Part shown: positions 1 through 64,000 of the stretch, piece by piece
Layout: each line of letters begins with the position of its first letter
Numbering within the stretch: position 1 is the stretch's first letter
From: Ensifer sesbaniae
Lineage (GTDB): Bacteria > Pseudomonadota > Alphaproteobacteria > Rhizobiales > Rhizobiaceae
DNA: 64,000 nucleotides
Direction: 5' to 3'
Assembly (NCBI RefSeq): GCF_013283665.1
Contig: NZ_JABEKU010000001.1
Span: forward strand, 124,001 to 188,000
Position numbers and translations under genes: made by a program
Notes under the pieces: generated by a model
What the model saw: the letters and a program-made list of their open reading frames with translations, nothing else
Database searches by the model: none
Told to the model about the DNA's origin: nothing

Positions 1-66
1 CGCGGTTCTCAGATCGATGTCATAGTTTTCGGCATCGGCAACCAATAGGACGGTCTTATACGTCAT
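1..66 (-). CDS. N-terminal 22 residues of a probable universal stress protein (cut by window edge)
   Basis: A minus-strand reading frame starts at an ATG (64-66) preceded by a GGGAG/GGAG ribosome-binding site and runs off the window. The visible start (MTYKTVLLVADAE) has the beta-strand typical of UspA-family N-termini in rhizobia. Upstream, at 131-144, lies a FixK box, and a -10-like TAGATT falls on the minus strand at about 109-104, so the gene looks FixK-driven like the other usp genes here. With only 22 residues visible, family membership is an inference from the N-terminus and the context. Confidence 0.5.
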   Translation of the reverse strand, partial: MTYKTVLLVADAENYDIDLRTA

Positions 67-130
67 TGCTCCATCTCCCGAATTAATGTTTGGGCTATCA
101 GCCAATCTACGCACGGTCTCGCAAACGGCA

Positions 131-144
131 TTGATGGCAATCAA
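131..144. promoter_or_regulatory. FixK/anaerobox (TTGATGGCAATCAA)
   Basis: This is an exact TTGAY-N4-RTCAA match. It sits 64 bp upstream of the start at 66, a distance that fits class II activation by a CRP/FNR-family protein such as FixK (centre near -41). Confidence 0.8.
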
Positions 145-153
145 AGATCATCC

Positions 154-2838
154 TCAGGAGCTCAGCAGAAGCGTCGCAATTCTCAAGCGAGTATCGAAGG
201 GATGATCGGCGATGGAGCAGCCGAACTCCCGGCACAGTTTCAGCATCTTGGTGTTTTCCGCCAGAACAATCCCCTCCATCCGCTTCAGGCCGTCGGCCGT
301 CGCGTAGTCTTTTAACTGCGAAAACAGCGCCCAGCCGATTCCGAGCCCTTGCAAGTCGGTCCGCACCAGCAAGCCGTATTCGGCGCACTCGTGGTCGGGA
401 TCGGCGGAAAACCGAGCGATCCCTGCGAGCTCTCCAGTGCCGAAATCCAGCGCGACGAACGCCAGCTCACGCTCGTAGTCTATCTGCGTGAGCCTGATGA
501 GCATCTGGTCCGAGATGCTCTTGCTCGCCGCCAGGAAGCGCATTCGAATGTCGTCGCTAGAGGTCCTCTCCAGGAAGGCAGGGTAGAGAGCGGCGTCCGT
601 CGGCTTGATCGGGCGAATGCGGTAGGTTCTTCCTTTCAAGACGACGTTCTTCTGCCAGTCGCGCGGATAGGGGCGGATCGCGAGGGCTGGGTTGGGGGCT
701 GGACATTCGACCGATTTGGGATCGAACCCGATCCTGGCATCGAGTGCAATAACGCCTTGCGCATCGGCAAGGAGCGGATTGATGTCCATCGAAACGATGC
801 AGGGAAGGTCGATTATCATTTGTGAAATGGCGAGCAGTGCCCTTCGAATTGCCGACCGGTTTGCCGGCGGCTCGTCACGGAAGCCAGCGAGAAGCTTGCC
901 TATGCGCGTGCGCTCGATCAGATCGCCTGCGAGATCCTCATCGAGGGGCGGTAACTCGATCGCGCTGTCGGCAAGGATCTCGACCGCGACCCCTCCAGAT
1001 CCGAACAGGATGAAGGGACCGAACACGGGATCGCGGTCGATGCCGAGGATCAGCTCTCGACCATGTTCGCGTTTGATCATCGGCTGAACAGCGAACCCAT
1101 CGATGACGGCTGCGGATCTTTTCGACTTCAGCTGTGCAGAAATGCGCTCTGCGGCCCGCCGCGCGTCCAAGGGCGAGGTGATGTCGAGAGCCACGCCCCC
1201 GACATCCGACTTATGGGTGATCGTGCTGGACACGAGCTTGACGGCGATCGCTGGTGCTTCGCGCAGCATGTCGGTCGCGACCGCCTCCACTTCGTCAAAG
1301 GACTTCGCAAGAATTGTCTGCGGTACGGGAATTCCATAGGCTGCGATGGCTGCTTTTGCTTCGAGCTCGGTCAACCATTGACGCTTTTCGGTAGCGACCT
1401 GGCGGAAGATCGCCTGAACCGCTTTCCGGTCGTAGGAGATACCTTCGACCGGGTTCTCCGGGACGCGCAACAACGTTTGGTGAGCTCTTGACCAATTGCG
1501 CAGACAAGAAGCCGCGAGCGCGGCGTCGGCGGGCGTATCGAAGCTTGCCAGTCCGGCCTCCTGCAGGACGCGGCGCCCGTCGCGGGCCGTGTGCCCTCCC
1601 AGCCAACACGTGAGGGTTGGTTTGGTCGAAATCACACCGGACTGGCTGAGCCCGGCAACAGCGCGGGCGGCATCGACAGGGGAAGCCAGACCCGTGGGGC
1701 AATTCATGATGATGAGGAGGTCTGTCTCTGGCGCCTGAGCAACCACCTCGACTGCCGCCCTGTAGCGCTCGGGGGATGCGTCGCCGATGATATCGATGGG
1801 GTTGGCACGTGACCAGGTCGCAGGCAGGAGCCGATCAAGAGCCTGGATTGTCTGATCGGAAAATTCGGCGAGTTCGCACCCGAGATCCATGAGCCGGTCG
1901 ACAGCGAGTACGCCCGCTCCTCCGCCATTCGTAATAATCGAAACGCGGCTTCTGCCGAGCGGCGCAAAGCGTCCTATCGTTTCTGCTGCATCGAACAAGT
2001 CGCCCAGATCATAAATCCGCAAGATTCCCGCCCGCCTAAAGGCTGCGTCGGTAACTCGATCGCCTCCACATAGCGCACCTGTATGAGTTGCTGCCGCTTT
2101 AGCCGCCTCGGGATGTCGGCCGGATTTGATGGCAACAATTGGCTTTAGACGTGCCGCGGCGCGTGCGGCCGAAAGGAACTTGCGAGGATTGGGAATTGCT
2201 TCGAGATAAAGAACGATCGCCCGGGTTCCTGGATCGGTCGCGAGGAGGTCGATGAAGTCGCCGGCGTCCACATCGGTCATGTCACCCAGAGAGATGACTT
2301 TGGAGAAGCCGACATTGTTCTCGACGGCCCAGTCGATCAACGCTGTCGCGATCGCCCCTGATTGCGACAGCAACGCAATGTCGCCGGGCGAAGGAAGCAA
2401 GTGAGCGAAGCTCGCATTGAGCCGTGCAGGCGGAATGATCATGCCGACGGTGTTGGGACCAATAATGCGAAGGAGGAAGGGCTTTGCTGCATCCAGCATG
2501 GCCTGCTTGAGGCCACTGTCCTCGCCAAGCCCGGCGGTGATCACCACTGCTGTTCGGGTGCCGTGTAGCCCGAGCGCATGCACGAGCTCGGGCACCGTCC
2601 TTGGCGGCGTGACGATGATAGCGAGGTCGGGAACGCCGGGAATGTCCGCAACACGAGCAAAACAACGAAGTCCCGCGATCTTTTCATATTTGGGATTGAC
2701 GGGCCAAATTTGACCCGGGAACCCGCCCTCCAGCACGTTGTTCATGACAACACGCCCCAGCGAGCCGGGCCGTTTCGAGGCTCCGATGATGACGAGCGAT
2801 GAAGGGTTGATGGCATGGTGAAGGTTGCGAATCGTCAT
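154..2838 (-). CDS. Acyl-CoA synthetase (NDP-forming)/GNAT fusion, Pat-like protein acetyltransferase
   Basis: The 894-residue protein has an N-terminal CoA-binding Rossmann domain (about 5-130, with VIIGASKRPGSLG), succinyl-CoA-ligase-like domains (about 140-450, with THTGALCGGD and ITNGGGAG), an ATP-grasp domain (about 480-700) and a C-terminal GNAT domain (about 725-870, acetyl-CoA loop LQGLGIGWAL). This is the layout and length of bacterial PatZ/YfiQ, which acetylates lysines such as that of acetyl-CoA synthetase. The start at 2838 is chosen over one 66 bases upstream because GGAG precedes it and homology begins there. No FixK box was found upstream. It could retain acyl-CoA ligase activity or be a pure acetyltransferase; sequence alone does not decide. 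Carbon-flux control under low oxygen is an inference from context. Confidence 0.85.
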   Translation of the reverse strand: MTIRNLHHAINPSSLVIIGASKRPGSLGRVVMNNVLEGGFPGQIWPVNPKYEKIAGLRCFARVADIPGVPDLAIIVTPPRTVPELVHALGLHGTRTAVVITAGLGEDSGLKQAMLDAAKPFLLRIIGPNTVGMIIPPARLNASFAHLLPSPGDIALLSQSGAIATALIDWAVENNVGFSKVISLGDMTDVDAGDFIDLLATDPGTRAIVLYLEAIPNPRKFLSAARAAARLKPIVAIKSGRHPEAAKAAATHTGALCGGDRVTDAAFRRAGILRIYDLGDLFDAAETIGRFAPLGRSRVSIITNGGGAGVLAVDRLMDLGCELAEFSDQTIQALDRLLPATWSRANPIDIIGDASPERYRAAVEVVAQAPETDLLIIMNCPTGLASPVDAARAVAGLSQSGVISTKPTLTCWLGGHTARDGRRVLQEAGLASFDTPADAALAASCLRNWSRAHQTLLRVPENPVEGISYDRKAVQAIFRQVATEKRQWLTELEAKAAIAAYGIPVPQTILAKSFDEVEAVATDMLREAPAIAVKLVSSTITHKSDVGGVALDITSPLDARRAAERISAQLKSKRSAAVIDGFAVQPMIKREHGRELILGIDRDPVFGPFILFGSGGVAVEILADSAIELPPLDEDLAGDLIERTRIGKLLAGFRDEPPANRSAIRRALLAISQMIIDLPCIVSMDINPLLADAQGVIALDARIGFDPKSVECPAPNPALAIRPYPRDWQKNVVLKGRTYRIRPIKPTDAALYPAFLERTSSDDIRMRFLAASKSISDQMLIRLTQIDYERELAFVALDFGTGELAGIARFSADPDHECAEYGLLVRTDLQGLGIGWALFSQLKDYATADGLKRMEGIVLAENTKMLKLCREFGCSIADHPFDTRLRIATLLLSS

Positions 2839-2946
2839 GGTGGCGATCTCCAATCTCCGCCTATCGGAGATACCCGGACTGTGTTTGGCATGCACTCGAT
2901 GCACCGCAGTTCAGCGGGGGGCCGGCGCGCGATCAAGGCGACCGCG

Positions 2947-4839
2947 TCAATCGAGCAGTTCGCGCAGGCGCTTTGCGAGTTTTCTCGTCGTATAGGGTTT
3001 CAGCAGCCACGAAGCGCCTTCGGGAAGCTTTTCTTCGGTGAGGCTCGGGGCTGCATAGCCCGACGTTACGAGTATCTTCATTCCAGGGCGGAGTCTGTGA
3101 ACGTGCTGCGCGAGCTCGTTACCGGTCATCCCGCCAGGCATGACCATGTCGGTGAACACAAGAGAAACCTCCGGGTGGTCGGCGAGAAGCCGAAGGGCTT
3201 CAGTGCCAGTCTCGGCCTCGACAACCCCATAGCCGGCGTCCAAGAGCCGCGCGACCACAATGCGGCGGACGCGGGCGTCGTCTTCGACGACGAGAATGGT
3301 CTCGCGTCCTTGTGGTACGGGCTCGGGTGCAGGATCCTTCGGCTCGCCTGTCTCGTCGGTCTGTAATTTTTCCTTCGCCGCCGGCAGGAAGAGCCGTACG
3401 CTCGTGCCGCGGTCCGGTTCGCTATAGAGCTGTACATGGCCGCCGGACTGCTTGACGAAGCCATAGACCATGCTGAGACCGAGCCCGCTTCCCGCTCCAG
3501 TGGGCTTGGTCGTAAAAAAGGGCTCAAACGCGCGGCGTCTGACATCGTCGGACATACCGACACCGGTATCGCTGACGGTGACGAGGACATAGCGCCCCAT
3601 TCGCACATCCGGATACATGAGGGCATAATCCTGGTCCAGGTTTGCCTTCGAGACCTCGATCGTGAGCCGCCCGCCCGCCCGCATCGCATCGCGCGCATTC
3701 AATGCGAGGTTCAAAAGCGCGTTCTGAAACTGTGCGACATCAACCAGAACGACGTTGTCGGAGCCACGAACCAGTGTCGACAACTCCACTGTTTCGCCGA
3801 GCGTTCGACCCAGGAGGTTCGCGAAGGTGCCGATTAGTCCGCCGACGTCTACGAGTTTCGGAGCAAGGGGCTGGCGTCGGCCAAAGGCAAGCAGTTGCGC
3901 CGTGAGCTTTGCGCCGTCATCCGCTGCGGCCTGTGCCTCTTGCAGAAGATGCCTGAGGTTCTGATCCTCGAGGCGAGCCTCGATCATTTCGAGGTTGCCG
4001 ATGATGACAGTCAGCAGATTGTTGAAGTCGTGCGCCAGCCCACCGGTGAGTTGCCCGACGGCCTCCATCTTCTGTGCCTGTCGCAGTTCCTCATCAATGC
4101 GTTGACGGCTGGTCAGATCCCGAATGAAGCCGGTAAAGATCCGACCTTCGGCGGATCGGGCTTCTCCGACGGACAGTTCCATGGGGAAGGTTGTGCCGTC
4201 CTTGCGCCTGCCAGTCACAACTCGCCCTATTCCAATGATCCGCCGCTCCCCCGTGCGCAGGTAATTTGCGAGATAGCGATCATGCGCCTCGCGGTCAGGA
4301 GACGGCATCAGAATCTTCACGTTCGACCCGCGGACCTCATTCTCCGCAAAGCCGAAGAGCCGTTCCGCCGCCGCGCTGAAAGAGGTGATGAGCCCCATCT
4401 CGTCAATCACCACCATTGCTTCCGGCACGGTGTCGAGGATAGACCTAAGATGGGATTCTCTTGAAACGAGGTCGACCTGGGCGTGTTTCAAATTGGTGAT
4501 ATCGCTGTCAAGCTGTACGATAAGATCGCTTTCACCATTTAGAAGACCGACCCAGAGGCTTGAAACGAAGACCTTGCTTCCATCCTTGCGTTTTTGCGCG
4601 AGTTCGCCGGACCATGACCCGTGTCGTTCAATATGCTGATGGATATCTTTGACTGGTTCGGGAAATGTGGTGGCAAGCAGATGGTGAACGACTTCACCTT
4701 GCGCTTCAGCCCGTGGCCAACCGTAAAGTCGCTCGCAGCCTTTGCTCCAGTGACTGATCCTTCCGCTGGTCTCATGCACGATCAGGTTCGCGTCCTTGAG
4801 GAGACCAACGATTGTCCCGACCCTCGTTTGTGTCATCAT
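2947..4839 (-). CDS. fixL: Hybrid FixL-type heme-PAS sensor histidine kinase with C-terminal receiver
   Basis: From the ATG at 4839 the protein has 630 residues: a first PAS (about 10-120), a second PAS (about 130-245), a dimerisation/H-box domain ([11 protein letters not shown], His270), an HATPase domain (N-box NARD, then DTGVGM and GSGLGLSMV) and a receiver (about 513-630, phospho-acceptor Asp564 in FTDMVMPG). The second PAS is clearly FixL-like: the proximal heme His is present (AHDRYL, His186) and an Arg 20 residues later (IIGIGR, Arg206) matches the ligand-discriminating Arg220 of Bradyrhizobium FixL. The equivalent of FixL Arg206 is Asn. A start at 4920 would overlap fixK by 68 bases and extend past recognisable PAS sequence. 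The protein lacks the transmembrane segments of S. meliloti FixL, so it should be a soluble oxygen sensor that signals to the FxkR-like regulator encoded nearby. Confidence 0.9.
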
Positions 4840-4852
4840 CACCGCCACGTTC

Positions 4853-5593
4853 TCAGGCGAAACCGGCTCGTCTTCCCCCGTTGGACATCGGAGCCGAACG
4901 AAAATCGCAACCGTCGCCATCCGCGATCGATTGAAGCATATGCCTTTTCAAGATTATGATCGAGCGCCGGTCGGGAGCAACGATGATACCCTTGCTCGCG
5001 AATTTCGTTATGGTGCGAGATACCGTCTCGATGGTCATATTCAAATAGTCGGCAATATCAAGCCGGGTCATTGGAAGATCGACGAAGGCACTTGGTTCGG
5101 CGTCTCTGTCGTTCGCCATAAGAAGCAGAAAATTCGCAACCTTCTCGTCGGCACTGCGGCGTGACAACAACACCGCCTGGTCCTGGGCTGCAGTCATTTC
5201 GTCGCAAAGCTTGGAAAAGAGCTGTTGTCGAAGGTGCGGCTGGAGCGCCACCTCGTCTTCAAAACGACGACGAGGATATCGACGCAGCCTGACTTCAGTT
5301 ATCGCTTCGACCGTGTAGAGGTAACGGTCCTTGAGAGAGACGCCCAAGAGATCACCGGGATGCAGAAACCCCACGATGACCCTGCGGCCATCGGCAAGCA
5401 GGCGCAATGCGCGCAGCATGCCGCCTTCAACCTGAAACACATATTTGGCATCGTCACCTTGCCAGAAAAGCGCTTGGCCTGGCGCAGCCTCGATGACGGG
5501 TTGAAGACTGAAGACGGATGATAGATCCGGTGGAGCGAGGGAACATCCCAGTGTTCCGAGACCGTCCTGCATAGCAACTGATTGAAGGGTCAT
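4853..5593 (-). CDS. fixK: CRP/FNR-family transcription activator, FixK type
   Basis: The 246-residue protein has an N-terminal cyclic-nucleotide-binding-like beta roll (about 30-130) and a C-terminal winged helix whose recognition helix contains IETVSRTI, the E-x-x-S-R pattern that reads TTGAT half-sites in the FNR/FixK group. It lacks the N-terminal cysteine cluster of FNR, so it is oxygen-blind and depends on upstream kinase signalling, as in FixK. The start has a GGAGGATG ribosome-binding site. It lies directly upstream of the hybrid fixL on the same strand (13 bp gap) and divergent from the OmpR-type regulator gene, with a K-box-like repeat in the shared promoter region. Thirteen FixK-type boxes nearby are its probable targets. 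Confidence 0.88.
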
Positions 5594-5683
5594 CGCACAT
5601 CCTCCATCTGACGCTGGGTAGAGAGGATTTCAACATCTGTGCGTGAACCGGTATCGACGCGCCTGCAACAATTGGTGCTATAG

Positions 5684-5699
5684 TGTGACGGAATGTAAC
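5684..5699 (-). promoter_or_regulatory. K-box-like direct repeat (probable FxkR site)
   Basis: Read on the minus strand toward fixK the site is GTTACA-N4-GTCACA, two six-base direct repeats ten bases apart, as expected for an OmpR/PhoB-type dimer. It lies about 90 bp upstream of the fixK start and 18 bp before the fxkR-like start. From memory, the K-box of Rhizobium etli fixK promoters is a similar direct repeat with a 4-bp spacer; the exact published consensus should be checked. Confidence 0.65.
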
Positions 5700-5717
5700 A
5701 GCGCTTCGGGGCAGGTT

Positions 5718-6458
5718 ATGGCGAACGCTCGAAACGAGCCGGACCTCGTGCTTGTCGTGGATGATGATCCACGTATAAGGCAGATGTTGTCACGCTATTT
5801 CGAAGGGGAAGGCTACCGGGTAAGCCTCGCTGGCGATGGTCGGGAAATGCGCAGCAGGCTCGAGAAAACCCATGTGGATATCGTTTTGCTCGATCTGGGT
5901 CTTCCGGGAGAAGACGGGCTGTCGCTGGCCCGCGAACTTCGTGCCCATTCCGACATTCCCATTATCATGCTGACCGGCCGGGACGATGTGGTTGATCGTG
6001 TGGTTGGCCTTGAAATCGGCGCCGATGACTATATCACGAAGCCCTTTCACCTTCGCGAAGTCCTCGCACGGGTGAGGGGTGCGCTTCGCCGTCGGCGTCC
6101 TCTTGCCGCGGTGGCTCCGGAAGTGCAAACGAGCGAGACCTTTTGTTTCGAAGGGTTGCGTCTCGACGTCGCTTGTCGTCGGTTGACATCTAAGGACGGC
6201 CGCGAAATCGCCTTGACGACGGCCGAGTTCGATATGCTCTGCACTCTTGTGAGACATGCCGGCCGTGTCCTCAAACGAGACGTATTGATGGACCTGACCC
6301 GCGGCAGATCACTGGAGGCCTACGACCGCGTGATCGACGCCCAGATCGCGAGATTGCGCCGCAAGGTCGAAAGGGACCCGCGCCGTCCGGAGCTGATCAA
6401 ATCCGTCCGCGGAGTGGGCTATGTCTTCAGCGCACGGACGGTGAAGCAGGACGCTTAG
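5718..6458 (+). CDS. OmpR/PhoB-type response regulator, FxkR-like
   Basis: The 246-residue protein has a receiver domain (about 10-120; acidic pocket VVDDDP, phospho-acceptor Asp59 in IVLLDLGLPG, and ITKPF with the conserved Lys) and a winged-helix output domain (about 145-240, ending in the GVGYVF motif). The start at 5718 follows GGGGCAGG; an in-frame codon 75 bases upstream would pass through the K-box-like repeat. Its position divergent to fixK, beside a hybrid FixL that lacks a FixJ partner, matches the R. etli hFixL-FxkR-FixK arrangement in which FxkR rather than FixJ activates fixK. There is no NarL-type HTH and no fixJ in the window. FxkR identity is inferred from class and context. 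Confidence 0.8.
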   Translation: MANARNEPDLVLVVDDDPRIRQMLSRYFEGEGYRVSLAGDGREMRSRLEKTHVDIVLLDLGLPGEDGLSLARELRAHSDIPIIMLTGRDDVVDRVVGLEIGADDYITKPFHLREVLARVRGALRRRRPLAAVAPEVQTSETFCFEGLRLDVACRRLTSKDGREIALTTAEFDMLCTLVRHAGRVLKRDVLMDLTRGRSLEAYDRVIDAQIARLRRKVERDPRRPELIKSVRGVGYVFSARTVKQDA

Positions 6459-6490
6459 GCTTTCGTCTCGATCACCCGGTCGCGCAGATT

Positions 6491-6934
6491 TCAGCGCAGC
6501 GGGATAACTATCCCGTCGGCCTCCCCATCAGACGTTCCGTTGGCAACCGGCCATCGGTCCGGCGTAAGACTTGCGATATGAATGGCGCCGCAATGTCTAT
6601 CGAGCGCCGTTACCCTCAAATATCCGAGCAGGGCGCCGCAGACGCCACGCGCGTCGCCGGCGCTGGCTATGACAAAGACCGGAACGGAGAGGTATCGGCC
6701 CAGACATTCGCGATGCCTCACACGCAGGATGGCTATGCCCTTGACGTAACCGAGTGAATTCTCGGCAACTGCAATCTCCTCCACATAGGGAGAGGGATAC
6801 TTTCGTACGAGAGCCGCTGCACAGGTCTGCCGCCATGCAGCACGGTCGATGCCGTAGCCCAGGGCGCCTATAAGGCAGTAGGCCCGTTCGACCTGTGCTG
6901 CTTTGATTGGGGCGACGGCATAGGCGGAAGCCAT
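6491..6934 (-). CDS. Putative GNAT-like acetyltransferase, small protein of unknown substrate
   Basis: The 147-residue protein starts at an ATG preceded by GGGAAGGATATC. Its central stretch (GYVKGIAILRVRHR followed by VPVFVIASAGD) resembles the beta-strands of a reduced GNAT fold, but the acetyl-CoA-binding R/QxxGxG/A loop is not clear, so the family call is weak. It converges on the fxkR-like gene (32-bp gap) and is divergent from the OTC-like gene. The FixK box at 7075-7088 is 140 bp upstream, so it may also serve this gene. Confidence 0.5.
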   Translation of the reverse strand: MASAYAVAPIKAAQVERAYCLIGALGYGIDRAAWRQTCAAALVRKYPSPYVEEIAVAENSLGYVKGIAILRVRHRECLGRYLSVPVFVIASAGDARGVCGALLGYLRVTALDRHCGAIHIASLTPDRWPVANGTSDGEADGIVIPLR

Positions 6935-7074
6935 GATATCCTTCCCGATGAATGGATCGGATTGAACGAACCTGCCGAACCCGGAACTTAGCGCCGTGCG
7001 ATCGCAGGCTCTTCTCCAGGATGGTGGCAATGCTCACCACGAGACTACTTTTCCCGTCAGCCGGGAAGCCGTCA

Positions 7075-7088
7075 TTGACGCGCGTCAA
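7075..7088. promoter_or_regulatory. FixK/anaerobox (TTGACGCGCGTCAA)
   Basis: This is a perfect palindrome matching TTGAY-N4-RTCAA. It lies 63 bp before the OTC-like start. A class II start site (about 41 bp from the centre) would fall near 7123, with TTTATT at 7111-7116 as a -10-like element. Confidence 0.82.
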
Positions 7089-7151
7089 TGCCGCCAACTG
7101 ATATCTGCCCTTTATTTGTCTCAAAGAGCGCCTCGATAAGGAGAATGCGTC

Positions 7152-8147
7152 ATGTCGATCGATCTGCGCGGTCGCAGCGTGCTCACCCTCGATGATCTGA
7201 CTGCCGAGGAAATCCACTACTTGCTTCGGCTCGTCGCTGACCTCAAGGAAAAGAAGCGGGCCGGGACCGAGGTCAAGCAGTTGAGTACCAGGAATGTCGC
7301 GCTTCTGTGCGAGCGAGATTCGATCCACGCGCATGCCGCCTTTGAAGTCGCGGCCCACGACCAAGGTGCGAATGTTACGTTGATTGGACCGTCAACCGGT
7401 CACACGCGATATCGGGAGTCGGTCAGGGACACGGCTCGTTTCCTCGGCCGACTGTACGACGCAATTGGATATATCGGGCATTCCCAAGCCACTGCGGAAG
7501 AGCTCGCCAAATGGAGTTGTGTGCCTGTTTACAATGGGATGACGGACGAGTCACACCCTACGCAGGCTTTGGCCGACCTTGTGACAATGCAGCAATGCAG
7601 CGACAAGCCTCTCGACGAAATGATCGTGGCCTTCCTTGGGGATGGACGCAGCAACGTCGCAAGATCACTGGCAGTGGCCGCGTCAAGGCTTGGCATCGAC
7701 CTTCGCATCGTATCGCCGCAAAATTTCTGGCCGGAGATCCCCTTCGTCGAACGTGTGACGTCGACGGCAAGGGACAATGGCGGGCAGATAACCGTGCTGG
7801 AGCATGTCGGTACCGGCATTCTCGGCGCTGACTTTATTTACACGGCTCCCTGGTTTGCCGAGGGAGACGTCCGTTGGGCGGAGCGGGTGAGGCACCTTGC
7901 ACCTTTTGCGGTCAGAGAGAACGTAATGGAAGCAACTTACAACCCGCACACGAAGCTGATGCACAGCCTACCCGCCTGGCACTGGCGGGAAGATGAGGTC
8001 CGGGCGCGCATCGCCAAGCGCTTCGGCGTCGAGTGCATGGAGGTGTGTGATGGCGTCTTTGAGTCCAAATCCTCAATCGTGTTCGATCAGGCCGAAAATC
8101 GCATGCCGGCAATCAAGGCGCTTCTCGTGGCCACGCTTGCCGGTTGA
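7152..8147 (+). CDS. Ornithine carbamoyltransferase-like protein lacking key catalytic motifs
   Basis: The 331-residue protein matches the length and overall sequence of anabolic/catabolic OTC (N-terminal LRGRSVLTL, FEVAAHDQGA, HPTQALADL, C-terminal ESKSSIVFDQAENRM). The carbamoyl-phosphate loop S-T-R-T-R is replaced by S57-I-H-A-H61. The Arg of the Y-R-G motif is Ile (YIG, residue 108). The ornithine loop D-x-x-x-S-M-G is altered to APWFAEG (232-238), and H-C-L-P is HSLP (271-274). HPTQ (135-138) is intact. Normal transcarbamylation is therefore unlikely. It may be a pseudoenzyme, or a transcarbamylase or phosphate-binding protein with another substrate. No arcA or arcC lies nearby. The FixK box 63 bp upstream makes it a low-oxygen gene. 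The start has an AAGGAG site. Confidence 0.82.
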   Translation: MSIDLRGRSVLTLDDLTAEEIHYLLRLVADLKEKKRAGTEVKQLSTRNVALLCERDSIHAHAAFEVAAHDQGANVTLIGPSTGHTRYRESVRDTARFLGRLYDAIGYIGHSQATAEELAKWSCVPVYNGMTDESHPTQALADLVTMQQCSDKPLDEMIVAFLGDGRSNVARSLAVAASRLGIDLRIVSPQNFWPEIPFVERVTSTARDNGGQITVLEHVGTGILGADFIYTAPWFAEGDVRWAERVRHLAPFAVRENVMEATYNPHTKLMHSLPAWHWREDEVRARIAKRFGVECMEVCDGVFESKSSIVFDQAENRMPAIKALLVATLAG

Positions 8148-8247
8148 GCGCGGCGGTCCGGCCCTTCCGCGAGCGCCCAGGTTATACTCGAAATGACGCG
8201 GTCCCCCGGGAATGCCTGCCCGACGATAAGAAATGGAGTTTGTGCAG

Positions 8248-9843
8248 ATGGTCACTCAACCCCTCATTCGATTTCACGGCGCCGCAGGCACAGTTACCGG
8301 CTCATGCCAACTGATTGAGCTGGGGGCGACGAGAATTCTGGTTGACTGTGGGCTGTTCCAAGGGTCCAAGACGGAGAAGGAACTTAACTATCGCCCGTTC
8401 CCCTTCGATGTTGACAGCATCGACGCAGTGATCCTGACACATGCCCATATCGACCACTCCGGTCTGCTCCCGAAGCTCGTCAAACTTGGCTACGAGGGGC
8501 CGATCTTCGCGACGCCCGCGACGACTGACCTGTGTTCCGTGATGCTGCCGGACTCTGCCCATATCCAGGAGAGTGAGGTCGACCAACTCAATCGCCGCAA
8601 CCTCAGGCGCGGACGCGGCACCGTGACGCCGATATACACTGCCCGAGACGCAGCGGTGGCGGTCACGCTATTCAGGCAGGTGCGCCTTGGTGTGTGGGAG
8701 AGAGCGGCCGACGGGGTGCGCTTTCGGTTCTGGAATGCGGGCCACCTGCTCGGTTCCGCTTCGGTAGAAGTCGAGCTCGGCACGTCCCCCACTCCCCTCA
8801 GGGTACTTTTTTCGGGTGATATCGGCCCACATCACAAACTTCTTCAATATGACGCGGCCGCACCGACGGGCTGGGATTATGTCGTATGCGAAAGCACCTA
8901 CGGCGATGTCGAGCGGGAAGACGCCAGCGACGAAACCAGGCGGCGCATTTTGCGCTCGGAAGTGACGGAAGCCACCCATCCTGCGGGCGCTTTGATCATT
9001 CCGTCCTTTGCGGTGGAGCGAACGCAGGAACTCCTCACTGATCTTGTCCACCTGATGGACACCGGTAGAATCGCGACTTGTCCGATTATCATCGACTCGC
9101 CTTTGGCGACCCGCGCGAGCGAGATCTTTCGCAGGCACGCCAAGGAACTCGAGAATGGTGACCTGCTCGTCAAGGCCCTGCAAGCCAAGCACGTGCGCTT
9201 TACCGAGACGCCCGAGCAATCGAAAGCGATCGATTTCACCAAGGGATTTCACATTGTCATTGCCGCCAGCGGAATGTGCGAGGCTGGTCGTATAAGGCAT
9301 CGCTTGAAGAATTGGCTCTGGCGGGACGAGGGTACGGTGCTCCTTGTCGGTTACCAAGCCGCCGGCACCTTGGGACGAATTCTTGCAGACGGGGCCTCGG
9401 TGGTGCGCATTCAAGGCGAGGACATTCGCGTGCGCGCACGCATCAGGAAGCTGGACATCTATAGCGGGCATGCCGATGGCAGAGAGCTTGCAGAATGGGT
9501 GCGGTCCCGCGAGCCAATCGGTGCCGGCGTATTCTTGGTGCACGGTGAAGATGCGGCTCTGGATGGGTTGAGGCAACGGCTTCAGACATTCCTGCCGGAG
9601 GACAAGGTGGTTCGTCCGCGTTTGGACGCAGCGTTCCGTTTAGACGTGAAGGGAGCGGTCGAAGTATCCGAAGGCGTCTCCCCACCACGTATCGATCCAC
9701 TTCGCGCAGGGCGGATGGACTGGAACAACGACTTGCAATCACTGGTACTCGACTTGCAAGCGGAACTGGCCAAGGCAGCCGACGACAAAGCACGAGGCGT
9801 GGTCATTCGCCGCGTGCGGCGGGCACTGAATGCGGACGCTTGA
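8248..9843 (+). CDS. Metallo-beta-lactamase/beta-CASP nuclease (RNA exonuclease family)
   Basis: The 531-residue protein has the N-terminal metallo-beta-lactamase fold with LVDCGLFQG and the metal-binding THAHIDHSG motif, then GHLLGSA and FSGDIG, a beta-CASP insertion, and C-terminal motifs including IAASGMCEAGRIRHRL, YQAAGTLGR and SGHADGRELAEW. These are features of Ysh1/CPSF-like bacterial RNA-processing exonucleases with two zinc ions in the active site. The start at 8248 is preferred because GGAG lies nine bases upstream; an ATG at 8233 is possible and would add five residues. No FixK box lies directly upstream; it follows the OTC-like gene on the same strand after about 100 bp, so read-through is possible. 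RNA turnover in hypoxia is an inference. Confidence 0.88.
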   Translation: MVTQPLIRFHGAAGTVTGSCQLIELGATRILVDCGLFQGSKTEKELNYRPFPFDVDSIDAVILTHAHIDHSGLLPKLVKLGYEGPIFATPATTDLCSVMLPDSAHIQESEVDQLNRRNLRRGRGTVTPIYTARDAAVAVTLFRQVRLGVWERAADGVRFRFWNAGHLLGSASVEVELGTSPTPLRVLFSGDIGPHHKLLQYDAAAPTGWDYVVCESTYGDVEREDASDETRRRILRSEVTEATHPAGALIIPSFAVERTQELLTDLVHLMDTGRIATCPIIIDSPLATRASEIFRRHAKELENGDLLVKALQAKHVRFTETPEQSKAIDFTKGFHIVIAASGMCEAGRIRHRLKNWLWRDEGTVLLVGYQAAGTLGRILADGASVVRIQGEDIRVRARIRKLDIYSGHADGRELAEWVRSREPIGAGVFLVHGEDAALDGLRQRLQTFLPEDKVVRPRLDAAFRLDVKGAVEVSEGVSPPRIDPLRAGRMDWNNDLQSLVLDLQAELAKAADDKARGVVIRRVRRALNADA

Positions 9844-9891
9844 GCCGCCGCACAGGCCAGCGACGAAGCGATTCAACCTGGAGCAGGCACG

Positions 9892-10443
9892 TTGGACGAG
9901 ACATCATCAACCGGCGAGCGCCATACGATACTGATCCGCATCGATCAGTTGGCTCGGCTCTTCAATTCGCTTGATCCTACACCTTTCCATGAGCGGGATC
10001 TGGACGAGGACGCCGAGCGCTTCATTGTCGAATGGGCTGAGGAAGCTCCTAAAGATCGAGTAATTGCAATCGTCGTACAGTTGCCTCCAGGGGAAGCCGA
10101 CATGGCGGTCACACGTGTCGTTCAGGACGCGATGCGCTACAATTTCGAAAGCCGCTGCAAGCAAGCCAGTCGCGAGCTGCGTCAACTTCTGAGGGAGGGA
10201 CGGCAAGCATTGTTCATCGGTATTCCGATCCTCGCATTCAGTTTGATCGCAAGTCAGCTTGTGACCAACCTGTCAGGTGAGGGTGCGTTGTCGCGTGTCA
10301 CCAGCGAAAGCCTCGTCATCTTCGGTTGGGTCGCAAATTGGCGGGCGCTCGAGATATTTCTCTACGACTGGTGGCCGATCATGCGAAGGCGCCGGCTCTA
10401 TCGTCGTCTGGCCGCAGCGGAAATCCGGGTACTATCGTTCTGA
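9892..10443 (+). CDS. Conserved hypothetical membrane protein
   Basis: The 183-residue protein begins at a TTG codon with GGAG eight bases upstream. The first 100 residues are soluble and acidic (FHERDLDEDAERFIVEWA). A charged amphipathic stretch (about 85-105) follows, then hydrophobic segments at about 108-127 and 140-158, and a basic tail (MRRRRLYRRL). I do not recognise a named domain. It follows the beta-CASP nuclease gene by 48 bp on the same strand and precedes the DegP-like gene with its own FixK box. A small inner-membrane protein with a cytosolic N-terminal domain is the most that can be said. Confidence 0.65.
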   Translation: MDETSSTGERHTILIRIDQLARLFNSLDPTPFHERDLDEDAERFIVEWAEEAPKDRVIAIVVQLPPGEADMAVTRVVQDAMRYNFESRCKQASRELRQLLREGRQALFIGIPILAFSLIASQLVTNLSGEGALSRVTSESLVIFGWVANWRALEIFLYDWWPIMRRRRLYRRLAAAEIRVLSF

Positions 10444-10458
10444 CATCCTGGTTTTTCC

Positions 10459-10472
10459 TTGATGCGCGTCAA
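10459..10472. promoter_or_regulatory. FixK/anaerobox (TTGATGCGCGTCAA)
   Basis: This is an exact consensus match 52 bp upstream of the protease start at 10525, the usual spacing for class II activation. The site overlaps a spurious in-frame TTG codon, which helps to reject the longer start. Confidence 0.82.
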
Positions 10473-10524
10473 TGCGCGGGTGCACACAGGTGAGATCCTA
10501 ATATCCTTGCCAGGAGTGCAGGAT

Positions 10525-11850
10525 ATGCAGAATTTCCGGAGGTTCATACTTGCCGTAGCGATCTGCGCGTTCGCCGCTTCGTCGACTCCAGCAAGTGGAT
10601 TTGACGCCGATTTCTCTGGCACCTTAGCGCGAGTTAGATCTGCGGTTGTCGGTATCAGCAGCACCGCCAACCGCATACTGACGAACGAACTGCTGGACGA
10701 TGCGAACGTGCGAAAGATCCTGGGCCTCCCGGATGGTGTTCTTATCGTGCAAAGCGGTGCTACCGTCACGGGCTCCGGCGTGATCATCGACAGCGAGCAC
10801 GGTTACATCGTCACAAACAGTCATGTGATCGCCGATGCCGACGACATCGTGGTGACGCTAAAGGATGGCCGTGTTTTGCAGGCCGAAGTTGTGGGCAGTG
10901 ATGCGCCAACTGATCTTGCTGTGATCAAGATTGGTGCACCGGGCCTGGTTGCCCTTGACTGGGGGCGTTCATCCGGTCTGAAGGTTGGCGATTTTGTGGC
11001 TGCCATCGGCAGTCCGCTCGGCTTGGAACAGACCGCAACTTTTGGGATCGTAAGTGGTCTGGGGCGGTCCGGTCTCGGTATCGATGAGTACGAGGACTAT
11101 ATTCAGACTGATGCAGCCCTCAACCCCGGAAACTCTGGTGGGGCGCTTGTCAACGCAACAGGCGAGCTCCTGGGCGTGATACGCGGGGTGCCGCCACCGA
11201 ATGAAGGCGCCCAGGGTATTGGTTTTGTCATTCCATCCGAGTTCGCGTCCAAAATCGTTCGCGCTCTTGTTAAGGACGGCGAGGTCCGGCGCGGATGGCT
11301 TGGTGTTTCAGTCACTCTTTCGCAGGCAGATGTGGGCGCGACGCAAAATCTGGTCGTTGACCGGCTGGTCTGCAATTCGGCGGCCGAGAGGCAAGGGGTG
11401 AAGCTTGGCGATGCCGTGACAGCACTCAACGGCCACGCGGTCTCGACCGAGGCCGCTTTCAAGAATGCAGTCAGCCTGCTGGCGCCCGATGCCCGCGTCA
11501 TCCTGGACATCCGGCGCGGTGGAAGGGTGCAGAGATTGGAGTTGACGCTTGCCGATCCCGGTAGCGTGCAAAGCGCTCCGGTCCATCGCGCTTTGGAAGC
11601 GGTGACCCTTGGCTTGCCTGTTTCATCACGTTCGCGCGCGTGCACGCCAAACGGACCGATTTTTCTGGAGGTACCATCCGACAGCATTGCATACGCCGCT
11701 GGCCTCCGGACGGGTGACTATCTGACCTCGATCAATGGCGAGCCGGCCATCTCGGCGGCGCAAATTCAAGACCTGTTGGACGCGTCTGATGGTAAGATTT
11801 CGCTCGATATCTTGCGCGCAGGTACAGCCTATCGAATCGAGGCTGATTAG
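10525..11850 (+). CDS. Periplasmic DegP/HtrA-type serine protease with two PDZ domains
   Basis: The 441-residue protein has a signal peptide (about 1-26), a trypsin-like domain with His (IVTNSHVIADAD), Asp (APTDLAVIKI) and Ser (ALNPGNSGGAL), a PDZ domain from about residue 255 (GWLGVSVTLS) and a second, shorter PDZ at the C-terminus (DSIAYAAGLRTGDYLTSING). The family degrades or refolds damaged envelope proteins. The start at 10525 has AGGAG eight bases upstream, and the FixK box precedes it. The site-2 protease gene follows after 63 bp. A DegS-like cascade with that protease is conceivable, although no anti-sigma factor gene is adjacent. Confidence 0.88.
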   Translation: MQNFRRFILAVAICAFAASSTPASGFDADFSGTLARVRSAVVGISSTANRILTNELLDDANVRKILGLPDGVLIVQSGATVTGSGVIIDSEHGYIVTNSHVIADADDIVVTLKDGRVLQAEVVGSDAPTDLAVIKIGAPGLVALDWGRSSGLKVGDFVAAIGSPLGLEQTATFGIVSGLGRSGLGIDEYEDYIQTDAALNPGNSGGALVNATGELLGVIRGVPPPNEGAQGIGFVIPSEFASKIVRALVKDGEVRRGWLGVSVTLSQADVGATQNLVVDRLVCNSAAERQGVKLGDAVTALNGHAVSTEAAFKNAVSLLAPDARVILDIRRGGRVQRLELTLADPGSVQSAPVHRALEAVTLGLPVSSRSRACTPNGPIFLEVPSDSIAYAAGLRTGDYLTSINGEPAISAAQIQDLLDASDGKISLDILRAGTAYRIEAD

Positions 11851-11913
11851 GCGCATCTCTTTTCTTTGCTATGCTCGGGGTCAGTTCACGGATTATTAGA
11901 ACGAGAGAACGTC

Positions 11914-13026
11914 ATGCAATGGTCCTTCAAACTTGGCTCCGTCGCGGGGACCGAAATCCGCGTGCACGTAACATTCGCCCTGCTGCTCGTTTGGATCTGG
12001 GTCATGCACTACCGGATCGGGGGCCCGCCGGCTGCCTGGGAGGGAGTTGCCTTCGTCATCAGTGTTTTTCTCTGTGTGGTGCTTCATGAGTTCGGGCATA
12101 TTGCCGCTGCTCGCCACTTTGGCATCAAGACACCGGACATCACTCTCTTGCCGATTGGGGGCCTTGCGCGGTTAGAGCGCAACCCAACCAAGCCGCTCGA
12201 AGAATTTGTGATTGCCATTGCGGGACCGCTGGTCAATGTCGTGATTGCTGGTCTCGTCATCATAGTCGTCGGAGGCGCACTGGGCTGGGAACAACTGCTG
12301 TCGCCGCAGGACCCCCGCGTCGATTTCCTGGCGCGGCTCGCGGGCGTCAATATCTTTCTGGTCGTATTCAACATGATCCCCGCCTTCCCGATGGATGGCG
12401 GGCGCGTCCTCAGGGCAATTCTAGCCTGGCGTTTGTCATGGACGCGCGCCACCACGCTTGCGGCTCACACCGGGCAAGCCATTGCCTTGGCAATGGGAAT
12501 TTTTGGTGTCTTCTTCAACCCATTGCTTATCCTGATTGCCATCTTCGTCTATCTCGCGGCGGAGACAGAAGCGCAAGGCAGCGAACTTCAGGCAATCTCC
12601 GCCGGCACGAGCGTCTCTGACGTGATGATTACCGACTTTGCGACGCTCGGGCCCCGGGCCTGTGTCGGCGAGGCCGTAGAGCTCCTGCTTGCGACGAGCC
12701 AGAGCGAGTTTCCCGTCTTGAACGAGGCGGGCCGGTTCGAAGGACTGATGACGCGCGAAGGCATAGTCCAGGCGATGAGAGAAAGGGGTGCTGGCGCGCC
12801 CGTGATCACGGTGATGCGTCGCGACATCCCCACGGTGGATGGTCAGTCTCCGATCGACGCGAGCGTGAGGCTCATGCAGGAAGCAAGCACGTCGGCTGTG
12901 CCTGTAGTAGATCACAACCAACGAGTTGTCGGCCTCATGAATTACGAAACCATCGGGGAACTGCTGATGCTTCGCAACGCTGATGGGCGCTTTCGGCCGG
13001 GCGGTCGCGTGCGCCGCTCGCGCTAG
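11914..13026 (+). CDS. Site-2 protease family zinc metalloprotease with CBS pair
   Basis: The 370-residue integral membrane protein has about six hydrophobic segments in its first 215 residues, the catalytic HExxH motif in VVLHEFGHIAAARHFG, and the second metal motif in NMIPAFPMDGGRVLRA. A CBS-domain pair follows (about 230-350; VSDVMITDFATL and VITVMRRDIPTV), which in the SpoIVFB-like group binds nucleotides and tunes activity. The start at 11914 has a GAGAG-type site. It is probably co-transcribed with the DegP-like gene from the FixK promoter at 10459. Adenylate sensing is known for the family but not shown here. Confidence 0.88.
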   Translation: MQWSFKLGSVAGTEIRVHVTFALLLVWIWVMHYRIGGPPAAWEGVAFVISVFLCVVLHEFGHIAAARHFGIKTPDITLLPIGGLARLERNPTKPLEEFVIAIAGPLVNVVIAGLVIIVVGGALGWEQLLSPQDPRVDFLARLAGVNIFLVVFNMIPAFPMDGGRVLRAILAWRLSWTRATTLAAHTGQAIALAMGIFGVFFNPLLILIAIFVYLAAETEAQGSELQAISAGTSVSDVMITDFATLGPRACVGEAVELLLATSQSEFPVLNEAGRFEGLMTREGIVQAMRERGAGAPVITVMRRDIPTVDGQSPIDASVRLMQEASTSAVPVVDHNQRVVGLMNYETIGELLMLRNADGRFRPGGRVRRSR

Positions 13027-13075
13027 AGCATTCTGCTTTCAAGTGGTATCGCTTGAAAGCAGAAAGATGCTCTAG
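13023..13075. repeat. Long inverted repeat/hairpin after the site-2 protease gene
   Basis: Left arm CTAGAGCA plus TTCTGCTTTCAAG (13023-13043) pairs with CTTGAAAGCAGAA (13052-13064) and TGCTCTAG (13068-13075), with an 8-base loop and a 3-base bulge. It overlaps the stop codon. It may terminate transcription, or be a mobile palindromic element of the kind common in rhizobia. Confidence 0.75.
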
Positions 13076-13144
13076 AATCAAAGTGCTAGGGCATCCTTTG
13101 TGCATTCACATGAACGCACGGCGCTATAGGCACACAATTGCTGT

Positions 13145-13336
13145 CTATCGCTCGACGACTGCGACCCCTTCCGCGATGCGGTCACTTGAATAAAGAATGA
13201 CCCTCTCACCCGAAACCATCCCGTCGCGGATCTCCACTTCCAGGCTGTTGCGCTGCCCCACAAGGACTGTTTTTTGATCGGGCGTGGCCGTTCTTAGCGA
13301 TGAAAACCACCCATTTGCCCCTTTGCCGGAACATTG
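13145..13336 (-). pseudogene. C-terminal remnant of an HlyD/RND membrane-fusion (efflux adaptor) gene
   Basis: On the minus strand one frame gives FRQRGKWVVFIAKNGHAR. After a one-base frame change a second frame gives KTVLVGQRN, VEIRDGMVSGERVIL and YSSDRIAEGVAVVER, then a TAG stop at 13147-13145. Together these form the C-terminal beta-barrel/MP domain of an RND-type periplasmic adaptor. The 5' end of the homology stops at the palindromic repeat that begins at 13339, and no partner pump gene remains. The fragment is both frameshifted and truncated, so it is not expected to be functional. Confidence 0.7.
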
Positions 13337-13338
13337 CG

Positions 13339-13443
13339 CCTACAGCGCCGCGCGTCTTTTCAGACGCGCAAAGGTCGCTGTAGGACTTTGATTTTCTGCA
13401 TGTCTTCGCCCTTAAATCGAGGTCGATTTAAGGAGACATGCAG
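13339..13443. repeat. Composite palindromic repeat (two hairpins)
   Basis: The first palindrome runs from CCTACAGCG (13339-13347) to CGCTGTAGG (13376-13384), with inner arms GCGCGTCT/AGACGCGC. The second runs from CTGCATGTCT (13396) to AGACATGCAG (13443), with inner CTTAAATCGA/TCGATTTAAG. This two-hairpin layout resembles an interspersed extragenic repeat I recall from Sinorhizobium genomes. It marks the breakpoint of the HlyD remnant. Confidence 0.75.
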
Positions 13444-13548
13444 TAGTGGCAGTTTGAGCACCTGGCCCTCCAAAAGGATGATCTGAACCATCCCTTGTGC
13501 CGCTCTGTGATTACGGGCGCCAGACGTCACGCTAACGCCGTCCACGCC

Positions 13549-13992
13549 TTAATTAGAGAAGTATCTTTCGATGTCCGCGACTTCGAATTTGACCAGATCT
13601 TTTGCCAGTTCCGCAGTAACCACGGACCGCGCACGGGGGTCGAGCTGCCTGCGCAGCTGGCCAAGTACGCGCGGGGGCGCAACAAGCACGAGATTCTTGA
13701 TGTCCTCGTCGCGTGCGAGAGCCGATAGTTTGCCTGCAATGTTGGCGACAAATCGTTCTTCGGCCTGTTCGTGCCAGTCGGTCTGCTCAACCTTGCTTCG
13801 TGCGCTGCCGGCCGACTGATGAACCCTGCCCTCGCGATCGCTTCCCATCATTCGCGTCGGTGGTTCAAAGTTTACGATGGAATCCATCGTAATAAAGTTG
13901 AGGCGTTCGGCATCCCCCGCATTGCGTATGACAAGGGCGCGGCCCCCGTCGCATGCGAAAACCCAGCAATCGTGCGGAATTCTCGGCTTCAT
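13549..13992 (-). CDS. Host-attachment family protein (baeRF-like)
   Basis: The 147-residue protein contains the WVFACDGGRALVIRN start and the C-terminal VLVAPPRVLGQLRRQL and AKDLVKF segments typical of the family named for Agrobacterium plant-attachment mutants, which is distantly related to archaeal release-factor-like proteins. The molecular role is not established. The start is preceded by an AAAGGG site. The usp gene at 14037 lies 44 bp upstream on the same strand, so the two may form one unit. No FixK box was found directly in front. Confidence 0.75.
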   Translation of the reverse strand: MKPRIPHDCWVFACDGGRALVIRNAGDAERLNFITMDSIVNFEPPTRMMGSDREGRVHQSAGSARSKVEQTDWHEQAEERFVANIAGKLSALARDEDIKNLVLVAPPRVLGQLRRQLDPRARSVVTAELAKDLVKFEVADIERYFSN

Positions 13993-14036
13993 GACTGTGC
14001 CCTTTCTGCCTAGGAACGTCTGGGATATTCATCCGT

Positions 14037-14867
14037 TCAATGCGCCATCAAAATCGGTAATTTCGCCTCCTTGAGCATGGATTTCGTGACACCTCCGAGG
14101 ATGAGCTCCAGCAGTTTGGAATGCCCGTAGGCACCCATGACAATCATATCGGCGTTGATGTCCAGTGCATGCCGCTGCAGGGTGTCGGTCACGAAGCGGC
14201 CCGCGCTCGGCAGGGTCTCGACCGAGACGTTGACGCCGTGGCGCGCGAGATAAGTCGCGATATCGGCTCCCGGCTCGTCGCCGCTCACTCTCGACGCGGC
14301 AACCGGGTCGACCATTGTGACGTGAACGGACTGAGCCAGCTTCATCATTTCGAGCGCTTCCCTTGCGGCATGCGCTGCGCTCGGGCGCGAATCCCACGCC
14401 AGCAGTATCGTCTTCGGTCTCAATGTTGCGTTCGCGTCACGAGGGACGAACAAGACGGGCCGTCCCGCTTGGAAAAGCCCACCGCTGACTACCTGCGACT
14501 TCAAGTCGTCGTTCGCGAAGACCCCCGGGCCGGCCACGACCAGATCCGCGTAGACGGCTCTTTCGCCGATGTCGTAGGCGGGGCCTGCGACTTCCGCATA
14601 TATGCTGTCGACATCAAACGACAACTCGGCCGTTGCGAGGCGCTCGCGGATCTTGACAATGCGCTCGGAAAGTTGCTGCAGGTTGCGCTCGCGCACTTCC
14701 AGCCAGCTCGGCGATAGCGTCTGGTAGCGCCCGGTAGGCACGGGCGCCATAGCAACGAGAAGGGCGCTGAGATGAGCGCTCACCTCGCCGCCGAGTTTCA
14801 TCGCCGTCTCCAAATCTTCGGCGCTTTCATGCTCGCCGAGCACGTTCAGAATTGTCTTGAATGACAT
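14037..14867 (-). CDS. Universal stress protein with two tandem Usp domains
   Basis: The 276-residue protein carries two UspA-like halves (about 1-145 and 150-276). The second ends with the ATP-loop-like sequence VMGAYGHSKLLELILGGVTKSML, near the G-2x-G-9x-G(S/T) nucleotide-binding pattern. The start has an AGGGAGGA site. It lies 79 bp downstream of hsp20 on the same strand, so it may be read from the FixK box at 15614. Such tandem Usp proteins accumulate in stress and hypoxia; the exact function is unknown. Confidence 0.85.
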   Translation of the reverse strand: MSFKTILNVLGEHESAEDLETAMKLGGEVSAHLSALLVAMAPVPTGRYQTLSPSWLEVRERNLQQLSERIVKIRERLATAELSFDVDSIYAEVAGPAYDIGERAVYADLVVAGPGVFANDDLKSQVVSGGLFQAGRPVLFVPRDANATLRPKTILLAWDSRPSAAHAAREALEMMKLAQSVHVTMVDPVAASRVSGDEPGADIATYLARHGVNVSVETLPSAGRFVTDTLQRHALDINADMIVMGAYGHSKLLELILGGVTKSMLKEAKLPILMAH

Positions 14868-14946
14868 GATTTCCTCCCTTTTCTACTTTCTACGCGCAGC
14901 GCTCCGCAGAGTGCTTGAGCTCATTGCGGAGCGGGGCGCTCGAGCG

Positions 14947-15474
14947 CTAGGCGGCGTTCACCTGGATCTTGCGATCGTTCTGTTGAGCCTCCTTGGTCTT
15001 TGGCAGGGTGATTGTCAGTACGCCTTTCGAGAAGGTCGCTGCAATCTCGTCGGCCTTCACGCCCTCAGGCATTCTGAAGGCGCGCTGGAATGAGCCGTAA
15101 CGCCGCTCCGACAGCACGTACTCTTTGTCTTTTTCTTCTTTAACTTCCTGCTTTTCCCCGCGGATTGTCAGGTTTCCGTTGGATACCTTCACCTCGATAT
15201 CCTTCTCGTCGATCCCTGGCAGCTCAGCGGTGATCTCGTAGCTTGTCTCCTTTTCCACGAGATCGACGGCCGGTGCGATTGCCCAAGTCGGCAAGAGAGA
15301 TGCCCGCTGAACCTGAGCCGGCCCGAAGGGGAGCCGCCAGAAACTCGGCGTGAAGTCGTCGAACAGGCGGTCGATTTCGGCCCGAAGGCCTTCAAAAGGC
15401 AACCACGACTCCGGACGGGAACGAGCTGTCTTTTCGTCTTGCTTGATGGGAAGTTTGGTTGCTGGCTCAGCCAT
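14947..15474 (-). CDS. Small heat-shock protein, Hsp20/alpha-crystallin family
   Basis: The 175-residue protein has a variable N-terminal arm (about 1-70), an alpha-crystallin domain (about 75-165: PAVDLVEKETSYEITAELPG, GNLTIRGEK, ERRYGSFQRAFRMP, GVLTITLPK) and a short tail. It acts as an ATP-independent holdase. The start at 15474 has AAAGGAG; a longer frame to 15675 would run through the FixK box and is rejected. The box at 15614-15627 predicts a transcript start near 15579, giving an unusually long leader of about 105 bases. Confidence 0.92.
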   Translation of the reverse strand: MAEPATKLPIKQDEKTARSRPESWLPFEGLRAEIDRLFDDFTPSFWRLPFGPAQVQRASLLPTWAIAPAVDLVEKETSYEITAELPGIDEKDIEVKVSNGNLTIRGEKQEVKEEKDKEYVLSERRYGSFQRAFRMPEGVKADEIAATFSKGVLTITLPKTKEAQQNDRKIQVNAA

Positions 15475-15613
15475 GACTGGTTTCTCCTTTGAATGGACGT
15501 GGGCGTGCGGCCGGCGACACGTGAGAGAGCCGATCTTCCGATCCTTCCTCTGCGGCCTGGTGCCGCCCGACCAGCAGACTTCGCAATTAGACCGCGTTCT
15601 CGAAGGCAGCGCA

Positions 15614-15627
15614 TTGACGCCCGTCAA
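15614..15627. promoter_or_regulatory. FixK/anaerobox (TTGACGCCCGTCAA)
   Basis: This exact match lies 139 bp upstream of the hsp20 start, farther than the other boxes. On the minus strand TCTAAT near 15591-15586 could be the -10 element. Confidence 0.75.
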
Positions 15628-15826
15628 AGGTCGTGTGTCGCTGCTTTGACGCAGCGCGACGCGAGGCATTGCCAATCATGTCGTTATTGAAAAGTGGCCA
15701 GCGCTCCGGTATTTCGTCGATTGCGGCATCGATTCCGTCACGCCCAACAGTTTCGTCGCGGTAAAACGGACGATCGCCGCCGCGGAGCGACGCACGAGAC
15801 AAGGTAGAGATTGAGGCAAGCCAGCT

Positions 15827-16147
15827 TCATTCCTCGGCCTCGAGCTGTTCGGCTGCCACAAACAGGAGCGCGCGCATTTTCTCCTGCAGCATTCCCTTAT
15901 CGGCCGCCACGTTAGCTGCACGGAGGTCACCGAGAACCTTCAGCAAGACATCATCGTCTCCCGGCTCTGTTTGACCGGCCGTGATCACCTCTTCCACATA
16001 GGCCGACGTGTCTGCGCGTCCGATAACTTGGGCCGCCCATTTCGCCAGAATGCGATTACGCCGATCTCGAACCCTAATTGCCCTTTCGAAATCGAGAAAG
16101 TACTTCTCTTCAAGGGCCTTTTCGCGTTCGTTCAGTGCCGTCATCAT
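15827..16147 (-). CDS. DUF1476/F1-ATPase zeta-subunit family protein (ATPase inhibitor paralog)
   Basis: The 106-residue protein opens with LNEREKALEEKYFLDFERA and RRNRILAKWAAQVIG, matching the alphaproteobacterial zeta subunit (typical pattern FDEREKAFE then ARRNKLLGLWAAE). The zeta subunit of Paracoccus binds F1-ATPase through its N-terminus and blocks ATP hydrolysis. This copy lies 22 bp behind groEL with a GGAG site, so it should be made with GroEL under FixK control. It is diverged from the housekeeping form, so it may be a condition-specific inhibitor. The family is clear; the role in hypoxia is an inference. Confidence 0.82.
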   Translation of the reverse strand: MMTALNEREKALEEKYFLDFERAIRVRDRRNRILAKWAAQVIGRADTSAYVEEVITAGQTEPGDDDVLLKVLGDLRAANVAADKGMLQEKMRALLFVAAEQLEAEE

Positions 16148-16169
16148 GGTGCTCCGATGTGTTGGGAGG

Positions 16170-17792
16170 CTATGATTGCATCGTGGTATCGACGAGGGCG
16201 TCCCTCGTCGGCTCCGGAATTTCCGTCATGGTGGCTTCGGTCAGCAGCAGGACACTGGCGACCGAGACGGCATTTTCAAGCGCTACGCGGACGACCTTGG
16301 TGGGATCAATAATCCCGGCAGACATCAGATCGACATATTCCTTCCGTCCGGCGTCGAAGCCGTAGTTGCCTTCCCCCTCCATCATCTTCGCCACTACAAC
16401 GCCGCCATCAGTGGAGGAGTTTTCCGCGATCTGGCGCGCCGGAAGCTCGAGCGCGCGTTTAAGGATCTGCACCCCCGTGCGCTCGTCGCCTTCGCACGCC
16501 ACTTCCTCATCGGCGACCGCAGCCATGCATCTCAGGAGAGCGAGTCCGCCTCCTGGTAGAATACCTTCGGCAACGGCCGCTTTAGTCGCGCTGATCGCAT
16601 CATCGAGCGCCTCCTTCTTCGACTTGAGTTCCGCCTCCGTGGCCGCGCCCACCTTGATGACAGCAACTCCGCCTGAGAGCTTTGCCAGTCGCTCCTCAAG
16701 TTTCTCTCGGTCGTAGTCGCTCGTCGTCGTGGAGATTTCCCGCCTTATCTGGTCGGCGCGGCCGGCAATCGACTTCTTATCTCCCGCGCCGCCGATGATC
16801 GTCGTCGTATCCTTGGTGATGATCACTCGTTCGGCACGGCCAAGTTGTTCGGGTGTCACCGCTTCCAGCTTGATGCCCAATTCTTCGGAAATCAGCTGAC
16901 CGCCTGTGAGTATGGCTATGTCCTGAAGCAGCGCCTTTCTTCGGTCGCCGAAGCCGGGCGTCTTTACCGCGCAGTTTCGAAGCGTTCCGCGCATCTGGTT
17001 AACGATCAGAGTGGCAAGCGCTTCCGTTTCAACGTCTTCAGCGATGATCAGCAACGGCGTGCCAGATTTGGCGACGGCCTCGAGCAGGCCGACGCAGTCC
17101 TTAAGGGATGTGATCTTGCGGTCGAAAAGCAGAATGACAGGGCTCTCGAGCGCCACTTCCATCCGCTCCATGTCGGTGACGAAGTAGGGCGAAAGGTAGC
17201 CGCGATCAAACTGCATGCCTTCGAGTACATCGAGGACCGTCTCCGTTGATTTCGATTCCTCGACGCTAATGACCCCTTCGTCGCCGACTTTCTCCATCGC
17301 TTCTCCAATGAGTGTGCCGATGTGCGTGTCGTTGTGCGCCGAGATGGTTGCCACCTGCTCTTTTTCACGCTTCGAAGAGACTGGGCGCGAATTCTTTCTT
17401 AGTTCCGCGACGGCGCGCTTGAGCGCGCGATCCAGACCTCGCTTGATATCGATCGCGCTCGCGCCGGCTACGACGTTGCGCAGCCCGTCGGCGAAGATCG
17501 CATGGGCAAGAATGGTAGATGTAGTCGTTCCGTCGCCGACGATTTCGCCGGTCTTTTCCGCCGCCTGTCGTAGCATCCGCGCGCCGAGATTTTCCTCGGG
17601 ATCCTTCAGATCGAATTCCTTGGCGATCGTCACGCCGTCGTTACAGACGATCGGCGACCCCCATTTTCTCTCTATCAATACGGCCTTCGACCGAGGTCCA
17701 AGTGTGACCCGGACCGCATCGGCAAGCTGGGCCGTTCCCCTCAGGATCTTCTCGCGCGCGGCTGAGTGGAAAAGGACTTGCTTGTGCGCCAT
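16170..17792 (-). CDS. groEL: Chaperonin GroEL (60 kDa subunit) without groES
   Basis: The 540-residue protein has the GroEL signatures [11 protein letters not shown] (ATP-site Asp), [15 protein letters not shown] and [13 protein letters not shown] (catalytic Asp region follows). The C-terminus ends in a short polar tail with none of the GGM repeats of housekeeping GroEL. No groES lies upstream, and I see no CIRCE element. A FixK box 51 bp upstream replaces the usual HrcA control. The start at 17792 follows GGAGG/GGAG. It is probably co-transcribed with the zeta-family gene. It must borrow GroES from elsewhere, and may specialise in folding low-oxygen enzymes, as some rhizobial GroEL copies do for nitrogen-fixation proteins. 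Confidence 0.93.
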
Positions 17793-17843
17793 CGCTCCAA
17801 TCCTCCGATTGGCAATCTCTAGCACACACGGGGACATGCAACC

Positions 17844-17857
17844 TTGATGGGCGTCAA
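17844..17857. promoter_or_regulatory. FixK/anaerobox (TTGATGGGCGTCAA), groEL side
   Basis: This exact match is 51 bp upstream of groEL. With the box at 17888 it forms a divergent promoter pair, 30 bp apart edge to edge and 44 bp centre to centre, one box for each gene. Confidence 0.82.
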
Positions 17858-17887
17858 AGACATCCTCGGTCGCGCAACTCTGGTCCT

Positions 17888-17901
17888 TTGACGGCGGTCA
17901 A
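17888..17901. promoter_or_regulatory. FixK/anaerobox (TTGACGGCGGTCAA), usp side
   Basis: This exact match is 63 bp upstream of the usp start at 17965. A class II start would fall near 17936, with TTTGAT at 17924-17929 as a -10-like element. Confidence 0.82.
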
Positions 17902-17964
17902 GGTAACGCCGGTCGATTGGTGCTTTGATGGACCAACCGGAACACCAGAACGGGGTTCGTTGCG

Positions 17965-18771
17965 ATGATTTACAATACGATACTGGTAAACCTGAGTATG
18001 CACGAAAGTGTCGCGCGGCAGCTGAAATTTGCGCGTGACGTCGCATCGCGCTTCGAGGCAACTCTCGTCGGATTCGCCGCCGGCGACATTCGCACCATTA
18101 CGGCGCCGCCTCCAGGGGTCTTCATGGATGACGAGTTCATGCGCCTCGAAACGGTCGACATCGAGCGCCGCCTTGACTTGCTCAGAAGCGAATTTGAAGC
18201 GGAAGGGGGAGGCACCGGCACCCTACGAACAACCGTAGGCGATCCGACGAAGGAGCTTGCCGCGGCAGCACGGATGGCGGACCTCATCATTGTGAGCACA
18301 CCACAGGACGGTGGTGAGCATCTTGATCTCGGTGAGCTGATTCATTCGGCCGGCCGACCTATCCTCATCCCGAGGGACGATCTCGAGCCGCTTGTGGCGC
18401 ACAAGATCGTCGTTGCCTGGAAGGATACGCGGGAGGCGAGACGAGCGGTTGCGGATGCGATGCCATTCCTTGTTCATGCGCGTGAAGTCCTCATCGCCAC
18501 GGTCGAGGAGCACGATAGGCAGCACGCGATGGAATCGGCCAGTGACGTTGTTCGCCACCTGATCAGCCATGGGGCAAGGGCGCGCGGAGAGATCTTCAAG
18601 CGCCTAGAGCCCGGAGACGGCGAGACGCTGATCGGCATCGCCAAGCAATTCGGGGCGGATCTGGTCGTATCGGGGGCATATGGCCATACCAGACTTCGCG
18701 AATGGCTCCTGGGAGGGGTTACTCGCACACTGCTTGGTGCGGGGCCTCTCAATCGGTTGATGTCATCCTGA
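17965..18771 (+). CDS. Universal stress protein with two tandem Usp domains
   Basis: The 268-residue protein has two Usp halves. The second carries VVSGAYGHTRLREWLLGGVTRTLL, close to the ATP-binding glycine loop. It starts with MIYNTILVNLSMHES and is divergent from groEL, with its own FixK box. The kinase-like gene at 18832 follows after 60 bp on the same strand and is probably co-transcribed. Usp proteins bind nucleotides and aid survival in growth arrest; the specific role is unknown. Confidence 0.88.
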   Translation: MIYNTILVNLSMHESVARQLKFARDVASRFEATLVGFAAGDIRTITAPPPGVFMDDEFMRLETVDIERRLDLLRSEFEAEGGGTGTLRTTVGDPTKELAAAARMADLIIVSTPQDGGEHLDLGELIHSAGRPILIPRDDLEPLVAHKIVVAWKDTREARRAVADAMPFLVHAREVLIATVEEHDRQHAMESASDVVRHLISHGARARGEIFKRLEPGDGETLIGIAKQFGADLVVSGAYGHTRLREWLLGGVTRTLLGAGPLNRLMSS

Positions 18772-18831
18772 TCCGCAAGGCATGTGCCCTGGCCTGGATC
18801 CTTATCGGAAAGGCGGCAAAGAGGGGGATCG

Positions 18832-19839
18832 ATGGCGGCGCTTGACGCAAAACTTCGCTTTCTCAGCGATCCGGCATCATACCCCGAGCCACCAGCCAGG
18901 ATTGAGGCGAAGGAAACCCACATGTCCTGGGTCTTCGTCGCCGACGACTGGGCGCTGAAACTGAAGAAGCCGGTCAAACGGTCCTACCTGGATTTCAGCA
19001 CGGTCGAAGCACGCCAGTTCTTCTGCGGCGAAGAGGTTCGCCTCAACCGCCAACTGGCGCGAGAGACGTACCGCGCCGTCAAGCCACTCTACTGCGACGA
19101 CAAGGGGGCGTTGACCTTTGAACCTTCGGCGCGCGTCGTCGACTGGCTCGTCGAGATGCGAAGACTTCCTGCAGACGACATGCTGGACGCGCGCATCAAA
19201 GCTAACCGGGTCGCGCCTGCGGACCTTGTCGATATCGCAGAGCGCCTTGCGCACTTCTATCTCGCCCGCCCGTCCGAGCCTTCCGACGGACCGGTTTACA
19301 TACATCATCTATTGCAAGAGCATGAGGTCAATCGAGTCACGTTGCTGCACCCCGAATTCGATCTGGCGGCGTCAGGCGCCGCTATGCTGCTCGATGGGAT
19401 CGGCCGAGGGTTGCGCGACATGCGTGGTACGATCGAGGCGCGGATCAAGAGAGGAAAGATCGTGGAAGGCCATGGTGACTTGCGTCCGGAGCACATATGC
19501 CTGATCAGCCCCCCGCAAATCATCGATTGCCTCGAATTCAACCGTTCGATGCGGATCATCGATCCCTACGACGAGATGAACTATCTGGCACTCGAATGCG
19601 AGGTTCTCGGGGCAGGCTGGATTGGGCCGCTGCTTCTTTCAACTTTGGACAGGATGCTTGGTGATCGTCCGGACGATCGTTTGTTGGCTCTATACAGCGG
19701 ATTTCGTGCCCTGCTTCGGGCACGACTTTGCCTTGTTCACCTCCTCGAACACCCGGTGCGCCAAGCGGAGAAATGGCGACCACTGGCACTCGCCTACTTG
19801 GCGGCGGCCAGAAAACATATGTCAATCATCATCGCCTGA
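18832..19839 (+). CDS. Aminoglycoside phosphotransferase-like kinase, stand-alone APH half
   Basis: The 335-residue protein carries the APH-fold catalytic motif HGDLRPEHICLI and the metal-binding segment IDCLEFN, with an N-terminal region (WVFVADDWALKLKKP, YLDFSTVEAR) very like the first half of the larger kinase encoded at 22637. It lacks the C-terminal P-loop domain of that paralog. The start at 18832 has GAGGGGG. The 3' end overlaps the convergent prs gene by 18 bases. The substrate is unknown; antibiotic resistance is unlikely given the family (Usp-linked APH proteins). Confidence 0.78.
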   Translation: MAALDAKLRFLSDPASYPEPPARIEAKETHMSWVFVADDWALKLKKPVKRSYLDFSTVEARQFFCGEEVRLNRQLARETYRAVKPLYCDDKGALTFEPSARVVDWLVEMRRLPADDMLDARIKANRVAPADLVDIAERLAHFYLARPSEPSDGPVYIHHLLQEHEVNRVTLLHPEFDLAASGAAMLLDGIGRGLRDMRGTIEARIKRGKIVEGHGDLRPEHICLISPPQIIDCLEFNRSMRIIDPYDEMNYLALECEVLGAGWIGPLLLSTLDRMLGDRPDDRLLALYSGFRALLRARLCLVHLLEHPVRQAEKWRPLALAYLAAARKHMSIIIA

Positions 19840-20799
19840 AAGTGCGGCAATGGAGCCGCCCGAATGCAGCCGGCGAATGGCTTCGCCAAAAAGCGGTGCG
19901 CTTGGAATGATTTCGACGCAGGAGCGCAGGATGTCTTCCGACACATGGAAGGGGGAAGCGGAGTCTGTCACGATCGTGCGATCGATCGCAGGATGGGCAA
20001 GAACCGCTTCTACACCTCGGTCAAATAAACCATGCGCGGCGAGCACGTATACCGTCTTTGCCCCCCGCTCCCGACAAGCTTCCGCTGCCCGCAGCATGGT
20101 CCCACCAGTGCCGATCATGTCGTCCACGACGAAGACGACGGCATCTTGCACGTCGCCCGCGAAGAGATGGCCGGAAACGACTCCGCGGCTGCGGCGCTTT
20201 TCCATGATCCCGAGTTGTGCCTCGTTGCCGGATAGGAGCTCGTAGGATTCCTTCAAGAGCTGTGCCCGCTTGATGCCGCCTGCGTCAGGGGAGAAAATCA
20301 AGACCGGCTCGCTTCCGGCCAGGCGGGCAATGGTCTCGCTGAACAGACGCCGGGTGTTCAGGTGAACGGTACAGCAACGAAAGGCGTTCTGAAACGCCGA
20401 AAGGTTGTGTACGTCGAGCGTCACCACTGTGTTGACCCCCACCGCTTCGAACAGTTGCGCCACATAGCGCGTCGTCACCGGGTCGCGCGCTTTGGTTTGT
20501 CGATCTTTGCGCGAGTAAGCGAGATAGGGAGTGACGACGGTCACCCGCGAAGCGCCGTTTTCTCGGCACGTGGCGGCAAAGAACAATAGTTTGCAAAGCT
20601 TGTCATTGGCCGATTCATCTGGGGCACCGTTCAGAGTGTGGATGAGGTAGACGTCCTCACCGCGCACGCTGACGAGTGGGCGCGCCTTGTGCTCGCCGCC
20701 TTCGAAGTCGCGCTCCTCATGCTCGGCCAATGCGACCCCAACATGGTCGGCTATGGTCCGTCCGAGCGCTTTCGTTCCGTTCAGTGCAAAAATCCGCAT
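19822..20799 (-). CDS. prs: Ribose-phosphate pyrophosphokinase (PRPP synthetase)
   Basis: The 325-residue protein shows the ATP loop YSRKDRQTKARDPVT, the ribose-phosphate loop VVDDMIGTGGTM and an NxEH-like early region, and should make PRPP from ribose-5-phosphate and ATP. It is diverged from the housekeeping form (for example FEGGEHKARPLVSVRGEDV). No Shine-Dalgarno sequence precedes the ATG, and the FixK box at 20834-20847 places the predicted class II transcript start at or within about three bases of the ATG, so the mRNA may be leaderless. It follows the helix-hairpin-helix gene on the same strand. PRPP supply for nucleotide or NAD salvage in hypoxia is an inference. Confidence 0.9.
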   Translation of the reverse strand: MRIFALNGTKALGRTIADHVGVALAEHEERDFEGGEHKARPLVSVRGEDVYLIHTLNGAPDESANDKLCKLLFFAATCRENGASRVTVVTPYLAYSRKDRQTKARDPVTTRYVAQLFEAVGVNTVVTLDVHNLSAFQNAFRCCTVHLNTRRLFSETIARLAGSEPVLIFSPDAGGIKRAQLLKESYELLSGNEAQLGIMEKRRSRGVVSGHLFAGDVQDAVVFVVDDMIGTGGTMLRAAEACRERGAKTVYVLAAHGLFDRGVEAVLAHPAIDRTIVTDSASPFHVSEDILRSCVEIIPSAPLFGEAIRRLHSGGSIAALSGDDD

Positions 20800-20833
20800 G
20801 TTTCTAGCATCGTACGAAAGCGGCTACGGTTCC

Positions 20834-20847
20834 TTGACGGCGATCAA
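20834..20847. promoter_or_regulatory. FixK/anaerobox (TTGACGGCGATCAA)
   Basis: This exact match is only 34 bp upstream of the prs ATG. Minus-strand TACGAT at 20814-20809 is a plausible -10. The geometry puts the start site on or next to the ATG. Confidence 0.8.
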
Positions 20848-20880
20848 GATCGACAGGCGCAATGACGGGCCATGGGGTGA

Positions 20881-21786
20881 TCATCGACGGAATGCTATCG
20901 CCTCCTGCGAGGCGAGCGTTTGCCCGACCTGGTTACTCCGAACCACGCGTTTTCCCGCCGTTGGGCCACGCGTTTCGGAGATCACGACGCTTCGACCCTC
21001 CGGTTCACCATCGCGCTGGTGATAGATGACGACCCAATCTCGTGTCTTACCGAGCTCATGAGCGCGTTGGCTATTGGAAAAGAGTACCGTGAAAAGCCAT
21101 TCACCCTTGCTCATGTGCATGATCGGAAGCCAGGCCTCGTGCGTCGGATTGAAGCGTCTGGGGGCAATCGTGCGGAGCTCACCCGAAGCCGCCTTTGCGC
21201 GATATATGCGATCGACCGCCAGAAGGACCCTGGCTGGTGGTTGGCTCGGTTGTTTCCATGTGCGCGCTGCCGGCCACCGGCCCAAGCGCTCCCTCAGCGC
21301 TGTAGATATCATTTTCTTTCGCCTCGGGCCGATACCCCTTACGGCGAGTTCGCCGGAAAATACAGCCTGCTCTAGGTCCTCGAAAGTCTCAAGTCGGCCA
21401 TCTTCGGCGAGCAGGCCCGCTAGCCGCTTTCCGATTCCGGGAATAGTGCGAAAGAGGACCTCCGGAGTGAGTTCGCCGCGCAGCCTTTCCAGTTGGGGCC
21501 AGCGGCCTCCCGCCACCATTTGAGCGAGGGCGCCGGCAATGGCCTGACCGATTGCCGGCAGGGCTTCGAGGCCCTCGCGTCCCTCGTCGGCCAATATGGT
21601 GGCAACCGGACGATCCAGCGCGGCGACAACGTCGGAAGCACGGCGATAGGCTCGCGATCGGAAACGGTCGTCCCCGTGTTCGTCGAGAAGATCGGCATAG
21701 TCACGCAGCTTTTCGGCAATCGCCAGGTTTTCAGCAAACGTCTGTCCCTGGGCGTGAGTCGGTTGTTGAATGATTTTGTTTTCCAT
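20881..21786 (-). CDS. PolX-like helix-hairpin-helix protein lacking the polymerase domain
   Basis: The 301-residue protein begins like bacterial family X DNA polymerases: an 8-kDa-like domain (AEKLRDYADLLDEHGDDRFRSRAYRRA), then helix-hairpin-helix motifs (ALPAIGQAIAGAL, TIPGIGKRLAGLLAE, AVRGIGPRRKKMI). The palm domain and PHP exonuclease are absent. The C-terminal part (about 180-301; LPIMHMSKGEWLFTVLFSNSQRAHELGK) is unrelated to PolX. It probably binds DNA at gaps or branched structures. The start has GGGAG. It lies upstream of prs on the same strand. Confidence 0.72.
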   Translation of the reverse strand: MENKIIQQPTHAQGQTFAENLAIAEKLRDYADLLDEHGDDRFRSRAYRRASDVVAALDRPVATILADEGREGLEALPAIGQAIAGALAQMVAGGRWPQLERLRGELTPEVLFRTIPGIGKRLAGLLAEDGRLETFEDLEQAVFSGELAVRGIGPRRKKMISTALRERLGRWPAARTWKQPSQPPARVLLAVDRIYRAKAASGELRTIAPRRFNPTHEAWLPIMHMSKGEWLFTVLFSNSQRAHELGKTRDWVVIYHQRDGEPEGRSVVISETRGPTAGKRVVRSNQVGQTLASQEAIAFRR

Positions 21787-21864
21787 GGACCTTGCTCCCA
21801 AGCGCAAGCCATACTTTCATCAGGGATTCCGATAGATTGACCCGTGAGAGCGAGCCTGGAGTGG

Positions 21865-22284
21865 CTAAAGGTGACCTTTCTCATAGTCCTGACAGGACTC
21901 GCCGAACTGGGACATCGCCTCCTCCAGGTAATCCGCTAGCAGCGGCGTGCCGAGGAGGTAGGCGGCGGTGCGCTCATTGTGGGCTTCAGCCGCATCGGCG
22001 CGGATACTCTCCCAGTCATCCACGTTGCCGTCACCACGGCCCAGCCAGCACAGGGCAACGAGGTCTATCTGCTCGTCCTCGTTCATGTCAGAGATGATGC
22101 TCGCCAGTTCGGACTCGACGGGGTCGTCGGGCTGATCCTCGAGAACGGAGATCATGCTGTCGTCGGTGGCGTTCGATGCGGGATTGAGCTCCGAGGCGAC
22201 ATCCTTGACGTCGAACTCGCGTGCCTTGACGATGAGATAGCAGACGGTCTCCGGCGCGAGGGATAAGTTCCAGGTTCCACTCAT
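21865..22284 (-). CDS. DUF3775 family protein
   Basis: The 139-residue acidic protein starts MSGTWNLSLAPETVCYLI with a GGAG site. It shows the DUF3775 pattern (VKAREFDVKD, EDEQIDLVALCWLGRGD, HNERTAAYLLGTPLLADYLEEAMSQFG). The family function is unknown. The start at 22284 is chosen over a much longer frame that would pass through both FixK boxes. It is divergent from the APH/AAA kinase gene, and the box at 22429-22442 could drive it with a leader of about 110 bases. Confidence 0.75.
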   Translation of the reverse strand: MSGTWNLSLAPETVCYLIVKAREFDVKDVASELNPASNATDDSMISVLEDQPDDPVESELASIISDMNEDEQIDLVALCWLGRGDGNVDDWESIRADAAEAHNERTAAYLLGTPLLADYLEEAMSQFGESCQDYEKGHL

Positions 22285-22428
22285 CTGTCTTCTCCAACTA
22301 GCAATTTCAGATCGTTCAGATGCCAGAGCGCCACGCCAGCAATCGGGACGCGCGCAGTGACCGGCGGCGTAGGGTTGACCCTGCGGCGCCAACCACACTG
22401 AATCTGATCGCAAATTTGGATTTGCGCT

Positions 22429-22442
22429 TTGATGCGTGTCAA
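22429..22442. promoter_or_regulatory. FixK/anaerobox (TTGATGCGTGTCAA)
   Basis: This exact match lies in the divergent promoter region between the DUF3775 and APH/AAA genes, nearer to DUF3775 (144 bp from its start). Confidence 0.78.
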
Positions 22443-22498
22443 ACGGGCGAATCGTCACGGAAAGTGCCGTCGGACGCCACGAAATCACCGGCACACCA

Positions 22499-22512
22499 TT
22501 GATCCGCATCAA
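22499..22512. promoter_or_regulatory. FixK/anaerobox (TTGATCCGCATCAA)
   Basis: This exact match, with perfect TTGAT/ATCAA arms, is 124 bp upstream of the APH/AAA start at 22637 and implies a leader of roughly 90 bases. It is the second box of the divergent pair, 70 bp centre to centre from the first. Confidence 0.8.
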
Positions 22513-22636
22513 CGAAATACTGTCGCGTGCGTTCCATCATTGCCGGGCCAGCACTTCTGCCCCGGTCCTGCGCCTCGTTCGAGGCCGGAGGCTGGCACCG
22601 GGGCGTCGAGATTCGCAATCCAAGCGAGGCAAATGC

Positions 22637-24157
22637 ATGCTCGTCCAAGACCAGACTGCTACAGTGACATTTCTAAGCGACCGGAAAACGCATGGATGCG
22701 AGAGGGTCGAGCATATCCAAACTCACATCTCCGAGATATTCCTCGCCGGCAATCGAGCCTTCAAGATGAAGCGCGCGGTGAAGCTTCCCTATGTGGACTT
22801 TTCGACGCCGGAGCTACGGCTGAGAGCCTGCGAAAAGGAGGTCGAGCTGAACAAGGCGACTGCGCCTGGCCTGTACCTCGGCGTCCGGCGGATCGCGCGC
22901 GACAAGGACGGGCAACTGGCCTTCGGTGAGAGTGAGCTTGTCGATGCGGTCGTCGAGATGGTCCGTTTCGACCAGGGCGCACTGTTGGATCGCATGGCGG
23001 TCGAAGGCCGGCTCGATGCGACACTGATGACGAAGGCGGCGCGCATGATTGCGAGCTACCACCACTCGGCCCCCGTCATTCATCAGGGTTCGGGATCGGC
23101 AAACATTGCGGGGGTTCTCGCCATCAATGCCGCCGGCTTTGCGACGAGCCGGGTTTTCGGCGATGTCGAACTTACAGAGATTACGCGCCGCTTCGAGCAA
23201 ACGCTCGCCCAGTTCAAGGGTCTCGTCGATACCCGCGAGGCGGCCGGCAAGGTTCGGCGATGCCATGGCGATTTGCACTTGCGCAACATCTGCCTCCTCG
23301 ACGGTGAACCCCGATTGTTCGATTGCATCGAGTTCAACGATCAGATTGCCACTGTCGACACGCTCTATGACCTGGCGTTTCTGCTGATGGACCTCTGGCA
23401 CCGTGGTTTCCCTGAACTCGCCAATCTGGTCATGAACCGGTATCTCGACCAAGCCGATGACGAGGACGGTTTCGTGCTTCTGCCATTCTTCATGGCCATA
23501 AGGGCCGCCGTCAGGGCCCATGTCATTGCCACCCAGGTTGCCGAAGGTGGAAGCCGCCCGGAGCAACTTGTCGCCGAGGCGCGATCCTACTTTCAGCTCG
23601 CCCGCTCGCTGCTCGCCGCGGTTCCCGCGCGCCTGATCGTGATCGGCGGATTCAGCGGCTCCGGCAAGACGACCGTGGCAGATGCGCTGGCTGCGTGGCT
23701 CGGCGCCCCTCCTGGCGCTCGCATCATTGAAAGCGACCGCATCAGGAAGGCGCTGCATGGGGTTCCGGCCGAGGTACACCTCGGTGCAGATGCCTATCGT
23801 TCATGCGTATCCGATACCGTCTATTCCGAGATGGCCCGCCGCAGCCTGGCTCTATTGAAGGCCGGGGGATCTGTTGTCGCGGATGCGGTGTTCGACCGGT
23901 TGGCCAACCGCCAGCTCATCGAGGGTGCCGCCAAGAGCGCGGGAGTCCAATGCAAAGCCGTCTGGTTGGATGCTGGCACGTCCATCTTGCGAAAGCGCGT
24001 TGCCAATAGAGATGGGGGGCCTTCCGATGCGGACCTGAGCGTCCTGGCACGGCAGATTTCCGGTGAGAGGGAGGGGCTTACTTGGCGCATGATCAATGCA
24101 GAGCAGGGGGTTGACAAAATCGTTCAAGAGATCCTCGAAACTGAAAAGGCTGCATGA
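22637..24157 (+). CDS. Bifunctional APH-like kinase/AAA P-loop kinase
   Basis: The 506-residue protein joins an aminoglycoside phosphotransferase-like domain (about 25-320; catalytic HGDLHLRNICLL, then FDCIEFNDQ) to a C-terminal P-loop kinase domain (about 335-500; Walker A IVIGGFSGSGKTT, then ESDRIRKAL). This fusion is found in Proteobacteria and is often next to usp genes; its substrate is not known. The start MLVQDQTATV follows a GCGAGGC site, and a longer frame through the FixK boxes is rejected. Its first half is a paralog of the protein encoded at 18832. Confidence 0.82.
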   Translation: MLVQDQTATVTFLSDRKTHGCERVEHIQTHISEIFLAGNRAFKMKRAVKLPYVDFSTPELRLRACEKEVELNKATAPGLYLGVRRIARDKDGQLAFGESELVDAVVEMVRFDQGALLDRMAVEGRLDATLMTKAARMIASYHHSAPVIHQGSGSANIAGVLAINAAGFATSRVFGDVELTEITRRFEQTLAQFKGLVDTREAAGKVRRCHGDLHLRNICLLDGEPRLFDCIEFNDQIATVDTLYDLAFLLMDLWHRGFPELANLVMNRYLDQADDEDGFVLLPFFMAIRAAVRAHVIATQVAEGGSRPEQLVAEARSYFQLARSLLAAVPARLIVIGGFSGSGKTTVADALAAWLGAPPGARIIESDRIRKALHGVPAEVHLGADAYRSCVSDTVYSEMARRSLALLKAGGSVVADAVFDRLANRQLIEGAAKSAGVQCKAVWLDAGTSILRKRVANRDGGPSDADLSVLARQISGEREGLTWRMINAEQGVDKIVQEILETEKAA

Positions 24158-24240
24158 GCGTCAACACAAATTTCGCGACCGCCTCGGTCGGGCGTCGGAC
24201 GACGGGGAAAGTGAGCGGAAAGGATGAGATAGTCCGGCAC

Positions 24241-24747
24241 TTAAGCGCGTCTACGATTAGGTACCCTAAAGCACGACGTCGCATTCGTTGGAATAAACTT
24301 TCCTTTTGCCAGAACCCGGTTTGAATAACGTGGATTTCCAGTAACCTCAGGTCCAAGCCAATCTGGCAACGGGGGAGTATCGTTGCCACCGTCGAGTTCA
24401 ACTTCCGCAACTACGAGGCCACGATGGTGGCCGGAATAGACATCAACTTCCCAGACGTAACCCTGATGTTCCACCTCAAAACGTGTTTTTTGGAGGACAC
24501 CTCGCGCGTGCTCGAACATTTCCTTCGCGTCCGTATAGGGAATTTCGTATTCGTACTCTTCGCGTCGATTGCGACCGGTTCGGATCTTGACTGTCAACGT
24601 GGCGCGACAGCCATCTATCGTCCGGATGCGTACGGTTTCGCCCTTCGTCGCCACGAGATATGCTTGCTGCAGGACGGAACCTTCAGAGGCATGCTGTCGC
24701 CAGCGATCGTCAATGACCAAAAATTTTCTCTCTATCTCTGCCGCCAT
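24241..24747 (-). CDS. CYTH-domain protein (inorganic triphosphatase/adenylate-cyclase-like fold)
   Basis: The 168-residue protein starts with the diagnostic AAEIERKFLV (ExExK) motif and has alternating charged strands (ETVRIRTIDG, ATLTVKIRTG, REEYEYEIPY, VVAEVELDGG) that line the CYTH triphosphate tunnel. Single-domain bacterial members usually hydrolyse inorganic triphosphate using magnesium. The start has a GAGGCAG site. It converges on the APH/AAA kinase gene (83 bp gap), and the FixK box at 24905 is 157 bp upstream. Its substrate in this cell is unknown. Confidence 0.85.
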   Translation of the reverse strand: MAAEIERKFLVIDDRWRQHASEGSVLQQAYLVATKGETVRIRTIDGCRATLTVKIRTGRNRREEYEYEIPYTDAKEMFEHARGVLQKTRFEVEHQGYVWEVDVYSGHHRGLVVAEVELDGGNDTPPLPDWLGPEVTGNPRYSNRVLAKGKFIPTNATSCFRVPNRRRA

Positions 24748-24904
24748 ATCTGCCTCACTGACTGCGCCAGATGGACAACCGCCAACCCTGAGCCGGGTTG
24801 TCGTGAACGCTGTTCGAGAACAATTCGATGACCATTTGACCGCCATCCTTGTTCATTGCGAGCCTCGGCCGTTGTTACTATGCCTGCGTCGCTGCTCGCT
24901 TAAA

Positions 24905-24918
24905 TTGATCCGCGTCAA
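24905..24918. promoter_or_regulatory. FixK/anaerobox (TTGATCCGCGTCAA)
   Basis: This exact match lies between the CYTH gene (minus) and the MscS-like fragment (plus). It could act in either direction. Confidence 0.78.
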
Positions 24919-25049
24919 TGTCCGGCTGTAGATTTAGAAATATCTTTTTTAGCGGTATTTGCAGCGTGGCCGCCGGAACTGTGAGTTGGCAGCTCGTCGC
25001 TGCGACCAGAGACGTCCAGAATGGCACCGCATTTCGACCCGTCGAGAAC

Positions 25050-25457
25050 ATGAGACGAGACTGGGTGATCGACAAAATGACGATCAACGTCACCTACGAT
25101 TCCGACATCGAATTGGCGCGCGAGCTCATAAAGAAGATCGGCCAGGAATTGGCCGCGGACCCAGAGTTCGCGGCGGACACGCTGCAGCCCTTGAGAATGC
25201 AGGGCGTCGATAGCTTCGGGGATTTTGCGATCGTCCTGAGGCACAAACTCATGACCAAGCCCAACGCGCAGTTTGCCATCAAGCGGCGCGCCTTCATGAT
25301 GATCAAGAAGGCCTTCGATGAAAATGGCATCAAGATCGTCGTGCCGACGGTCCATGTGGAAGGAAGTGGCGAATCTGCGGCTGCGGCCGCCCATCAGATC
25401 CAGCAGTCGGCGAAGGCGGCACAAATCGCCGAAGCGGCGGGTCAAGCCGTGGCTTGA
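25050..25457 (+). pseudogene. C-terminal cytoplasmic domain of an MscS-type channel (truncated gene)
   Basis: The coding stretch begins MRRDWVIDKMTINVTYDSD, which is the segment just after the pore helices in MscS-family channels, and continues with DTLQPLRMQGVDSFGDFAIVL and FDENGIKIVVPTVHVE. All transmembrane and pore-lining parts are missing; the 130 bases upstream show no channel homology although a frame is open from 24918. The 135-residue product would be soluble. No good ribosome-binding site precedes the ATG. It is most simply a 5'-deleted gene brought behind a FixK box. An expressed soluble domain is possible but unsupported. Confidence 0.65.
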
Positions 25458-25529
25458 TGAGGCTTCTTCGCCAACACTGCGAGAAGTGCGACAGGAGGCT
25501 CGTCCGATCCGAGGAGGGTGTGACAAGAG

Positions 25530-26807
25530 ATGAGTTGGAACAGGTTGTATGCGCTCAAGAGCTACGTGCGTGCCTCCTTGTGGATCATCCCGTTTTTTGC
25601 GCTCATCGTGCAGCAGGCCTTTTTTCGCGCGGTTCTTACTTCGGAGAAATGGATAGGGTGGATCCCGCCCTGGCCGTTAGGGGCCGATGGCACGGTTGCT
25701 GCGATGCAGGCGATCATAAGCCTGGCGCTTTCGTTTCTCGTCTTCACGTTCGGCTCACTGCTTGTGGCGATACAAATAGCAAGCGGACAGCTTACGCCCC
25801 GGATCATCGCGACCACGCTGCTGCGAGATAATGTCATCCGGTTTACCGTGGGCTTGTTCATCTTTACGCTGCTGTTCGCCATCGGCGCGATAAGTCGCGT
25901 GAACGCGTCGGCTCCGGCCTCCATAGTGTGGATCTCGGCGGCCCTTGGCGTCCTCTCGCTGGCAGCATTTCTTTACTTGATTGATTATTCAGCTCGTTTG
26001 CTACGTCCCGTCAGCATCATCCATAGTGTCGCCGAGCAGGGGTTCACCGTCATCGAAAGCGTTTATCCTGAGCGCTGGAAGGAGACTGTGGGGCAACTTC
26101 AGACGCGTGACGCGCTTGGAAAGCCGGACGAGGTCGTCTTGCATGCCGGTTCATCAGATATCATTCTTGCCGTGGACGTGAAGTCCCTGCTGGCCCAAGC
26201 AACCCGGGCAGACGGTGTAGTTGAGCTTGCAGCACGCGTCGGCGACTTCGTGGCATATGGCCAGCCCCTGTTCCGGCTATACGGTGGTGCCGCGAAAATT
26301 CCTGCCAGCGAACTTTGCAACAGCGTTGCGTTTGGGCGTGAGCGAACTATCGAGCAGGATCCAACTTTCGCTCTCAGGGTCATTGTCGATATTGCCACGA
26401 AGGCACTCTCCAAAGCGATCAACGACGCGACGACTGCAGTGCTGGCCGTCGACCAACTGCATCGCTTACTGCGCAGCGTTGGCGGACGCGATCTACGCAA
26501 TGAGTATCTCTGCGATGGGGGCGGACGGCTTCGTGTGGTGTATCCAACACCGGACTGGGAAGACTTCGTACAACTCACCTGTCGCGAGATTAGGATCTAC
26601 GGAGTAGAGAATCTTCAGATCGCAAGGAGGCTTCGCGCCATGATCGACAATCTCGAAAATGTGTTGCCCGAGAGCCGGAAACAGGCGTTGCAGGTTGAGC
26701 GCGATCTACTCGACCGAATGATCGACCGCGCCTACCTATTGCCGGAGGACGCTGCTTTGGCACGCATTGCCGACACGCAAGGACTGGGTGGCCCAGCGGA
26801 GACGTGA
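25530..26807 (+). CDS. DUF2254 family membrane protein
   Basis: The 425-residue protein has hydrophobic segments at about 15-32, 60-85, 100-122 and 130-150, followed by a soluble C-terminal domain with ALRVIVDIATKALSKAINDATTAV, a DUF2254 hallmark. Function is unknown. The start MSWNRLYALKSYVRASLW is preceded by AGGAGGG at 12 bases and AAGAG closer in. It follows the MscS-like fragment by 72 bp on the same strand and may share its FixK promoter. The loss of a mechanosensitive channel just upstream is worth noting beside another membrane protein of unknown role. Confidence 0.8.
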   Translation: MSWNRLYALKSYVRASLWIIPFFALIVQQAFFRAVLTSEKWIGWIPPWPLGADGTVAAMQAIISLALSFLVFTFGSLLVAIQIASGQLTPRIIATTLLRDNVIRFTVGLFIFTLLFAIGAISRVNASAPASIVWISAALGVLSLAAFLYLIDYSARLLRPVSIIHSVAEQGFTVIESVYPERWKETVGQLQTRDALGKPDEVVLHAGSSDIILAVDVKSLLAQATRADGVVELAARVGDFVAYGQPLFRLYGGAAKIPASELCNSVAFGRERTIEQDPTFALRVIVDIATKALSKAINDATTAVLAVDQLHRLLRSVGGRDLRNEYLCDGGGRLRVVYPTPDWEDFVQLTCREIRIYGVENLQIARRLRAMIDNLENVLPESRKQALQVERDLLDRMIDRAYLLPEDAALARIADTQGLGGPAET

Positions 26808-26848
26808 GTGTCCGGCCGAAGGCTGCGCATCGCATGCCGCTAGAGTTC

Positions 26849-27664
26849 TTACCATTCCATCATGCTAAGATTATGTAGAATGATCTGAAGACCGAGTGCT
26901 GCTTGGGTGACCCCGAGCACTACCGCCAAGACCTGAAGCGAGGTTCCGATCCATTTTAAAATGGTTTCCGCGAACAGCATCGCGAGCCAATCGAGCGCCA
27001 GGATCAACAACACGATAGCGGCCACGGTGAAGCCTTCCGCTTGGCGACCGCCTGCCAGCGTCGCGAAGACAATTACCGCGGCTACCCCGTAAGGCGTAAC
27101 GATCGTCGGAAAAGCCAGTGGTGCAAGGGCAAGCTTCAGGTCTGGTGCTCGATCGGGTGCCGACGCGTGATCGACCGAGCTGACGGACTGCTGCAGGATG
27201 GTTCGCAGCGCCACCAGAAACAAGATGATGCCGCCGGTCATGGCTAGAACGGGCAGTGAAATCTCAAAGTTTTCAAGCATGGTGCGCCCAAGAAATCCGG
27301 CGATTGCCAGAGCACCGGCCGAGAAAAGGATAGCTCTCCGGGCCAGCCGACGCCGTAAGTGGGTCTCCCAGTTGTCTGTTATCGTCACAAACGGCACCAA
27401 GATCTTGATCGGGCCGAGCATCAAGAAAAGCATGAGGAACACTTTTCGCGCACCGAACTCGGCCTCTGGCAAAGCTGTACTAACTGACGCTTGTGCGAAA
27501 GACTGAACCGGGAAATAGACCGTGATCACCAGCAGCGTAGTGATCAGACCGTTCGGACAGCGAAAATGACGCTGCCTGGGTCCATGGAATGCTTCAGGCG
27601 AGCAGGTATTGCGGGTGCGTGATGTCGCAAGCTTGGCAGTGATTTTCCGCAGGCATGTCGTCAT
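26849..27664 (-). CDS. MarC-family integral membrane protein
   Basis: The 271-residue protein has six hydrophobic segments in its last 215 residues. The segment MLFLMLGPIKILVPFVTITD and later PLAFPTIVTPYGVAAVI match the MarC family, whose P-x-x-x-P loops resemble small-molecule transporters; the function is unproven. The N-terminal 50 residues are basic and diverged, so a downstream start is possible. The chosen ATG at 27664 has GGAG seven bases upstream. It lies 73 bp downstream of the usp gene at 27738 on the same strand, so read-through from the FixK box at 28297 is likely. Confidence 0.78.
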   Translation of the reverse strand: MTTCLRKITAKLATSRTRNTCSPEAFHGPRQRHFRCPNGLITTLLVITVYFPVQSFAQASVSTALPEAEFGARKVFLMLFLMLGPIKILVPFVTITDNWETHLRRRLARRAILFSAGALAIAGFLGRTMLENFEISLPVLAMTGGIILFLVALRTILQQSVSSVDHASAPDRAPDLKLALAPLAFPTIVTPYGVAAVIVFATLAGGRQAEGFTVAAIVLLILALDWLAMLFAETILKWIGTSLQVLAVVLGVTQAALGLQIILHNLSMMEW

Positions 27665-27737
27665 TGACCATTCTCCAGCCAAGGGGGCCGTTTGCCCGGA
27701 AGCCGAACGCGACAGATCCGTAGCTTTCTCTGATAGT

Positions 27738-28247
27738 TCAACGCACGACCGTGACAGAGCAGCCGGCATGCTCCACGATCTTCTGCGAGACACTCCCAAG
27801 CACCATGCCCGCTAATCGTCCCAGCCCTCGGCTGCCCACAACGATCATGTCGGCGCCAATCTCCTCTGCCACGGCGAGAATGGTCTCAGCATAATCGCCG
27901 GGTTCGACCCGCGTGTGCACGTCGCCAGCCCCGATGGACCGTGCGTCTTCGGCAGCATTCTCCGCGATAACCGCGCCCAAGACGGATGCCGCCTCTCCAA
28001 GGTCGCCTTGCACACTCTGGAACAAGTCATTCGCCGAGACGACCGTCCGCTCCTGGACGATTGACCTGCGCCGTAGGAGAGGATCGGCGCGGGCGAGCCG
28101 GGTTGCTTCCTTGGCTCTCACACCGTGCAGGATGACGTGAAGGATCGTAATGCGTGCGTCCAAACTCTTGGCGATAGTCGCGGCGATCTCAACGGCTTGT
28201 CGGGCTTTATCGGATCCGTCGGTCGCCACAAGGATATGTTTGATCAT
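27738..28247 (-). CDS. Universal stress protein, single Usp domain
   Basis: The 169-residue protein starts MIKHILVATDGSDKARQAVE, with the ATP-binding C-terminal loop VVGSRGLGRLAGMVLGSVSQ (G-2x-G-9x-GS), so nucleotide binding is expected. The start at 28247 has GGAGGAAG, and the FixK box lies 49 bp upstream. It is the only single-domain Usp in the window, and MarC follows it. Confidence 0.9.
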   Translation of the reverse strand: MIKHILVATDGSDKARQAVEIAATIAKSLDARITILHVILHGVRAKEATRLARADPLLRRRSIVQERTVVSANDLFQSVQGDLGEAASVLGAVIAENAAEDARSIGAGDVHTRVEPGDYAETILAVAEEIGADMIVVGSRGLGRLAGMVLGSVSQKIVEHAGCSVTVVR

Positions 28248-28296
28248 TATGGCTTCCTCCATCGCGTAAAGTCTCTCGAAATTGGTGCTGAATGCA

Positions 28297-28310
28297 TTGA
28301 TTCCCGTCAA
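28297..28310. promoter_or_regulatory. FixK/anaerobox (TTGATTCCCGTCAA)
   Basis: This exact match is 49 bp upstream of the usp start at 28247, in the class II position. Confidence 0.82.
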
Positions 28311-28422
28311 AGAGAGGATGAACAGAACCACGGATTTTTCGTCGCAACGCCACTGTTGATCGCAACTCGTCCGCTCGATTGTCTCCATCGACGGCTCGCG
28401 CCAGTCGATGTGGCCGGCTCGG

Positions 28423-28740
28423 CTACGGTTGCTGCGCCTTGATGTAGGCGATGAGATCAGCGATTTCGAAGCGTGTCAGAGACAGATCGGGCATCCGCGA
28501 ATGCTGTGGCGCCGACAGGAATGCCGACAAACGGGCTTCGTCGAGCTGCTCTGTTTTCTTGATCTCGGAAAATGTCGGAACAGAGTCTGATCCGCGTTCC
28601 TGTCCTGGTGCAACAACGTGACATTCGTTGCACCACCTGGCGGCGATGGCACGACCGCGGGCGACATCGGCCGCGACAGTTTGCTCGCTCTGCAGAAGAA
28701 GGAGAGCAACCGCGACTTTCAAACCACAGCTTCTCGTCAT
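28423..28740 (-). CDS. Small periplasmic class I c-type cytochrome
   Basis: The 105-residue precursor has a signal peptide (CGLKVAVALLLLQSEQTVAA) and a mature domain with the heme-binding CNECH motif (C-x-x-C-H) and a C-terminal Met ligand in HSRMPDLSLTRFEIADLIAYI. It should shuttle electrons in the periplasm. Two starts are possible: 28740, used here, or 28758, which begins directly after the stop of the phasin-like gene and would allow translational coupling. Neither has a strong Shine-Dalgarno site. Expression probably comes from the FixK box at 29278. Confidence 0.85.
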   Translation of the reverse strand: MTRSCGLKVAVALLLLQSEQTVAADVARGRAIAARWCNECHVVAPGQERGSDSVPTFSEIKKTEQLDEARLSAFLSAPQHSRMPDLSLTRFEIADLIAYIKAQQP

Positions 28741-28758
28741 CGGCCCGCCCGCCCGCAT

Positions 28759-29157
28759 CTAAATTACCGCTTGCGCGGCCATGTTCTCGACCAGGTGCTT
28801 CTCGTTTTCGTGAAGCCGCTTTGCCGCCTTGCGCATGGCGGCCGAGCCAATTTCCGTGATCCGCGTGCCTTCTCTGAAATAGCCAAGGACGGCGTCTTGC
28901 CAGAAGCTGCACCAGACGTCGAACAGATCGCCCGCGTGATCTGGCGATTGGCAATCTTCGAGAAAGTGCAGATCGCTCTCGAGGCGGCTCTCCAGGAACT
29001 TCAACGCCTCGATCTGATAGCGAAGAGTCGCCTCTATCGTGGCGGCTTGTATACGCCCGAACGACCACAGCATGCCCGCTGCTTCCATCGGGGAAACTCT
29101 CGAAGATGGAACGGGCCAGAAGGCTGCGCTCGATTGATGTCCAAGTGTTCTTTGCAT
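28759..29157 (-). CDS. Phasin-like protein
   Basis: The 132-residue, mostly helical protein contains EAAGMLWSFGRIQAATIEATLRYQ, typical of phasin_2-type proteins that coat polyhydroxyalkanoate granules. The start at 29157 follows AAGGG. A FixK box lies 120 bp upstream, with TAGCGT as a possible -10. Its stop codon touches the upstream ATG of the cytochrome c gene, so the two are co-transcribed. PHB storage is an electron sink in low oxygen, which fits the context, although no PHB synthase gene is nearby. The family call is moderate. Confidence 0.65.
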   Translation of the reverse strand: MQRTLGHQSSAAFWPVPSSRVSPMEAAGMLWSFGRIQAATIEATLRYQIEALKFLESRLESDLHFLEDCQSPDHAGDLFDVWCSFWQDAVLGYFREGTRITEIGSAAMRKAAKRLHENEKHLVENMAAQAVI

Positions 29158-29277
29158 GCCCTTCGCTCCACCCGGAGTTGATATTGATTGAATTGGCCTT
29201 ATCTTTTGGCAACTGCTCAAGCGCCGAAACGCCGGCGAAACCAACGCGCACGCTATCGAGCCCCGGCATCCGTGTCG

Positions 29278-29291
29278 TTGACGCCGATCAA
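29278..29291. promoter_or_regulatory. FixK/anaerobox (TTGACGCCGATCAA)
   Basis: This exact match is 120 bp upstream of the phasin-like start and is one of two boxes in this divergent intergenic region. Confidence 0.78.
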
Positions 29292-29335
29292 TGCTTTTCC
29301 ATTTGGTCGCGATTGGAACTCTTTGGGGTCCTTTA

Positions 29336-29349
29336 TTGACCGGCGTCAA
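29336..29349. promoter_or_regulatory. FixK/anaerobox (TTGACCGGCGTCAA)
   Basis: This exact match is 59 bp upstream of the CBS-BON start. TATGTT at 29372-29377 is well placed as a -10 for a class II promoter. Confidence 0.83.
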
Positions 29350-29408
29350 TCTCACATGTTGACAGTTGAGATATGTTTCGAGCGTTCCAGTCTTGCTCGG
29401 GGTCGCTG

Positions 29409-30101
29409 ATGCGCGCCGCAGACATCATGACCAGAAAGGTCATAACCGTCAGGCCTGACGATAATGTCCGGCATGCCGCGAGAATGATGCTCGCCAACCG
29501 GATTGGTGGCTTGCCGGTGTGCGACGAGGGTGGGAACCTTGTCGGTATGCTGACCGAGGGGGACTTGCTGCACCGCTCGGAACTGGGTTCGGCTGCATTA
29601 ATGGGGTCCAGTGGGAGCGCTCCACAACCGTATCCCTATCCTTACAGCAAAGGTCACGGTTGGCGTGTCGGAGACGCGATGACATCAGGTGCAGTGACAG
29701 TGGATGCGGATGCGTCGGTGGCCCATATTGCCGCCCTGATGGAGACCCGTTCCATCAAGCGCATACCGGTTGTTCATCAGGGCCGTCTGGTTGGGATCGT
29801 TAGCCGTCGCGACATTCTCGAGGCGATCGTTGCGGCCAGGCCCGACAGGCCTGCCACCAGCGATGAAGCCATGAAGCGTGCAGTGCTGGCGCGCTTGTCG
29901 TCCGATCTTGGTATCGAGCAAGGCGCTATTGAGGTGAGGGTGGAGGGCGGCGTTGTTGCCCTGTGCGGCAGTGTCGAAAGCGGTGTCAAGCGCCTGGCTG
30001 CTCGTGTTGCGGCGGAAGCGGTGTGCGGTCTCGGATGCGTGAGAAACGAGATTCGAATTGCCAACGAGGCCGATTGCGCACCTCCTGGCTCGCTGCGGTG
30101 A
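29409..30101 (+). CDS. CBS-pair/BON domain protein
   Basis: The 230-residue protein has a CBS pair (CBS1 about 1-60, starting AADIMTRKVITVRPDD; CBS2 about 90-145, with VGDAMTSGAVTVDADASV and SIKRIPVVHQGRLVGIVSRRD) and a C-terminal BON domain (about 155-220; GIEQGAIEVRVEGGVVALCGSV). CBS pairs bind adenylates; BON domains bind membranes or partner proteins. The gene is divergent from the phasin-like gene and has its own FixK box. It resembles hypoxic response protein 1-type CBS proteins in other hypoxia regulons, but with an added BON domain. The ribosome-binding site is weak (CGGGG). Confidence 0.88.
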   Translation: MRAADIMTRKVITVRPDDNVRHAARMMLANRIGGLPVCDEGGNLVGMLTEGDLLHRSELGSAALMGSSGSAPQPYPYPYSKGHGWRVGDAMTSGAVTVDADASVAHIAALMETRSIKRIPVVHQGRLVGIVSRRDILEAIVAARPDRPATSDEAMKRAVLARLSSDLGIEQGAIEVRVEGGVVALCGSVESGVKRLAARVAAEAVCGLGCVRNEIRIANEADCAPPGSLR

Positions 30102-30448
30102 GCGAAGTCTGTTCTCGCGATTGCGCTCAACGCCACCATTGATGGCCGGGGGGGGGACTTGTTTGGGCCAATGGAACATGCGTTTCGGTTTGGCATTGCT
30201 GCCTGGGCGGCGACGGCGTGGCACCGGGAGATGAACTCGACAGGCGCGGGGATGTCTTGGGCCGCTTGCGTTGAGGGTTGTTGCCTGCCGGGGCGGGTTA
30301 ACTCCGTCATTGATCGCCGACAAAGCCGACTGTCCAGAAGTAGCCTATCTTCGATGGCTAATCGTCAGCACGCCCATGCGCTTATGGACGTGCGGACGTA
30401 AGGTGGACGGACACTTTCGGTCCCCGGAGCAAACGTTGAGTGAAACCG
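30102..30448. other. Intergenic stretch, no gene seen
   Basis: It holds a run of nine G (30148-30156) and a one-mismatch FixK-like sequence, TTGATCGCCGACAA, at 30310-30323, 125 bp before chaB. Open frames here look like chance reading of GC-rich DNA. Confidence 0.5.
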
Positions 30449-30679
30449 ATGCCCTATGTTTCCAACGACGACCTGCCGGCATCCCTCAGGCGAATCTTGC
30501 CCGGGCATGCGCAAGACATATATCGCAAGGCATTCAATCATGCGTTTGTCTCTCACGCCAATGACCCGCGTCAGGAGGAGGCTTCGCATCGAATAGCCTG
30601 GGGGGCGGTGAAGCGGCGCTATATGAAAATCGGGAGACGCTGGCTTGCGCGTCCTCTGCCCGCTGATCAACAGGAGTGA
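30449..30679 (+). CDS. chaB: ChaB family protein
   Basis: The 76-residue basic protein has the ChaB pattern: DLPASLRRILPGHAQDIYRKAFNHA, then the EEASHRIAWGAVKRRYMKIG helix. ChaB is named as a cation-transport regulator in E. coli, but the function is poorly defined. The ATG at 30449 is used; a GTG three codons upstream has a better-placed GGAG and is an alternative. It overlaps the SD region of the next gene, so the two are co-transcribed. Confidence 0.8.
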   Translation: MPYVSNDDLPASLRRILPGHAQDIYRKAFNHAFVSHANDPRQEEASHRIAWGAVKRRYMKIGRRWLARPLPADQQE

Positions 30680-30684
30680 TGAAT

Positions 30685-31026
30685 ATGACCAGTCGCATTC
30701 TAGCTCGGTCCGAGTGGCATTTCTTTTTCGACCGCATGGCAAAGGCCCTTCGAGGCAAGCGGGCGCAGGTCGAGATAACCGGCCTTCGACTGGGTGACCA
30801 GATCCAGGCGAAGTCGGTCCCATTGGTCGGCATCACCTTCGATCCCAAGGGAGAGCTTCTTGAGATTGCTATGGAAGGGCTTGATCATCTCATTCACAAG
30901 CCGGCCAGCATAGCAATTCTCGAAGGGGTCGACGGGCTTCGTGGTCTGGAGATCGTGGATTCAGATCAACACCGCCAGATCATCACATTGACGAGCCCGC
31001 TCAGGCTTTCCGCCCCGGACGACTGA
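30685..31026 (+). CDS. DUF5335 family protein
   Basis: The 113-residue protein starts MTSRILARSEWHFFFDRMAK with AGGAG eight bases upstream, overlapping the end of chaB. It contains VEITGLRLGDQIQAKSVPLVGITFDPKGELLEI and a C-terminal strand ending in ITLTSPL, as in the DUF5335 family found beside stress genes. Function is unknown. Confidence 0.72.
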   Translation: MTSRILARSEWHFFFDRMAKALRGKRAQVEITGLRLGDQIQAKSVPLVGITFDPKGELLEIAMEGLDHLIHKPASIAILEGVDGLRGLEIVDSDQHRQIITLTSPLRLSAPDD

Positions 31027-31100
31027 CCCAGAGCGGAGCGAAATTGTCCTGGAGCGCGGCTTAGGTCTCTTTCGCCATATCGTGGCAGTTGAGGTATGTG

Positions 31101-32084
31101 ATGAAGGCGATGGTGCTCGAAAAACCTGGGACGCCATTGGTCCTGAAAACCCTTGTCGATGCGCCGCCAGGCCCTGGCGAAATCCGAATTCGCGTGGAGG
31201 CCTGCGCCGTCTGTCGCACCGACTTGCACGTGGTAGACGGAGAACTCGATCATCCGAAACTTCCGCTGGTGCCGGGCCACGAAATCGTCGGGGTCGTTGA
31301 AGCGGTTGGCGGTGATGTCGATCCGTCTCTTGTTGGAAGCCGCGTTGGCGTGCCTTGGCTGGGCTCCACTTGTGGCCATTGCCCCTATTGCCGTTCCGGA
31401 CGGGAGAACCTTTGCGATAAGCCGCTCTTCACGGGCTTTACACGCGATGGTGGATTTGCCACTCACGTCATTGCCGACCAACGCTTTTCCTTCAAGCTGG
31501 AGCCCGCAGCAGACCCAGTGGCTGTTTCGCCGCTTCTTTGTGCTGGCCTGATTGGCTGGCGGGCTCTGAAAAAGGCAGGTAAGGCAAGGCGCATCGGTCT
31601 CTTTGGCTTCGGCGCCGCTGCCCACATCGTTGCCCAGATCTCAGTATGGCAGGGGCGCGAAATCTTTGCTTTCACCCGGTCTGGCGACGTTCAGGCCCAG
31701 CGCTTCGCCATCAGTCTTGGTGCAAGCTGGGCGGGTGGATCGGACGAGGCGCCGGACGATTTGCTTGACGCCGCCATAATCTTTGCGCCGGCGGGCGAAC
31801 TGGTGCCGACGGCGCTGCGGGCGGTGCGCAAAGGCGGACGGGTCGTATGTGGTGGCATACACATGAGCGATATTCCTCAGATGCCCTATTCGATCCTGTG
31901 GGGAGAGCGCGAAGTCGTTTCAGTCGCAAACCTGACGCGCGCCGATGCCCGCGAGTTCTTTCCCATCGCTGAGAAAGCTCAAGTGAAGACACACACGGTT
32001 ATCTACCCGCTTGAGAGAGCGAATGAAGCCCTCGAGGATCTTCGCCGTGGCAGGTTGAACGGGGCAGCCGTTCTCGTTCCCTAA
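31101..32084 (+). CDS. Zinc-dependent alcohol dehydrogenase (MDR superfamily, AdhP/AdhA-like)
   Basis: The 327-residue protein has the catalytic-zinc region CAVCRTDLHVVDGEL and GHEIVG, the structural-zinc motif CGHCPYCRSGRENLC, and a Rossmann fold with IGLFGFGAAAHI. Members interconvert alcohols and aldehydes with NAD(H). The start at 31101 has GAGG six bases upstream. It follows DUF5335 by 74 bp on the same strand. Aldehyde disposal and NADH reoxidation in low oxygen is a reasonable inference. Confidence 0.9.
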   Translation: MKAMVLEKPGTPLVLKTLVDAPPGPGEIRIRVEACAVCRTDLHVVDGELDHPKLPLVPGHEIVGVVEAVGGDVDPSLVGSRVGVPWLGSTCGHCPYCRSGRENLCDKPLFTGFTRDGGFATHVIADQRFSFKLEPAADPVAVSPLLCAGLIGWRALKKAGKARRIGLFGFGAAAHIVAQISVWQGREIFAFTRSGDVQAQRFAISLGASWAGGSDEAPDDLLDAAIIFAPAGELVPTALRAVRKGGRVVCGGIHMSDIPQMPYSILWGEREVVSVANLTRADAREFFPIAEKAQVKTHTVIYPLERANEALEDLRRGRLNGAAVLVP

Positions 32085-32407
32085 GCTCGAACGCGCACAT
32101 TGATATGGTGGGTGGAACGGCGAGCGAGCAGCCAATTCGACGTTGCCACGTGAGGAGCTGCAGAGATCCGTTGCCGATGGATGGCCCCGCATCAATGGTG
32201 AGGTCCGCCCTCCTTAGACAGCGCAAAGCTTCACGGTGATGATGTCCATCCTGATTGAGTATTGGGTTCAGTTGATGCAGCGCAAGGAACCCGTCCGGTT
32301 CTCGAGGTAAATTGATGCGTGCTTGCACGATTGCAGGAATGTGCCGACTCGCGAAGCAAATCCACGTCTGGTGCCGCCGATTTCCTGCCTTTGAAGGGAG
32401 AACCCAC
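32085..32407. other. Intergenic stretch, no gene seen
   Basis: I see no conserved frame. TTGATGCAGCGCAA at about 32270 only half-matches the FixK pattern and is not counted. Confidence 0.4.
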
Positions 32408-32770
32408 ATGACCACGGCAAAACTCGCATATGTTGCGATTACCGCCACGTTCTTATCCAGCAACCCGACGCTGTCCTTCGCTCAGCAGGCCCCGGTCGAA
32501 AAACAGGATGAACAAACTGGTTACTCCGAGATGATGCCGGGTGCGATGATGGGGGGGCGGCAATACGGCATGAGGGGTGGCATGCGACAAGGCATGATGC
32601 ACGGCCATATGATGAAAATCATGTTTGCCATTGCCGATGTCGATGGCGACGGTGCGCTCTCGGTCGAAGAAGTCACCGCGATCCATAAGCGGATCTTCGC
32701 CCAGATCGATGCAAACAAAGACGGAAAGGTGACGCCCGAGGAGATGCAGGGCTTTATGCGCGATCAATAA
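32408..32770 (+). CDS. Secreted Met-rich EF-hand protein
   Basis: The 120-residue precursor has a signal peptide (about 1-25), a Met/Gly/His-rich linker (about 42-70, with MMPGAMMGG and MRQGMMHGHMM) and two EF-hands (DVDGDGALSVEE and DANKDGKVTPEE) that should bind calcium in the periplasm. The Met/His-rich part may bind copper or another soft metal. The start has GGGAG. The 3' end overlaps a short antisense frame by 17 bases. The partner is unknown. Confidence 0.8.
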   Translation: MTTAKLAYVAITATFLSSNPTLSFAQQAPVEKQDEQTGYSEMMPGAMMGGRQYGMRGGMRQGMMHGHMMKIMFAIADVDGDGALSVEEVTAIHKRIFAQIDANKDGKVTPEEMQGFMRDQ

Positions 32771-32939
32771 AGGCCGGAGAAATCAGCAGCGCCATTTGGG
32801 GCAAGTCTGCCGTCGAGACCTCATCGATGCGCGCGCCAAGTGCGGTGTCGAATTGCGATTGTGACGCAGTCCGAGTGGCACTTTCCCGTCCAGCCTGCAG
32901 CTCGACAAGATGAGACGTGATCTCAGCCAGATTGTCGCT
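32754..32939 (-). pseudogene. Possible C-terminal gene remnant of unknown family
   Basis: A minus-strand frame of about 61 codons, closed upstream by a TAG at 32942-32940, reads like natural protein (DNLAEITSHLVELQAGRES, FDTALGARIDEVSTADLPQ) but has no start codon or ribosome-binding site. I cannot assign a family. The rest of 32771-33194 shows nothing else. Confidence 0.25.
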
Positions 32940-33194
32940 CTACACCAGCCCGCTTGGCCACCCACGGATCTGCTCGGCCTCCGCGGGTCAGCGAATGGCG
33001 GAGCAACGGTTTCGCTTGCAGCGCGAAAGTGCAAGTCTCTGCGTAATCAGGCCCCCGCAACCTGCCGCGCCCCCATCATTAAGCGCGCCTTCCGCATCGT
33101 CGAGACGCAGGTGCCGATAGCGCTGACGTCGACGGTGGAAGCTAAACGGAGATTGCGATGTTTAAAGGATCGATCATGGTTCTGTCACACCGTT

Positions 33195-33908
33195 TCAAAG
33201 CGAGAAGGTTGATGAAGAAAGCTCGACATCGAGAAGCCGTTTGTGCCCCAGATGGCCGGCTCCTTCCTGAATATCGGCGGTGATGGCCGCCTTCAGCGCA
33301 GTGGCATCCTGCTGACGGATCGCGTCCATCGCCTCCCCATGACGGTCAACGCGGTAGCTCTCGTCCAAGTTTTCAGTAGCCTCGCGCATGAAGGGACCGA
33401 GGCGCAGCCACACCGACTCGATGAGCGGTAGCAGGACTGCTGAGGCGCGAACTTCATAAAGACAGCGATGGAAGGCGAAATTCCTCTCGATGCCGGATTC
33501 GATATTCCCGGCGCCGTAAGCCGCGTCGATTTCCGCATCGAGTTGCTGCAGGCGTGCGAGCCGCAGGTAGTCGATGAACGGCATTGCGCGTTCGGCGGCG
33601 ATCGTCTCGAGCGCGATGCGGGCAGTTATGATCTCGTCGAACTTGTCCGGGTCGATATCCGGGACGCGTACGCGGCGGTTGTCGAGATTTTCAAGCGCGC
33701 CGTCGGCGACGAGCCGATGAAGCGCCTCGCGCACCGGCATGGCGCTGACTTCGAGCCGTTCGGCGATACCCTGGATGGTGATCGGCTGCCCGGGCGGGAA
33801 GCGGCCGGTGATGATGGCCTGACGCAGGCCGCGATAAACCCATTGCTTCACCGTTTCGGACGGGCGCTTCTCGTCCGAGACCAGCCTGATTGTGTCTGCG
33901 TATTTCAC
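33195..33908 (-). CDS. GntR-family regulator, FCD (FadR) subfamily
   Basis: The 237-residue protein has an N-terminal winged HTH (GRFPPGQPITIQGIAERLEV, AMPVREALHRLVADGAL) and an FCD ligand domain (Asp/His metal-type residues around NFAFHRCLYE and RHGEAMDAI). It is divergent from the Pot-like operon and probably represses it through the inverted repeat at 34021-34055. The GTG at 33908 is preferred because GGGGGG lies nine bases upstream; a TTG at 33917 sits too close to it. The ligand is likely a polyamine or a breakdown product (inference). Confidence 0.85.
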   Translation of the reverse strand: MKYADTIRLVSDEKRPSETVKQWVYRGLRQAIITGRFPPGQPITIQGIAERLEVSAMPVREALHRLVADGALENLDNRRVRVPDIDPDKFDEIITARIALETIAAERAMPFIDYLRLARLQQLDAEIDAAYGAGNIESGIERNFAFHRCLYEVRASAVLLPLIESVWLRLGPFMREATENLDESYRVDRHGEAMDAIRQQDATALKAAITADIQEGAGHLGHKRLLDVELSSSTFSL

Positions 33909-34020
33909 TGTATCCAACCCCCCGCGTTTTCCACGGCAAAGACCTCACGCTGCCAAAAGGCCGGCTTGCCCCTGCTGGCTCTGAAGCGAAATTAGATAAT
34001 GCGCAAGTTTGCCTCTTTAC

Positions 34021-34055
34021 AATTTGATCACATTATGGACTCTTATGATCAAATT
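34021..34055. promoter_or_regulatory. Inverted repeat, probable GntR operator
   Basis: AATTTGATCA (34021-34030) and TGATCAAATT (34046-34055) are perfect inverted 10-mers with a 15-base spacer, in the AT-rich gap between gntR and the ABC operon. The centre-to-centre distance of 25 bp suggests two bound dimers or looping. Confidence 0.65.
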
Positions 34056-34163
34056 ATTGAAGATCGTATCTGAATACGACTGTCTGTCAACGCCAACGGA
34101 TGCGCGGTCCGACGACGAAAAGCCGTCGAAACTACGCCCGATTGACCTTGAGTAGGGGAACCT

Positions 34164-35261
34164 ATGGAACAATTGCGAACCGCGGCGATCGCCGGCGGAG
34201 CGATCTCTATGCTGAACGTGAAGAAAGAATTCGGCCACTTCCAGGCGGTCGATCACGTGACGCTGAACATCGAGCCGAACGAATTCTTCACGCTGCTCGG
34301 GCCGTCCGGATGCGGCAAGACCACTTTGCTCAGGATGATGGCGGGCTTCGAGACACCAACGAGCGGCGAAATCCTGCTCGACAAGCGCTCGATCGCGGGC
34401 CTGCTGCCGAACGAGCGGCCGATCAACACGGTGTTTCAGAACTACGCGCTTTTCCCACACATGACCGTTGCCGAAAACATCGGCTTCGGCCTGAAGATGC
34501 TGGGCCGATCCCGCGCTGAGATCGCTCCCATTGTCGAAGAGATGTTGCGATTGGTACGGCTGGAGGGCGCCGGCGATCGTCCGGTGACCAAGCTTTCGGG
34601 CGGGCAGCAGCAGCGCGTCGCGCTGGCACGCGCACTGGCTCCGCGACCGAAGGTGCTCCTGCTCGACGAGCCGCTATCCGCGCTCGACCTCAAGCTGCGC
34701 CAATCGATGCAGATCGAACTGAAGCGGCTTCAAGCGGAAACCGGCATCACCTTCGTCTTCGTGACGCACGACCAGGAAGAGGCGCTCACCATGTCGGACC
34801 GGATCGCGGTGATGAGCAAGGGGCGGGTGCTGCAGGTCGGATCCGCCCGCGACATCTACGAACATCCCGCGGACCGATTCGTCGCCGGCTTCATCGGCGA
34901 AACTAACTTTCTCGAAGGCGCGATTGTCGAGGCGAAAGGTAAGGTGGCGCGCGTCCGGTTGAAGTCCGGAGCCGATGTCGCGGCGGCTATGGCCGAAGGC
35001 CTGCCGACCACCGGCGACGTGACCATTGTCGTGCGCCCAGAGCACCTGCAGATCGCCGCTGACAAGGACGCCGCCCTTTGCGCGACGGTCGAGACGGTCG
35101 TCTATTTCGGCACCGACAGCCATGTGCATCTGCGGCTGGCGGATGGCAGCCCGGTGATCGTGCGCCAGCAGAACCGCCGCGACGGCACGAGGCCGCCGGA
35201 TGTCGGAGCCGAAGTGGGACTTTCGATCCCCGATGGCGTCGCACAAGTTCTGAAGGACTGA
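34164..35261 (+). CDS. Polyamine-type ABC transporter ATPase (PotA/PotG-like)
   Basis: The 365-residue protein has Walker [11 protein letters not shown]-loop [12 protein letters not shown], signature LSGGQQQR, Walker [12 protein letters not shown] and switch His ([10 protein letters not shown]), then a C-terminal TOBE domain (about 270-360). It energises uptake through the two permeases that follow. The start has GGGGAAC. First gene of a plus-strand operon (34164 to about 45758), 4 bp before the first permease gene. Confidence 0.9.
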
Positions 35262-35265
35262 TCCG

Positions 35266-36171
35266 ATGGCTGAGATCAAGGACATGCAACGCCTCGATGA
35301 CGCGCGCCGCCGGCTGCTGACCCTGCCTGCCGTGCTGTTCATCCTGGCCTTCGCCGCCCTGCCGCTGCTGGTCGTGCTCGCCTATTCCTTCATGAAACCG
35401 GCCACCTATGGCGGCGTCGAATGGCAATTGTCGGCCGACGCCTATGTTGGCTTCCTTTTCCAGAAGGACATCTTCGACGATAGCCTGACGTTCTCGTCGG
35501 AATATCTCCTCATCTTCGCACGAACTTTCCTCTTCGGCATCGCCACCACCGTGGTTTGCCTGCTGATTGGCTTCCCCACCGCCTACTACATGGCGACCCG
35601 GCCGCCACAGACCCGCAACTGGTGGGTGCTGCTGATCACCATTCCCTTCTGGTCGAACCTGCTGGTGCGCACGATCGCGGTCATGTTCATCATTCGCGAC
35701 GAGGGGCTGATCAACACCGTCCTTTTGTCGCTCGGTGTTGTCGACCAACCGGTGACGATGATCTTCACGGATTTCGCGATCCTGCTCGGGCTGTTCTACA
35801 GCTTCCTGCCCTTCATGATCCTGCCGGTCTACGCCTCACTCGAGAAGCTGGACTTCCGACTGGTCGAAGCGGGCTATGATCTCTATGCCAGCCGTTTCCA
35901 GGTCCTGACCCGGATCATCATCCCGTTGACCTGGCCGGGAATTGCGACCGGCTCCCTGCTCGTCTTCATCCCGTCTTTCGGCGCCTATGTCACTCCGCTT
36001 CTACTCGGTGGCGGCCGGCACCTGATGATCGGGGACCTGATCGCTCTGCAGTTCGGCTCGTCGCGCAACTGGCCGCTCGGCTCGGCCTTTTCGATGATCC
36101 TAATGGCCTTCGTCATGCTGGCCCTGTTCTTCCAGATCCGCAAAAATGCAGGAGGAGTGAGCCATGGCTGA
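35266..36171 (+). CDS. ABC transporter permease (PotB-like)
   Basis: The 301-residue protein has six hydrophobic segments and the EAA loop (VEAGYDLYASRFQVLTRIIIPL). The periplasmic loop after the first segment is long, as in PotB/PotH. Its 3' end overlaps the next permease gene by 8 bases, so the two are translationally coupled. Confidence 0.9.
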   Translation: MAEIKDMQRLDDARRRLLTLPAVLFILAFAALPLLVVLAYSFMKPATYGGVEWQLSADAYVGFLFQKDIFDDSLTFSSEYLLIFARTFLFGIATTVVCLLIGFPTAYYMATRPPQTRNWWVLLITIPFWSNLLVRTIAVMFIIRDEGLINTVLLSLGVVDQPVTMIFTDFAILLGLFYSFLPFMILPVYASLEKLDFRLVEAGYDLYASRFQVLTRIIIPLTWPGIATGSLLVFIPSFGAYVTPLLLGGGRHLMIGDLIALQFGSSRNWPLGSAFSMILMAFVMLALFFQIRKNAGGVSHG

Positions 36172-36988
36172 CGTCGCCGTCGTCCGTTCGCCGGATATCA
36201 AGAAACAGTCTGGTTTCGCCTTCATCGCCGCAAGCTGCGTTGCCGTCCTCTATCTGCCGATGCTGGTGGTCATCGCCTATTCGTTCAATTCGGCCAACAA
36301 TCTCGCCGCCAAATGGCATGGCTTTACGACGAGCTGGTACAACGTGGTCCTGGCCAATGGTGAATTCTACGACTCCGCGATCCTTTCCGTGATCGTCGCA
36401 GTCGCAGCAACCCTGATCTCGACGGTGCTCGCCACCGCCGCAGCGCTCGGCACGACGCGTGGCCGCCCCTGGCGCGGCCAGGGATCCGCCTATCTCACGA
36501 TCACGACGCCACTCGTCGTGCCCGAGATCGTGACCGGCATCTCGCTGCTTTCTTTCTTTGCCTTCCTTTCGACCGTGACGGGCATCGATCTCGGTATCTG
36601 GAAGCTCATCCTGGCGCACTCTGCCTTCTGCATCCCCTTCGCCTATCTGCCGATCCGTGCACGGTTGGAGGGCATGGATACCACGCTCGACAATGCCGCC
36701 GCCGACCTCTACGCGACGCCTTGGAAAACGTTCCGCTACGTAACGCTGCCGCTGCTCGTTCCCGGGATATCGTCGGGTGCCGCACTCGCCTTCATCGTCT
36801 CCTTCGATGATTTCACCATCACGCAGCTCATCGCCGGGCCGGGGGAAACGACGCTCCCGCTCTACATCTGGGGGCGCATTCGCCGCACGCTTACACCGGA
36901 GCTCAACGCCATGTGCACGTTGCTGCTCCTGATTTCGCTCGCCTTCATCGTGCTCTCTTTCGTCCTCTCGCACCGCCGCCGTGCCTAA
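36164..36988 (+). CDS. ABC transporter permease (PotC-like)
   Basis: The 274-residue protein has six hydrophobic segments and an EAA loop (NAAADLYATPWKTFRYVTLPLL); the segment AFIVSFDDFTITQLIAGPG is typical of PotC/PotI. It pairs with the upstream permease. AGGAG precedes the start within the previous gene. Confidence 0.9.
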   Translation: MADVAVVRSPDIKKQSGFAFIAASCVAVLYLPMLVVIAYSFNSANNLAAKWHGFTTSWYNVVLANGEFYDSAILSVIVAVAATLISTVLATAAALGTTRGRPWRGQGSAYLTITTPLVVPEIVTGISLLSFFAFLSTVTGIDLGIWKLILAHSAFCIPFAYLPIRARLEGMDTTLDNAAADLYATPWKTFRYVTLPLLVPGISSGAALAFIVSFDDFTITQLIAGPGETTLPLYIWGRIRRTLTPELNAMCTLLLLISLAFIVLSFVLSHRRRA

Positions 36989-37035
36989 CGCCCCACACTT
37001 GCCCACACGCTTGCCACAACGGAAAGGTCCTTGAA

Positions 37036-38058
37036 ATGCGCAGACTCTCGTACCTCACCGCCGCCGCCGTGATGCTCTCGGCGACCACCTGCCTCGCCGC
37101 CGGCGAACTGCACATCTACAACTGGGGCGACTATGTCAGCCCCGCGATGCTCGAGAAGTTCTCCAAGGAATTCGACGTCAAGGTGACGGTGGACTCCTAT
37201 GACTCCAATGAAACCATGTTGTCGAAGATCCGCGCGGGCGGCTCCGGCTACGACGTTGCCATGCCGAGCGACTATACCGTGAAGATTATGGTCGACGAGG
37301 GCATGCTGGCGAAGGCCGAGCCCGCGTCCATGCCGAACTTCAAGAACCTGCGGCCCGACATGGTCGATGTCTATTGGGACGAGGGCCGCCATTATTCGAT
37401 CCCGTGGATGCACGGCCTGACCGCGTTTGCCGTCGACACGGCGATCTATAAGGGCGACATCGACACCTATGCCATTCTCTTCGACCCGCCGCCGGAGCTG
37501 CAGGGCCGCATCAACATGCTCGACGACATGAACTCGGTCATGCATGCAGCCGAGCGTTACCTCGGCTTTCCCCGTTGCACCGGCGACAAGGCGCAACTGA
37601 AGCAGATCAGCGACCTGCTGAACAAGGCCAAGCCACATTGGCGCACCTTCAGCTATGACGGCCAGTCCCTGATGACGTCGGGCGACGTCGATGCCTCGAT
37701 GATGTGGAACGGCAACGCCTACCGCGCGCGGCTGGAAAGGCCAACGATGAAGTTCGCCTATCCGAAGGAAGGGATCGAAGGCTTCATGGACAACGTCGTC
37801 GTGCTGAAGGACGCGCCGAACCTGGAAAACGCCAAGCTGTTCCTGAACTTCATGATGGACCCGGAAAACGCCGGAATGAACTCCGACTACAACAAATACG
37901 ACAACGGCGTTGCGGGATCGGACAAGTTCATGCCGGCCGATTTTGCCGGGGCTCCGGAAATCAAGCGCCCGGACGGCGTGGCCCCGGAATTTGTCAAGCC
38001 GTGCCCGGCCGAGGTCGTCGAGATCTACAACAAGATCTGGACCAACCTGCGCAAGTGA
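37036..38058 (+). CDS. Polyamine-type periplasmic binding protein (PotD/PotF-like)
   Basis: The 340-residue precursor has a signal peptide (about 1-21) followed by GELHIYNWGDYVSPAMLEKF, the classic start of spermidine/putrescine binding proteins, and the YDVAMPSDYTV segment. It captures substrate for the ATPase and permeases encoded upstream. The start at 37036 has AAAGG. Whether the ligand is putrescine, spermidine or another amine cannot be read from the sequence. Confidence 0.9.
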   Translation: MRRLSYLTAAAVMLSATTCLAAGELHIYNWGDYVSPAMLEKFSKEFDVKVTVDSYDSNETMLSKIRAGGSGYDVAMPSDYTVKIMVDEGMLAKAEPASMPNFKNLRPDMVDVYWDEGRHYSIPWMHGLTAFAVDTAIYKGDIDTYAILFDPPPELQGRINMLDDMNSVMHAAERYLGFPRCTGDKAQLKQISDLLNKAKPHWRTFSYDGQSLMTSGDVDASMMWNGNAYRARLERPTMKFAYPKEGIEGFMDNVVVLKDAPNLENAKLFLNFMMDPENAGMNSDYNKYDNGVAGSDKFMPADFAGAPEIKRPDGVAPEFVKPCPAEVVEIYNKIWTNLRK

Positions 38059-38140
38059 CGCGCCCCTTCATTGATGGAAACCGCAGCCGGCGCGTCCCGT
38101 GCCGGCTGCGCCAGTCGCACCCGATCTGACGAGGCTCTTC

Positions 38141-39817
38141 ATGCAAATCGCCGACATCATCATCCGTAACGGTCGCATACTGACGATGGACACCGAGGCG
38201 CCGCGCGCCGAAGCCCTGGCAATCGTCGGCAACCGGATATTCGCCACCGGTGACGAGTCAACGATCATGGCCCTCGCGGGGTCCAAGACCCGGGTCTTCG
38301 ACGCCCATGGCGGCACAGTGCTGCCGGGCTTCAACGAGGCGCATATGCATATCTTCGGTGGTTCGGTCGGGCTCACGCAGCTTTCGCTGTTCGGCGTACA
38401 TGGCTTTGCCGCCCTGCAGGACGCCGTGCGCGACTATGCGGCCGCCAATCCTGCGCTGAAACTGCTTGTCGCTCAGTACGCCGACTACACGATCCTGTCG
38501 GAGACGGAACGGGTCACGCGCCATCATCTCGATCGCATCCTTCCCGACCGGCCATTGCTCCTGATCGCGCCCGATCACCACACCGCCTGGGCGAACACGG
38601 CGGCGCTGAAGGCGGCTGGAATCCTCGAGGGCCGCGATGTCGGCGTTGGTAACGAAATCGTCATGGGAGCCGACGGTCTTGCCAACGGGGAGCTAAAGGA
38701 AACCAATGCGATCACGCCGGTGGCTGAGCTCGGCGAGAGCGGCGGCCGCGAGGGGCTTGGCATCGGTACCGGCGGCGAGCCGGATCATGTGACGGCCGAG
38801 GCGCGCGCCGGCGACATTGCCGCCATCCGCCGCGGCCTCGACTATTGCGCCTCGCTCGGCATTACCTCGATCCAGAACATGGATGGCAATCTCTACCAGC
38901 TCGAGATGCTTGAAGAGATCGAGCACGACGGCGGGCTGCCGGTGCGTGCCCGCATTCCTTTCCACATGAAGAACTTCATGTCGTTGGATATCCTGACCGA
39001 AAAGGCCGCCGCCTGGCGCGCGCGTTTCGATGGCGATCGGCTGCGATCGGATTTCATCAAGGTCTTCGCCGACGGCGTCACGGAATCCGGGACCGCGGTT
39101 TTCATCGACGACTATGCCGACGAGCCGGGCTGGCGCGGTGATCCGCTATTCGCCCGCGAGCATTTCGCCCGCATCGCCATCGAGGCGGACCGGCTGGGCT
39201 TCCAGATCGCAGTCCACGCGATCGGTGACGGCGCCGTCCGGCTGGTTCTCGATGGTTACGAAGCGGCGGCCCGTGCCAATGGCAGGCGCGACAGCCGCCA
39301 CCGCATCGAGCATATCGAGGTGGTCCATCCGGACGACATCCCACGCTTCGCCGAACTCGGGGCCGTCGCCTCGATGCAGCCGACCCATCCGCCGGGGTCC
39401 GCAGGCCTGCCGCTCGAGCCCTATCTCAGCCGCATCGGTGAGGCACGTTGGCCCTATGCTTTCGCCTGGCGGACACTAACGGACGCCGGTGCGAAGATCG
39501 TCTTCTCCACCGACTGGCCGGTCTCGCCGCTGCCGCCGATGAGCTGCATCCACGACGCGATGACCCGCAGGACCTGGAAGAACGGCATGGCGGACCAGCG
39601 GCTCAGCCTCCTCGAAACGCTCGCCGCCTACACCCGCACCGGCGCCTGGGTGGAATTCATGGAAGACCGAAAGGGCGTGCTGAAGCCTGGCTATCTCGCC
39701 GACATCGTCATTCTCGATGGTGACGTCGAAGCGACACCCTATGAAGGGCTCGCGGCGATCCGACCGCTGGCGACCATCTGCGATGGGCGTTTCACCTACG
39801 AGGCGAGGGCCGCCTGA
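38141..39817 (+). CDS. Amidohydrolase (YtcJ-like metal-dependent hydrolase)
   Basis: The 558-residue protein has a small N-terminal beta-sandwich (ADIIIRNGRILTMD), the metal-binding H-x-H (GFNEAHMHIFGG), later His (IAVHAIGDGA, HRIEHIEVV) and catalytic Asp (FSTDWPVSPLPP), and a C-terminal domain ending in GYLADIVILDGD. The YtcJ family hydrolyses N-acyl or N-formyl amines. In this operon it may release an amine from an amide or cyclic precursor before oxidation. The start has GAGG. Confidence 0.85.
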   Translation: MQIADIIIRNGRILTMDTEAPRAEALAIVGNRIFATGDESTIMALAGSKTRVFDAHGGTVLPGFNEAHMHIFGGSVGLTQLSLFGVHGFAALQDAVRDYAAANPALKLLVAQYADYTILSETERVTRHHLDRILPDRPLLLIAPDHHTAWANTAALKAAGILEGRDVGVGNEIVMGADGLANGELKETNAITPVAELGESGGREGLGIGTGGEPDHVTAEARAGDIAAIRRGLDYCASLGITSIQNMDGNLYQLEMLEEIEHDGGLPVRARIPFHMKNFMSLDILTEKAAAWRARFDGDRLRSDFIKVFADGVTESGTAVFIDDYADEPGWRGDPLFAREHFARIAIEADRLGFQIAVHAIGDGAVRLVLDGYEAAARANGRRDSRHRIEHIEVVHPDDIPRFAELGAVASMQPTHPPGSAGLPLEPYLSRIGEARWPYAFAWRTLTDAGAKIVFSTDWPVSPLPPMSCIHDAMTRRTWKNGMADQRLSLLETLAAYTRTGAWVEFMEDRKGVLKPGYLADIVILDGDVEATPYEGLAAIRPLATICDGRFTYEARAA

Positions 39818-39851
39818 ATTCTACAATTTTGACACGAAGGCAGATATCAAA

Positions 39852-41279
39852 ATGCGTAACTATCCGCAGTTCTATGTCGACGGCGCCTGGGTCGATCCGG
39901 TCGATCCGGTCACGCTCGACGTCATCGATCCATCCACAGAGGAGGCGTTCGCCACCATTGCACTCGGCAGCGCGGCGGATGTCGATCGCGCCGTGGCCGC
40001 GGCACGCCAGGCGTTTCCGGCCTTTTCGCTGACCAGCCGCGAGGAGCGCCTCGATCTTCTTGAGCGCGTTCTTTCGGCTTACGAGAAGCGATCGGCTGAC
40101 CTCGCCCTGGCGATTTCGCAGGAAATGGGGGCGCCGCGCCGAATGGCGCTCAACAACCAGGTCGGGAGTGGGGCAGCGCATATCCGCACGATGATCGAGA
40201 CGCTGAAGACCTATCGTTTCGATCGGCTCAAGGGCTCGACGCTCATCACCAAGGAGGCCGTGGGCGTGGTTGCGATGATCACGCCGTGGAACTGGCCGCT
40301 CAACCAGATCACCTGCAAGGTCGCGCCGGCGCTGGCGGCCGGCTGTACCATGGTGCTGAAGCCGAGCGAGATCGCGCCCGTGAGTGCGATGATCTTTGCC
40401 GAGGTCATGCATGAGGCGGGTGTCCCTGCCGGCATCTTCAATCTTGTCAACGGTGACGGCCCGACCGTCGGCGAGGCGCTCGCCCGCCATCCGGATGTCG
40501 ACATGGTCTCGATCACCGGCTCGACGCGGGCCGGTGTGCTGGTGGCGAAGGCGGCGGCCGACACTGTCAAGCGCGTGCACCAGGAACTCGGCGGCAAGTC
40601 CGCCAACATCATCCTCGATGACGCCGACCTGAAGGCTGCCGTGCGCCAGGGGGTGCTCGACTGCTTTGACAATTCCGGCCAGTCCTGCAACGCGCCGACC
40701 CGCATGCTGGTGCCGGCGGATCGCATGGCAGAGGCGCTGGAGGTGGCGCGCGCGGTCGCCGCCGAGCCGAATGTCGGTCCGGCCGATCGGCCCGGCGTGG
40801 ATCTCGGACCTGTGGTCAGCGATGTGCAATTCGCCAAAATCCAGGCCTTGATCCGGGCGGGTATCGACGAGGGCGCGACGCTTGTGGCGGGCGGCGTAGG
40901 GCGGCCCGAAGGGCTCGACCGCGGCCACTTCGTCAAGCCCACTGTGTTCGGCAACGTCGATCCGGACATGAGGATCGCGCGTGAGGAGATCTTCGGGCCG
41001 GTGCTTTGCATCCTTGGGTATGCCAGCGAAGAGGAGGCAATCCGCATCGCCAACGATACCCCCTACGGACTGGCGGCCTACGTCCAGTCGGCCGACCTCG
41101 GTCGCGCCCGCAGGGTCGCACGCCTTCTGCGGGTAGGTAACGTCCACATCAACTATCCGGACTGGGACACTGGCGCACCGTTCGGGGGCTTCAAGCAATC
41201 CGGTAACGGACGCGAATATGCGGAGTTCGGACTTGATGACTTCCTCGAGGTAAAGGGCGTCATCGGCTACGGAACGTAG
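39852..41279 (+). CDS. NAD-dependent aldehyde dehydrogenase
   Basis: The 475-residue protein has the cofactor region TPWNWPLNQITCKVAPALAAG, catalytic Glu (QELGGKSAN) and catalytic Cys (FDNSGQSCNAPTRM), all intact. It would oxidise the aldehyde formed by the FAD amine oxidase encoded downstream (PuuC-like step). The start at 39852 follows the amidohydrolase stop by 34 bp with a distant AAGG. Substrate range is inferred from context. Confidence 0.9.
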   Translation: MRNYPQFYVDGAWVDPVDPVTLDVIDPSTEEAFATIALGSAADVDRAVAAARQAFPAFSLTSREERLDLLERVLSAYEKRSADLALAISQEMGAPRRMALNNQVGSGAAHIRTMIETLKTYRFDRLKGSTLITKEAVGVVAMITPWNWPLNQITCKVAPALAAGCTMVLKPSEIAPVSAMIFAEVMHEAGVPAGIFNLVNGDGPTVGEALARHPDVDMVSITGSTRAGVLVAKAAADTVKRVHQELGGKSANIILDDADLKAAVRQGVLDCFDNSGQSCNAPTRMLVPADRMAEALEVARAVAAEPNVGPADRPGVDLGPVVSDVQFAKIQALIRAGIDEGATLVAGGVGRPEGLDRGHFVKPTVFGNVDPDMRIAREEIFGPVLCILGYASEEEAIRIANDTPYGLAAYVQSADLGRARRVARLLRVGNVHINYPDWDTGAPFGGFKQSGNGREYAEFGLDDFLEVKGVIGYGT

Positions 41280-41419
41280 CGTGACACCACGGAAAGCAGG
41301 CAGGTTCTCCGGAGCCTGTCAGCGCCGAAGCTACTCGAAATGTGAGGAACGGCGACCGACGGCGCGGCAGCGCGCAACCCGCCTCGGCCTGAAAACCCGC
41401 GCGTCCATCCTGGTGCGAT

Positions 41420-42778
41420 ATGAGCAATGAAAGCGAAGCGCAGGACTTCCTGCGCGAAAACCCCGATATCGAAGTGCTTGAAGCGTTCGTGATCGACGTC
41501 AACGGCGTGCCGCGAGGCAAATGGATCCCACGCGAGCGAGCGCTCGATGTCCTGAGCAAGGGCATGGCCATCCCGCGCTCTGTATACGCCCTCGATATCT
41601 GGGGCCGTGACGTCAACAGCGCGGGCCTCGCAGAGGGGACGGGCGACCCTGACGGCCTGTGCTTCCCCGTGCCCAACACGCTTTCGCGTGTCACCTGGCT
41701 CAATCGGCCAACGGCTCAGGTCATGCTCGCCATGCGCAATCCGGACGGTACCGGCTTCTACGGTGACCCGCGCCAGATTTTGGCAGACGTGCTGGAACGG
41801 TTCGCGCAGGCTAGGCTGACGCCTGTCGTCGCGACGGAACTCGAATTCTATCTGATCGACCCGGTCCGCTCGGCGCTCGATCCGGTGCGTCCGCCGAACA
41901 GCCGGGAAGGACGCTGGCACACGGGCCAAACCCAAGTCCTCTCCATCTCGGAGCTGCAGGATTTCGAGCATGTCTTTCATGACATCGCCATTGCTTGCCG
42001 GGCCCAGGGAGTTGCCGCCGACACGACCCTGCGCGAAAACGGACCGGGCCAGTATGAGATCAATCTCAATCATGTGCCCAATGCGTTGCAGGCGGCCGAC
42101 TATGCGGTTTTGCTGAAGCGCGTCGTCAAGGGCGTTGCCCGCAAGCATGATCTCGACGCCACCTTTATGGCCAAGCCCTATGGTGTGCAGGCCGGCTCCG
42201 GCATGCATGTTCACTTCAGTGTCCTCGACGAGCATGGCCGCAATATCTATGTCGGTGAAGATGGTCCGGCCGAAACGCTCATGCATTCGGTCGGCGGGCT
42301 GCTTGCCAACATGGGAGAGAGCATGGCGGTGTTTGCGCCGCACGCCAATTCCTATAGGCGACTGAGGCCCAGTGAACACGCGCCGACCTACGCCTCCTGG
42401 GGCTTCGACAACCGCTCGGCGGCAGTTCGGGTGATCACCGCGAGCAAACCCGCGACGCGGATCGAGCATCGCGTCGCCGGCGCCGATACCAATCCCTATC
42501 TGGCGCTCGCGATGATCCTCAACGCGGCACTCTGCGGCATGCGCGAGCGGATCAATCCCGGCGGGGCCATCGCCGGCGACGACCATGCCGTCAGCCATGA
42601 GCCTCTACCGACAAACTGGGACTACGCGCTCCAGCGTTTCGCGCGTTCCGGCTTCGCATACGCCACGCTCGGACAGAAATACCGGGCGCTCTTCACCGCG
42701 TGCAAACAGCAGGAACTTTCCGAGTTCTCGTTGCGAGTGACCGACGTGGAATATGACGCCTATATCAGGACTGTGTGA
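41420..42778 (+). CDS. Glutamine-synthetase-family gamma-glutamylamine ligase (PuuA-like)
   Basis: The 452-residue protein has the GS beta-grasp and catalytic domains (VVATELEFYLID, ENGPGQYEINLNH, GSGMHVHFSVLDEHG, NRSAAVRV). Lack of the GlnA adenylylation loop and the operon context point to gamma-glutamylputrescine synthetase activity rather than glutamine synthesis. A 140-bp gap separates it from the aldehyde dehydrogenase gene, with only a weak hairpin. The next gene starts one base after its stop. Confidence 0.88.
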   Translation: MSNESEAQDFLRENPDIEVLEAFVIDVNGVPRGKWIPRERALDVLSKGMAIPRSVYALDIWGRDVNSAGLAEGTGDPDGLCFPVPNTLSRVTWLNRPTAQVMLAMRNPDGTGFYGDPRQILADVLERFAQARLTPVVATELEFYLIDPVRSALDPVRPPNSREGRWHTGQTQVLSISELQDFEHVFHDIAIACRAQGVAADTTLRENGPGQYEINLNHVPNALQAADYAVLLKRVVKGVARKHDLDATFMAKPYGVQAGSGMHVHFSVLDEHGRNIYVGEDGPAETLMHSVGGLLANMGESMAVFAPHANSYRRLRPSEHAPTYASWGFDNRSAAVRVITASKPATRIEHRVAGADTNPYLALAMILNAALCGMRERINPGGAIAGDDHAVSHEPLPTNWDYALQRFARSGFAYATLGQKYRALFTACKQQELSEFSLRVTDVEYDAYIRTV

Positions 42779-42779
42779 C

Positions 42780-44093
42780 ATGAACGATATGACCTTCACA
42801 TCGAAAACCACGGCCAATTCCGGCCATGCGCCATCCTGGTATGCCGCTTCCGCCCGCGACAAGCGCGTGCGCCCCAGGCTCGAGGGACAGGTGGAGGCCG
42901 ATGTTTGCATCATCGGCGCGGGCTTCACCGGTGTTTCCGCGGCTCTGGAGCTCGCGGAACGAGGCTACTCGGTCGTCGTCGTTGAAGCGGATCGGATCGG
43001 CTTCGGCGCGTCTGGCCGCAATGGCGGACAAATCGTCAACGGCTATAGCCGCGACCTTCAAACCATCGCCGGGCGTTACGGCCAGGACAAGGCCGCCAAG
43101 CTTGGCGCGATGTCGCTCGAAGGCGGCAGGATCATTCGCGACCGCGTGAAGAAATACGGCATCGACTGTGATCTCGTCGACGGTGGGTTCTTCGCCGCCT
43201 TCACCGAAAAACAGGTGCGTGAAATGGAGGCGCACCGGGCCCATTGGCAAAAGCATGGCCACGACGGGCTGGAAATGGTCTCGAAGGCCGAAGTTGGCAA
43301 CTATGTCCGCAGCGGCCGCTATGTCGGTGGCATGATCGACAGGCTCGGCGGCCACATACACCCACTCAACCTGGTGCTTGGGCAGGCGGCGGCAGTCGAA
43401 AGCCTTAGCGGGCGAATTTTCGAAAACTCCCGCGTGACCAGCGTCGAGAAGGGCGCAAAGCCGCTGGTGCGGACTGAGCGAGGGGCGGTGCGGGCGCAAT
43501 ACGTGCTCGTTTGCGGCAACGCCTATCTGGGCACGCTTCTGCCGGAAATCGGCGGCCGGATGATGCCGGTGTCGAGCCAGGTGATGGCGACCGAGCCAAT
43601 CGATCCTCAACTCATCCGAAGGCTTCTGCCGGCCAATTATTGTGTCGAGGACGCCAATTACATTCTCGACTACTACCGTCGCACCGCCGACGATCGGCTG
43701 CTCTATGGCGGCGGCATCGGCTATGGCGGGCAGGATCCGAAGGATCTGACGGCGATCATCCGTCCGAACATGCTCAGGACCTTCCCGGAGCTTGCCAAGG
43801 TGAAGATCGACTATGCCTGGAGCGGCAATTTCGCGCTGACTTTGACGCGCATCCCGCATATGGGCCGCTTGAGCGACAACGTCTACTTTTCCCACGGCGA
43901 CAGTGGCCATGGGGTCACGACCACGCATCTCCTGGGCAAGATCCTCGGCGAGGCGGTCGCCGGCCATGCCGAGCGCTTCGACATCTGGAGCTCGTTGCCG
44001 AACCTGCCGTTTCCCGGCGGCAAGAGGTTCCGCGTGCCGTTCACCATGATCGGCGCCTGGTGGTACGGGCTGCGCGACAGGCTCGGTCTCTGA
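42780..44093 (+). CDS. FAD-dependent amine oxidoreductase (PuuB-like)
   Basis: The 437-residue DAO-family protein has the FAD-binding DVCIIGAGFTGVSAALELAE motif, SGRNGGQIVNGYSRDL and a C-terminal GDSGHGVTTTHLLGK. It should oxidise a gamma-glutamylated amine to the aldehyde. The ATG lies one base after the GS-family stop, with AGGA inside that gene. This is the gene order of the gamma-glutamylation pathway. Confidence 0.88.
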   Translation: MNDMTFTSKTTANSGHAPSWYAASARDKRVRPRLEGQVEADVCIIGAGFTGVSAALELAERGYSVVVVEADRIGFGASGRNGGQIVNGYSRDLQTIAGRYGQDKAAKLGAMSLEGGRIIRDRVKKYGIDCDLVDGGFFAAFTEKQVREMEAHRAHWQKHGHDGLEMVSKAEVGNYVRSGRYVGGMIDRLGGHIHPLNLVLGQAAAVESLSGRIFENSRVTSVEKGAKPLVRTERGAVRAQYVLVCGNAYLGTLLPEIGGRMMPVSSQVMATEPIDPQLIRRLLPANYCVEDANYILDYYRRTADDRLLYGGGIGYGGQDPKDLTAIIRPNMLRTFPELAKVKIDYAWSGNFALTLTRIPHMGRLSDNVYFSHGDSGHGVTTTHLLGKILGEAVAGHAERFDIWSSLPNLPFPGGKRFRVPFTMIGAWWYGLRDRLGL

Positions 44094-44115
44094 TTTCTCA
44101 CGGAAGGACAATCGA

Positions 44116-44988
44116 ATGCGGAACGTCACGATAGCGGCAACACAGATGGCCTGTAGCTGGGACAGGGCGGCAAACATCGCCAACGCGGAACGGCTGGTGC
44201 GGCAAGCAGCCGACGGCGGCGCCCAGATCATCCTGCTCCAGGAACTGTTCGAGACGCCCTATTTCTGCCAGGACCAGCGCGGTGAATTCTTCGATCTCGC
44301 CCATCCGGCGGACGGCAATCCGCTGATCGAGCATTTTGCCAAGCTCGCCGCCGAGCTCGAGGTCGTCCTGCCGATCAGCTTCTTCGAACGCGAAGGCAAG
44401 GCCTACTTCAACAGCGCTGCCATTGTCGATGCGGATGGCAGCATTCTCGGCGTCTATCGCAAGAGCCACATTCCGGACGGCCCCGGCTACACCGAAAAGT
44501 TCTATTTCTCGCCGGGCGACACAGGCTTCAAGGTCTGGCGGACCCGTTATGCCGCGATCGGCGTCGGGATCTGCTGGGACCAATGGTTTCCCGAATCCGC
44601 TCGCGCCATGGCGCTGCTCGGCGCGGAAATCCTCTTTTATCCGACGGCGATCGGCTCCGAGCCGCCAGCACCGGAGATGGACACGTCCGGTCATTGGCAA
44701 AGAACGATGCAGGGCAGTGCCGCCGCCAACATCATGCCGCTCGTCGCCGCCAACCGGATAGGCAACGAGGCCGGCAAGGCGGGAACGGAAATCACCTTCT
44801 ACGGCTCTTCCTTCATCACCGATCAGACCGGAATGAAGGTGGCGGAAGCCGACCGGCAGAACGAAACGGTACTCACCGCGACCTTCGATCTCGATGCGAT
44901 CGAAAGGCAGCGCCGCTCCTGGGGTGTGTTCCGCGATCGCCGTCCCGAACTCTACGGTCCGATTGCCACCCTTGACGGGCGTGCATAG
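44116..44988 (+). CDS. aguB: Nitrilase-superfamily amidase, N-carbamoylputrescine amidase-like
   Basis: The 290-residue protein shows the Glu-Lys-Cys triad of the nitrilase fold: LLQELFETPYFCQ, YRKSHIPDGPGY and GICWDQWFPE. The FETPYFCQ and HIPDGPGYTEKFYFSPGD segments are typical of AguB, which splits N-carbamoylputrescine to putrescine, carbon dioxide and ammonia. Agmatine deiminase (AguA) is not in the window. It shares the plus-strand operon with the gamma-glutamylation genes. Confidence 0.85.
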   Translation: MRNVTIAATQMACSWDRAANIANAERLVRQAADGGAQIILLQELFETPYFCQDQRGEFFDLAHPADGNPLIEHFAKLAAELEVVLPISFFEREGKAYFNSAAIVDADGSILGVYRKSHIPDGPGYTEKFYFSPGDTGFKVWRTRYAAIGVGICWDQWFPESARAMALLGAEILFYPTAIGSEPPAPEMDTSGHWQRTMQGSAAANIMPLVAANRIGNEAGKAGTEITFYGSSFITDQTGMKVAEADRQNETVLTATFDLDAIERQRRSWGVFRDRRPELYGPIATLDGRA

Positions 44989-45077
44989 AACGGCGGCGAT
45001 CGACACACGGAAACATGGCCTTCGATAGTGATTTTTGCTCCCGTCCACAAGGCCGCTACAAGGCAAGGCAGGTAGAG

Positions 45078-45758
45078 ATGAAAATCGGCATTCTCCAGAC
45101 CGGGCATGCTCCGGATGGGTTGATTGAAAAACACGGTGATTACGACACCTTCTTCATGGCGTTGCTGGCCGGCAACGACGTGGAGTTCGTAACCTATGCC
45201 GTCGTTGACGGATGCTTTCCGGAGAATGCGACCGTCGCGGATGCATGGCTCATTACCGGCTCCAGGTTCGGCGTCTACGAGCCGCATTCCTGGATCGCCC
45301 CGCTGGAAGACCTTGTGCGCGAGATCTATGCGAAGCGCCTTCCTATGGTAGGCATCTGCTTCGGCCACCAGATTATCGCGCAGGCGCTCGGCGGAAGGGT
45401 CGAGAAATACGGCGATGGATGGTCGGTCGGCCCGGTCCAATATCACCGGCACGATCTCGGCAAGATGCAGACGCTGCTCGCCTGGCATCAGGACCAGGTT
45501 GTCGATCTGCCGCCTGAGGCGGAAGTCATCGGTTCAAGCTCGTTCTGCGCCAATGCGATGCTTCGCTATGACGACCGCGCGCTCACCTATCAACCGCATC
45601 CGGAATTCGCACCGGCGTTTTTCGATGACCTCATGGCGAAGCGCGGGGGCGTCCTGCCGGTTGAGCTACGGCGCATCGTTGCCGCCCCGGCCGGCGTTTC
45701 ATTGGCGCGAACCGAAATTGCCAGCGAGATCGCCGAATTTCTGATCCGCCACGGCTAG
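45078..45758 (+). CDS. Class I glutamine amidotransferase (GATase1)
   Basis: The 226-residue protein has the nucleophile elbow VGICFGHQIIAQALGG and the catalytic His/Glu in YQPHPEF. It resembles free-standing GMP-synthase-like GATases. At the end of this operon it is a good candidate for hydrolysing gamma-glutamyl-GABA-type products (the PuuD step), replacing the unrelated-looking PuuD sequence. The start at 45078 has GGTAGAG; an ATG 63 bases upstream is less likely. It converges on gntR with a 25-bp gap. Confidence 0.82.
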   Translation: MKIGILQTGHAPDGLIEKHGDYDTFFMALLAGNDVEFVTYAVVDGCFPENATVADAWLITGSRFGVYEPHSWIAPLEDLVREIYAKRLPMVGICFGHQIIAQALGGRVEKYGDGWSVGPVQYHRHDLGKMQTLLAWHQDQVVDLPPEAEVIGSSSFCANAMLRYDDRALTYQPHPEFAPAFFDDLMAKRGGVLPVELRRIVAAPAGVSLARTEIASEIAEFLIRHG

Positions 45759-45783
45759 ACCTGTTGACGGTCCGGCGGCGATA

Positions 45784-46551
45784 TCAGCACAGCATCTCTG
45801 CGAGGCTCTCCGGCTTCTTTGCCGGCGGGGAGAGCTCCAGGCCCGACAGGAGGTCGAGCAGATGTTCCTTCATCAACTCGGCGGCCTTGGCGGCTTCACC
45901 TGCTTCGATGGCGTCGACGAGCGCATGATGCGCGTGGCTTTCGCAGGTCGTGTCGCGCCGCTTCCAGTAGAGCGCGATAATCAGCGAGGAGTGGGAAACG
46001 AGATCACGCACGAAGCTGGTCAGGACGGAATGGCCGGCAATTTCCGCGATGCCCACATGAAATCGCGCCGACAGCATGATCGCGTCGCTGTCGCGGCCGG
46101 CATGCAACGCCTCATGCTCCTTGTCGAGGTGGTGCCGCAACAGCAGGATGTCCTCCGGCTTGGCCACTTCCGCCGCAAGGGCGGCGACCCTGGGTTCGAT
46201 CAGCGCGCGCGCTTCGAAAACCTCGCGCGCCTCTCTGGTTGACGGCTGGGCGACGAAGGCGCCGCGATTGGGTTCGAGGCGCACGAGACGGTCGTGGGCG
46301 AGCGCCTGAAGAGCGGCGCGGATGACCGTGCGGCTGACCGAATAGATCGACGCGAGCTCGTCTTCCGGCAGCTTCGTGCCCGGAGCGAGCCGATGACCGA
46401 CGATTGCGTCCCGGAGGCCGTGATAAATCGGCGACCAACGCGTGGCCGGTATCCGACTATGGGGTTCCGGATCGCGTGCCGCCAACATATCCGGCGCTTC
46501 TGGCGGGTTCGTCTCTGATCTCTTGCGCCGGCGGACAACGTCCTTGGACAT
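45784..46551 (-). CDS. GntR-family regulator, FCD subfamily
   Basis: The 255-residue protein has a basic N-terminal extension, a winged HTH (GHRLAPGTKLPEDELASIYS, SRTVIRAALQALAHD) and an FCD domain (ARFHVGIAEIAGH, HHALVDAIEAGEA). It is the last gene of the seven-gene minus-strand operon and probably controls it through the ATTGT-N2-AC motifs at 52023-52055. A twelve-base gap separates it from the racemase gene. Confidence 0.88.
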   Translation of the reverse strand: MSKDVVRRRKRSETNPPEAPDMLAARDPEPHSRIPATRWSPIYHGLRDAIVGHRLAPGTKLPEDELASIYSVSRTVIRAALQALAHDRLVRLEPNRGAFVAQPSTREAREVFEARALIEPRVAALAAEVAKPEDILLLRHHLDKEHEALHAGRDSDAIMLSARFHVGIAEIAGHSVLTSFVRDLVSHSSLIIALYWKRRDTTCESHAHHALVDAIEAGEAAKAAELMKEHLLDLLSGLELSPPAKKPESLAEMLC

Positions 46552-46563
46552 CGCGATGCATCC

Positions 46564-47307
46564 TTATCGCAGCTTGTTCAACCCCGGCGACGATGGCGCG
46601 TAGTGACCGGCAAATTGCTTGGCAAGCGGGCTGGCATAACCGCCGACCTTCGAGGTTCTCAGGCCCAAGCTCGATATGGCTTCGGCAAGCCTGACCGCAC
46701 AGGCCACACCGTCGATCACCGGCACCCCGTGTTCGGTGGAAAGCTGGTGGGCCAAATCGGCCATCCCGGCACAACCGAGTACGATCGCCTCCGCCTTGTC
46801 TTCGGTGATCGCACGGGAAATTTCAACCGAGATCTTTTGACGGGCTTCAGAACCCGGCTCTTCGAGGTCAAGGACGGCGACATCCGATGCCCGCACCTTG
46901 GCACAGCGAGAAGACAGGCCGTATTTCGATAGATTGTGCTCGATCGCGGGCACCGAGCGCGCGAGCGTGGTGACGACGCTGAATTTGCCGGCAATCAGCG
47001 TTGCAATGTGAAACGCCGCTTCACCTATTCCGATCACCGGCGCGCTCGTAGCGCAGCGCGCCGCATCGAGACCCGTATCGTCGAAACAGGCGATCACATA
47101 GGCGTCCATATCACCTGCCTCGAACATCTCGGCGAGAATGCCAGGCACCACGAAGGCCTCGTCGAAATAGCCCTCGATGCTTGGTGGACCGTCCTTGGGA
47201 TTGACTGCGATGATCCTGGTTCCGGCCGACGCGGCGATTTTTGCGGCCTTGCCGATCTTGCCGGTCATGGAGGTCGTCGTATTGGGGTTTATGACGAGGA
47301 TGCGCAT
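46564..47307 (-). CDS. Asp/Glu/hydantoin racemase family protein
   Basis: The 247-residue protein starts MRILVINPNTTTSMT and has the two catalytic cysteines of the family (ACFDDTGLDAAR and VLGCAGMADL), as in hydantoin racemase. It lies 12 bp after livF-like and 12 bp before gntR on the minus strand. A hydantoin, carbamoyl or related amide substrate for the whole operon is a reasonable inference; no hydantoinase (HyuA/HyuB) is present. Confidence 0.85.
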   Translation of the reverse strand: MRILVINPNTTTSMTGKIGKAAKIAASAGTRIIAVNPKDGPPSIEGYFDEAFVVPGILAEMFEAGDMDAYVIACFDDTGLDAARCATSAPVIGIGEAAFHIATLIAGKFSVVTTLARSVPAIEHNLSKYGLSSRCAKVRASDVAVLDLEEPGSEARQKISVEISRAITEDKAEAIVLGCAGMADLAHQLSTEHGVPVIDGVACAVRLAEAISSLGLRTSKVGGYASPLAKQFAGHYAPSSPGLNKLR

Positions 47308-47319
47308 ATTCGGTCCTGA

Positions 47320-48042
47320 CTACACTTCGCCGCCGAGATAGAGATGCTTGACGCGATCGTCGCTCAGCAATTCCGCCGAGGTTCCGCTGAGCGCAACCCG
47401 GCCGGTCGTCAACGCGTAGGCGCGCTGGGAGATACGCAGCGCCATGCGCGAGTTCTGCTCGACAAGCAGAACGCTGACCTTTTCGTCGCGGTTGATGGCC
47501 ACGATCGAACGCGCGATGTCCTGCACCAGCTTCGGCGCGACGCCGAGTGACGGTTCGTCGAGGAGCAACAGGCGCGGGCGCGCCATCAGGGCTCGCCCGA
47601 TCACCAGCATCTGTTGCTCGCCGCCGCTCATCGTGCCCGCCTGTTGCGTGTAGCGCTCCTTAAGTCGCGGGAAGCGCGTCAGCACCATGTCCATGCTTTG
47701 CCGGATCTCGACCTTGTCTGAGCGGGTAAAGGCGCCCATCAGCAGGTTGTCGCGCACAGTCATGAAAGGGAAGACGCGACGCGCTTCGGGCACCATCGAG
47801 ATACCCATGCGGACGATCTCGTCCGGCGCGACGCCGTCGATGCGATTGCCGCGATAGCGGATCTCACCTTTTCGAATCTTTCTGAGACCGGTGATCGCCC
47901 GCAGGATCGACGACTTGCCCGCACCGTTGGCCCCAATCAGGGCGACGGTTTCCCCTTCTTTGACCTCGATCGACACGCCCTTCAGGGCATAGACGTGGTC
48001 GTAGTAGAGTTCAACGTCGTCGAATTTGAGGAGCGGTTCCAT
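47320..48042 (-). CDS. Branched-chain-type ABC transporter ATPase (LivF-like)
   Basis: The 240-residue protein has Walker A GANGAGKSS, signature MSGGEQQML and Walker B LLLDEPSLGVAP. It is the second ATPase of the HAAT importer, three bases after the LivG-like gene. Confidence 0.92.
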   Translation of the reverse strand: MEPLLKFDDVELYYDHVYALKGVSIEVKEGETVALIGANGAGKSSILRAITGLRKIRKGEIRYRGNRIDGVAPDEIVRMGISMVPEARRVFPFMTVRDNLLMGAFTRSDKVEIRQSMDMVLTRFPRLKERYTQQAGTMSGGEQQMLVIGRALMARPRLLLLDEPSLGVAPKLVQDIARSIVAINRDEKVSVLLVEQNSRMALRISQRAYALTTGRVALSGTSAELLSDDRVKHLYLGGEV

Positions 48043-48045
48043 GGC

Positions 48046-48825
48046 CTACAATCCGATCGATTCGTCTTCGACACCGAGATAGGCCTCGATGACCTTCGGG
48101 TTCTGCTTGATTTCCGCCGGAGTACCCTCGGCGATCTTCAGGCCGAAGTTGAGGACGACGATGCGGTCGGAAATGTTCATGACGGCCGGCATGTCGTGTT
48201 CGACCAGGAGCACGGTAAGGCCGCGCTCACGCAGCTTTCTCACGATCTCGACCGCACGCCTGGTCTCGTCGTGATTCATGCCCGCGAATGGCTCGTCGAG
48301 CAGGATCACAGACGGATCGGTGGCAAGGGCGATGGCGATGCCGAGCGCCCGCAAATGCCCGTGGGGCAGGTTGCTGGCGATCTCGCTTTGCATCGCTCCC
48401 AGCCCGAGAAAGTCGAGGATTTCGTCCGCGGATCTCCCGAACGCGTCCAGATCGCTGCGTGCCGAGGCACTGCCGAAATAGAAGCCGGCGAGGGTGGTGC
48501 TCGAGCGCAAGTGATGCGCCGTCACGACATTGTCGCGCACGGTCATGTTCTTGAAGATCGTGGTCTCCTGGAAGGTCCGCACGACGCCCTTGCGAGCCAC
48601 GACGTGTGGCGACAGGCCGGAGATTCTCTTCCCATTGAACCTTACTTCGCCTTCGGTTGGCCTGAGGAACGAGGCCACCAGCTTGAACAGCGTCGACTTG
48701 CCGGCGCCGTTTGGCCCGATGACCGAAAGGATCTCGCGCTCACGCACCGAAAAGGAGACGTCGTTGACCGCGACGAGCCCGCCGAAACGTTTGGTAAGGC
48801 CGATGATTTCGAGAATGTCGGCCAT
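48046..48825 (-). CDS. Branched-chain-type ABC transporter ATPase (LivG-like)
   Basis: The 259-residue protein has Walker A GPNGAGKST and Walker B VILLDEPFAGMN. The signature region (LPHGHLRALGIAIAL) departs from LSGGQ, as is common in LivG (LxYGxQR). The C-terminal GTPAEIKQNPKVIEAYLG segment is LivG-typical. Confidence 0.9.
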   Translation of the reverse strand: MADILEIIGLTKRFGGLVAVNDVSFSVREREILSVIGPNGAGKSTLFKLVASFLRPTEGEVRFNGKRISGLSPHVVARKGVVRTFQETTIFKNMTVRDNVVTAHHLRSSTTLAGFYFGSASARSDLDAFGRSADEILDFLGLGAMQSEIASNLPHGHLRALGIAIALATDPSVILLDEPFAGMNHDETRRAVEIVRKLRERGLTVLLVEHDMPAVMNISDRIVVLNFGLKIAEGTPAEIKQNPKVIEAYLGVEDESIGL

Positions 48826-48829
48826 GGCG

Positions 48830-49810
48830 CTAGAGGCTCCTCTTGCCGGGCAAGGCGAGGCTCAACAGACCGTTGGGCAGGACCAGCATCAGCACGATCA
48901 GCACGGTCGAGAAGATCAAGAGCTGGTATTCGCCCGTCTGGAACAGCACGTCCCAGCCGAAATAGAGGACAAAGGTTCCAAGCATCGGCCCGAGCACATA
49001 GCCGAGCCCGCCAAGGAAACAATTGAGCATGAAATTCACCGAGTCGGCGACCGTGAAGCTCGACGGATAGATTGACTGGGAGATCGCTGCGAACATCGCC
49101 CCACCCAGACCACCGAGGAAGGATGAGAGCGCATAGGCGACGACGCGCAGATAGGCGACGTTGACGCCGATCGAAGAGGCGAGCTCCTCGTTCTGCTGCA
49201 GTGATTGGCAGAGCTGGCCGATGCGCGAATGGGCAAGCCGATAGAGACCGAGGAAACACAGCGCCATCAGCAATACGGCGACGATGTAGAAGGCGAGCCG
49301 GGGATTGGCGAGGCTCGAGAAATCCGGAACGAGAGTGATGCCGAAAAAACTTATGCCGCCCGGCAGCGGGATGCTGACGATGCCTTTGGCGCCGTTGGTG
49401 ATCGGTATGGCAAGGGCAAGCAGGCGCGCGACTTCCGTCAGCACCAGCGACACCATGGCGAAATAGACGCCGCGCAGGCGCAGAATGGGCAGCCCGATGA
49501 GAACGCTCGCCGCGGCACAGAAGAGGCCCGCCAGAGGCAGGGTCAGCCAGAAGGACACGCCATAGTTCATCACCAGGATGGCGGAAACATAGCCGCCCGT
49601 CAGCGCGTAGGCGCCCTGGCCGATATTGATGCGGCCGATATAGAAAGTGATCCACACGCCCGCGCTGATGATGCTGAGCAGCGCCACCGAGGTCAGCGTG
49701 TAATAGAGATCGGTCCGCCCGGTGGCGTTGATGAGCAACGGCACTCCGACGAGAAGGGCGATGAGGAAGAGTGCGGCCGAGACGATCTTTGGAGCTGCGG
49801 ATGGTTTCAT
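48830..49810 (-). CDS. Branched-chain-type ABC transporter permease (LivM-like)
   Basis: The 326-residue membrane protein has about eight to ten hydrophobic segments, LSIISAGVWITFYIGRINIGQGAYALTGGY near the N-terminus and the conserved FLGGLGYVLGPMLGT region. It is the second permease of the importer, four bases after LivH-like. Confidence 0.9.
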   Translation of the reverse strand: MKPSAAPKIVSAALFLIALLVGVPLLINATGRTDLYYTLTSVALLSIISAGVWITFYIGRINIGQGAYALTGGYVSAILVMNYGVSFWLTLPLAGLFCAAASVLIGLPILRLRGVYFAMVSLVLTEVARLLALAIPITNGAKGIVSIPLPGGISFFGITLVPDFSSLANPRLAFYIVAVLLMALCFLGLYRLAHSRIGQLCQSLQQNEELASSIGVNVAYLRVVAYALSSFLGGLGGAMFAAISQSIYPSSFTVADSVNFMLNCFLGGLGYVLGPMLGTFVLYFGWDVLFQTGEYQLLIFSTVLIVLMLVLPNGLLSLALPGKRSL

Positions 49811-49814
49811 CGCA

Positions 49815-50681
49815 TCAGCCCCACGGCTTGCCCATCAGCCCGTTCGGGCGGATGCTCAGGAAGATCATCAGCAGCGCGAAAATGGCGAGGTAGGTGACGT
49901 CACCGTATTCGCGCAGCACGGTAAGGCCGACCGATTCCATCATGCCGAGGATGAAGCCGCCGGCAATGGCACCGGCAACCACACCGGCACCGCCGATCAT
50001 CACCATCAGAAAAGCCTTGATCGAGATCGGTCCGCCGATACCGGAATTGACGCCGGTGATCGTCACCAGCAAGCCGCCAACGACCCCGGCGAGCATCGCC
50101 CCGAGCGCGAAGCCGATCATGGAATAGCGCTCGACCTTGACCCCCATCAGCTGTGCGGCAATGCGGTCTTGCGCCAGCGCCCGCATGGCGCGGCCCGGTT
50201 TGCTGTATTGCATGTAGAGCATGAAGGCTGCGATCATCAGTATCGCGACCACGCCGACGACGATGCGATCATAAGGCAAGATCACCCGGTCGGAGATGAA
50301 AACGCCGCTGATGATCTTCGGCACGCCACGCTGCTTCTCGCCGAACAGAAGCAGGATGATGGCATCGAGGAAGAAGGCGGTGGCAGCGGCGAGCAGCATC
50401 GTGCTTTCCTCGCGCTTGCTGCGTTGGATCACCGGCCGGAAAAGAAACTTCTCCATCAGCGCGCCGACGACCGCCAGCGTCACCCCCGAGCAGACCAGCG
50501 CGACCACGAAAGGCAGCTTGAGCTGGCCGTAAATCGAGTATGTCACGAAGCCGCCCAGCACGTACATTTGTCCGTGCGCGAAGTTGAGAACGTTCATGAG
50601 CGCGAAGATCAGCGTCAGACCGAGCGCGATCAGCGCATATTGCGCACCCAGATAGAGACCGTTGGCAATGACTTGTTCCAT
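49815..50681 (-). CDS. Branched-chain-type ABC transporter permease (LivH-like)
   Basis: The 288-residue membrane protein begins MEQVIANGLYLGAQYALIALGLTLI, with NFAHGQMYVLGGF and GGAGVVAGAIAGGFILGMME, all LivH hallmarks. It follows the binding-protein gene after 70 bp containing a hairpin at 50703-50728. Confidence 0.92.
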   Translation of the reverse strand: MEQVIANGLYLGAQYALIALGLTLIFALMNVLNFAHGQMYVLGGFVTYSIYGQLKLPFVVALVCSGVTLAVVGALMEKFLFRPVIQRSKREESTMLLAAATAFFLDAIILLLFGEKQRGVPKIISGVFISDRVILPYDRIVVGVVAILMIAAFMLYMQYSKPGRAMRALAQDRIAAQLMGVKVERYSMIGFALGAMLAGVVGGLLVTITGVNSGIGGPISIKAFLMVMIGGAGVVAGAIAGGFILGMMESVGLTVLREYGDVTYLAIFALLMIFLSIRPNGLMGKPWG

Positions 50682-50702
50682 GGCTGCAAATCCGGTCGAC
50701 GG

Positions 50703-50728
50703 GAGGTCCGGGACCGGTCCCGAACCTC
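50703..50728. terminator. Intercistronic hairpin between binding-protein and permease genes
   Basis: GAGGTCCGGGACC and GGTCCCGAACCTC form a near-perfect palindrome (12 of 13 pairs). Such hairpins after binding-protein genes often lower downstream expression and protect the 5' mRNA. No T-run follows, so it is probably not a full stop. Confidence 0.55.
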
Positions 50729-50751
50729 GATTGACTTTAAATCAGGTCACG

Positions 50752-51951
50752 TCAGTCCACTTCGCCGACAAACAAAGTCTTGAAGGTACCGTTTTCGAAC
50801 TCGGTCACCACCATCGGTACCGAAAGCTGGCGCTTCTGGCCGAAGGAGGTGCTGCCGACATATTTCAGCGTGCTGTCCTTGGCGTAGGGATTGGGTGCGG
50901 AGAAGCTGTCGATGGTCTTCTTGAACTCCTCCACGTTGTCGATCGCCTTTGGGTTCGCCTTGAGCGTTTCAATGATGTATTCGAGCGCGTAGACCTTGGT
51001 GTTGGACTCATCGTTGTATTCGCCAAACTTCTTGGTGTAGCGTTCGATGAATTCCTCCATCAGGGGCGTACGGATCTCCGGGGTCGATGCGCCGCCGACT
51101 GAGATGAAGCCGTTGGCGAGTTCGCCGGCACCTTCCTGCAGCACGGTCGCGTCCTGCGCCGTTTCCGCCGAGATCAGACCCTCATAACCGAGTTCGCGTG
51201 CGGCGCGGATCAACAGCGGCGCGTTGGCGGGGGCCACACCGGACAGGACGAGCAGATCCGGCTTCAACTGGACGATAGGCGTCAACACCGGTGTGAAGTC
51301 GCGTGTGTCGTTCTGGTAGGTGTCGGTCTCGGCGACAACTTCCAGCCCCAGTTCCTTAGCGGCAGCGACCCCGCTGTCGCGCTGGCTGATCGGGTCGGAT
51401 TCGTTGGCGGCGATGAAGGCCACCTTCTTCACGCCCTTGTTTTCCTTCAGATATTTATAGATCGCCGGCCCGGACTGATAATTGGCGACCATGCCGAGAA
51501 TCGCATTCGAGGCAGGTGCGACATAAAGCGATTTCGGGAACGCGTAGGGGAAATAGATTATCCCCTTGGATTCCGCCACAGGCCGAACGGCTGCCGCGCC
51601 GTCATCGACGTTCGGACCGACGACAAAATGGATGCCTTCCTGGGCCATCTTCTCCATGCCGGCGATGGCCCGCTTGGGATCCTTCTGGTCGTCAAAGGTA
51701 ACGATGGTGATTTTGTAGGTGTCCTCGCCGATCTTCACGCCGCCAGTCTCGTTGAGCCAATCTGCGCGTGTCTGCATCGAGCGAACGTTGGATGTGCCCC
51801 AGGCCGCGGCGGGACCGCTGGTCACGCCGACGAAGCCAATCTTGAGTTCCTTGTTTTCCGCTTGTGCGGGAAGAGTGCTTGCGACTGCAATTGCCAGGAT
51901 CGAAACGGCGCCGAGCGCCAACGATTTCAATGTCGAGCGTCTGTTGATCAT
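50752..51951 (-). CDS. Branched-chain-type periplasmic binding protein
   Basis: The 399-residue precursor has a signal peptide (to about residue 31, PAQA) and a type I periplasmic binding fold (KELKIGFVGVTSGPAAAWG, HFVVGPNVDDGAAAV). It is the substrate receptor of the HAAT importer and the first gene of the operon. The start at 51951 has GGGAGTGAG. The ligand could be an amino acid, an amide or a urea-like compound; the downstream racemase favours an amide or hydantoin-like compound. Confidence 0.9.
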   Translation of the reverse strand: MINRRSTLKSLALGAVSILAIAVASTLPAQAENKELKIGFVGVTSGPAAAWGTSNVRSMQTRADWLNETGGVKIGEDTYKITIVTFDDQKDPKRAIAGMEKMAQEGIHFVVGPNVDDGAAAVRPVAESKGIIYFPYAFPKSLYVAPASNAILGMVANYQSGPAIYKYLKENKGVKKVAFIAANESDPISQRDSGVAAAKELGLEVVAETDTYQNDTRDFTPVLTPIVQLKPDLLVLSGVAPANAPLLIRAARELGYEGLISAETAQDATVLQEGAGELANGFISVGGASTPEIRTPLMEEFIERYTKKFGEYNDESNTKVYALEYIIETLKANPKAIDNVEEFKKTIDSFSAPNPYAKDSTLKYVGSTSFGQKRQLSVPMVVTEFENGTFKTLFVGEVD

Positions 51952-52022
51952 CTCACTCCCCATTTTTGGCATCCGGCACGAATGGCGCGGCGGATCAGAA
52001 TAAGGAAGCGCTAATGTATGGT

Positions 52023-52055
52023 ATTGTCAACATAGTATGGAAGTATTGTATACGT
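52023..52055. promoter_or_regulatory. Paired GntR-type half-palindromes upstream of the importer operon
   Basis: ATTGTCAACAT (52023-52033) and ATTGTATACGT (52045-52055) are two ATTGT-N2-AC-N-T motifs 22 bp apart, two helical turns, in the promoter region of the binding-protein gene. FCD regulators commonly bind TTGT-N2-ACAA-like sites. The rest of 52056-52264 shows no gene. Confidence 0.6.
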
Positions 52056-52264
52056 TATTTGCGTAAGTGGCGTGCGAGGGTGCCTTCGGCCGGGCATCCC
52101 TGTGTGGACTGAAGGTCCGTGGGGGCCGCGGGGCGTCCATGCGGCAGGTGGCAGTCAAGAAATGCGAGGTGATCGCCACGGGCAAGAACGACCCACGGCG
52201 CACGCCGAAGCCTCGCAAGTTGAGCAGGAGCTGTAACGATTGCCGTTCCAGCTCCGCATTCGGG

Positions 52265-53824
52265 CTACTCCGTGAAATGAGTCAGCCAGTGACGCGGCTT
52301 GTTGTCCGCCAGCTGGGCGACCCGGTCGATCTTGTTGCTCATCACCCAGGCCATTGGCTGCTGGTGCAACGGCAGCATGATCATTTCGTCCTTGACCATC
52401 TGGAGTGCCTTGGTCTGCAGCTCGAGCCGCTTCGTGCGATCCATTTCGGTCGATGCCTGGATGATCAGCTTGTCGATCTCTGGATAGCTCCAGCCACCCC
52501 AGTTGAAGACGCCCGCCTTGTCGCTTCGCGTTTCGATCATCTGGAGCAGGATCGAGTAGCTGTCGAGCATCGGCTCGTTCGCCCAGCCGATGATGTAGAC
52601 GTCAGACAGACCACCCGTGCGCTTGGGCGCCTGTGCGGCCGTCGGGCCGATGTCGAGCTGCGGCTTGAAACCGGCGCGGCTCAGCATGTTGACGATGCTC
52701 TGGCAAAGCTCCTCCTCGTTGACATAAGCCTCGTTCGTGCAGACGAGGGTGAAGGGGAGATCGCTGGCGCCGGCTTCGGCGAGCAGCTTTTTCGACAATT
52801 CGGGATCGTACGGTACCACCGTGTCCAGGGCCTCGACATATCCCGGAATCTCCGGTGCAATGATCGCGCCCGCCGTCCTAGACTTGCCGCGCATGACCCG
52901 CTTCTGGATGAGATCCTTGTCGAGCGCATGGGCGACAGCCTGGCGGACACGCAGGTCGTTGAACTTGTTGTCGACGCCGTCAGCCAGTTTCGGCTTGCGG
53001 TTGAAGCCCATCATGATGGTGCGCAGGTCGGTGCGCTCCATGACCTTCAGATTCGGCTGCGCGACAAGGCGCGGAATATCCTGTGCGGGCGCGTTCTCGG
53101 TGAAGTTGATCTCGCCCGACAACAGCGCGGCTACCCGCGTTGCGGCCGAAACGATCGGCGTGAACTCGATACGATCGATATTGGACTGCGACTTGTCCCA
53201 CCACTCGGCGTTCTTGACGAGGACGGTCTTGCTGTCAGGTGTGCGGCTCTCGAGCCTGAACGGACCGGTGCCGTTGGTGTGGTAGGTGGCGTAGCCTTCA
53301 ATCTTTTTGCCGACGTCCGTCGGCTTCAGCGAGTTATTGTCGGTGAGCCAGGTAAGATCGAAAATGTGGATGTTGGTCAGGTCGTTCAGCAGCAGCGGAT
53401 AGGGGCCGGTGAGTTCGATATCGACGGTGTGGTCATCGACCTTCTTTGCCGACTTGTAGGCCGGAAGGTTGCCGCGGAGCGGAGAGGCTGGATCGCTGAC
53501 CCGAGTGAGAGAGGCGATCACGTCGTCCGCGGTGAAGTCGGCCCCGTCGTGGAACTTGACGCCCTCGCGCAGATGGAACCGCCAGACCGTATCCGACACG
53601 GTTTCCCAGGACGTCGCCAGCGCCGGCTCGATCTTCAGATTGGCGTCGTAGCGGACAAGCCCCTCGTAGACGTGGTTGAGGAAGGACAGCGTGTAGCTGT
53701 CACCATAGGAATAGGGATCGAGCGAATAAATGTCGCGCGAGGCGCCCCATTTCAGCGTTTCCGCATGGCCAGCCGCGGAAAGCACGGCCGACATGACGGC
53801 CGCGAGGGTCAATTTCTTGAGCAT
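52265..53824 (-). CDS. Peptide/nickel-type (DppA-like) periplasmic binding protein, orphan
   Basis: The 519-residue precursor has a signal peptide (to about residue 21) and a type II binding fold typical of family 5 SBPs (LKWGASRDIYSLDPYSYGDS, FLNHVYEGLVRYD, WRFHLREGVKFHDGADFTADDV). No matching permease or ATPase gene is adjacent on either side, so it must feed a transporter encoded elsewhere or act alone. A decayed tandem copy lies directly upstream (53911-54400). Its promoter region carries TTGT-N2-ACAA motifs like those of the importer operon. Confidence 0.88.
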   Translation of the reverse strand: MLKKLTLAAVMSAVLSAAGHAETLKWGASRDIYSLDPYSYGDSYTLSFLNHVYEGLVRYDANLKIEPALATSWETVSDTVWRFHLREGVKFHDGADFTADDVIASLTRVSDPASPLRGNLPAYKSAKKVDDHTVDIELTGPYPLLLNDLTNIHIFDLTWLTDNNSLKPTDVGKKIEGYATYHTNGTGPFRLESRTPDSKTVLVKNAEWWDKSQSNIDRIEFTPIVSAATRVAALLSGEINFTENAPAQDIPRLVAQPNLKVMERTDLRTIMMGFNRKPKLADGVDNKFNDLRVRQAVAHALDKDLIQKRVMRGKSRTAGAIIAPEIPGYVEALDTVVPYDPELSKKLLAEAGASDLPFTLVCTNEAYVNEEELCQSIVNMLSRAGFKPQLDIGPTAAQAPKRTGGLSDVYIIGWANEPMLDSYSILLQMIETRSDKAGVFNWGGWSYPEIDKLIIQASTEMDRTKRLELQTKALQMVKDEMIMLPLHQQPMAWVMSNKIDRVAQLADNKPRHWLTHFTE

Positions 53825-53910
53825 TCTGCAGTTCTCCCTGGTTGAGGTTACCTATCCCGTGAAGGGGGATCTTCGTCTTTGAAGGCAAGGACGACCCGCA
53901 AGCCGTATGT

Positions 53911-54400
53911 CTAATCGGCGACACGGGTCGGCCAGTGTCGCGACTTGTTGTCGGCGCGGACATGACCTGCTCGATCCTGTCGGCCATCGGCCGCAGGAGC
54001 AGCGGGATCATGCGTCCTGGCCACCAGCTTAGGCGCCGCCGTTTCGATGCCAGACGCTCTTGGCGGTCGAGTTCCTTGGCCAGCGAGGCCATCAAATCGT
54101 CAGCGTTGGAATCCGCACCGTCATTTGACGTTCTGGCACAGCTTGAGGCGTCGAAGCTCGTCGTCGATCGACGGCCAGTCGATAGCCGGCGCAGACACCA
54201 CCTTCAGCTCAGGCTCGTTCCCGCACCAATCCTTCATGAATGTGGTTGAGGAACGCGCGGTTCGATGTCGGGCGTGGGAATAGGGATCGAATGAGAGATG
54301 TCTCGCGGGCCGGCCCGGCGGAGCGTGTCGGCATGTGCGGCCGTCGCCAAAAGTCCCGCGGATACGCGGTCGCGATGTTCCTGCAAAGACGTTGCATTAA
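53911..54400 (-). pseudogene. Decayed, internally deleted duplicate of the orphan binding protein
   Basis: On the minus strand the N-terminal part reads FLNHIHEGLVRERA near 54240, against FLNHVYEGLVRYDA in the intact gene, after a signal-peptide-like AAHADTL in another frame. The C-terminal part reads KELDRQERLASKRRRL, MIPLLLRPMADRIEQV and, after a frame change, RADNKSRHWPTRVAD then TAG at 53913-53911, against DNKPRHWLTHFTE in the intact gene. Most of the middle is deleted and several frameshifts are needed. It is a dead tandem duplicate. Confidence 0.75.
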
Positions 54401-54457
54401 CACTGGCTCCTCCCTAGCTCGTGTCTTGCTGATGGCACCATCGCACACAGGGATGGT

Positions 54458-54513
54458 TTGTCAACGATTTTGTCGACAATTATGCGTACTGTTTACATTA
54501 GGTTTGTTGACAA
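54458..54513. promoter_or_regulatory. Cluster of TTGT-N2-ACAA-type operator motifs
   Basis: TTGTCAAC (54458-54465), the perfect palindrome TTGTCGACAA (54470-54479) and GTTGACAA (54506-54513, the reverse of TTGTCAAC) lie in an AT-rich stretch just upstream of the decayed and intact binding-protein genes. They match the motif pair in front of the importer operon. Confidence 0.55.
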
Positions 54514-54864
54514 TCGTAGGCGGCCGGACCTCACCGCTGTTGCGGGTTGGTCACAGGCAGGTGTGTCGGCCAACATGGGCGGGGCGACCCGCCCGCGCGC
54601 CCCGACCGGCAGCCTCCGCATTTTCACCTTTTGGAACAATACGACGGACGAAGCGATCTGCTTTCAGCAGGTCCGGGATCGGCCCGCAAGCGGAACCGAT
54701 CGGTTGTTGCGGCGTTGGGATTAGCCGGTGGCTGACACAAAAAAGTCGGAGCCGCGGGTCATGGCCCCCTTGGGACGCGCGAACAGGCGCGCCGCCCGAT
54801 CGGCTTTGACGCGGGCGATAAGCGCAACTGGCGCGGGGACCTCAGAATAAGAGGAAGAAAGATC
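54514..54864. other. Intergenic stretch upstream of the OmpA-family gene
   Basis: No conserved frame is seen. It should hold the promoter of the gene at 54865; AAGAGGAAGAAAG just before that start is its ribosome-binding site. Confidence 0.4.
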
Positions 54865-57042
54865 ATGTCGATTCGATCCAAACTTTTCGCAACGGTGGCA
54901 TGGCCTGTATTCGCCGTATCATTCGCTATGCAGCCGGCGCTGGCGGAGAGCTTGAAGGCGCCGTTTCAGGTAGCGCAGGAAGGGGCCGACCAGCCGTCGC
55001 CCGAGGACTTGCTGCTGCTCAAGAAGCGCAAGAAGCAGCGTGCCGCCGAGGAAGGGCAGACAGAACAGCAGCAACCACAGGCCGATGAGCCGCAGCGCCA
55101 GGTAGAAGAGCCGGTGCGCAAGAAGCGTAAACAGCAGGCCGAAGAACAGCAGCCCGGCATCGAGGAAAGCGCACCGCGGCAGGCTGAGGAACTGCAGGCA
55201 CCTGTGCGCAAGAAGCGCAAACAGCAGGCCGAAGAACAGCAGCCCGGCGTAGAGAAAAGCGCACCCCGGCAGGCTGAAGAACTGCAGGCACCTGTGCGCA
55301 AGAAGCGCAAGCAGCAAGCCGAAGACCAGCAGCCCGGCGTAGAGGAAAGCGCACCGCGGCAGGCTGAGGAACTGCAGGCACCTGCGCGCAAGAAGCGCAA
55401 GCAGCAAGCCGAAGACCAGCAGCCCGGCGTAGAGGAAAGCGCACCGCGGCAGGCTGAGGAGCAGCAAGCACCTGTGCCGAAGAAGCGCCAGCAGCAGGCC
55501 GAAGAACAGCAGCCCGGCGTAGAGGAAGGCACCCCTCAGAAGGCCGAGGAACAGCAGGTACCTGTGCCCAAGAAGCGCAAGCAGCAGGCTGAAGGACAGC
55601 AACCGGAGGAGCAGAAGGCCATCGAACAGCGTGCCTCACCGAAAGGCGCAACCGCTCAACCCTCCGCCGAGCAGCCAACGCCGCAGACCGGCGAAGGTGA
55701 GCAGCAGCCGGATCCGGGGACCGAACAACCCGCAACGGCCGAGCAGCGCCAGGGTGAGGAACCTCAGGCCAAGCCCGCTCCGATCGTCGTCGACAAGCGC
55801 ACGAAGGAAGAGAAGCGCAAGATCGCCCAGGATCCTGCGGCGACCGACGAAACCGTGGTGCTTCCCGTCGATAACGGCGCGGCTGTGCTCGACAGTGACA
55901 AGGACGCCGACAACGCCGGTGGCGAGCGGGCGCGCGAGGCCCGGCGCAAACAGCGCGAAAAACTGCGCGCCCAGGAGAAGAACGTAGCACCGCCGACCGA
56001 CGACGCCGCGGCCCAGGCGGAGATTCCGGCCGAGGTGCGGCAGGCGGCTCCAAAGAGGATCGCGGCTGCGATGAAGGAAGAGGGCGAGCGCGTCGAAGCG
56101 GCGCCGGCCTTCGCCGTCCCGGAGACGACGAACATTGTCAACAACACGGTGATCAACAATACGACGGTCAACAACACGACGAACGTGACCGAGGTGCAGG
56201 TGGTCGAGAGGGTCGACGATCGCGTTGTCCTCGGCGTCGGTGACCAGATCTTCGTGCGTGGCGACGATCGGCCGAGGCTCCGCCGCGATTCCGAGGAGAG
56301 CTACTACGATCAGCTGTCGCGCGGCCGCGTTCGTGAAACGATCGTTCGCCCGGGTGGCTACCAGATCGTCACGGTCTACGATCGGTACGGCAACATCCTG
56401 CAGCGTTCGCGCATCGACCGCGACGGCAACGAATATGTGCTGATCTACGCACCGGACTATCAGGAGGAACGTCCGGCGATCATCGACGTCGGTTACGACC
56501 TGCCGCCGATGCGCCTGACGATTCCGGTCGACGAGTACATCGTCGATTACTCGGAAGAACCGGATCTGGACTACTACGAATTTCTGTCCGAGCCGCCGGT
56601 CGAACAGGTCGAGCGAGTCTATACGATCGATGAGGTCCGCAATTCGGCCCGCCTCCGTGACAAGGTCCGGCGCATCGATCTCGACACGATCCACTTCGCG
56701 ACGGGTAGCGCCGAAGTATCGATGTCCCAGGCAAAGACACTGCGAAAGGTCGCCGACGCAATGCAGAAGATCCTCGACAAGGATCCCGGTGAAACCTTCT
56801 TCATCGAGGGGCACACGGACGCTGTCGGTTCCGACCGCTCGAACCTGGTGCTCTCCGACGAGCGCGCCGAGTCCGTCGCAGTCCTCCTGACCGAGGTCTA
56901 TGGCATCCCGGCGGAAAACCTGGTCACTCAAGGCTATGGTGAGCGCTTCCTGAAGATCCGCACGCAGGAGCCGGAGGAGGAAAACCGCCGTGTGACCATC
57001 CGCCGCGTGACACCGCTGGTGCGCCCAGTGGCGCAGCGGTAA
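54865..57042 (+). CDS. Large OmpA-family outer-membrane protein with Lys/Gln-rich tandem repeats
   Basis: The 725-residue precursor has a signal peptide (to about residue 27, ALAES). A highly charged, Gln/Lys/Glu-rich region (about 40-380) holds five full and one partial copy of a 30-residue repeat with core VRKKRKQQAEEQQPG. A segment rich in Asn/Thr (NNTVINNTTVNNTTN) follows, then a Tyr/Arg/Asp-rich region and a C-terminal OmpA peptidoglycan-binding domain (about 600-720; FATGSAEVS, IEGHTDAVGS, LSDERAESVAVLL). The OmpA part anchors to the cell wall; the repeat region may span the periplasm or bind polyanions. An 18-bp perfect hairpin follows the gene. Confidence 0.88.
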   Translation: MSIRSKLFATVAWPVFAVSFAMQPALAESLKAPFQVAQEGADQPSPEDLLLLKKRKKQRAAEEGQTEQQQPQADEPQRQVEEPVRKKRKQQAEEQQPGIEESAPRQAEELQAPVRKKRKQQAEEQQPGVEKSAPRQAEELQAPVRKKRKQQAEDQQPGVEESAPRQAEELQAPARKKRKQQAEDQQPGVEESAPRQAEEQQAPVPKKRQQQAEEQQPGVEEGTPQKAEEQQVPVPKKRKQQAEGQQPEEQKAIEQRASPKGATAQPSAEQPTPQTGEGEQQPDPGTEQPATAEQRQGEEPQAKPAPIVVDKRTKEEKRKIAQDPAATDETVVLPVDNGAAVLDSDKDADNAGGERAREARRKQREKLRAQEKNVAPPTDDAAAQAEIPAEVRQAAPKRIAAAMKEEGERVEAAPAFAVPETTNIVNNTVINNTTVNNTTNVTEVQVVERVDDRVVLGVGDQIFVRGDDRPRLRRDSEESYYDQLSRGRVRETIVRPGGYQIVTVYDRYGNILQRSRIDRDGNEYVLIYAPDYQEERPAIIDVGYDLPPMRLTIPVDEYIVDYSEEPDLDYYEFLSEPPVEQVERVYTIDEVRNSARLRDKVRRIDLDTIHFATGSAEVSMSQAKTLRKVADAMQKILDKDPGETFFIEGHTDAVGSDRSNLVLSDERAESVAVLLTEVYGIPAENLVTQGYGERFLKIRTQEPEEENRRVTIRRVTPLVRPVAQR
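55108..55605 (+). repeat. 90-bp in-frame tandem repeat (five full copies plus a partial sixth)
   Basis: Units begin at 55108, 55198, 55288, 55378 and 55468, each 90 bp and coding 30 residues, with a partial unit from 55558. Copies 2 to 4 are nearly identical at the DNA level, and the outer copies are more diverged, as expected from recent unequal crossing-over or slippage. Confidence 0.9.
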
Positions 57043-57046
57043 CGGA

Positions 57047-57092
57047 AATCTGCATCGCCATGCGCATGAAAAGCCGCATGGCGATGCAGATT
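57047..57092. terminator. Strong hairpin after the OmpA-family gene
   Basis: AATCTGCATCGCCATGCG (57047-57064) and its exact complement (57075-57092) form an 18-bp stem with a 10-base loop. No T-run follows, so it may be a Rho-type or bidirectional terminator, or a palindromic repeat. Confidence 0.7.
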
Positions 57093-57416
57093 CTGATGAC
57101 CTCCTGTGGCCGCCTGCTGGTTATTGCCGATCACAGGAATGCGAAGTGATGATCGACCCGATCAAGCAACGAACTCTGCAAAACCACTCAGATACCGGCT
57201 GTGAATGCCGGTCCAGCCCCCCACTATTTCTGCTCTGGCTCGCCCCGTGAGCCACAAAGCTGCCGTTCAATGGTCAGCAAATTGCCCCGGTACCGCCGCA
57301 GCGAGCCCTTGCAAGGGCTTCATCGTTCCGGCCGCGTTCGGTATCCGGCCGACGTGAGGGGCGATTGAAGGCAGTTCCGCTGCCGATCACGTCATGCACA
57401 TCACAGAGGAACGAAT
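57093..57416. other. Intergenic stretch, no gene seen
   Basis: No conserved frame or repeat was noticed. It must include the promoter of the DUF4168 gene; GAGGAAC precedes its start. Confidence 0.4.
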
Positions 57417-57842
57417 ATGATGACTCGTTACACATCCATTGCGTCGCTGACGGCTGCAATCTTCAGCGTCATGGTCTTCACTCCGGCATCTGCCCTTGAA
57501 ATTGCTCAGGCGCAAGAGACGCAGCCGACGCAGGGACAGACCGACAACAAGGGCACGGGGGCCGTCATCAGCGATCAAAAGATCGAAGCCTTTGCTGTTG
57601 CCTATCTGCAGGTCGACAAGGTCAGGCAGGAATATTCCGCAAAGATAGAAGCGACATCGGACGCGGCGGCAAAGAAAGCGCTGGAGACCGAAGGCAGCAA
57701 GAAAATGGTCGAAGCCGTCAAGGCCTCGCCGTCCATTTCGGTCGAAGAATATTCGGCGATCCTTACCGCGGCGCAGAGCGATCCGGCCGTCGCCAAGAAG
57801 GTCCAGGCAGAACTTCAAAAGACGGCTCCGGCACAGCAATAG
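57417..57842 (+). CDS. DUF4168 domain secreted protein
   Basis: The 141-residue precursor has a signal peptide (about 1-30) and a helical domain with ISDQKIEAFAVAYLQVDKV and VSVEEYSAILTAAQSDPAVAKKV-like helices that match DUF4168. Family members are periplasmic or exported, of unknown role. GAGGAAC precedes the ATG; a second in-frame ATG follows at once. Confidence 0.82.
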   Translation: MMTRYTSIASLTAAIFSVMVFTPASALEIAQAQETQPTQGQTDNKGTGAVISDQKIEAFAVAYLQVDKVRQEYSAKIEATSDAAAKKALETEGSKKMVEAVKASPSISVEEYSAILTAAQSDPAVAKKVQAELQKTAPAQQ

Positions 57843-57851
57843 ATGACTTCG

Positions 57852-57906
57852 GCGGCAATCGGATTGCCGCACTCTGCGCGTAGCCCGCGGGATCACCTTG
57901 CGGGCT
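57852..57906. terminator. Two successive hairpins after the DUF4168 gene
   Basis: GCGGCAAT (57852-57859) pairs with ATTGCCGC (57863-57870), and AGCCCGC (57882-57888) pairs with GCGGGCT (57900-57906), the second followed by TCTC. They probably end the DUF4168 transcript. Confidence 0.55.
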
Positions 57907-58065
57907 TCTCGCCGCCAAGCGCCGGATGCGAACGCGATCACCGGCTTCGCTATCGGTGACGCCTTCTTATGATCCGAAAGGGCGGGGAACGGCATCCGGA
58001 GCGTAAAGTCGTTCGGGGAGTGTAAAAGTTAAACCTGCTTGTTCAGCCAGTCCAAACCAACTCCT

Positions 58066-58281
58066 TCACTGCAACCAGGATGCCCGTGCATCCTCATCAT
58101 GAGCGAGGAATTGCGTCAGGGCTGAAAGCAATGCCTCCGCACTGTAGCGATCGAGCAAGACCTCGATTGTTCCGCCGGTCGAGCCGGCGAGTTCGAAAGT
58201 GCCCAGAAGCGGGTCGCTCGACAATACACTGACGGCGCTGCCGTGGAACTCGGCGTTCATTGTGATCTCGGAGTCCTTCAT
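58066..58281 (-). CDS. Small hypothetical protein
   Basis: The 71-residue acidic protein starts MKDSEITMNAEFHGSAVSVL with a GGAGAGAG site and an AT-rich promoter-like stretch upstream (TTATAATATATTC near 58308). It contains GTFELAGSTGGTIEVLLDRYSAEALLSALTQF, which looks like a compact alpha/beta unit. I do not recognise the family. The start at 58281 is chosen over a longer frame on the strength of the ribosome-binding site. Confidence 0.6.
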   Translation of the reverse strand: MKDSEITMNAEFHGSAVSVLSSDPLLGTFELAGSTGGTIEVLLDRYSAEALLSALTQFLAHDEDARASWLQ

Positions 58282-58425
58282 GGTTCTCTCTCCAAGGTTA
58301 TATGAGTAGATTATAATATATTCGAGAGCGAACTGAAGAAGGATTCTGGGGCTGGCGTCTGGATTTCGACCGTGAGCAAGCGGCAAGGCCAGCCGCTCAC
58401 GCCTCCCTGTCGTATGACCTCACGA

Positions 58426-59256
58426 TCACACCTTGCGCTCCGGCTGCGCAATGAGTTCATCGGTATTGGCCAGAAGCCGCCGCACGGCGGTGCGGGCCGC
58501 GTTCGGGCGTCGAAGGCGAATGCTTTTCTCGATGTTCTCATGGAGTTTCAGGGCATGGACGGAGCTGCTGTCCTCCCGAGTTACCAATTGGAAAAGGTGG
58601 TTGAGCGCAGATTCGATCAGCGCCCCCAGTGGTACCAGGAGATCGTTTCCGGAGGCATGCAGGATTGCAAGGTGGAAGCGCGTGTCAGCCTGGATGCGGC
58701 TCTGCAACGTTGACGCCTGTTGCATGTCTCTCAATGCCGCGTTGATTTCGGCCATCTGCTCGCTGCTTCGGCGGGTGGCAGCAAGCGCCGTCGCTTCCGG
58801 CTCCAGGATGTGGCGAAATTCCTGCACGGTCTTGAGGAACTGCAGTCGGTCAGGTGAGGCCGCGTACCAACCAAGCACATCGCGATCGAGCAGGTTCCAA
58901 CGCTCCTTCGGTTCGACCCAACTTCCGATTTTCGGGCGCGAGGCAAGCAGCCCCTTAGCCATCAATATCTTGATCGCCTCTCTGACCGCAGTGCGGCTGA
59001 CGTCGAAGATTTCCGCCCATTGCGCCTCGTTCGGCAGGATCGATCCAGGCGGATAGTCGCCACGCACGATCTTGAGCCCTATGTCATCGGCAAGCGACAT
59101 GTGAACGCTGGGTCCCGACATGCGCGGCGCGTCGAGACGTCGGCTTGCACGCGCCGCCTCCACCGCGGCCGCTCCGGTGGAGACTTTTCCTGATTGTCGT
59201 TCGGCCATTTTCGTCATTTTCTCGCGTCTATGCCGCCCTGCCGCGCATTGCGTCAT
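58426..59256 (-). CDS. GntR-family regulator, FCD subfamily
   Basis: The 276-residue protein has a winged HTH (IVRGDYPPGSILPNEAQWAE, SRTAVREAIKILMAKGLL) and an FCD domain (DTRFHLAILHASGN, HALKLHENIEKSIRL). The ATG at 59256 overlaps the stop of the epimerase gene (ATGA), implying translational coupling; ATG codons at 59217 and 59208 are alternatives nearer the HTH. It is the last gene of the minus-strand sugar-type operon and probably acts at the palindrome at 62407-62419. Confidence 0.86.
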   Translation of the reverse strand: MTQCAAGRHRREKMTKMAERQSGKVSTGAAAVEAARASRRLDAPRMSGPSVHMSLADDIGLKIVRGDYPPGSILPNEAQWAEIFDVSRTAVREAIKILMAKGLLASRPKIGSWVEPKERWNLLDRDVLGWYAASPDRLQFLKTVQEFRHILEPEATALAATRRSSEQMAEINAALRDMQQASTLQSRIQADTRFHLAILHASGNDLLVPLGALIESALNHLFQLVTREDSSSVHALKLHENIEKSIRLRRPNAARTAVRRLLANTDELIAQPERKV

Positions 59257-60149
59257 CTGACGGCAACATATTTCCGCCAGCTGTGTTGCGGTTGAAAACC
59301 GAGCATCGCGCGTGCTTTGCGGTTTGATAAGAGCGTCTCGTATTCGCCGAGCTGTCCCTTGACCGGCACGCCTTGGTAGAAGCGGTCGATCAGTTCCAGG
59401 GTGGGAATGTCGGAAGACGTATCGTCGCTTGCCGCGTTGAAGACTTGGAACCCGAGGCCATCGGTTTCCACGGCCTTGAGCGTGATCTGGCCGAGGTCGC
59501 GCGCATCGACATAGCTCCAGGCAATGCGCTTGCGAAAGCCCGGATCCGCGAACCAGCTTGGGAAGAGATGGTATTCGTGCGGCTCGATGACATTGCCGAT
59601 CCGCAACGCATAGATGTCGGCGCCGCTCCTGAGTGCAAAGGCGCGCGCGGTCTTTTCGTTGACGACCTTGGAAAGCGCATAGCTATCCATCGGGTCGACA
59701 TCATAGTCTTCGTCGAGCGGAAAATAGCGAGGGTTCCGCGGCTCGTTGGCGAAGACGAGGCCGTAGGTCGTCTCACTCGATGCAATGACGATCTTGCGGA
59801 TGCCAAGCTTTACCGCCGCCTCAATGACATTGTAGGTGCCCATCGCATTGACGCGGAAGAGCTCGTTGTCGGGGGCGATCAGGATGCGCGGGATTGCGGC
59901 AAAGTGGACGACGGCATCGATTGGCTGTGGTGCGAGCGACGGATCGAATTCGTGCAGGCCCGTGTAACTCGACAGCGCGTTGAACACCTGGCCGCTGTCT
60001 GTGATGTCGGTGAGCAGCGTGCGCACCTTCGGGTTGTCGAGGGGCCTTGTGTCGAGGTTGAGAATCTGGTGGCCGTGCTCGACGAGGTATTGTACGACAT
60101 GGCGGCCGGCCTTGCCGCTGCCTCCGGTGAAGATGATCCGCTTGCTCAT
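59253..60149 (-). CDS. NAD-dependent epimerase/dehydratase (extended SDR)
   Basis: The 298-residue protein starts MSKRIIFTGGSGKAGRHVV (NAD-binding TGGxGxxG) and has the SDR active site YALSK with an upstream Ser (IASSETTYG). It resembles sugar or uronate dehydrogenases and epimerases. The start at 60149 has GGAG. It follows the binding-protein gene after 183 bp on the same strand and overlaps gntR by four bases. The substrate is presumably derived from the sugar imported by the nearby ABC system. Confidence 0.85.
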   Translation of the reverse strand: MSKRIIFTGGSGKAGRHVVQYLVEHGHQILNLDTRPLDNPKVRTLLTDITDSGQVFNALSSYTGLHEFDPSLAPQPIDAVVHFAAIPRILIAPDNELFRVNAMGTYNVIEAAVKLGIRKIVIASSETTYGLVFANEPRNPRYFPLDEDYDVDPMDSYALSKVVNEKTARAFALRSGADIYALRIGNVIEPHEYHLFPSWFADPGFRKRIAWSYVDARDLGQITLKAVETDGLGFQVFNAASDDTSSDIPTLELIDRFYQGVPVKGQLGEYETLLSNRKARAMLGFQPQHSWRKYVAVR

Positions 60150-60332
60150 TGTATTCTCCATATCCTGCAAGATTGGTGGATGATCCCTATCGATGATAGT
60201 TCGCAAGGGGGATCTTCCAAGCGGCGTCGTTACAGGTTGCCGCGGCCAGCCAGCAAGACGGGGCGCTGACCGCGGTCGTAGCGGATAGGGCGATGGCCCG
60301 GGGAACTCGTCAAAGGGCGCCCCGGCGGCGAT

Positions 60333-61325
60333 TTACTTCTGGATGCAGGTGTCCGCCGTGTCCTTGGTGCATTCGTCGAGACCCGTGAATACCGGATCTT
60401 CCACCGGTTTGCCGGCAATGAGGTCCATCATGACCGACGGCGCCTTGTAGCCCATTTCGAACGGGCGCTGGCCGACGAGCGCAGTTACGAGGCCTTCCTT
60501 GGCAATCGCCACTTCCTCGCCGATCGTGTCTGCCGCGCCGATGACGAATTCATTCTTGGCGATTTTGTCCGCCATCGGTTTGAACAGGTCGCGATAGGGT
60601 TGCGGTGCCCCGAAAAGCGGCCAGCCGCCCATGATGCCGAAGGCGTCGAGATCGGGATTGGCAGCGAGGATATCCGTCATCGCCTGCACGCCCTTGGCGC
60701 CGTCGTCATTGGTAAAGACCGGGCAACCTGCGACCTCCGTCCAGCCGCCTTCGCCCTTCAGTTCGGTCAGCCCTTCTTTCCCGGTGAGAACGTCACGCAT
60801 TCCCTGGGCACGCCGCAGGATGTTGTCGGCACCAGGGTTGCCTTCGATCGTGCAGATCTTGCCGCCGTTCGGTTTGGCCTTCTTGATGTATTCGGCGATC
60901 CGCGCCCCCATCATGTAGTTGTCGGTGCCGAGATAGGTCTTGCGCAAGCCCGCATCCTCCTTCGCGAGGTCGGCGTCGAGTGTCATGACCGGGATTGTCG
61001 GGTTGGCTGTCTTCAGTGTCTGGGCAATCAGCTTGGCGTTGGATGGCGAAATGGCGATCGCAGCCGTGCTGGACTTGCCGAGCATATCCTGGACGATCTG
61101 CGCCTCGCCGGCTTCGTCGGAGGTCGACGCAGGGCCGGTATAGAAGCACTCATATTCCGAGCTTGTGTTTTCCTTGTTCCACTTCTGGCATCCCTGATTG
61201 ATTGCCTCGAAGAACGGATTGTCGAGGCCCTTGACGACAATGACGAGCTGCTTCTTCGACTGGGCTCCGGCGGGGCCGGTGGCCAGCGCGAGTGCTGCAA
61301 CTGCAAGCACCAATGCTTTCCTCAT
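60333..61325 (-). CDS. Sugar-type periplasmic binding protein (ribose/TorT class)
   Basis: The 330-residue precursor has a signal peptide (to about residue 21) and a type I periplasmic binding fold (KKQLVIVVKGLDNPFFEAINQG, IAISPSNAKLIAQTL, LDADLAKEDAGL). The C-terminus holds two cysteines (LDECTKDTADTC) that may form a disulfide. It is the receptor for the divergent ATPase and permease genes at 62559 and 63343. The start has GGGAGG. Confidence 0.9.
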   Translation of the reverse strand: MRKALVLAVAALALATGPAGAQSKKQLVIVVKGLDNPFFEAINQGCQKWNKENTSSEYECFYTGPASTSDEAGEAQIVQDMLGKSSTAAIAISPSNAKLIAQTLKTANPTIPVMTLDADLAKEDAGLRKTYLGTDNYMMGARIAEYIKKAKPNGGKICTIEGNPGADNILRRAQGMRDVLTGKEGLTELKGEGGWTEVAGCPVFTNDDGAKGVQAMTDILAANPDLDAFGIMGGWPLFGAPQPYRDLFKPMADKIAKNEFVIGAADTIGEEVAIAKEGLVTALVGQRPFEMGYKAPSVMMDLIAGKPVEDPVFTGLDECTKDTADTCIQK

Positions 61326-61372
61326 TCTATCCTCCCGTTGAACAAGCGGACACTATCCGTCCGCGGCACAAA

Positions 61373-62353
61373 TCAACCCGGATACCAGACGATGCGAGGA
61401 TCGTTTTGCGGACGCTCGTATTGCCAGGCCTGGTCGATAAGCCTTTCGAGATCGTATTCTGGCTGCCAGTCGAGCAGGTATTTTGCCTTGCTGTTGTCCA
61501 TCCAGTTTGAGTGGAAATGGCTTGGAACGTCGACGGACGGCAAGCCGCGCGTGCGCTTGAGGTAGCTTGCGACCTCGCCATAATCCACCGGGCGGTCCAT
61601 GGCGATGTTGAAACACTGGCGCGCTGCGCGCGGATTGTCGATCGCGCTAAGCACTGCCGACACGAGATCGCTGACGTGGACGAAGTTGCGCTTGAGCGGC
61701 CTTCCATCGGCATCGCGCAGCAGCGGCACCGTTCCGGCTTCGGCGTGACGCTTGGCTTCGTCGGGCGCAAAATAAGTCTTCCAGTCGGGTCCGCCGAACA
61801 CGTCGTCGCCGAAGGAGAGCGAGTACTTGAAGTCGTCCTTTTCCATGATCCACGGCGCCCGAAGGCAACAGACGTTCATCCCGTATTGGATTGCGTACTG
61901 CTCGACGATCACCTCCTCGAGCACTTTCGAGAGCGCGTAGCAGCCGGGATAGGCGCGGTGCGGTGTCGCCTCGGTTATCGGTCCGTCATGAGCATGGAAG
62001 AAATGGCCGACCGCTGCGTCGCCGCCGATCAGGATGAACTGCCGGGCTGTTGGGCTCATTCTGAACGCTTCGAGCAGCCAGAAGAGGCCCTTGACCGTCA
62101 CGTCCATGACGTCGGCGGGTGTTTCCTTGCAGGTCGCGAGATGCACGACGTGGCTGACACCGGCAATCGCACCTTCTGCGACCGCGCGATCGGCTATGGA
62201 GCCGCGGATGATGCCAAGCCGCTCGGTCGGAGCGAGCACGCGGTTGTGGCAAAGCGCGCGAATGCGCGCTTGCGAAAAACGTGGCCGATCAAGCAGCGTT
62301 GCTATGAGGTGCCGCCCGACCTTGCCAGTTGCCCCGGTGACAAGGATAAGCAT
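61373..62353 (-). CDS. NAD-dependent epimerase/dehydratase (extended SDR)
   Basis: The 326-residue protein starts MLILVTGATGKVGRHLIATL (TGxxGxxG) and has the active-site YALSK and GGDAAVGHFF region. The start at 62353 is chosen because GGGAG lies six bases upstream; the ATG two codons earlier abuts that site. It is the first gene of the minus-strand operon and is related to the epimerase encoded at 59253. The two may act in series on the imported sugar. Confidence 0.85.
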   Translation of the reverse strand: MLILVTGATGKVGRHLIATLLDRPRFSQARIRALCHNRVLAPTERLGIIRGSIADRAVAEGAIAGVSHVVHLATCKETPADVMDVTVKGLFWLLEAFRMSPTARQFILIGGDAAVGHFFHAHDGPITEATPHRAYPGCYALSKVLEEVIVEQYAIQYGMNVCCLRAPWIMEKDDFKYSLSFGDDVFGGPDWKTYFAPDEAKRHAEAGTVPLLRDADGRPLKRNFVHVSDLVSAVLSAIDNPRAARQCFNIAMDRPVDYGEVASYLKRTRGLPSVDVPSHFHSNWMDNSKAKYLLDWQPEYDLERLIDQAWQYERPQNDPRIVWYPG

Positions 62354-62406
62354 GCTCATCTCCCAAGCACTAGCTAATATACGATTGCTTCGCCCGTCAA
62401 TGTCTA

Positions 62407-62419
62407 TTTGTCATACAAA
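62407..62419. promoter_or_regulatory. GntR-type operator palindrome in the divergent sugar promoter
   Basis: TTTGTCATACAAA has the arms TTTGT/ACAAA and fits the FCD-type pattern TNGT-N3-ACNA. It lies 53 bp upstream of the epimerase start and 139 bp before the ATPase start, so it could control both directions. Confidence 0.55.
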
Positions 62420-62558
62420 ACAGGTTTATCGGGTGAGAGATCATTGACGCGTTCATGACGATTTGCGTAAATAAGCAGCCGTTTGCTCGCGAGGAGGCGG
62501 GCATACGGCGAGGCGTCCTGGCGGATTGGCGCGTCTTGGCGAGTCTGGAAGGCTGGTC

Positions 62559-63296
62559 GTGCTGCTAGAACTCAGCAATATTTCCAAGCACTTCGGGGCC
62601 ATACAGGCCGTGAACGACATTTCGCTGTCGTTGGAGGCCGGTCAGGTTGTCGGCCTTATGGGCGACAATGGCGCCGGCAAATCGACGCTTGTCAAAATGA
62701 TCGCAGGCAATTTCCGTCCGAGCCACGGAACCATGCGTCTCAACGGCAACGATATCGTCCTGCATCGCCCCATCGAGGCAAGGCAGTTCGGCATCGAGAT
62801 CGTTCACCAGGATCTGGCTCTTTGTGACAACCTCTCCGCGGCCGCGAATGTCTTCCTCGGCCGCGAACTGAGGCGCGGTATCGGCCCCTTGCGCGTGCTA
62901 GACTATAAGGCAATGTACCGCCGCGCCGGGGAGATCTTCAAGGAACTCCGCTCTGAGACCAGGCCACGCGACCTCGTGCGGCAGATGTCGGGTGGGCAGC
63001 GGCAAGCGGTGGCGATTGCGCGTACGATGATTTCGCAGGCGAAGATCGTCTTGATGGACGAGCCGACAGCGGCAATTTCCGTGCGCCAGGTGGCCGAAGT
63101 ACTGCATCTGATCCGGCAACTGCGCGATCGCGGCATCCTGGTGGTGCTCATCAGCCACCGTATGCCCGATGTCTTCGAGGTCGCCGATCGAGTCGTCGTC
63201 ATGCGCCGGGGCCGCAAGGTGGCGGACAAGCCGATCGCAGAGACCTCGCCGGAGGAGGTGACGGGGCTGATTACCGGCGCCATCGAGGGTGGATGA
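62559..63296 (+). CDS. Sugar-type ABC transporter ATPase, single-domain (RbsA-like half)
   Basis: The 245-residue protein has Walker A GDNGAGKST, Q-loop VHQDLALCDNLSAAANVF, signature MSGGQRQAVAIAR and Walker B IVLMDEPTAAISV. It carries one nucleotide-binding domain, whereas RbsA has two, as in the FrcA-type rhizobial importers. The GTG at 62559 is chosen because GGAAGG lies seven bases upstream; a TTG at 62526 is the alternative. Confidence 0.88.
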   Translation: MLLELSNISKHFGAIQAVNDISLSLEAGQVVGLMGDNGAGKSTLVKMIAGNFRPSHGTMRLNGNDIVLHRPIEARQFGIEIVHQDLALCDNLSAAANVFLGRELRRGIGPLRVLDYKAMYRRAGEIFKELRSETRPRDLVRQMSGGQRQAVAIARTMISQAKIVLMDEPTAAISVRQVAEVLHLIRQLRDRGILVVLISHRMPDVFEVADRVVVMRRGRKVADKPIAETSPEEVTGLITGAIEGG

Positions 63297-63342
63297 GGGG
63301 AAGGCAAACTCAATCGTCTGCACCGGAGGAACGGGAGGAACG

Positions 63343-64000
63343 ATGGCAACGACGCTGGACCAGACGATCGCCCGCAGGCAGCGCACGCTCGGAGGAGCGA
63401 TCCTTGGCAATCAGACCTTCTGGGTTCTGGTTGCCGTCATCCTTGCCTGCATTTTTCTGTCCTTTGCCACCGACAGCTTCGCGACGGCAAAGAACCTCTA
63501 CAACATCACCCGCAACGTCACCTTCGTCGCAATCATCGCACTCGGTATGACGCTCGTCATCATCACTGGAGGGATCGACCTCTCGGTGGGCTCGGTCCTC
63601 TGCCTGTGCAGCATGGTGCTCGCGGTCACGATGCACGCGGGATACGGCATCGAGACGGGAATTGCCGTCTCTGTCGCAACGGCGCTGGTGATCGGCGCGT
63701 TCAATGGCATCCTCATTGCCTATCTCGGCTTTCCGCCCTTTGTCGTGACGCTCGGCATGCTCTCGATTGCCCGGAGCCTGGCGATGGTCGCGTCCAACAA
63801 TACCGTGGTCTTCCAGTTCGGCCCAGACCACGACAAGCTGCTGGCGCTCGGCGGCGGGTCCGTCTTCGGTATCGCCAACCCGGTGATCTACATGATCGTG
63901 CTGGCACTTTTGACCGGGTTCGTGCTGCGCTGGACGCGGATTGGCCGCTACATTTACGCCATTGGCGGCAACGAGCAGGCGGCCGTTGCGACGGGCCTCC
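63343..64000 (+). CDS. Sugar-type ABC transporter permease (RbsC/FrcC-like), cut by window edge
   Basis: The visible 219 residues start MATTLDQTIARRQRTLGGAI after a GGGAGGAA site. Hydrophobic segments and the family signature ALGMTLVIITGGIDLSVGSV and YLGFPPFVVTLGMLSIARSL identify an RbsC-like permease. The frame is open to the end of the window. It is co-transcribed with the ATPase gene (46-bp gap). Confidence 0.9.
   Translation, partial: MATTLDQTIARRQRTLGGAILGNQTFWVLVAVILACIFLSFATDSFATAKNLYNITRNVTFVAIIALGMTLVIITGGIDLSVGSVLCLCSMVLAVTMHAGYGIETGIAVSVATALVIGAFNGILIAYLGFPPFVVTLGMLSIARSLAMVASNNTVVFQFGPDHDKLLALGGGSVFGIANPVIYMIVLALLTGFVLRWTRIGRYIYAIGGNEQAAVATGL

Follow-up and report, generated by a model that had tools for sequence, protein, structure and literature searches.

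The analysed stretch, called the window here, comprises 64,000 nucleotides of the Ensifer sesbaniae contig NZ_JABEKU010000001.1 (C1, positions 124,001 to 188,000); coordinates without a contig prefix are those of the window. It encodes a predicted hFixL-FxkR-FixK cassette, made up of a heme-PAS hybrid kinase, FixK, an OmpR-type regulator and a near-perfect K-box, and carries exact TTGAY-N4-RTCAA sites (anaeroboxes). The features are as follows, with distances measured from site to gene start and the anaeroboxes given without strand.

131..144, anaerobox TTGATGGCAATCAA, facing left to a universal stress protein (Usp) gene just beyond the window (C1:123233-124066); 71 bp, and 71, 72 and 72 bp in three relatives
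154..2904, minus, acetate/acyl-CoA ligase (ADP-forming type) fused to a GNAT domain (Pfam; NCBIfam below cut-off)
2947..4836, minus, hFixL hybrid kinase, PAS - heme-type PAS - HisKA - HATPase - REC (Pfam, FixL heme PAS match)
4853..5593, minus, FixK, Crp/Fnr type (Pfam; match to the FixK2 structure, E 1.8e-29)
5684..5699, minus, K-box GTTACATTCCGTCACA between fixK and fxkR, one mismatch to GTTACA-N4-GTTACA
5718..6458, plus, FxkR, OmpR-type response regulator (Response_reg and Trans_reg_C; Pfam, NCBIfam)
7075..7088, anaerobox, promoter of the next two genes and possibly also of 6491-6934 (minus); 71 bp, 70-72 in three relatives
7152..8147, plus, ornithine/aspartate carbamoyltransferase (OTCase) family (Pfam)
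8233..9843, plus, beta-CASP metallo-beta-lactamase (MBL) RNase-like protein (Pfam, NCBIfam)
10459..10472, anaerobox, promoter of the following protease pair; 60 bp, 59-60 in three relatives
10525..11850, plus, trypsin-like PDZ (HtrA/Deg-type) protease (Pfam)
11914..13026, plus, site-2 (M50) protease with CBS domains (Pfam)
13549..13992, minus, "host attachment"/baeRF family 12 protein
14037..14867, minus, universal stress protein
14947..15474, minus, Hsp20
15614..15627, anaerobox of the Hsp20-Usp genes; 146 bp, 149 in two relatives
16170..17792, minus, GroEL paralogue (basis including NCBIfam)
17844..17857, anaerobox, groEL-proximal; 58 bp, 58 in two relatives
17888..17901, anaerobox, Usp-proximal; 70-71 bp, 70 in two relatives
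17965..18771, plus, universal stress protein
19822..20799, minus, ribose-phosphate pyrophosphokinase
20834..20847, anaerobox of the pyrophosphokinase gene; 41 bp, 42 in CTYH.Ch1
21865..22284, minus, DUF3775 protein
22429..22442, anaerobox, divergent promoter, paired with the next; pair kept in two relatives
22499..22512, anaerobox, divergent promoter; pair spacing 70, 72 and 72 bp here and in two relatives
22637..24157, plus, APH-like/AAA_33 kinase fusion
24241..24747, minus, CYTH domain protein
24905..24918, anaerobox (exact) between the CYTH and mechanosensitive-channel genes
24966..25457, plus, MscS C-terminal domain protein, about 0.5 kb (2 kb in CTYH.Ch1)
25530..26807, plus, DUF2254 membrane protein
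27738..28247, minus, universal stress protein, start shifted to residue 48 of a longer frame
28297..28310, anaerobox of that Usp gene, upstream by about 56 bp; two sites, at 58 and 114 bp, in the S. fredii homologue
29278..29291, anaerobox, distal, CBS-BON gene; 125 bp, 127 in PDNC004
29336..29349, anaerobox, proximal, CBS-BON gene; 67 bp, 68 in PDNC004
29409..30101, plus, CBS-BON protein

The hFixL open reading frame extends to 4920, and the start near 4836 was taken from relatives. Its heme PAS domain matches that of FixL (8js5) with an E value of 8e-46, and a histidine (AHDRY/RHDSY) and an arginine 20 residues on (IIGIGR) align between the two; these we take to be the proximal and distal heme residues, H200 and R220 in B. 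japonicum FixL. The C-terminal receiver (Response_reg, 542-652) was recognized with an E value of 5.8e-16. FixK lacks the N-terminal cysteine cluster, as judged by eye, and its recognition helix contains ETVSR, from which it is predicted to read the surrounding boxes. FxkR is 90-93% identical in three relatives. The K-box is perfect at the equivalent place in three related loci (L022, L026 and L027); because chance alone would give 0.71 matches in the window at up to two mismatches, its weight rests on position and conservation.

A cassette of the FixLJ type is ruled out, the partner of the sensor being OmpR-type and not FixJ. The arrangement is instead that of the cascade of R. etli and R. 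leguminosarum (the Rlv3841 clusters), which, in the parts of the published accounts available, shares the hybrid FixL kinase, an FxkR that is not a FixJ homologue (here OmpR-type), a FixK without Fe-S cysteines, adjoining fixK and hfixL genes, and the K-box GTTACA-N4-GTTACA before fixK (PMC7888657, PMC4999443). The targets named there for Rlv3841 are fixNOQP, fixGHIS and fnrN, whereas here some two dozen boxed promoters surround the regulators in one 113-kb block.

All 13 exact sites reported by the initial annotation were recovered at the same positions, and the claimed excess over chance was borne out: dinucleotide shuffles of the window gave a mean of 0.15 sites and a maximum of 2, and none of 100 reached 13. 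The sites form 10 promoter regions, three of them with double sites, so that the "at least a dozen transcription units" of that annotation are reached only if both genes of divergent pairs are counted. The window to the right of 29349 (34 kb) is free of exact sites, as had been noted; the next one listed on the contig lies at C1:480744, 327 kb further. A genome-wide scan, named beforehand as a possible refutation, places 27 of the 67 exact sites within C1:40516-153349 and thus does not refute the clustering. The extent of 29 kb does not hold, the island measuring about 113 kb; the window covers its right-hand part, and the left three quarters lie beyond. Site density is 0.24 per kb in the island versus 0.006 per kb elsewhere (40 sites in 6.78 Mb), approximately a 40-fold difference, and base composition predicts 0.15 sites in 113 kb.

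Consistent with the earlier placement of the sites in intergenic or leader DNA, a simple codon-model gene caller left 26 of the 27 sites of C1:20001-188000 outside predicted genes; the same caller scored 85% of C1:40-154 kb as coding. The sole site inside a called gene is that at 28297, where a Usp frame has a doubtful N-terminal extension, its Usp domain beginning only at residue 48; a start there leaves the site upstream, as listed. By a separate method, a local codon score, the sequence was coding-like at one of 27 island sites (C1:106837) versus 11 of 40 outside. The ligase-GNAT gene (154..2904) has no exact site of its own; the first site falls at its 3' end. In E. adhaerens CTYH.Ch1 the gene next to the GroEL paralogue is annotated as an ATPase inhibitor rather than GroES. 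Many site-to-start distances are kept to within a few base pairs in one to three relatives, whose proteins are 66-94% identical. Site 24905 lies 164 bp from its gene on the CYTH side (104 in CTYH.Ch1) and 55 bp on the channel side; the channel side at first seemed to have no counterpart in CTYH.Ch1, a reading dropped because it stemmed from the short channel gene here: in CTYH.Ch1 an identical 14-letter box precedes the full-length channel gene by 285 bp.

The boxes also stand at a preferred distance from putative -10 hexamers. Among 23 oriented site-gene pairs, [TC]ANNNT begins 33-38 nt from the site start in 14, compared with 11% of random intergenic positions (n=2000); the other nine have no -10 match at the expected spacing. 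In both orientations of the 27 island sites, TANNNT occurs 5 and 7 times at offsets 35 and 36 (mean 0.37 at other offsets), and at 33 sites of the S. fredii plasmid pSF45436d it occurs 7 and 5 times at the same offsets (mean 0.32). This peak puts the predicted box center near -41, a class II placement. When either orientation is accepted, [TC]ANNNT at 34-37 is found at 16 of 27 island sites versus 13 of 40 outside, a weaker contrast. With their fixed -10 spacing and kept distances to gene starts the island sites look like working activator sites, and part of them could repress.

Beyond the core letters, the consensus flank (...CAANG) has G at +2 in 43 of 54 island half-sites versus 24 of 70 outside (27 of 80 when five identical repeats, otherwise left out, are counted), and in both halves of 18 of 27 island sites versus 4 of 35. 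We dropped the idea that this G is an island-specific extension, since the published FixK/FnrN consensus TTGANCNNGATCAANG, in the portion of that paper available, already includes it (PMC4999443); G at +2 marks genuine boxes. Island boxes favor G at position 6 and C at position 9: position 6 is G in 33 and C in 16 in the island, versus 17 and 35 in other boxes of the genome (Fisher 7e-4). The corresponding counts are 7 G to 6 C in S. meliloti ml21 and 4 to 4 and 1 to 5 at two further Ensifer loci, and this spacer bias is a weak candidate for the sole remaining local feature.

We consider it probable that the window is the right part of a 113-kb accessory FixK regulon island, in which regulator and targets are kept together as a low-oxygen survival programme. 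As oxygen falls, O2 would leave the heme-PAS hybrid kinase hFixL, which would phosphorylate FxkR; FxkR would then bind the K-box and raise expression of fixK and of hfixL, adjoining on the same strand. FixK, without a sensor cluster of its own, would bind the boxes and, acting as a class II activator, recruit RNA polymerase to about 22 (some two dozen) promoter regions around its own gene. The targets so driven would include chaperones (Hsp20, GroEL), Usp proteins, envelope proteases, enzymes of ATP, PRPP and acetyl-CoA metabolism, ion pumps and CBS/BON proteins, the net outcome being a programme for surviving poor energy supply, with regulator and targets held together, in this strain on a contig that bears rpoB and in relatives on plasmids. 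The sequence itself shows the anatomy of the cassette, the boxes with their promoter spacing and conservation, their clustering, and the co-occurrence of regulator and box, and the joint rise of the plasmid counterpart was shown by others in a relative. We infer that oxygen is the signal in this strain, that FixK rather than FnrN is the main reader, and that the role is survival.

Several other proteins may recognize this box. At C1:76.4-80.8 kb, 52 kb to the left, lie an hFixL and a second FixK (59% identical) with a perfect K-box of its own at C1:76404; an FnrN-like protein at C1:2309 kb combines an FNR-type cysteine motif with the ETVSR recognition helix of the window FixK; and further ETVSR proteins are encoded at C2:1334 kb and C2:1530 kb. 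Control by "one nearby FixK", as initially proposed, is therefore too strong, although a FixK cassette does lie inside the site cluster. It is possible, if somewhat unlikely, that the boxes are read mainly by the Fe-S protein FnrN, the local FixK proteins being minor or early readers. Besides the shared helix, precedents in the accessible parts of the literature favor this: an anaerobox sHSP gene of R. leguminosarum UPM791 needs FnrN (PMC11784457), and in Rlv3841 FnrN has a critical part in symbiosis (PMC7888657). Against it, the preference for G rather than C at position 6 hints at a different reader, and in a sample of 16 genomes of the genus the highest numbers of extended boxes go with the presence of FixK: CNTTGAYNNNNRTCAANG has 6, 10, 15, 18, 18 and 22 copies in the six genomes with a FixK match (59-100% identity) versus 2-7 in the ten without, ranges that touch, since one genome with FixK (G003, 6 sites) is not above one without (G008, 7 sites). 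Inheritance of one block as a unit may suffice to explain this co-occurrence.

The closest counterpart with published expression is pSF45436d of S. fredii CCBAU 45436, which has the same cassette, many of the same targets and 33 boxes in 200 kb. There a conjugative 201-kb plasmid, equipped with repABC and conjugation genes, carries the block, which here is on a contig bearing rpoB; no K-box with up to one mismatch was found between fixK and the response regulator of the plasmid. According to the available parts of the report, RNA-seq with humic material showed 103 of 203 pSF45436d genes rising together and the cbb3 oxidase genes ccoO and ccoP up 21- and 17-fold, at 24 h and the turn to stationary phase, with lower rsh (PMC8552645). 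Its authors tested humic material and not oxygen, attributed the reprogramming to lower expression of rsh, the (p)ppGpp enzyme, had already suggested a stress role for the plasmid, and stated that key nod/nif/fix symbiosis genes were unchanged, although ccoO and ccoP changed (PMC8552645). Strain-dependent expression is enriched on pSF45436d (PMC5991415), and FixK is not mentioned in the accessible portions of either paper (PMC8552645, PMC5991415). Table 1 of the former, which lists stress genes chosen by its authors, includes ten pSF45436d genes, of which eight have an exact upstream site, one a one-mismatch site at 74 bp, and one lies directly behind hsp20 (PMC8552645). We offer the FixK boxes as an alternative reading to rsh/(p)ppGpp for this rise; shared boxes, together with scarce oxygen in denser cultures, would account for the response of this particular plasmid.

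The same data, with targets that are stress proteins and a rise at the stationary-phase turn with humic material and lower rsh, can be read as a general stress or stationary-phase regulon in which low oxygen is one of several inputs (redox, nitric oxide, or (p)ppGpp via or beside Crp/Fnr proteins). We regard this as improbable, the sensor of the cassette being a heme PAS protein close to FixL and ccoO and ccoP rising alongside the plasmid genes. That the sites are mostly chance or relic palindromes without joint control, in the intergenic DNA of an old plasmid-derived region, is exceedingly improbable: the region looks accessory and has slightly lower GC (58.8% versus 61.1% in the right half of the window), but chance palindromes are ruled out by the shuffle counts, conserved distances and -10 spacing, and the joint rise in S. 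fredii also argues against this.

The regulon proposed here also resembles known systems in its content. The box is that of alphaproteobacterial FixK/FnrN regulons (B. diazoefficiens FixK2 and the core FixK regulon of Dufour et al.), whose targets overlap the island in Hsp20, HlyD/ABC export, CBS, Zn-ADH and kinase genes (PMC2908626), as does the microoxic set of B. diazoefficiens in Usp, CBS and Hsp20 (PMC6515984); in the parts available these regulons are not described as one block, unlike the island. A cluster on pSymA of S. meliloti ml21 has a similar gene order (Usp, P-type ATPase, BON, acetate-CoA ligase/GNAT, PAS kinase, Crp/Fnr, response regulator, MBL, trypsin-like, M50 protease and Hsp20) with 7 boxes in 41 kb, but with fewer boxes in the stretch seen and insertion sequences between. 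The low-oxygen-activated (lxa) locus of Burkholderia cenocepacia, likened by description only from the portions available, likewise unites Usp, heat shock, BON and metabolic genes, and its mutant survives anoxia less well; it belongs to another lineage, and its proposed regulator, BCAM0049, lies outside the locus by gene number (PMC6127331, PMC3759415).

The block looks like an accessory region. Among 15 other genomes of the genus, 90% matches to the left flank were found in two and to the right flank in one, and neither these searches nor plasmid matches define the island ends; no tRNA genes were found in C1:20001-188000. Since a 16S search gave no match in this genome, as in 5 of 14 control genomes, rpoB on C1 was taken as the chromosomal marker instead. 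The contig also carries a repC, and the island may have come to C1 through plasmid integration.

Regulons are usually viewed as scattered targets of a core regulator. The type of regulon seen here is already known; its packaging as one accessory block is apparently new, no title describing it having been found among those retrieved from the open-access literature. A further reading, which we hold to be doubtful, is that sensor, relay, activator and some two dozen promoters form one transferable hypoxia-survival block, moving between chromosome and conjugative plasmids, in which the TTGAYG-NN-CRTCAA variant would tie the boxes to the local FixK and partly insulate them from the FnrN and core FixK circuits of the cell. 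The presence of sensor, activator and targets together in an accessory block of several rhizobia makes the gain of a whole stress response by one transfer testable; if this reading were true, a soil bacterium that gained the block would acquire a ready-made programme for low-oxygen survival in one step.

The pattern TTGAYNNNNRTCAA, a FixK/FNR-type palindrome or anaerobox, has 13 exact matches in the window (at 131, 7075, 10459, 15614, 17844, 17888, 20834, 22429, 22499, 24905, 28297, 29278, and 29336), where shuffled sequence gives an expectation of 0.15; these are all of the sites reported in the initial annotation. The window corresponds to C1:124001-188000, C1 being the contig that bears rpoB, in a genome of 6,897,201 bases and five contigs that contains 67 sites as a whole, against 5 for the reversed control pattern. 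Twenty-seven of the 67 lie in C1:40516-153349, and the first site to the right of this island is at C1:480744. Because density is 0.24 per kb in the island and 0.006 per kb in the remaining genome, comparison with the rest of the genome favors the clustering that had been proposed; the length proposed for this hypoxia-regulon island does not stand, the island being about four times longer.

A simple codon-model gene caller, applied to C1:20001-188000, places 26 of the 27 island sites outside genes, in a region (C1:40-154 kb) that is 85% called coding; FixK, missed through overlap, was added to the calls by hand and two short calls there were removed. The site at window 28297 is inside the N-terminally extended part of a Usp frame whose Usp domain begins at residue 48, and lies approximately 56 bp upstream if the start is taken at that residue. 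A separate local codon score finds 1/27 island sites coding-like, versus 11/40 outside.

Among 23 site-gene pairs spaced 35-130 bp, 14 have a [TC]ANNNT hexamer starting 33-38 nt from the site start, compared with 11% of 2000 intergenic positions chosen at random. With the two orientations counted together, strict TANNNT occurs 5 and 7 times at offsets 35 and 36 from the 27 island sites (mean 0.37 at other offsets), 7 and 5 times at 33 sites of the Sinorhizobium fredii plasmid pSF45436d (mean 0.32 elsewhere), and 14 and 18 times, versus about 1, at 94 pooled sites, a set in which orthologous sites do not count as independent. Sites outside the island, 40 in all, show the peak too (4 and 2, against a mean of 0.15), and some of them are therefore genuine; with the hexamer relaxed and either orientation allowed, a match at 34-37 accompanies 16/27 island and 13/40 outside sites. 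This spacing would place the box centre near -41, the class II activator position. Activating anaeroboxes of R. leguminosarum are described at -32 to -34 by the authors' counting (PMC7888657), which we take to be the box edge.

Site-to-gene distances upstream of orthologues are kept in E. adhaerens CTYH.Ch1 (plasmid), Ensifer sp. PDNC004 (plasmid), and E. adhaerens ST2 (20.7 kb only) for the genes covered, coverage varying such that some genes are absent from some comparisons.

Site distances kept among relatives
Usp left of the window: 71/71/72/72
OTCase: 71/71/72/70
Protease: 60/60/59/59
Hsp20: 146/149/149
GroEL: 58+102 / 58+100 / 58+100
Pyrophosphokinase: 41/42
CBS-BON: 125+67 / 127+68

In the DUF3775/kinase region site-gene distances differ among relatives and the two boxes keep their spacing (70/72/72); the CYTH distance (164 vs 104) is not kept. 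The channel gene is full-length in CTYH.Ch1 and is preceded there, at 285 bp, by a box identical in all 14 letters; in the window it is short: the MscS-like gene (window 24918-25457) is about 0.5 kb, versus 2 kb in CTYH.Ch1, and therefore may be a shortened remnant. Sites are clustered in CTYH.Ch1, a 57-kb stretch holding 19 of the 20 that were found over 150 kb.

The regulatory parts of the genome, which include several possible readers of these boxes, are as follows.

Window 2947-4836, minus strand: hybrid kinase, PAS-PAS-HisKA-HATPase-REC
Window 4853-5593, minus strand: Crp/Fnr protein, nearest solved structure FixK2
Window 5718-6458, plus strand: OmpR-type regulator
C1:76404, left part of the island: perfect K-box of a second set
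C1:76509: second FixK, 59% identical to the window FixK
C1:78110: second-set FixL-like hybrid kinase, 885 residues (by eye)
C1:2309048: FnrN-like protein with cysteine motif
C2:1334821 and C2:1530895: ETVSR-type proteins

The second PAS of the window kinase matches the heme PAS of FixL (E 8e-46) and retains the heme-site His and Arg. The window Crp/Fnr protein shows no N-terminal cysteine cluster by eye. Between its gene and that of the OmpR-type regulator lies a K-box (GTTACA-N4-GTTACA) with one mismatch, and the K-box is perfect, at the matching position, in three orthologous loci of relatives (L022, L026, and L027). This cassette fits the hFixL-FxkR-FixK system as described in PMC4999443 and PMC7888657. 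The initial annotation, which had assigned control to one nearby FixK, was right about the kind of system, but drew the extent too small and the regulator too narrowly, there being a second FixK and FnrN-like and ETVSR-type proteins in the genome.

G at +2 is present in 43/54 island half-sites versus 24/70 outside (five identical repeats left out); the published consensus already includes it, and it therefore argues for genuine boxes, not for a special reader. At position 6, G:C is 33:16 in the island versus 17:35 outside (p 7e-4), the opposite of the published C. PDNC004 (20:6), pSF45436d (38:19), and the related locus L023 (5:0) agree; S. meliloti ml21 (7:6), L024 (4:4), and L025 (1:5) do not, and this bias is a lead only. 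Outside the window, at C2:1527705-1538289, five identical TTGACAGCTGTCAA palindromes surround repC (C2:1534834) and a Crp/Fnr gene (C2:1530895). Other genomes of the genus also contain these 14 letters flanked by CG, and the palindromes are possibly a partition site of a repABC replicon, not a FixK box.

Window genes encode an acetate-CoA ligase, an OTCase family protein, a beta-CASP RNase-like protein, HtrA-like and M50 proteases, baeRF/"host attachment," Usp, Hsp20, GroEL, pyrophosphokinase, DUF3775, a kinase fusion, CYTH, MscS-like, DUF2254, MarC, and CBS-BON proteins. Left of the window, where names come from sequences by eye or homology to annotated relatives, not a family scan, are ABC and RND export, a SulP-like transporter, PPK2, pyruvate dehydrogenase parts, an AMP/thymidine phosphorylase-like protein, P-type ATPases, a CpxP-like protein, PEP synthase, CBS-BON, and a phosphofructokinase-like protein. 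The beta-CASP RNase-like protein (window 8233-9843) sits behind a boxed promoter; its best NCBIfam match, below cut-off, is of the type VII CRISPR Cas14/archaeal aCPSF1 type. The phosphorylase-like (C1:91701-94189, by eye) and pyrophosphokinase-like (window 19822-20799) genes lie near boxes, and a nucleotide-salvage branch of the regulon is possible. Right of the island, window 34200-62400 holds transporter-like operons and amidohydrolase-, aldehyde dehydrogenase-, and glutamine-synthetase-like genes (by eye), with no exact boxes.

FixK matches at E 1e-30 in 6 of 16 genomes of the genus, E. sesbaniae included, the best matches in the remaining five being 59-88%. Copies of the extended box CNTTGAYNNNNRTCAANG number 22, 18, 18, 15, 10, and 6 in these six, versus 4, 3, 5, 2, 4, 4, 2, 4, 7, and 2 in the ten genomes without a match. 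Among FixK genomes listed whole, boxes cluster in G001 (13/18 in 44 kb) and G011 (12/15 in 46 kb), and more loosely in G023 (7/10 in 147 kb). Two contigs of a further genome, G005, each carry a FixK match (C1:946929 and C3:614229; identities of 80% and 85%), and the cassette may therefore be duplicated there. Gene order around the cassette is similar on S. meliloti ml21 pSymA. The cassette is shared by pSF45436d (conjugative, 201 kb), with 33 boxes in 200 kb; a second Crp/Fnr gene there has a perfect K-box, and none with up to one mismatch was found at the cassette's own fixK.

An RNA-seq study of the pSF45436d host, S. fredii CCBAU 45436, found humic material to increase expression of 103 of the 203 pSF45436d genes at 24 h; cultures reached a more than 3-fold higher final density, and ccoO and ccoP were up 21- and 17-fold (PMC8552645). 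Its authors consider rsh the hub through which humic material acts, and describe the special role of pSF45436d as unclear, suggesting stress adaptation with an earlier reference; FixK does not appear in the main text. All 10 pSF45436d genes in their Table 1, which is the authors' selection, have island homologues; 8 have an exact box 58-280 bp upstream, several at distances equal to those in the window, one has a one-mismatch box at 74 bp, and one lies directly behind hsp20. These data strongly support co-regulation of the pSF45436d genes. Support for oxygen as the signal is weaker, because "dissolved oxygen," "aeration," and "hypoxi" are absent from the main text, and key nod/nif/fix genes are reported as unchanged.

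Since rpoB is on C1, the island is located on the main chromosome's contig. The same 3.7-Mb contig carries repC (C1:2574279), an indication of replicon integration or fusion; given this gene and the accessory flanks, the island may derive from plasmid integration. The system is a further member of the FixK-type low-oxygen regulons, and what deserves specialist attention is that it comes packaged with its own sensors and is linked to pSF45436d.
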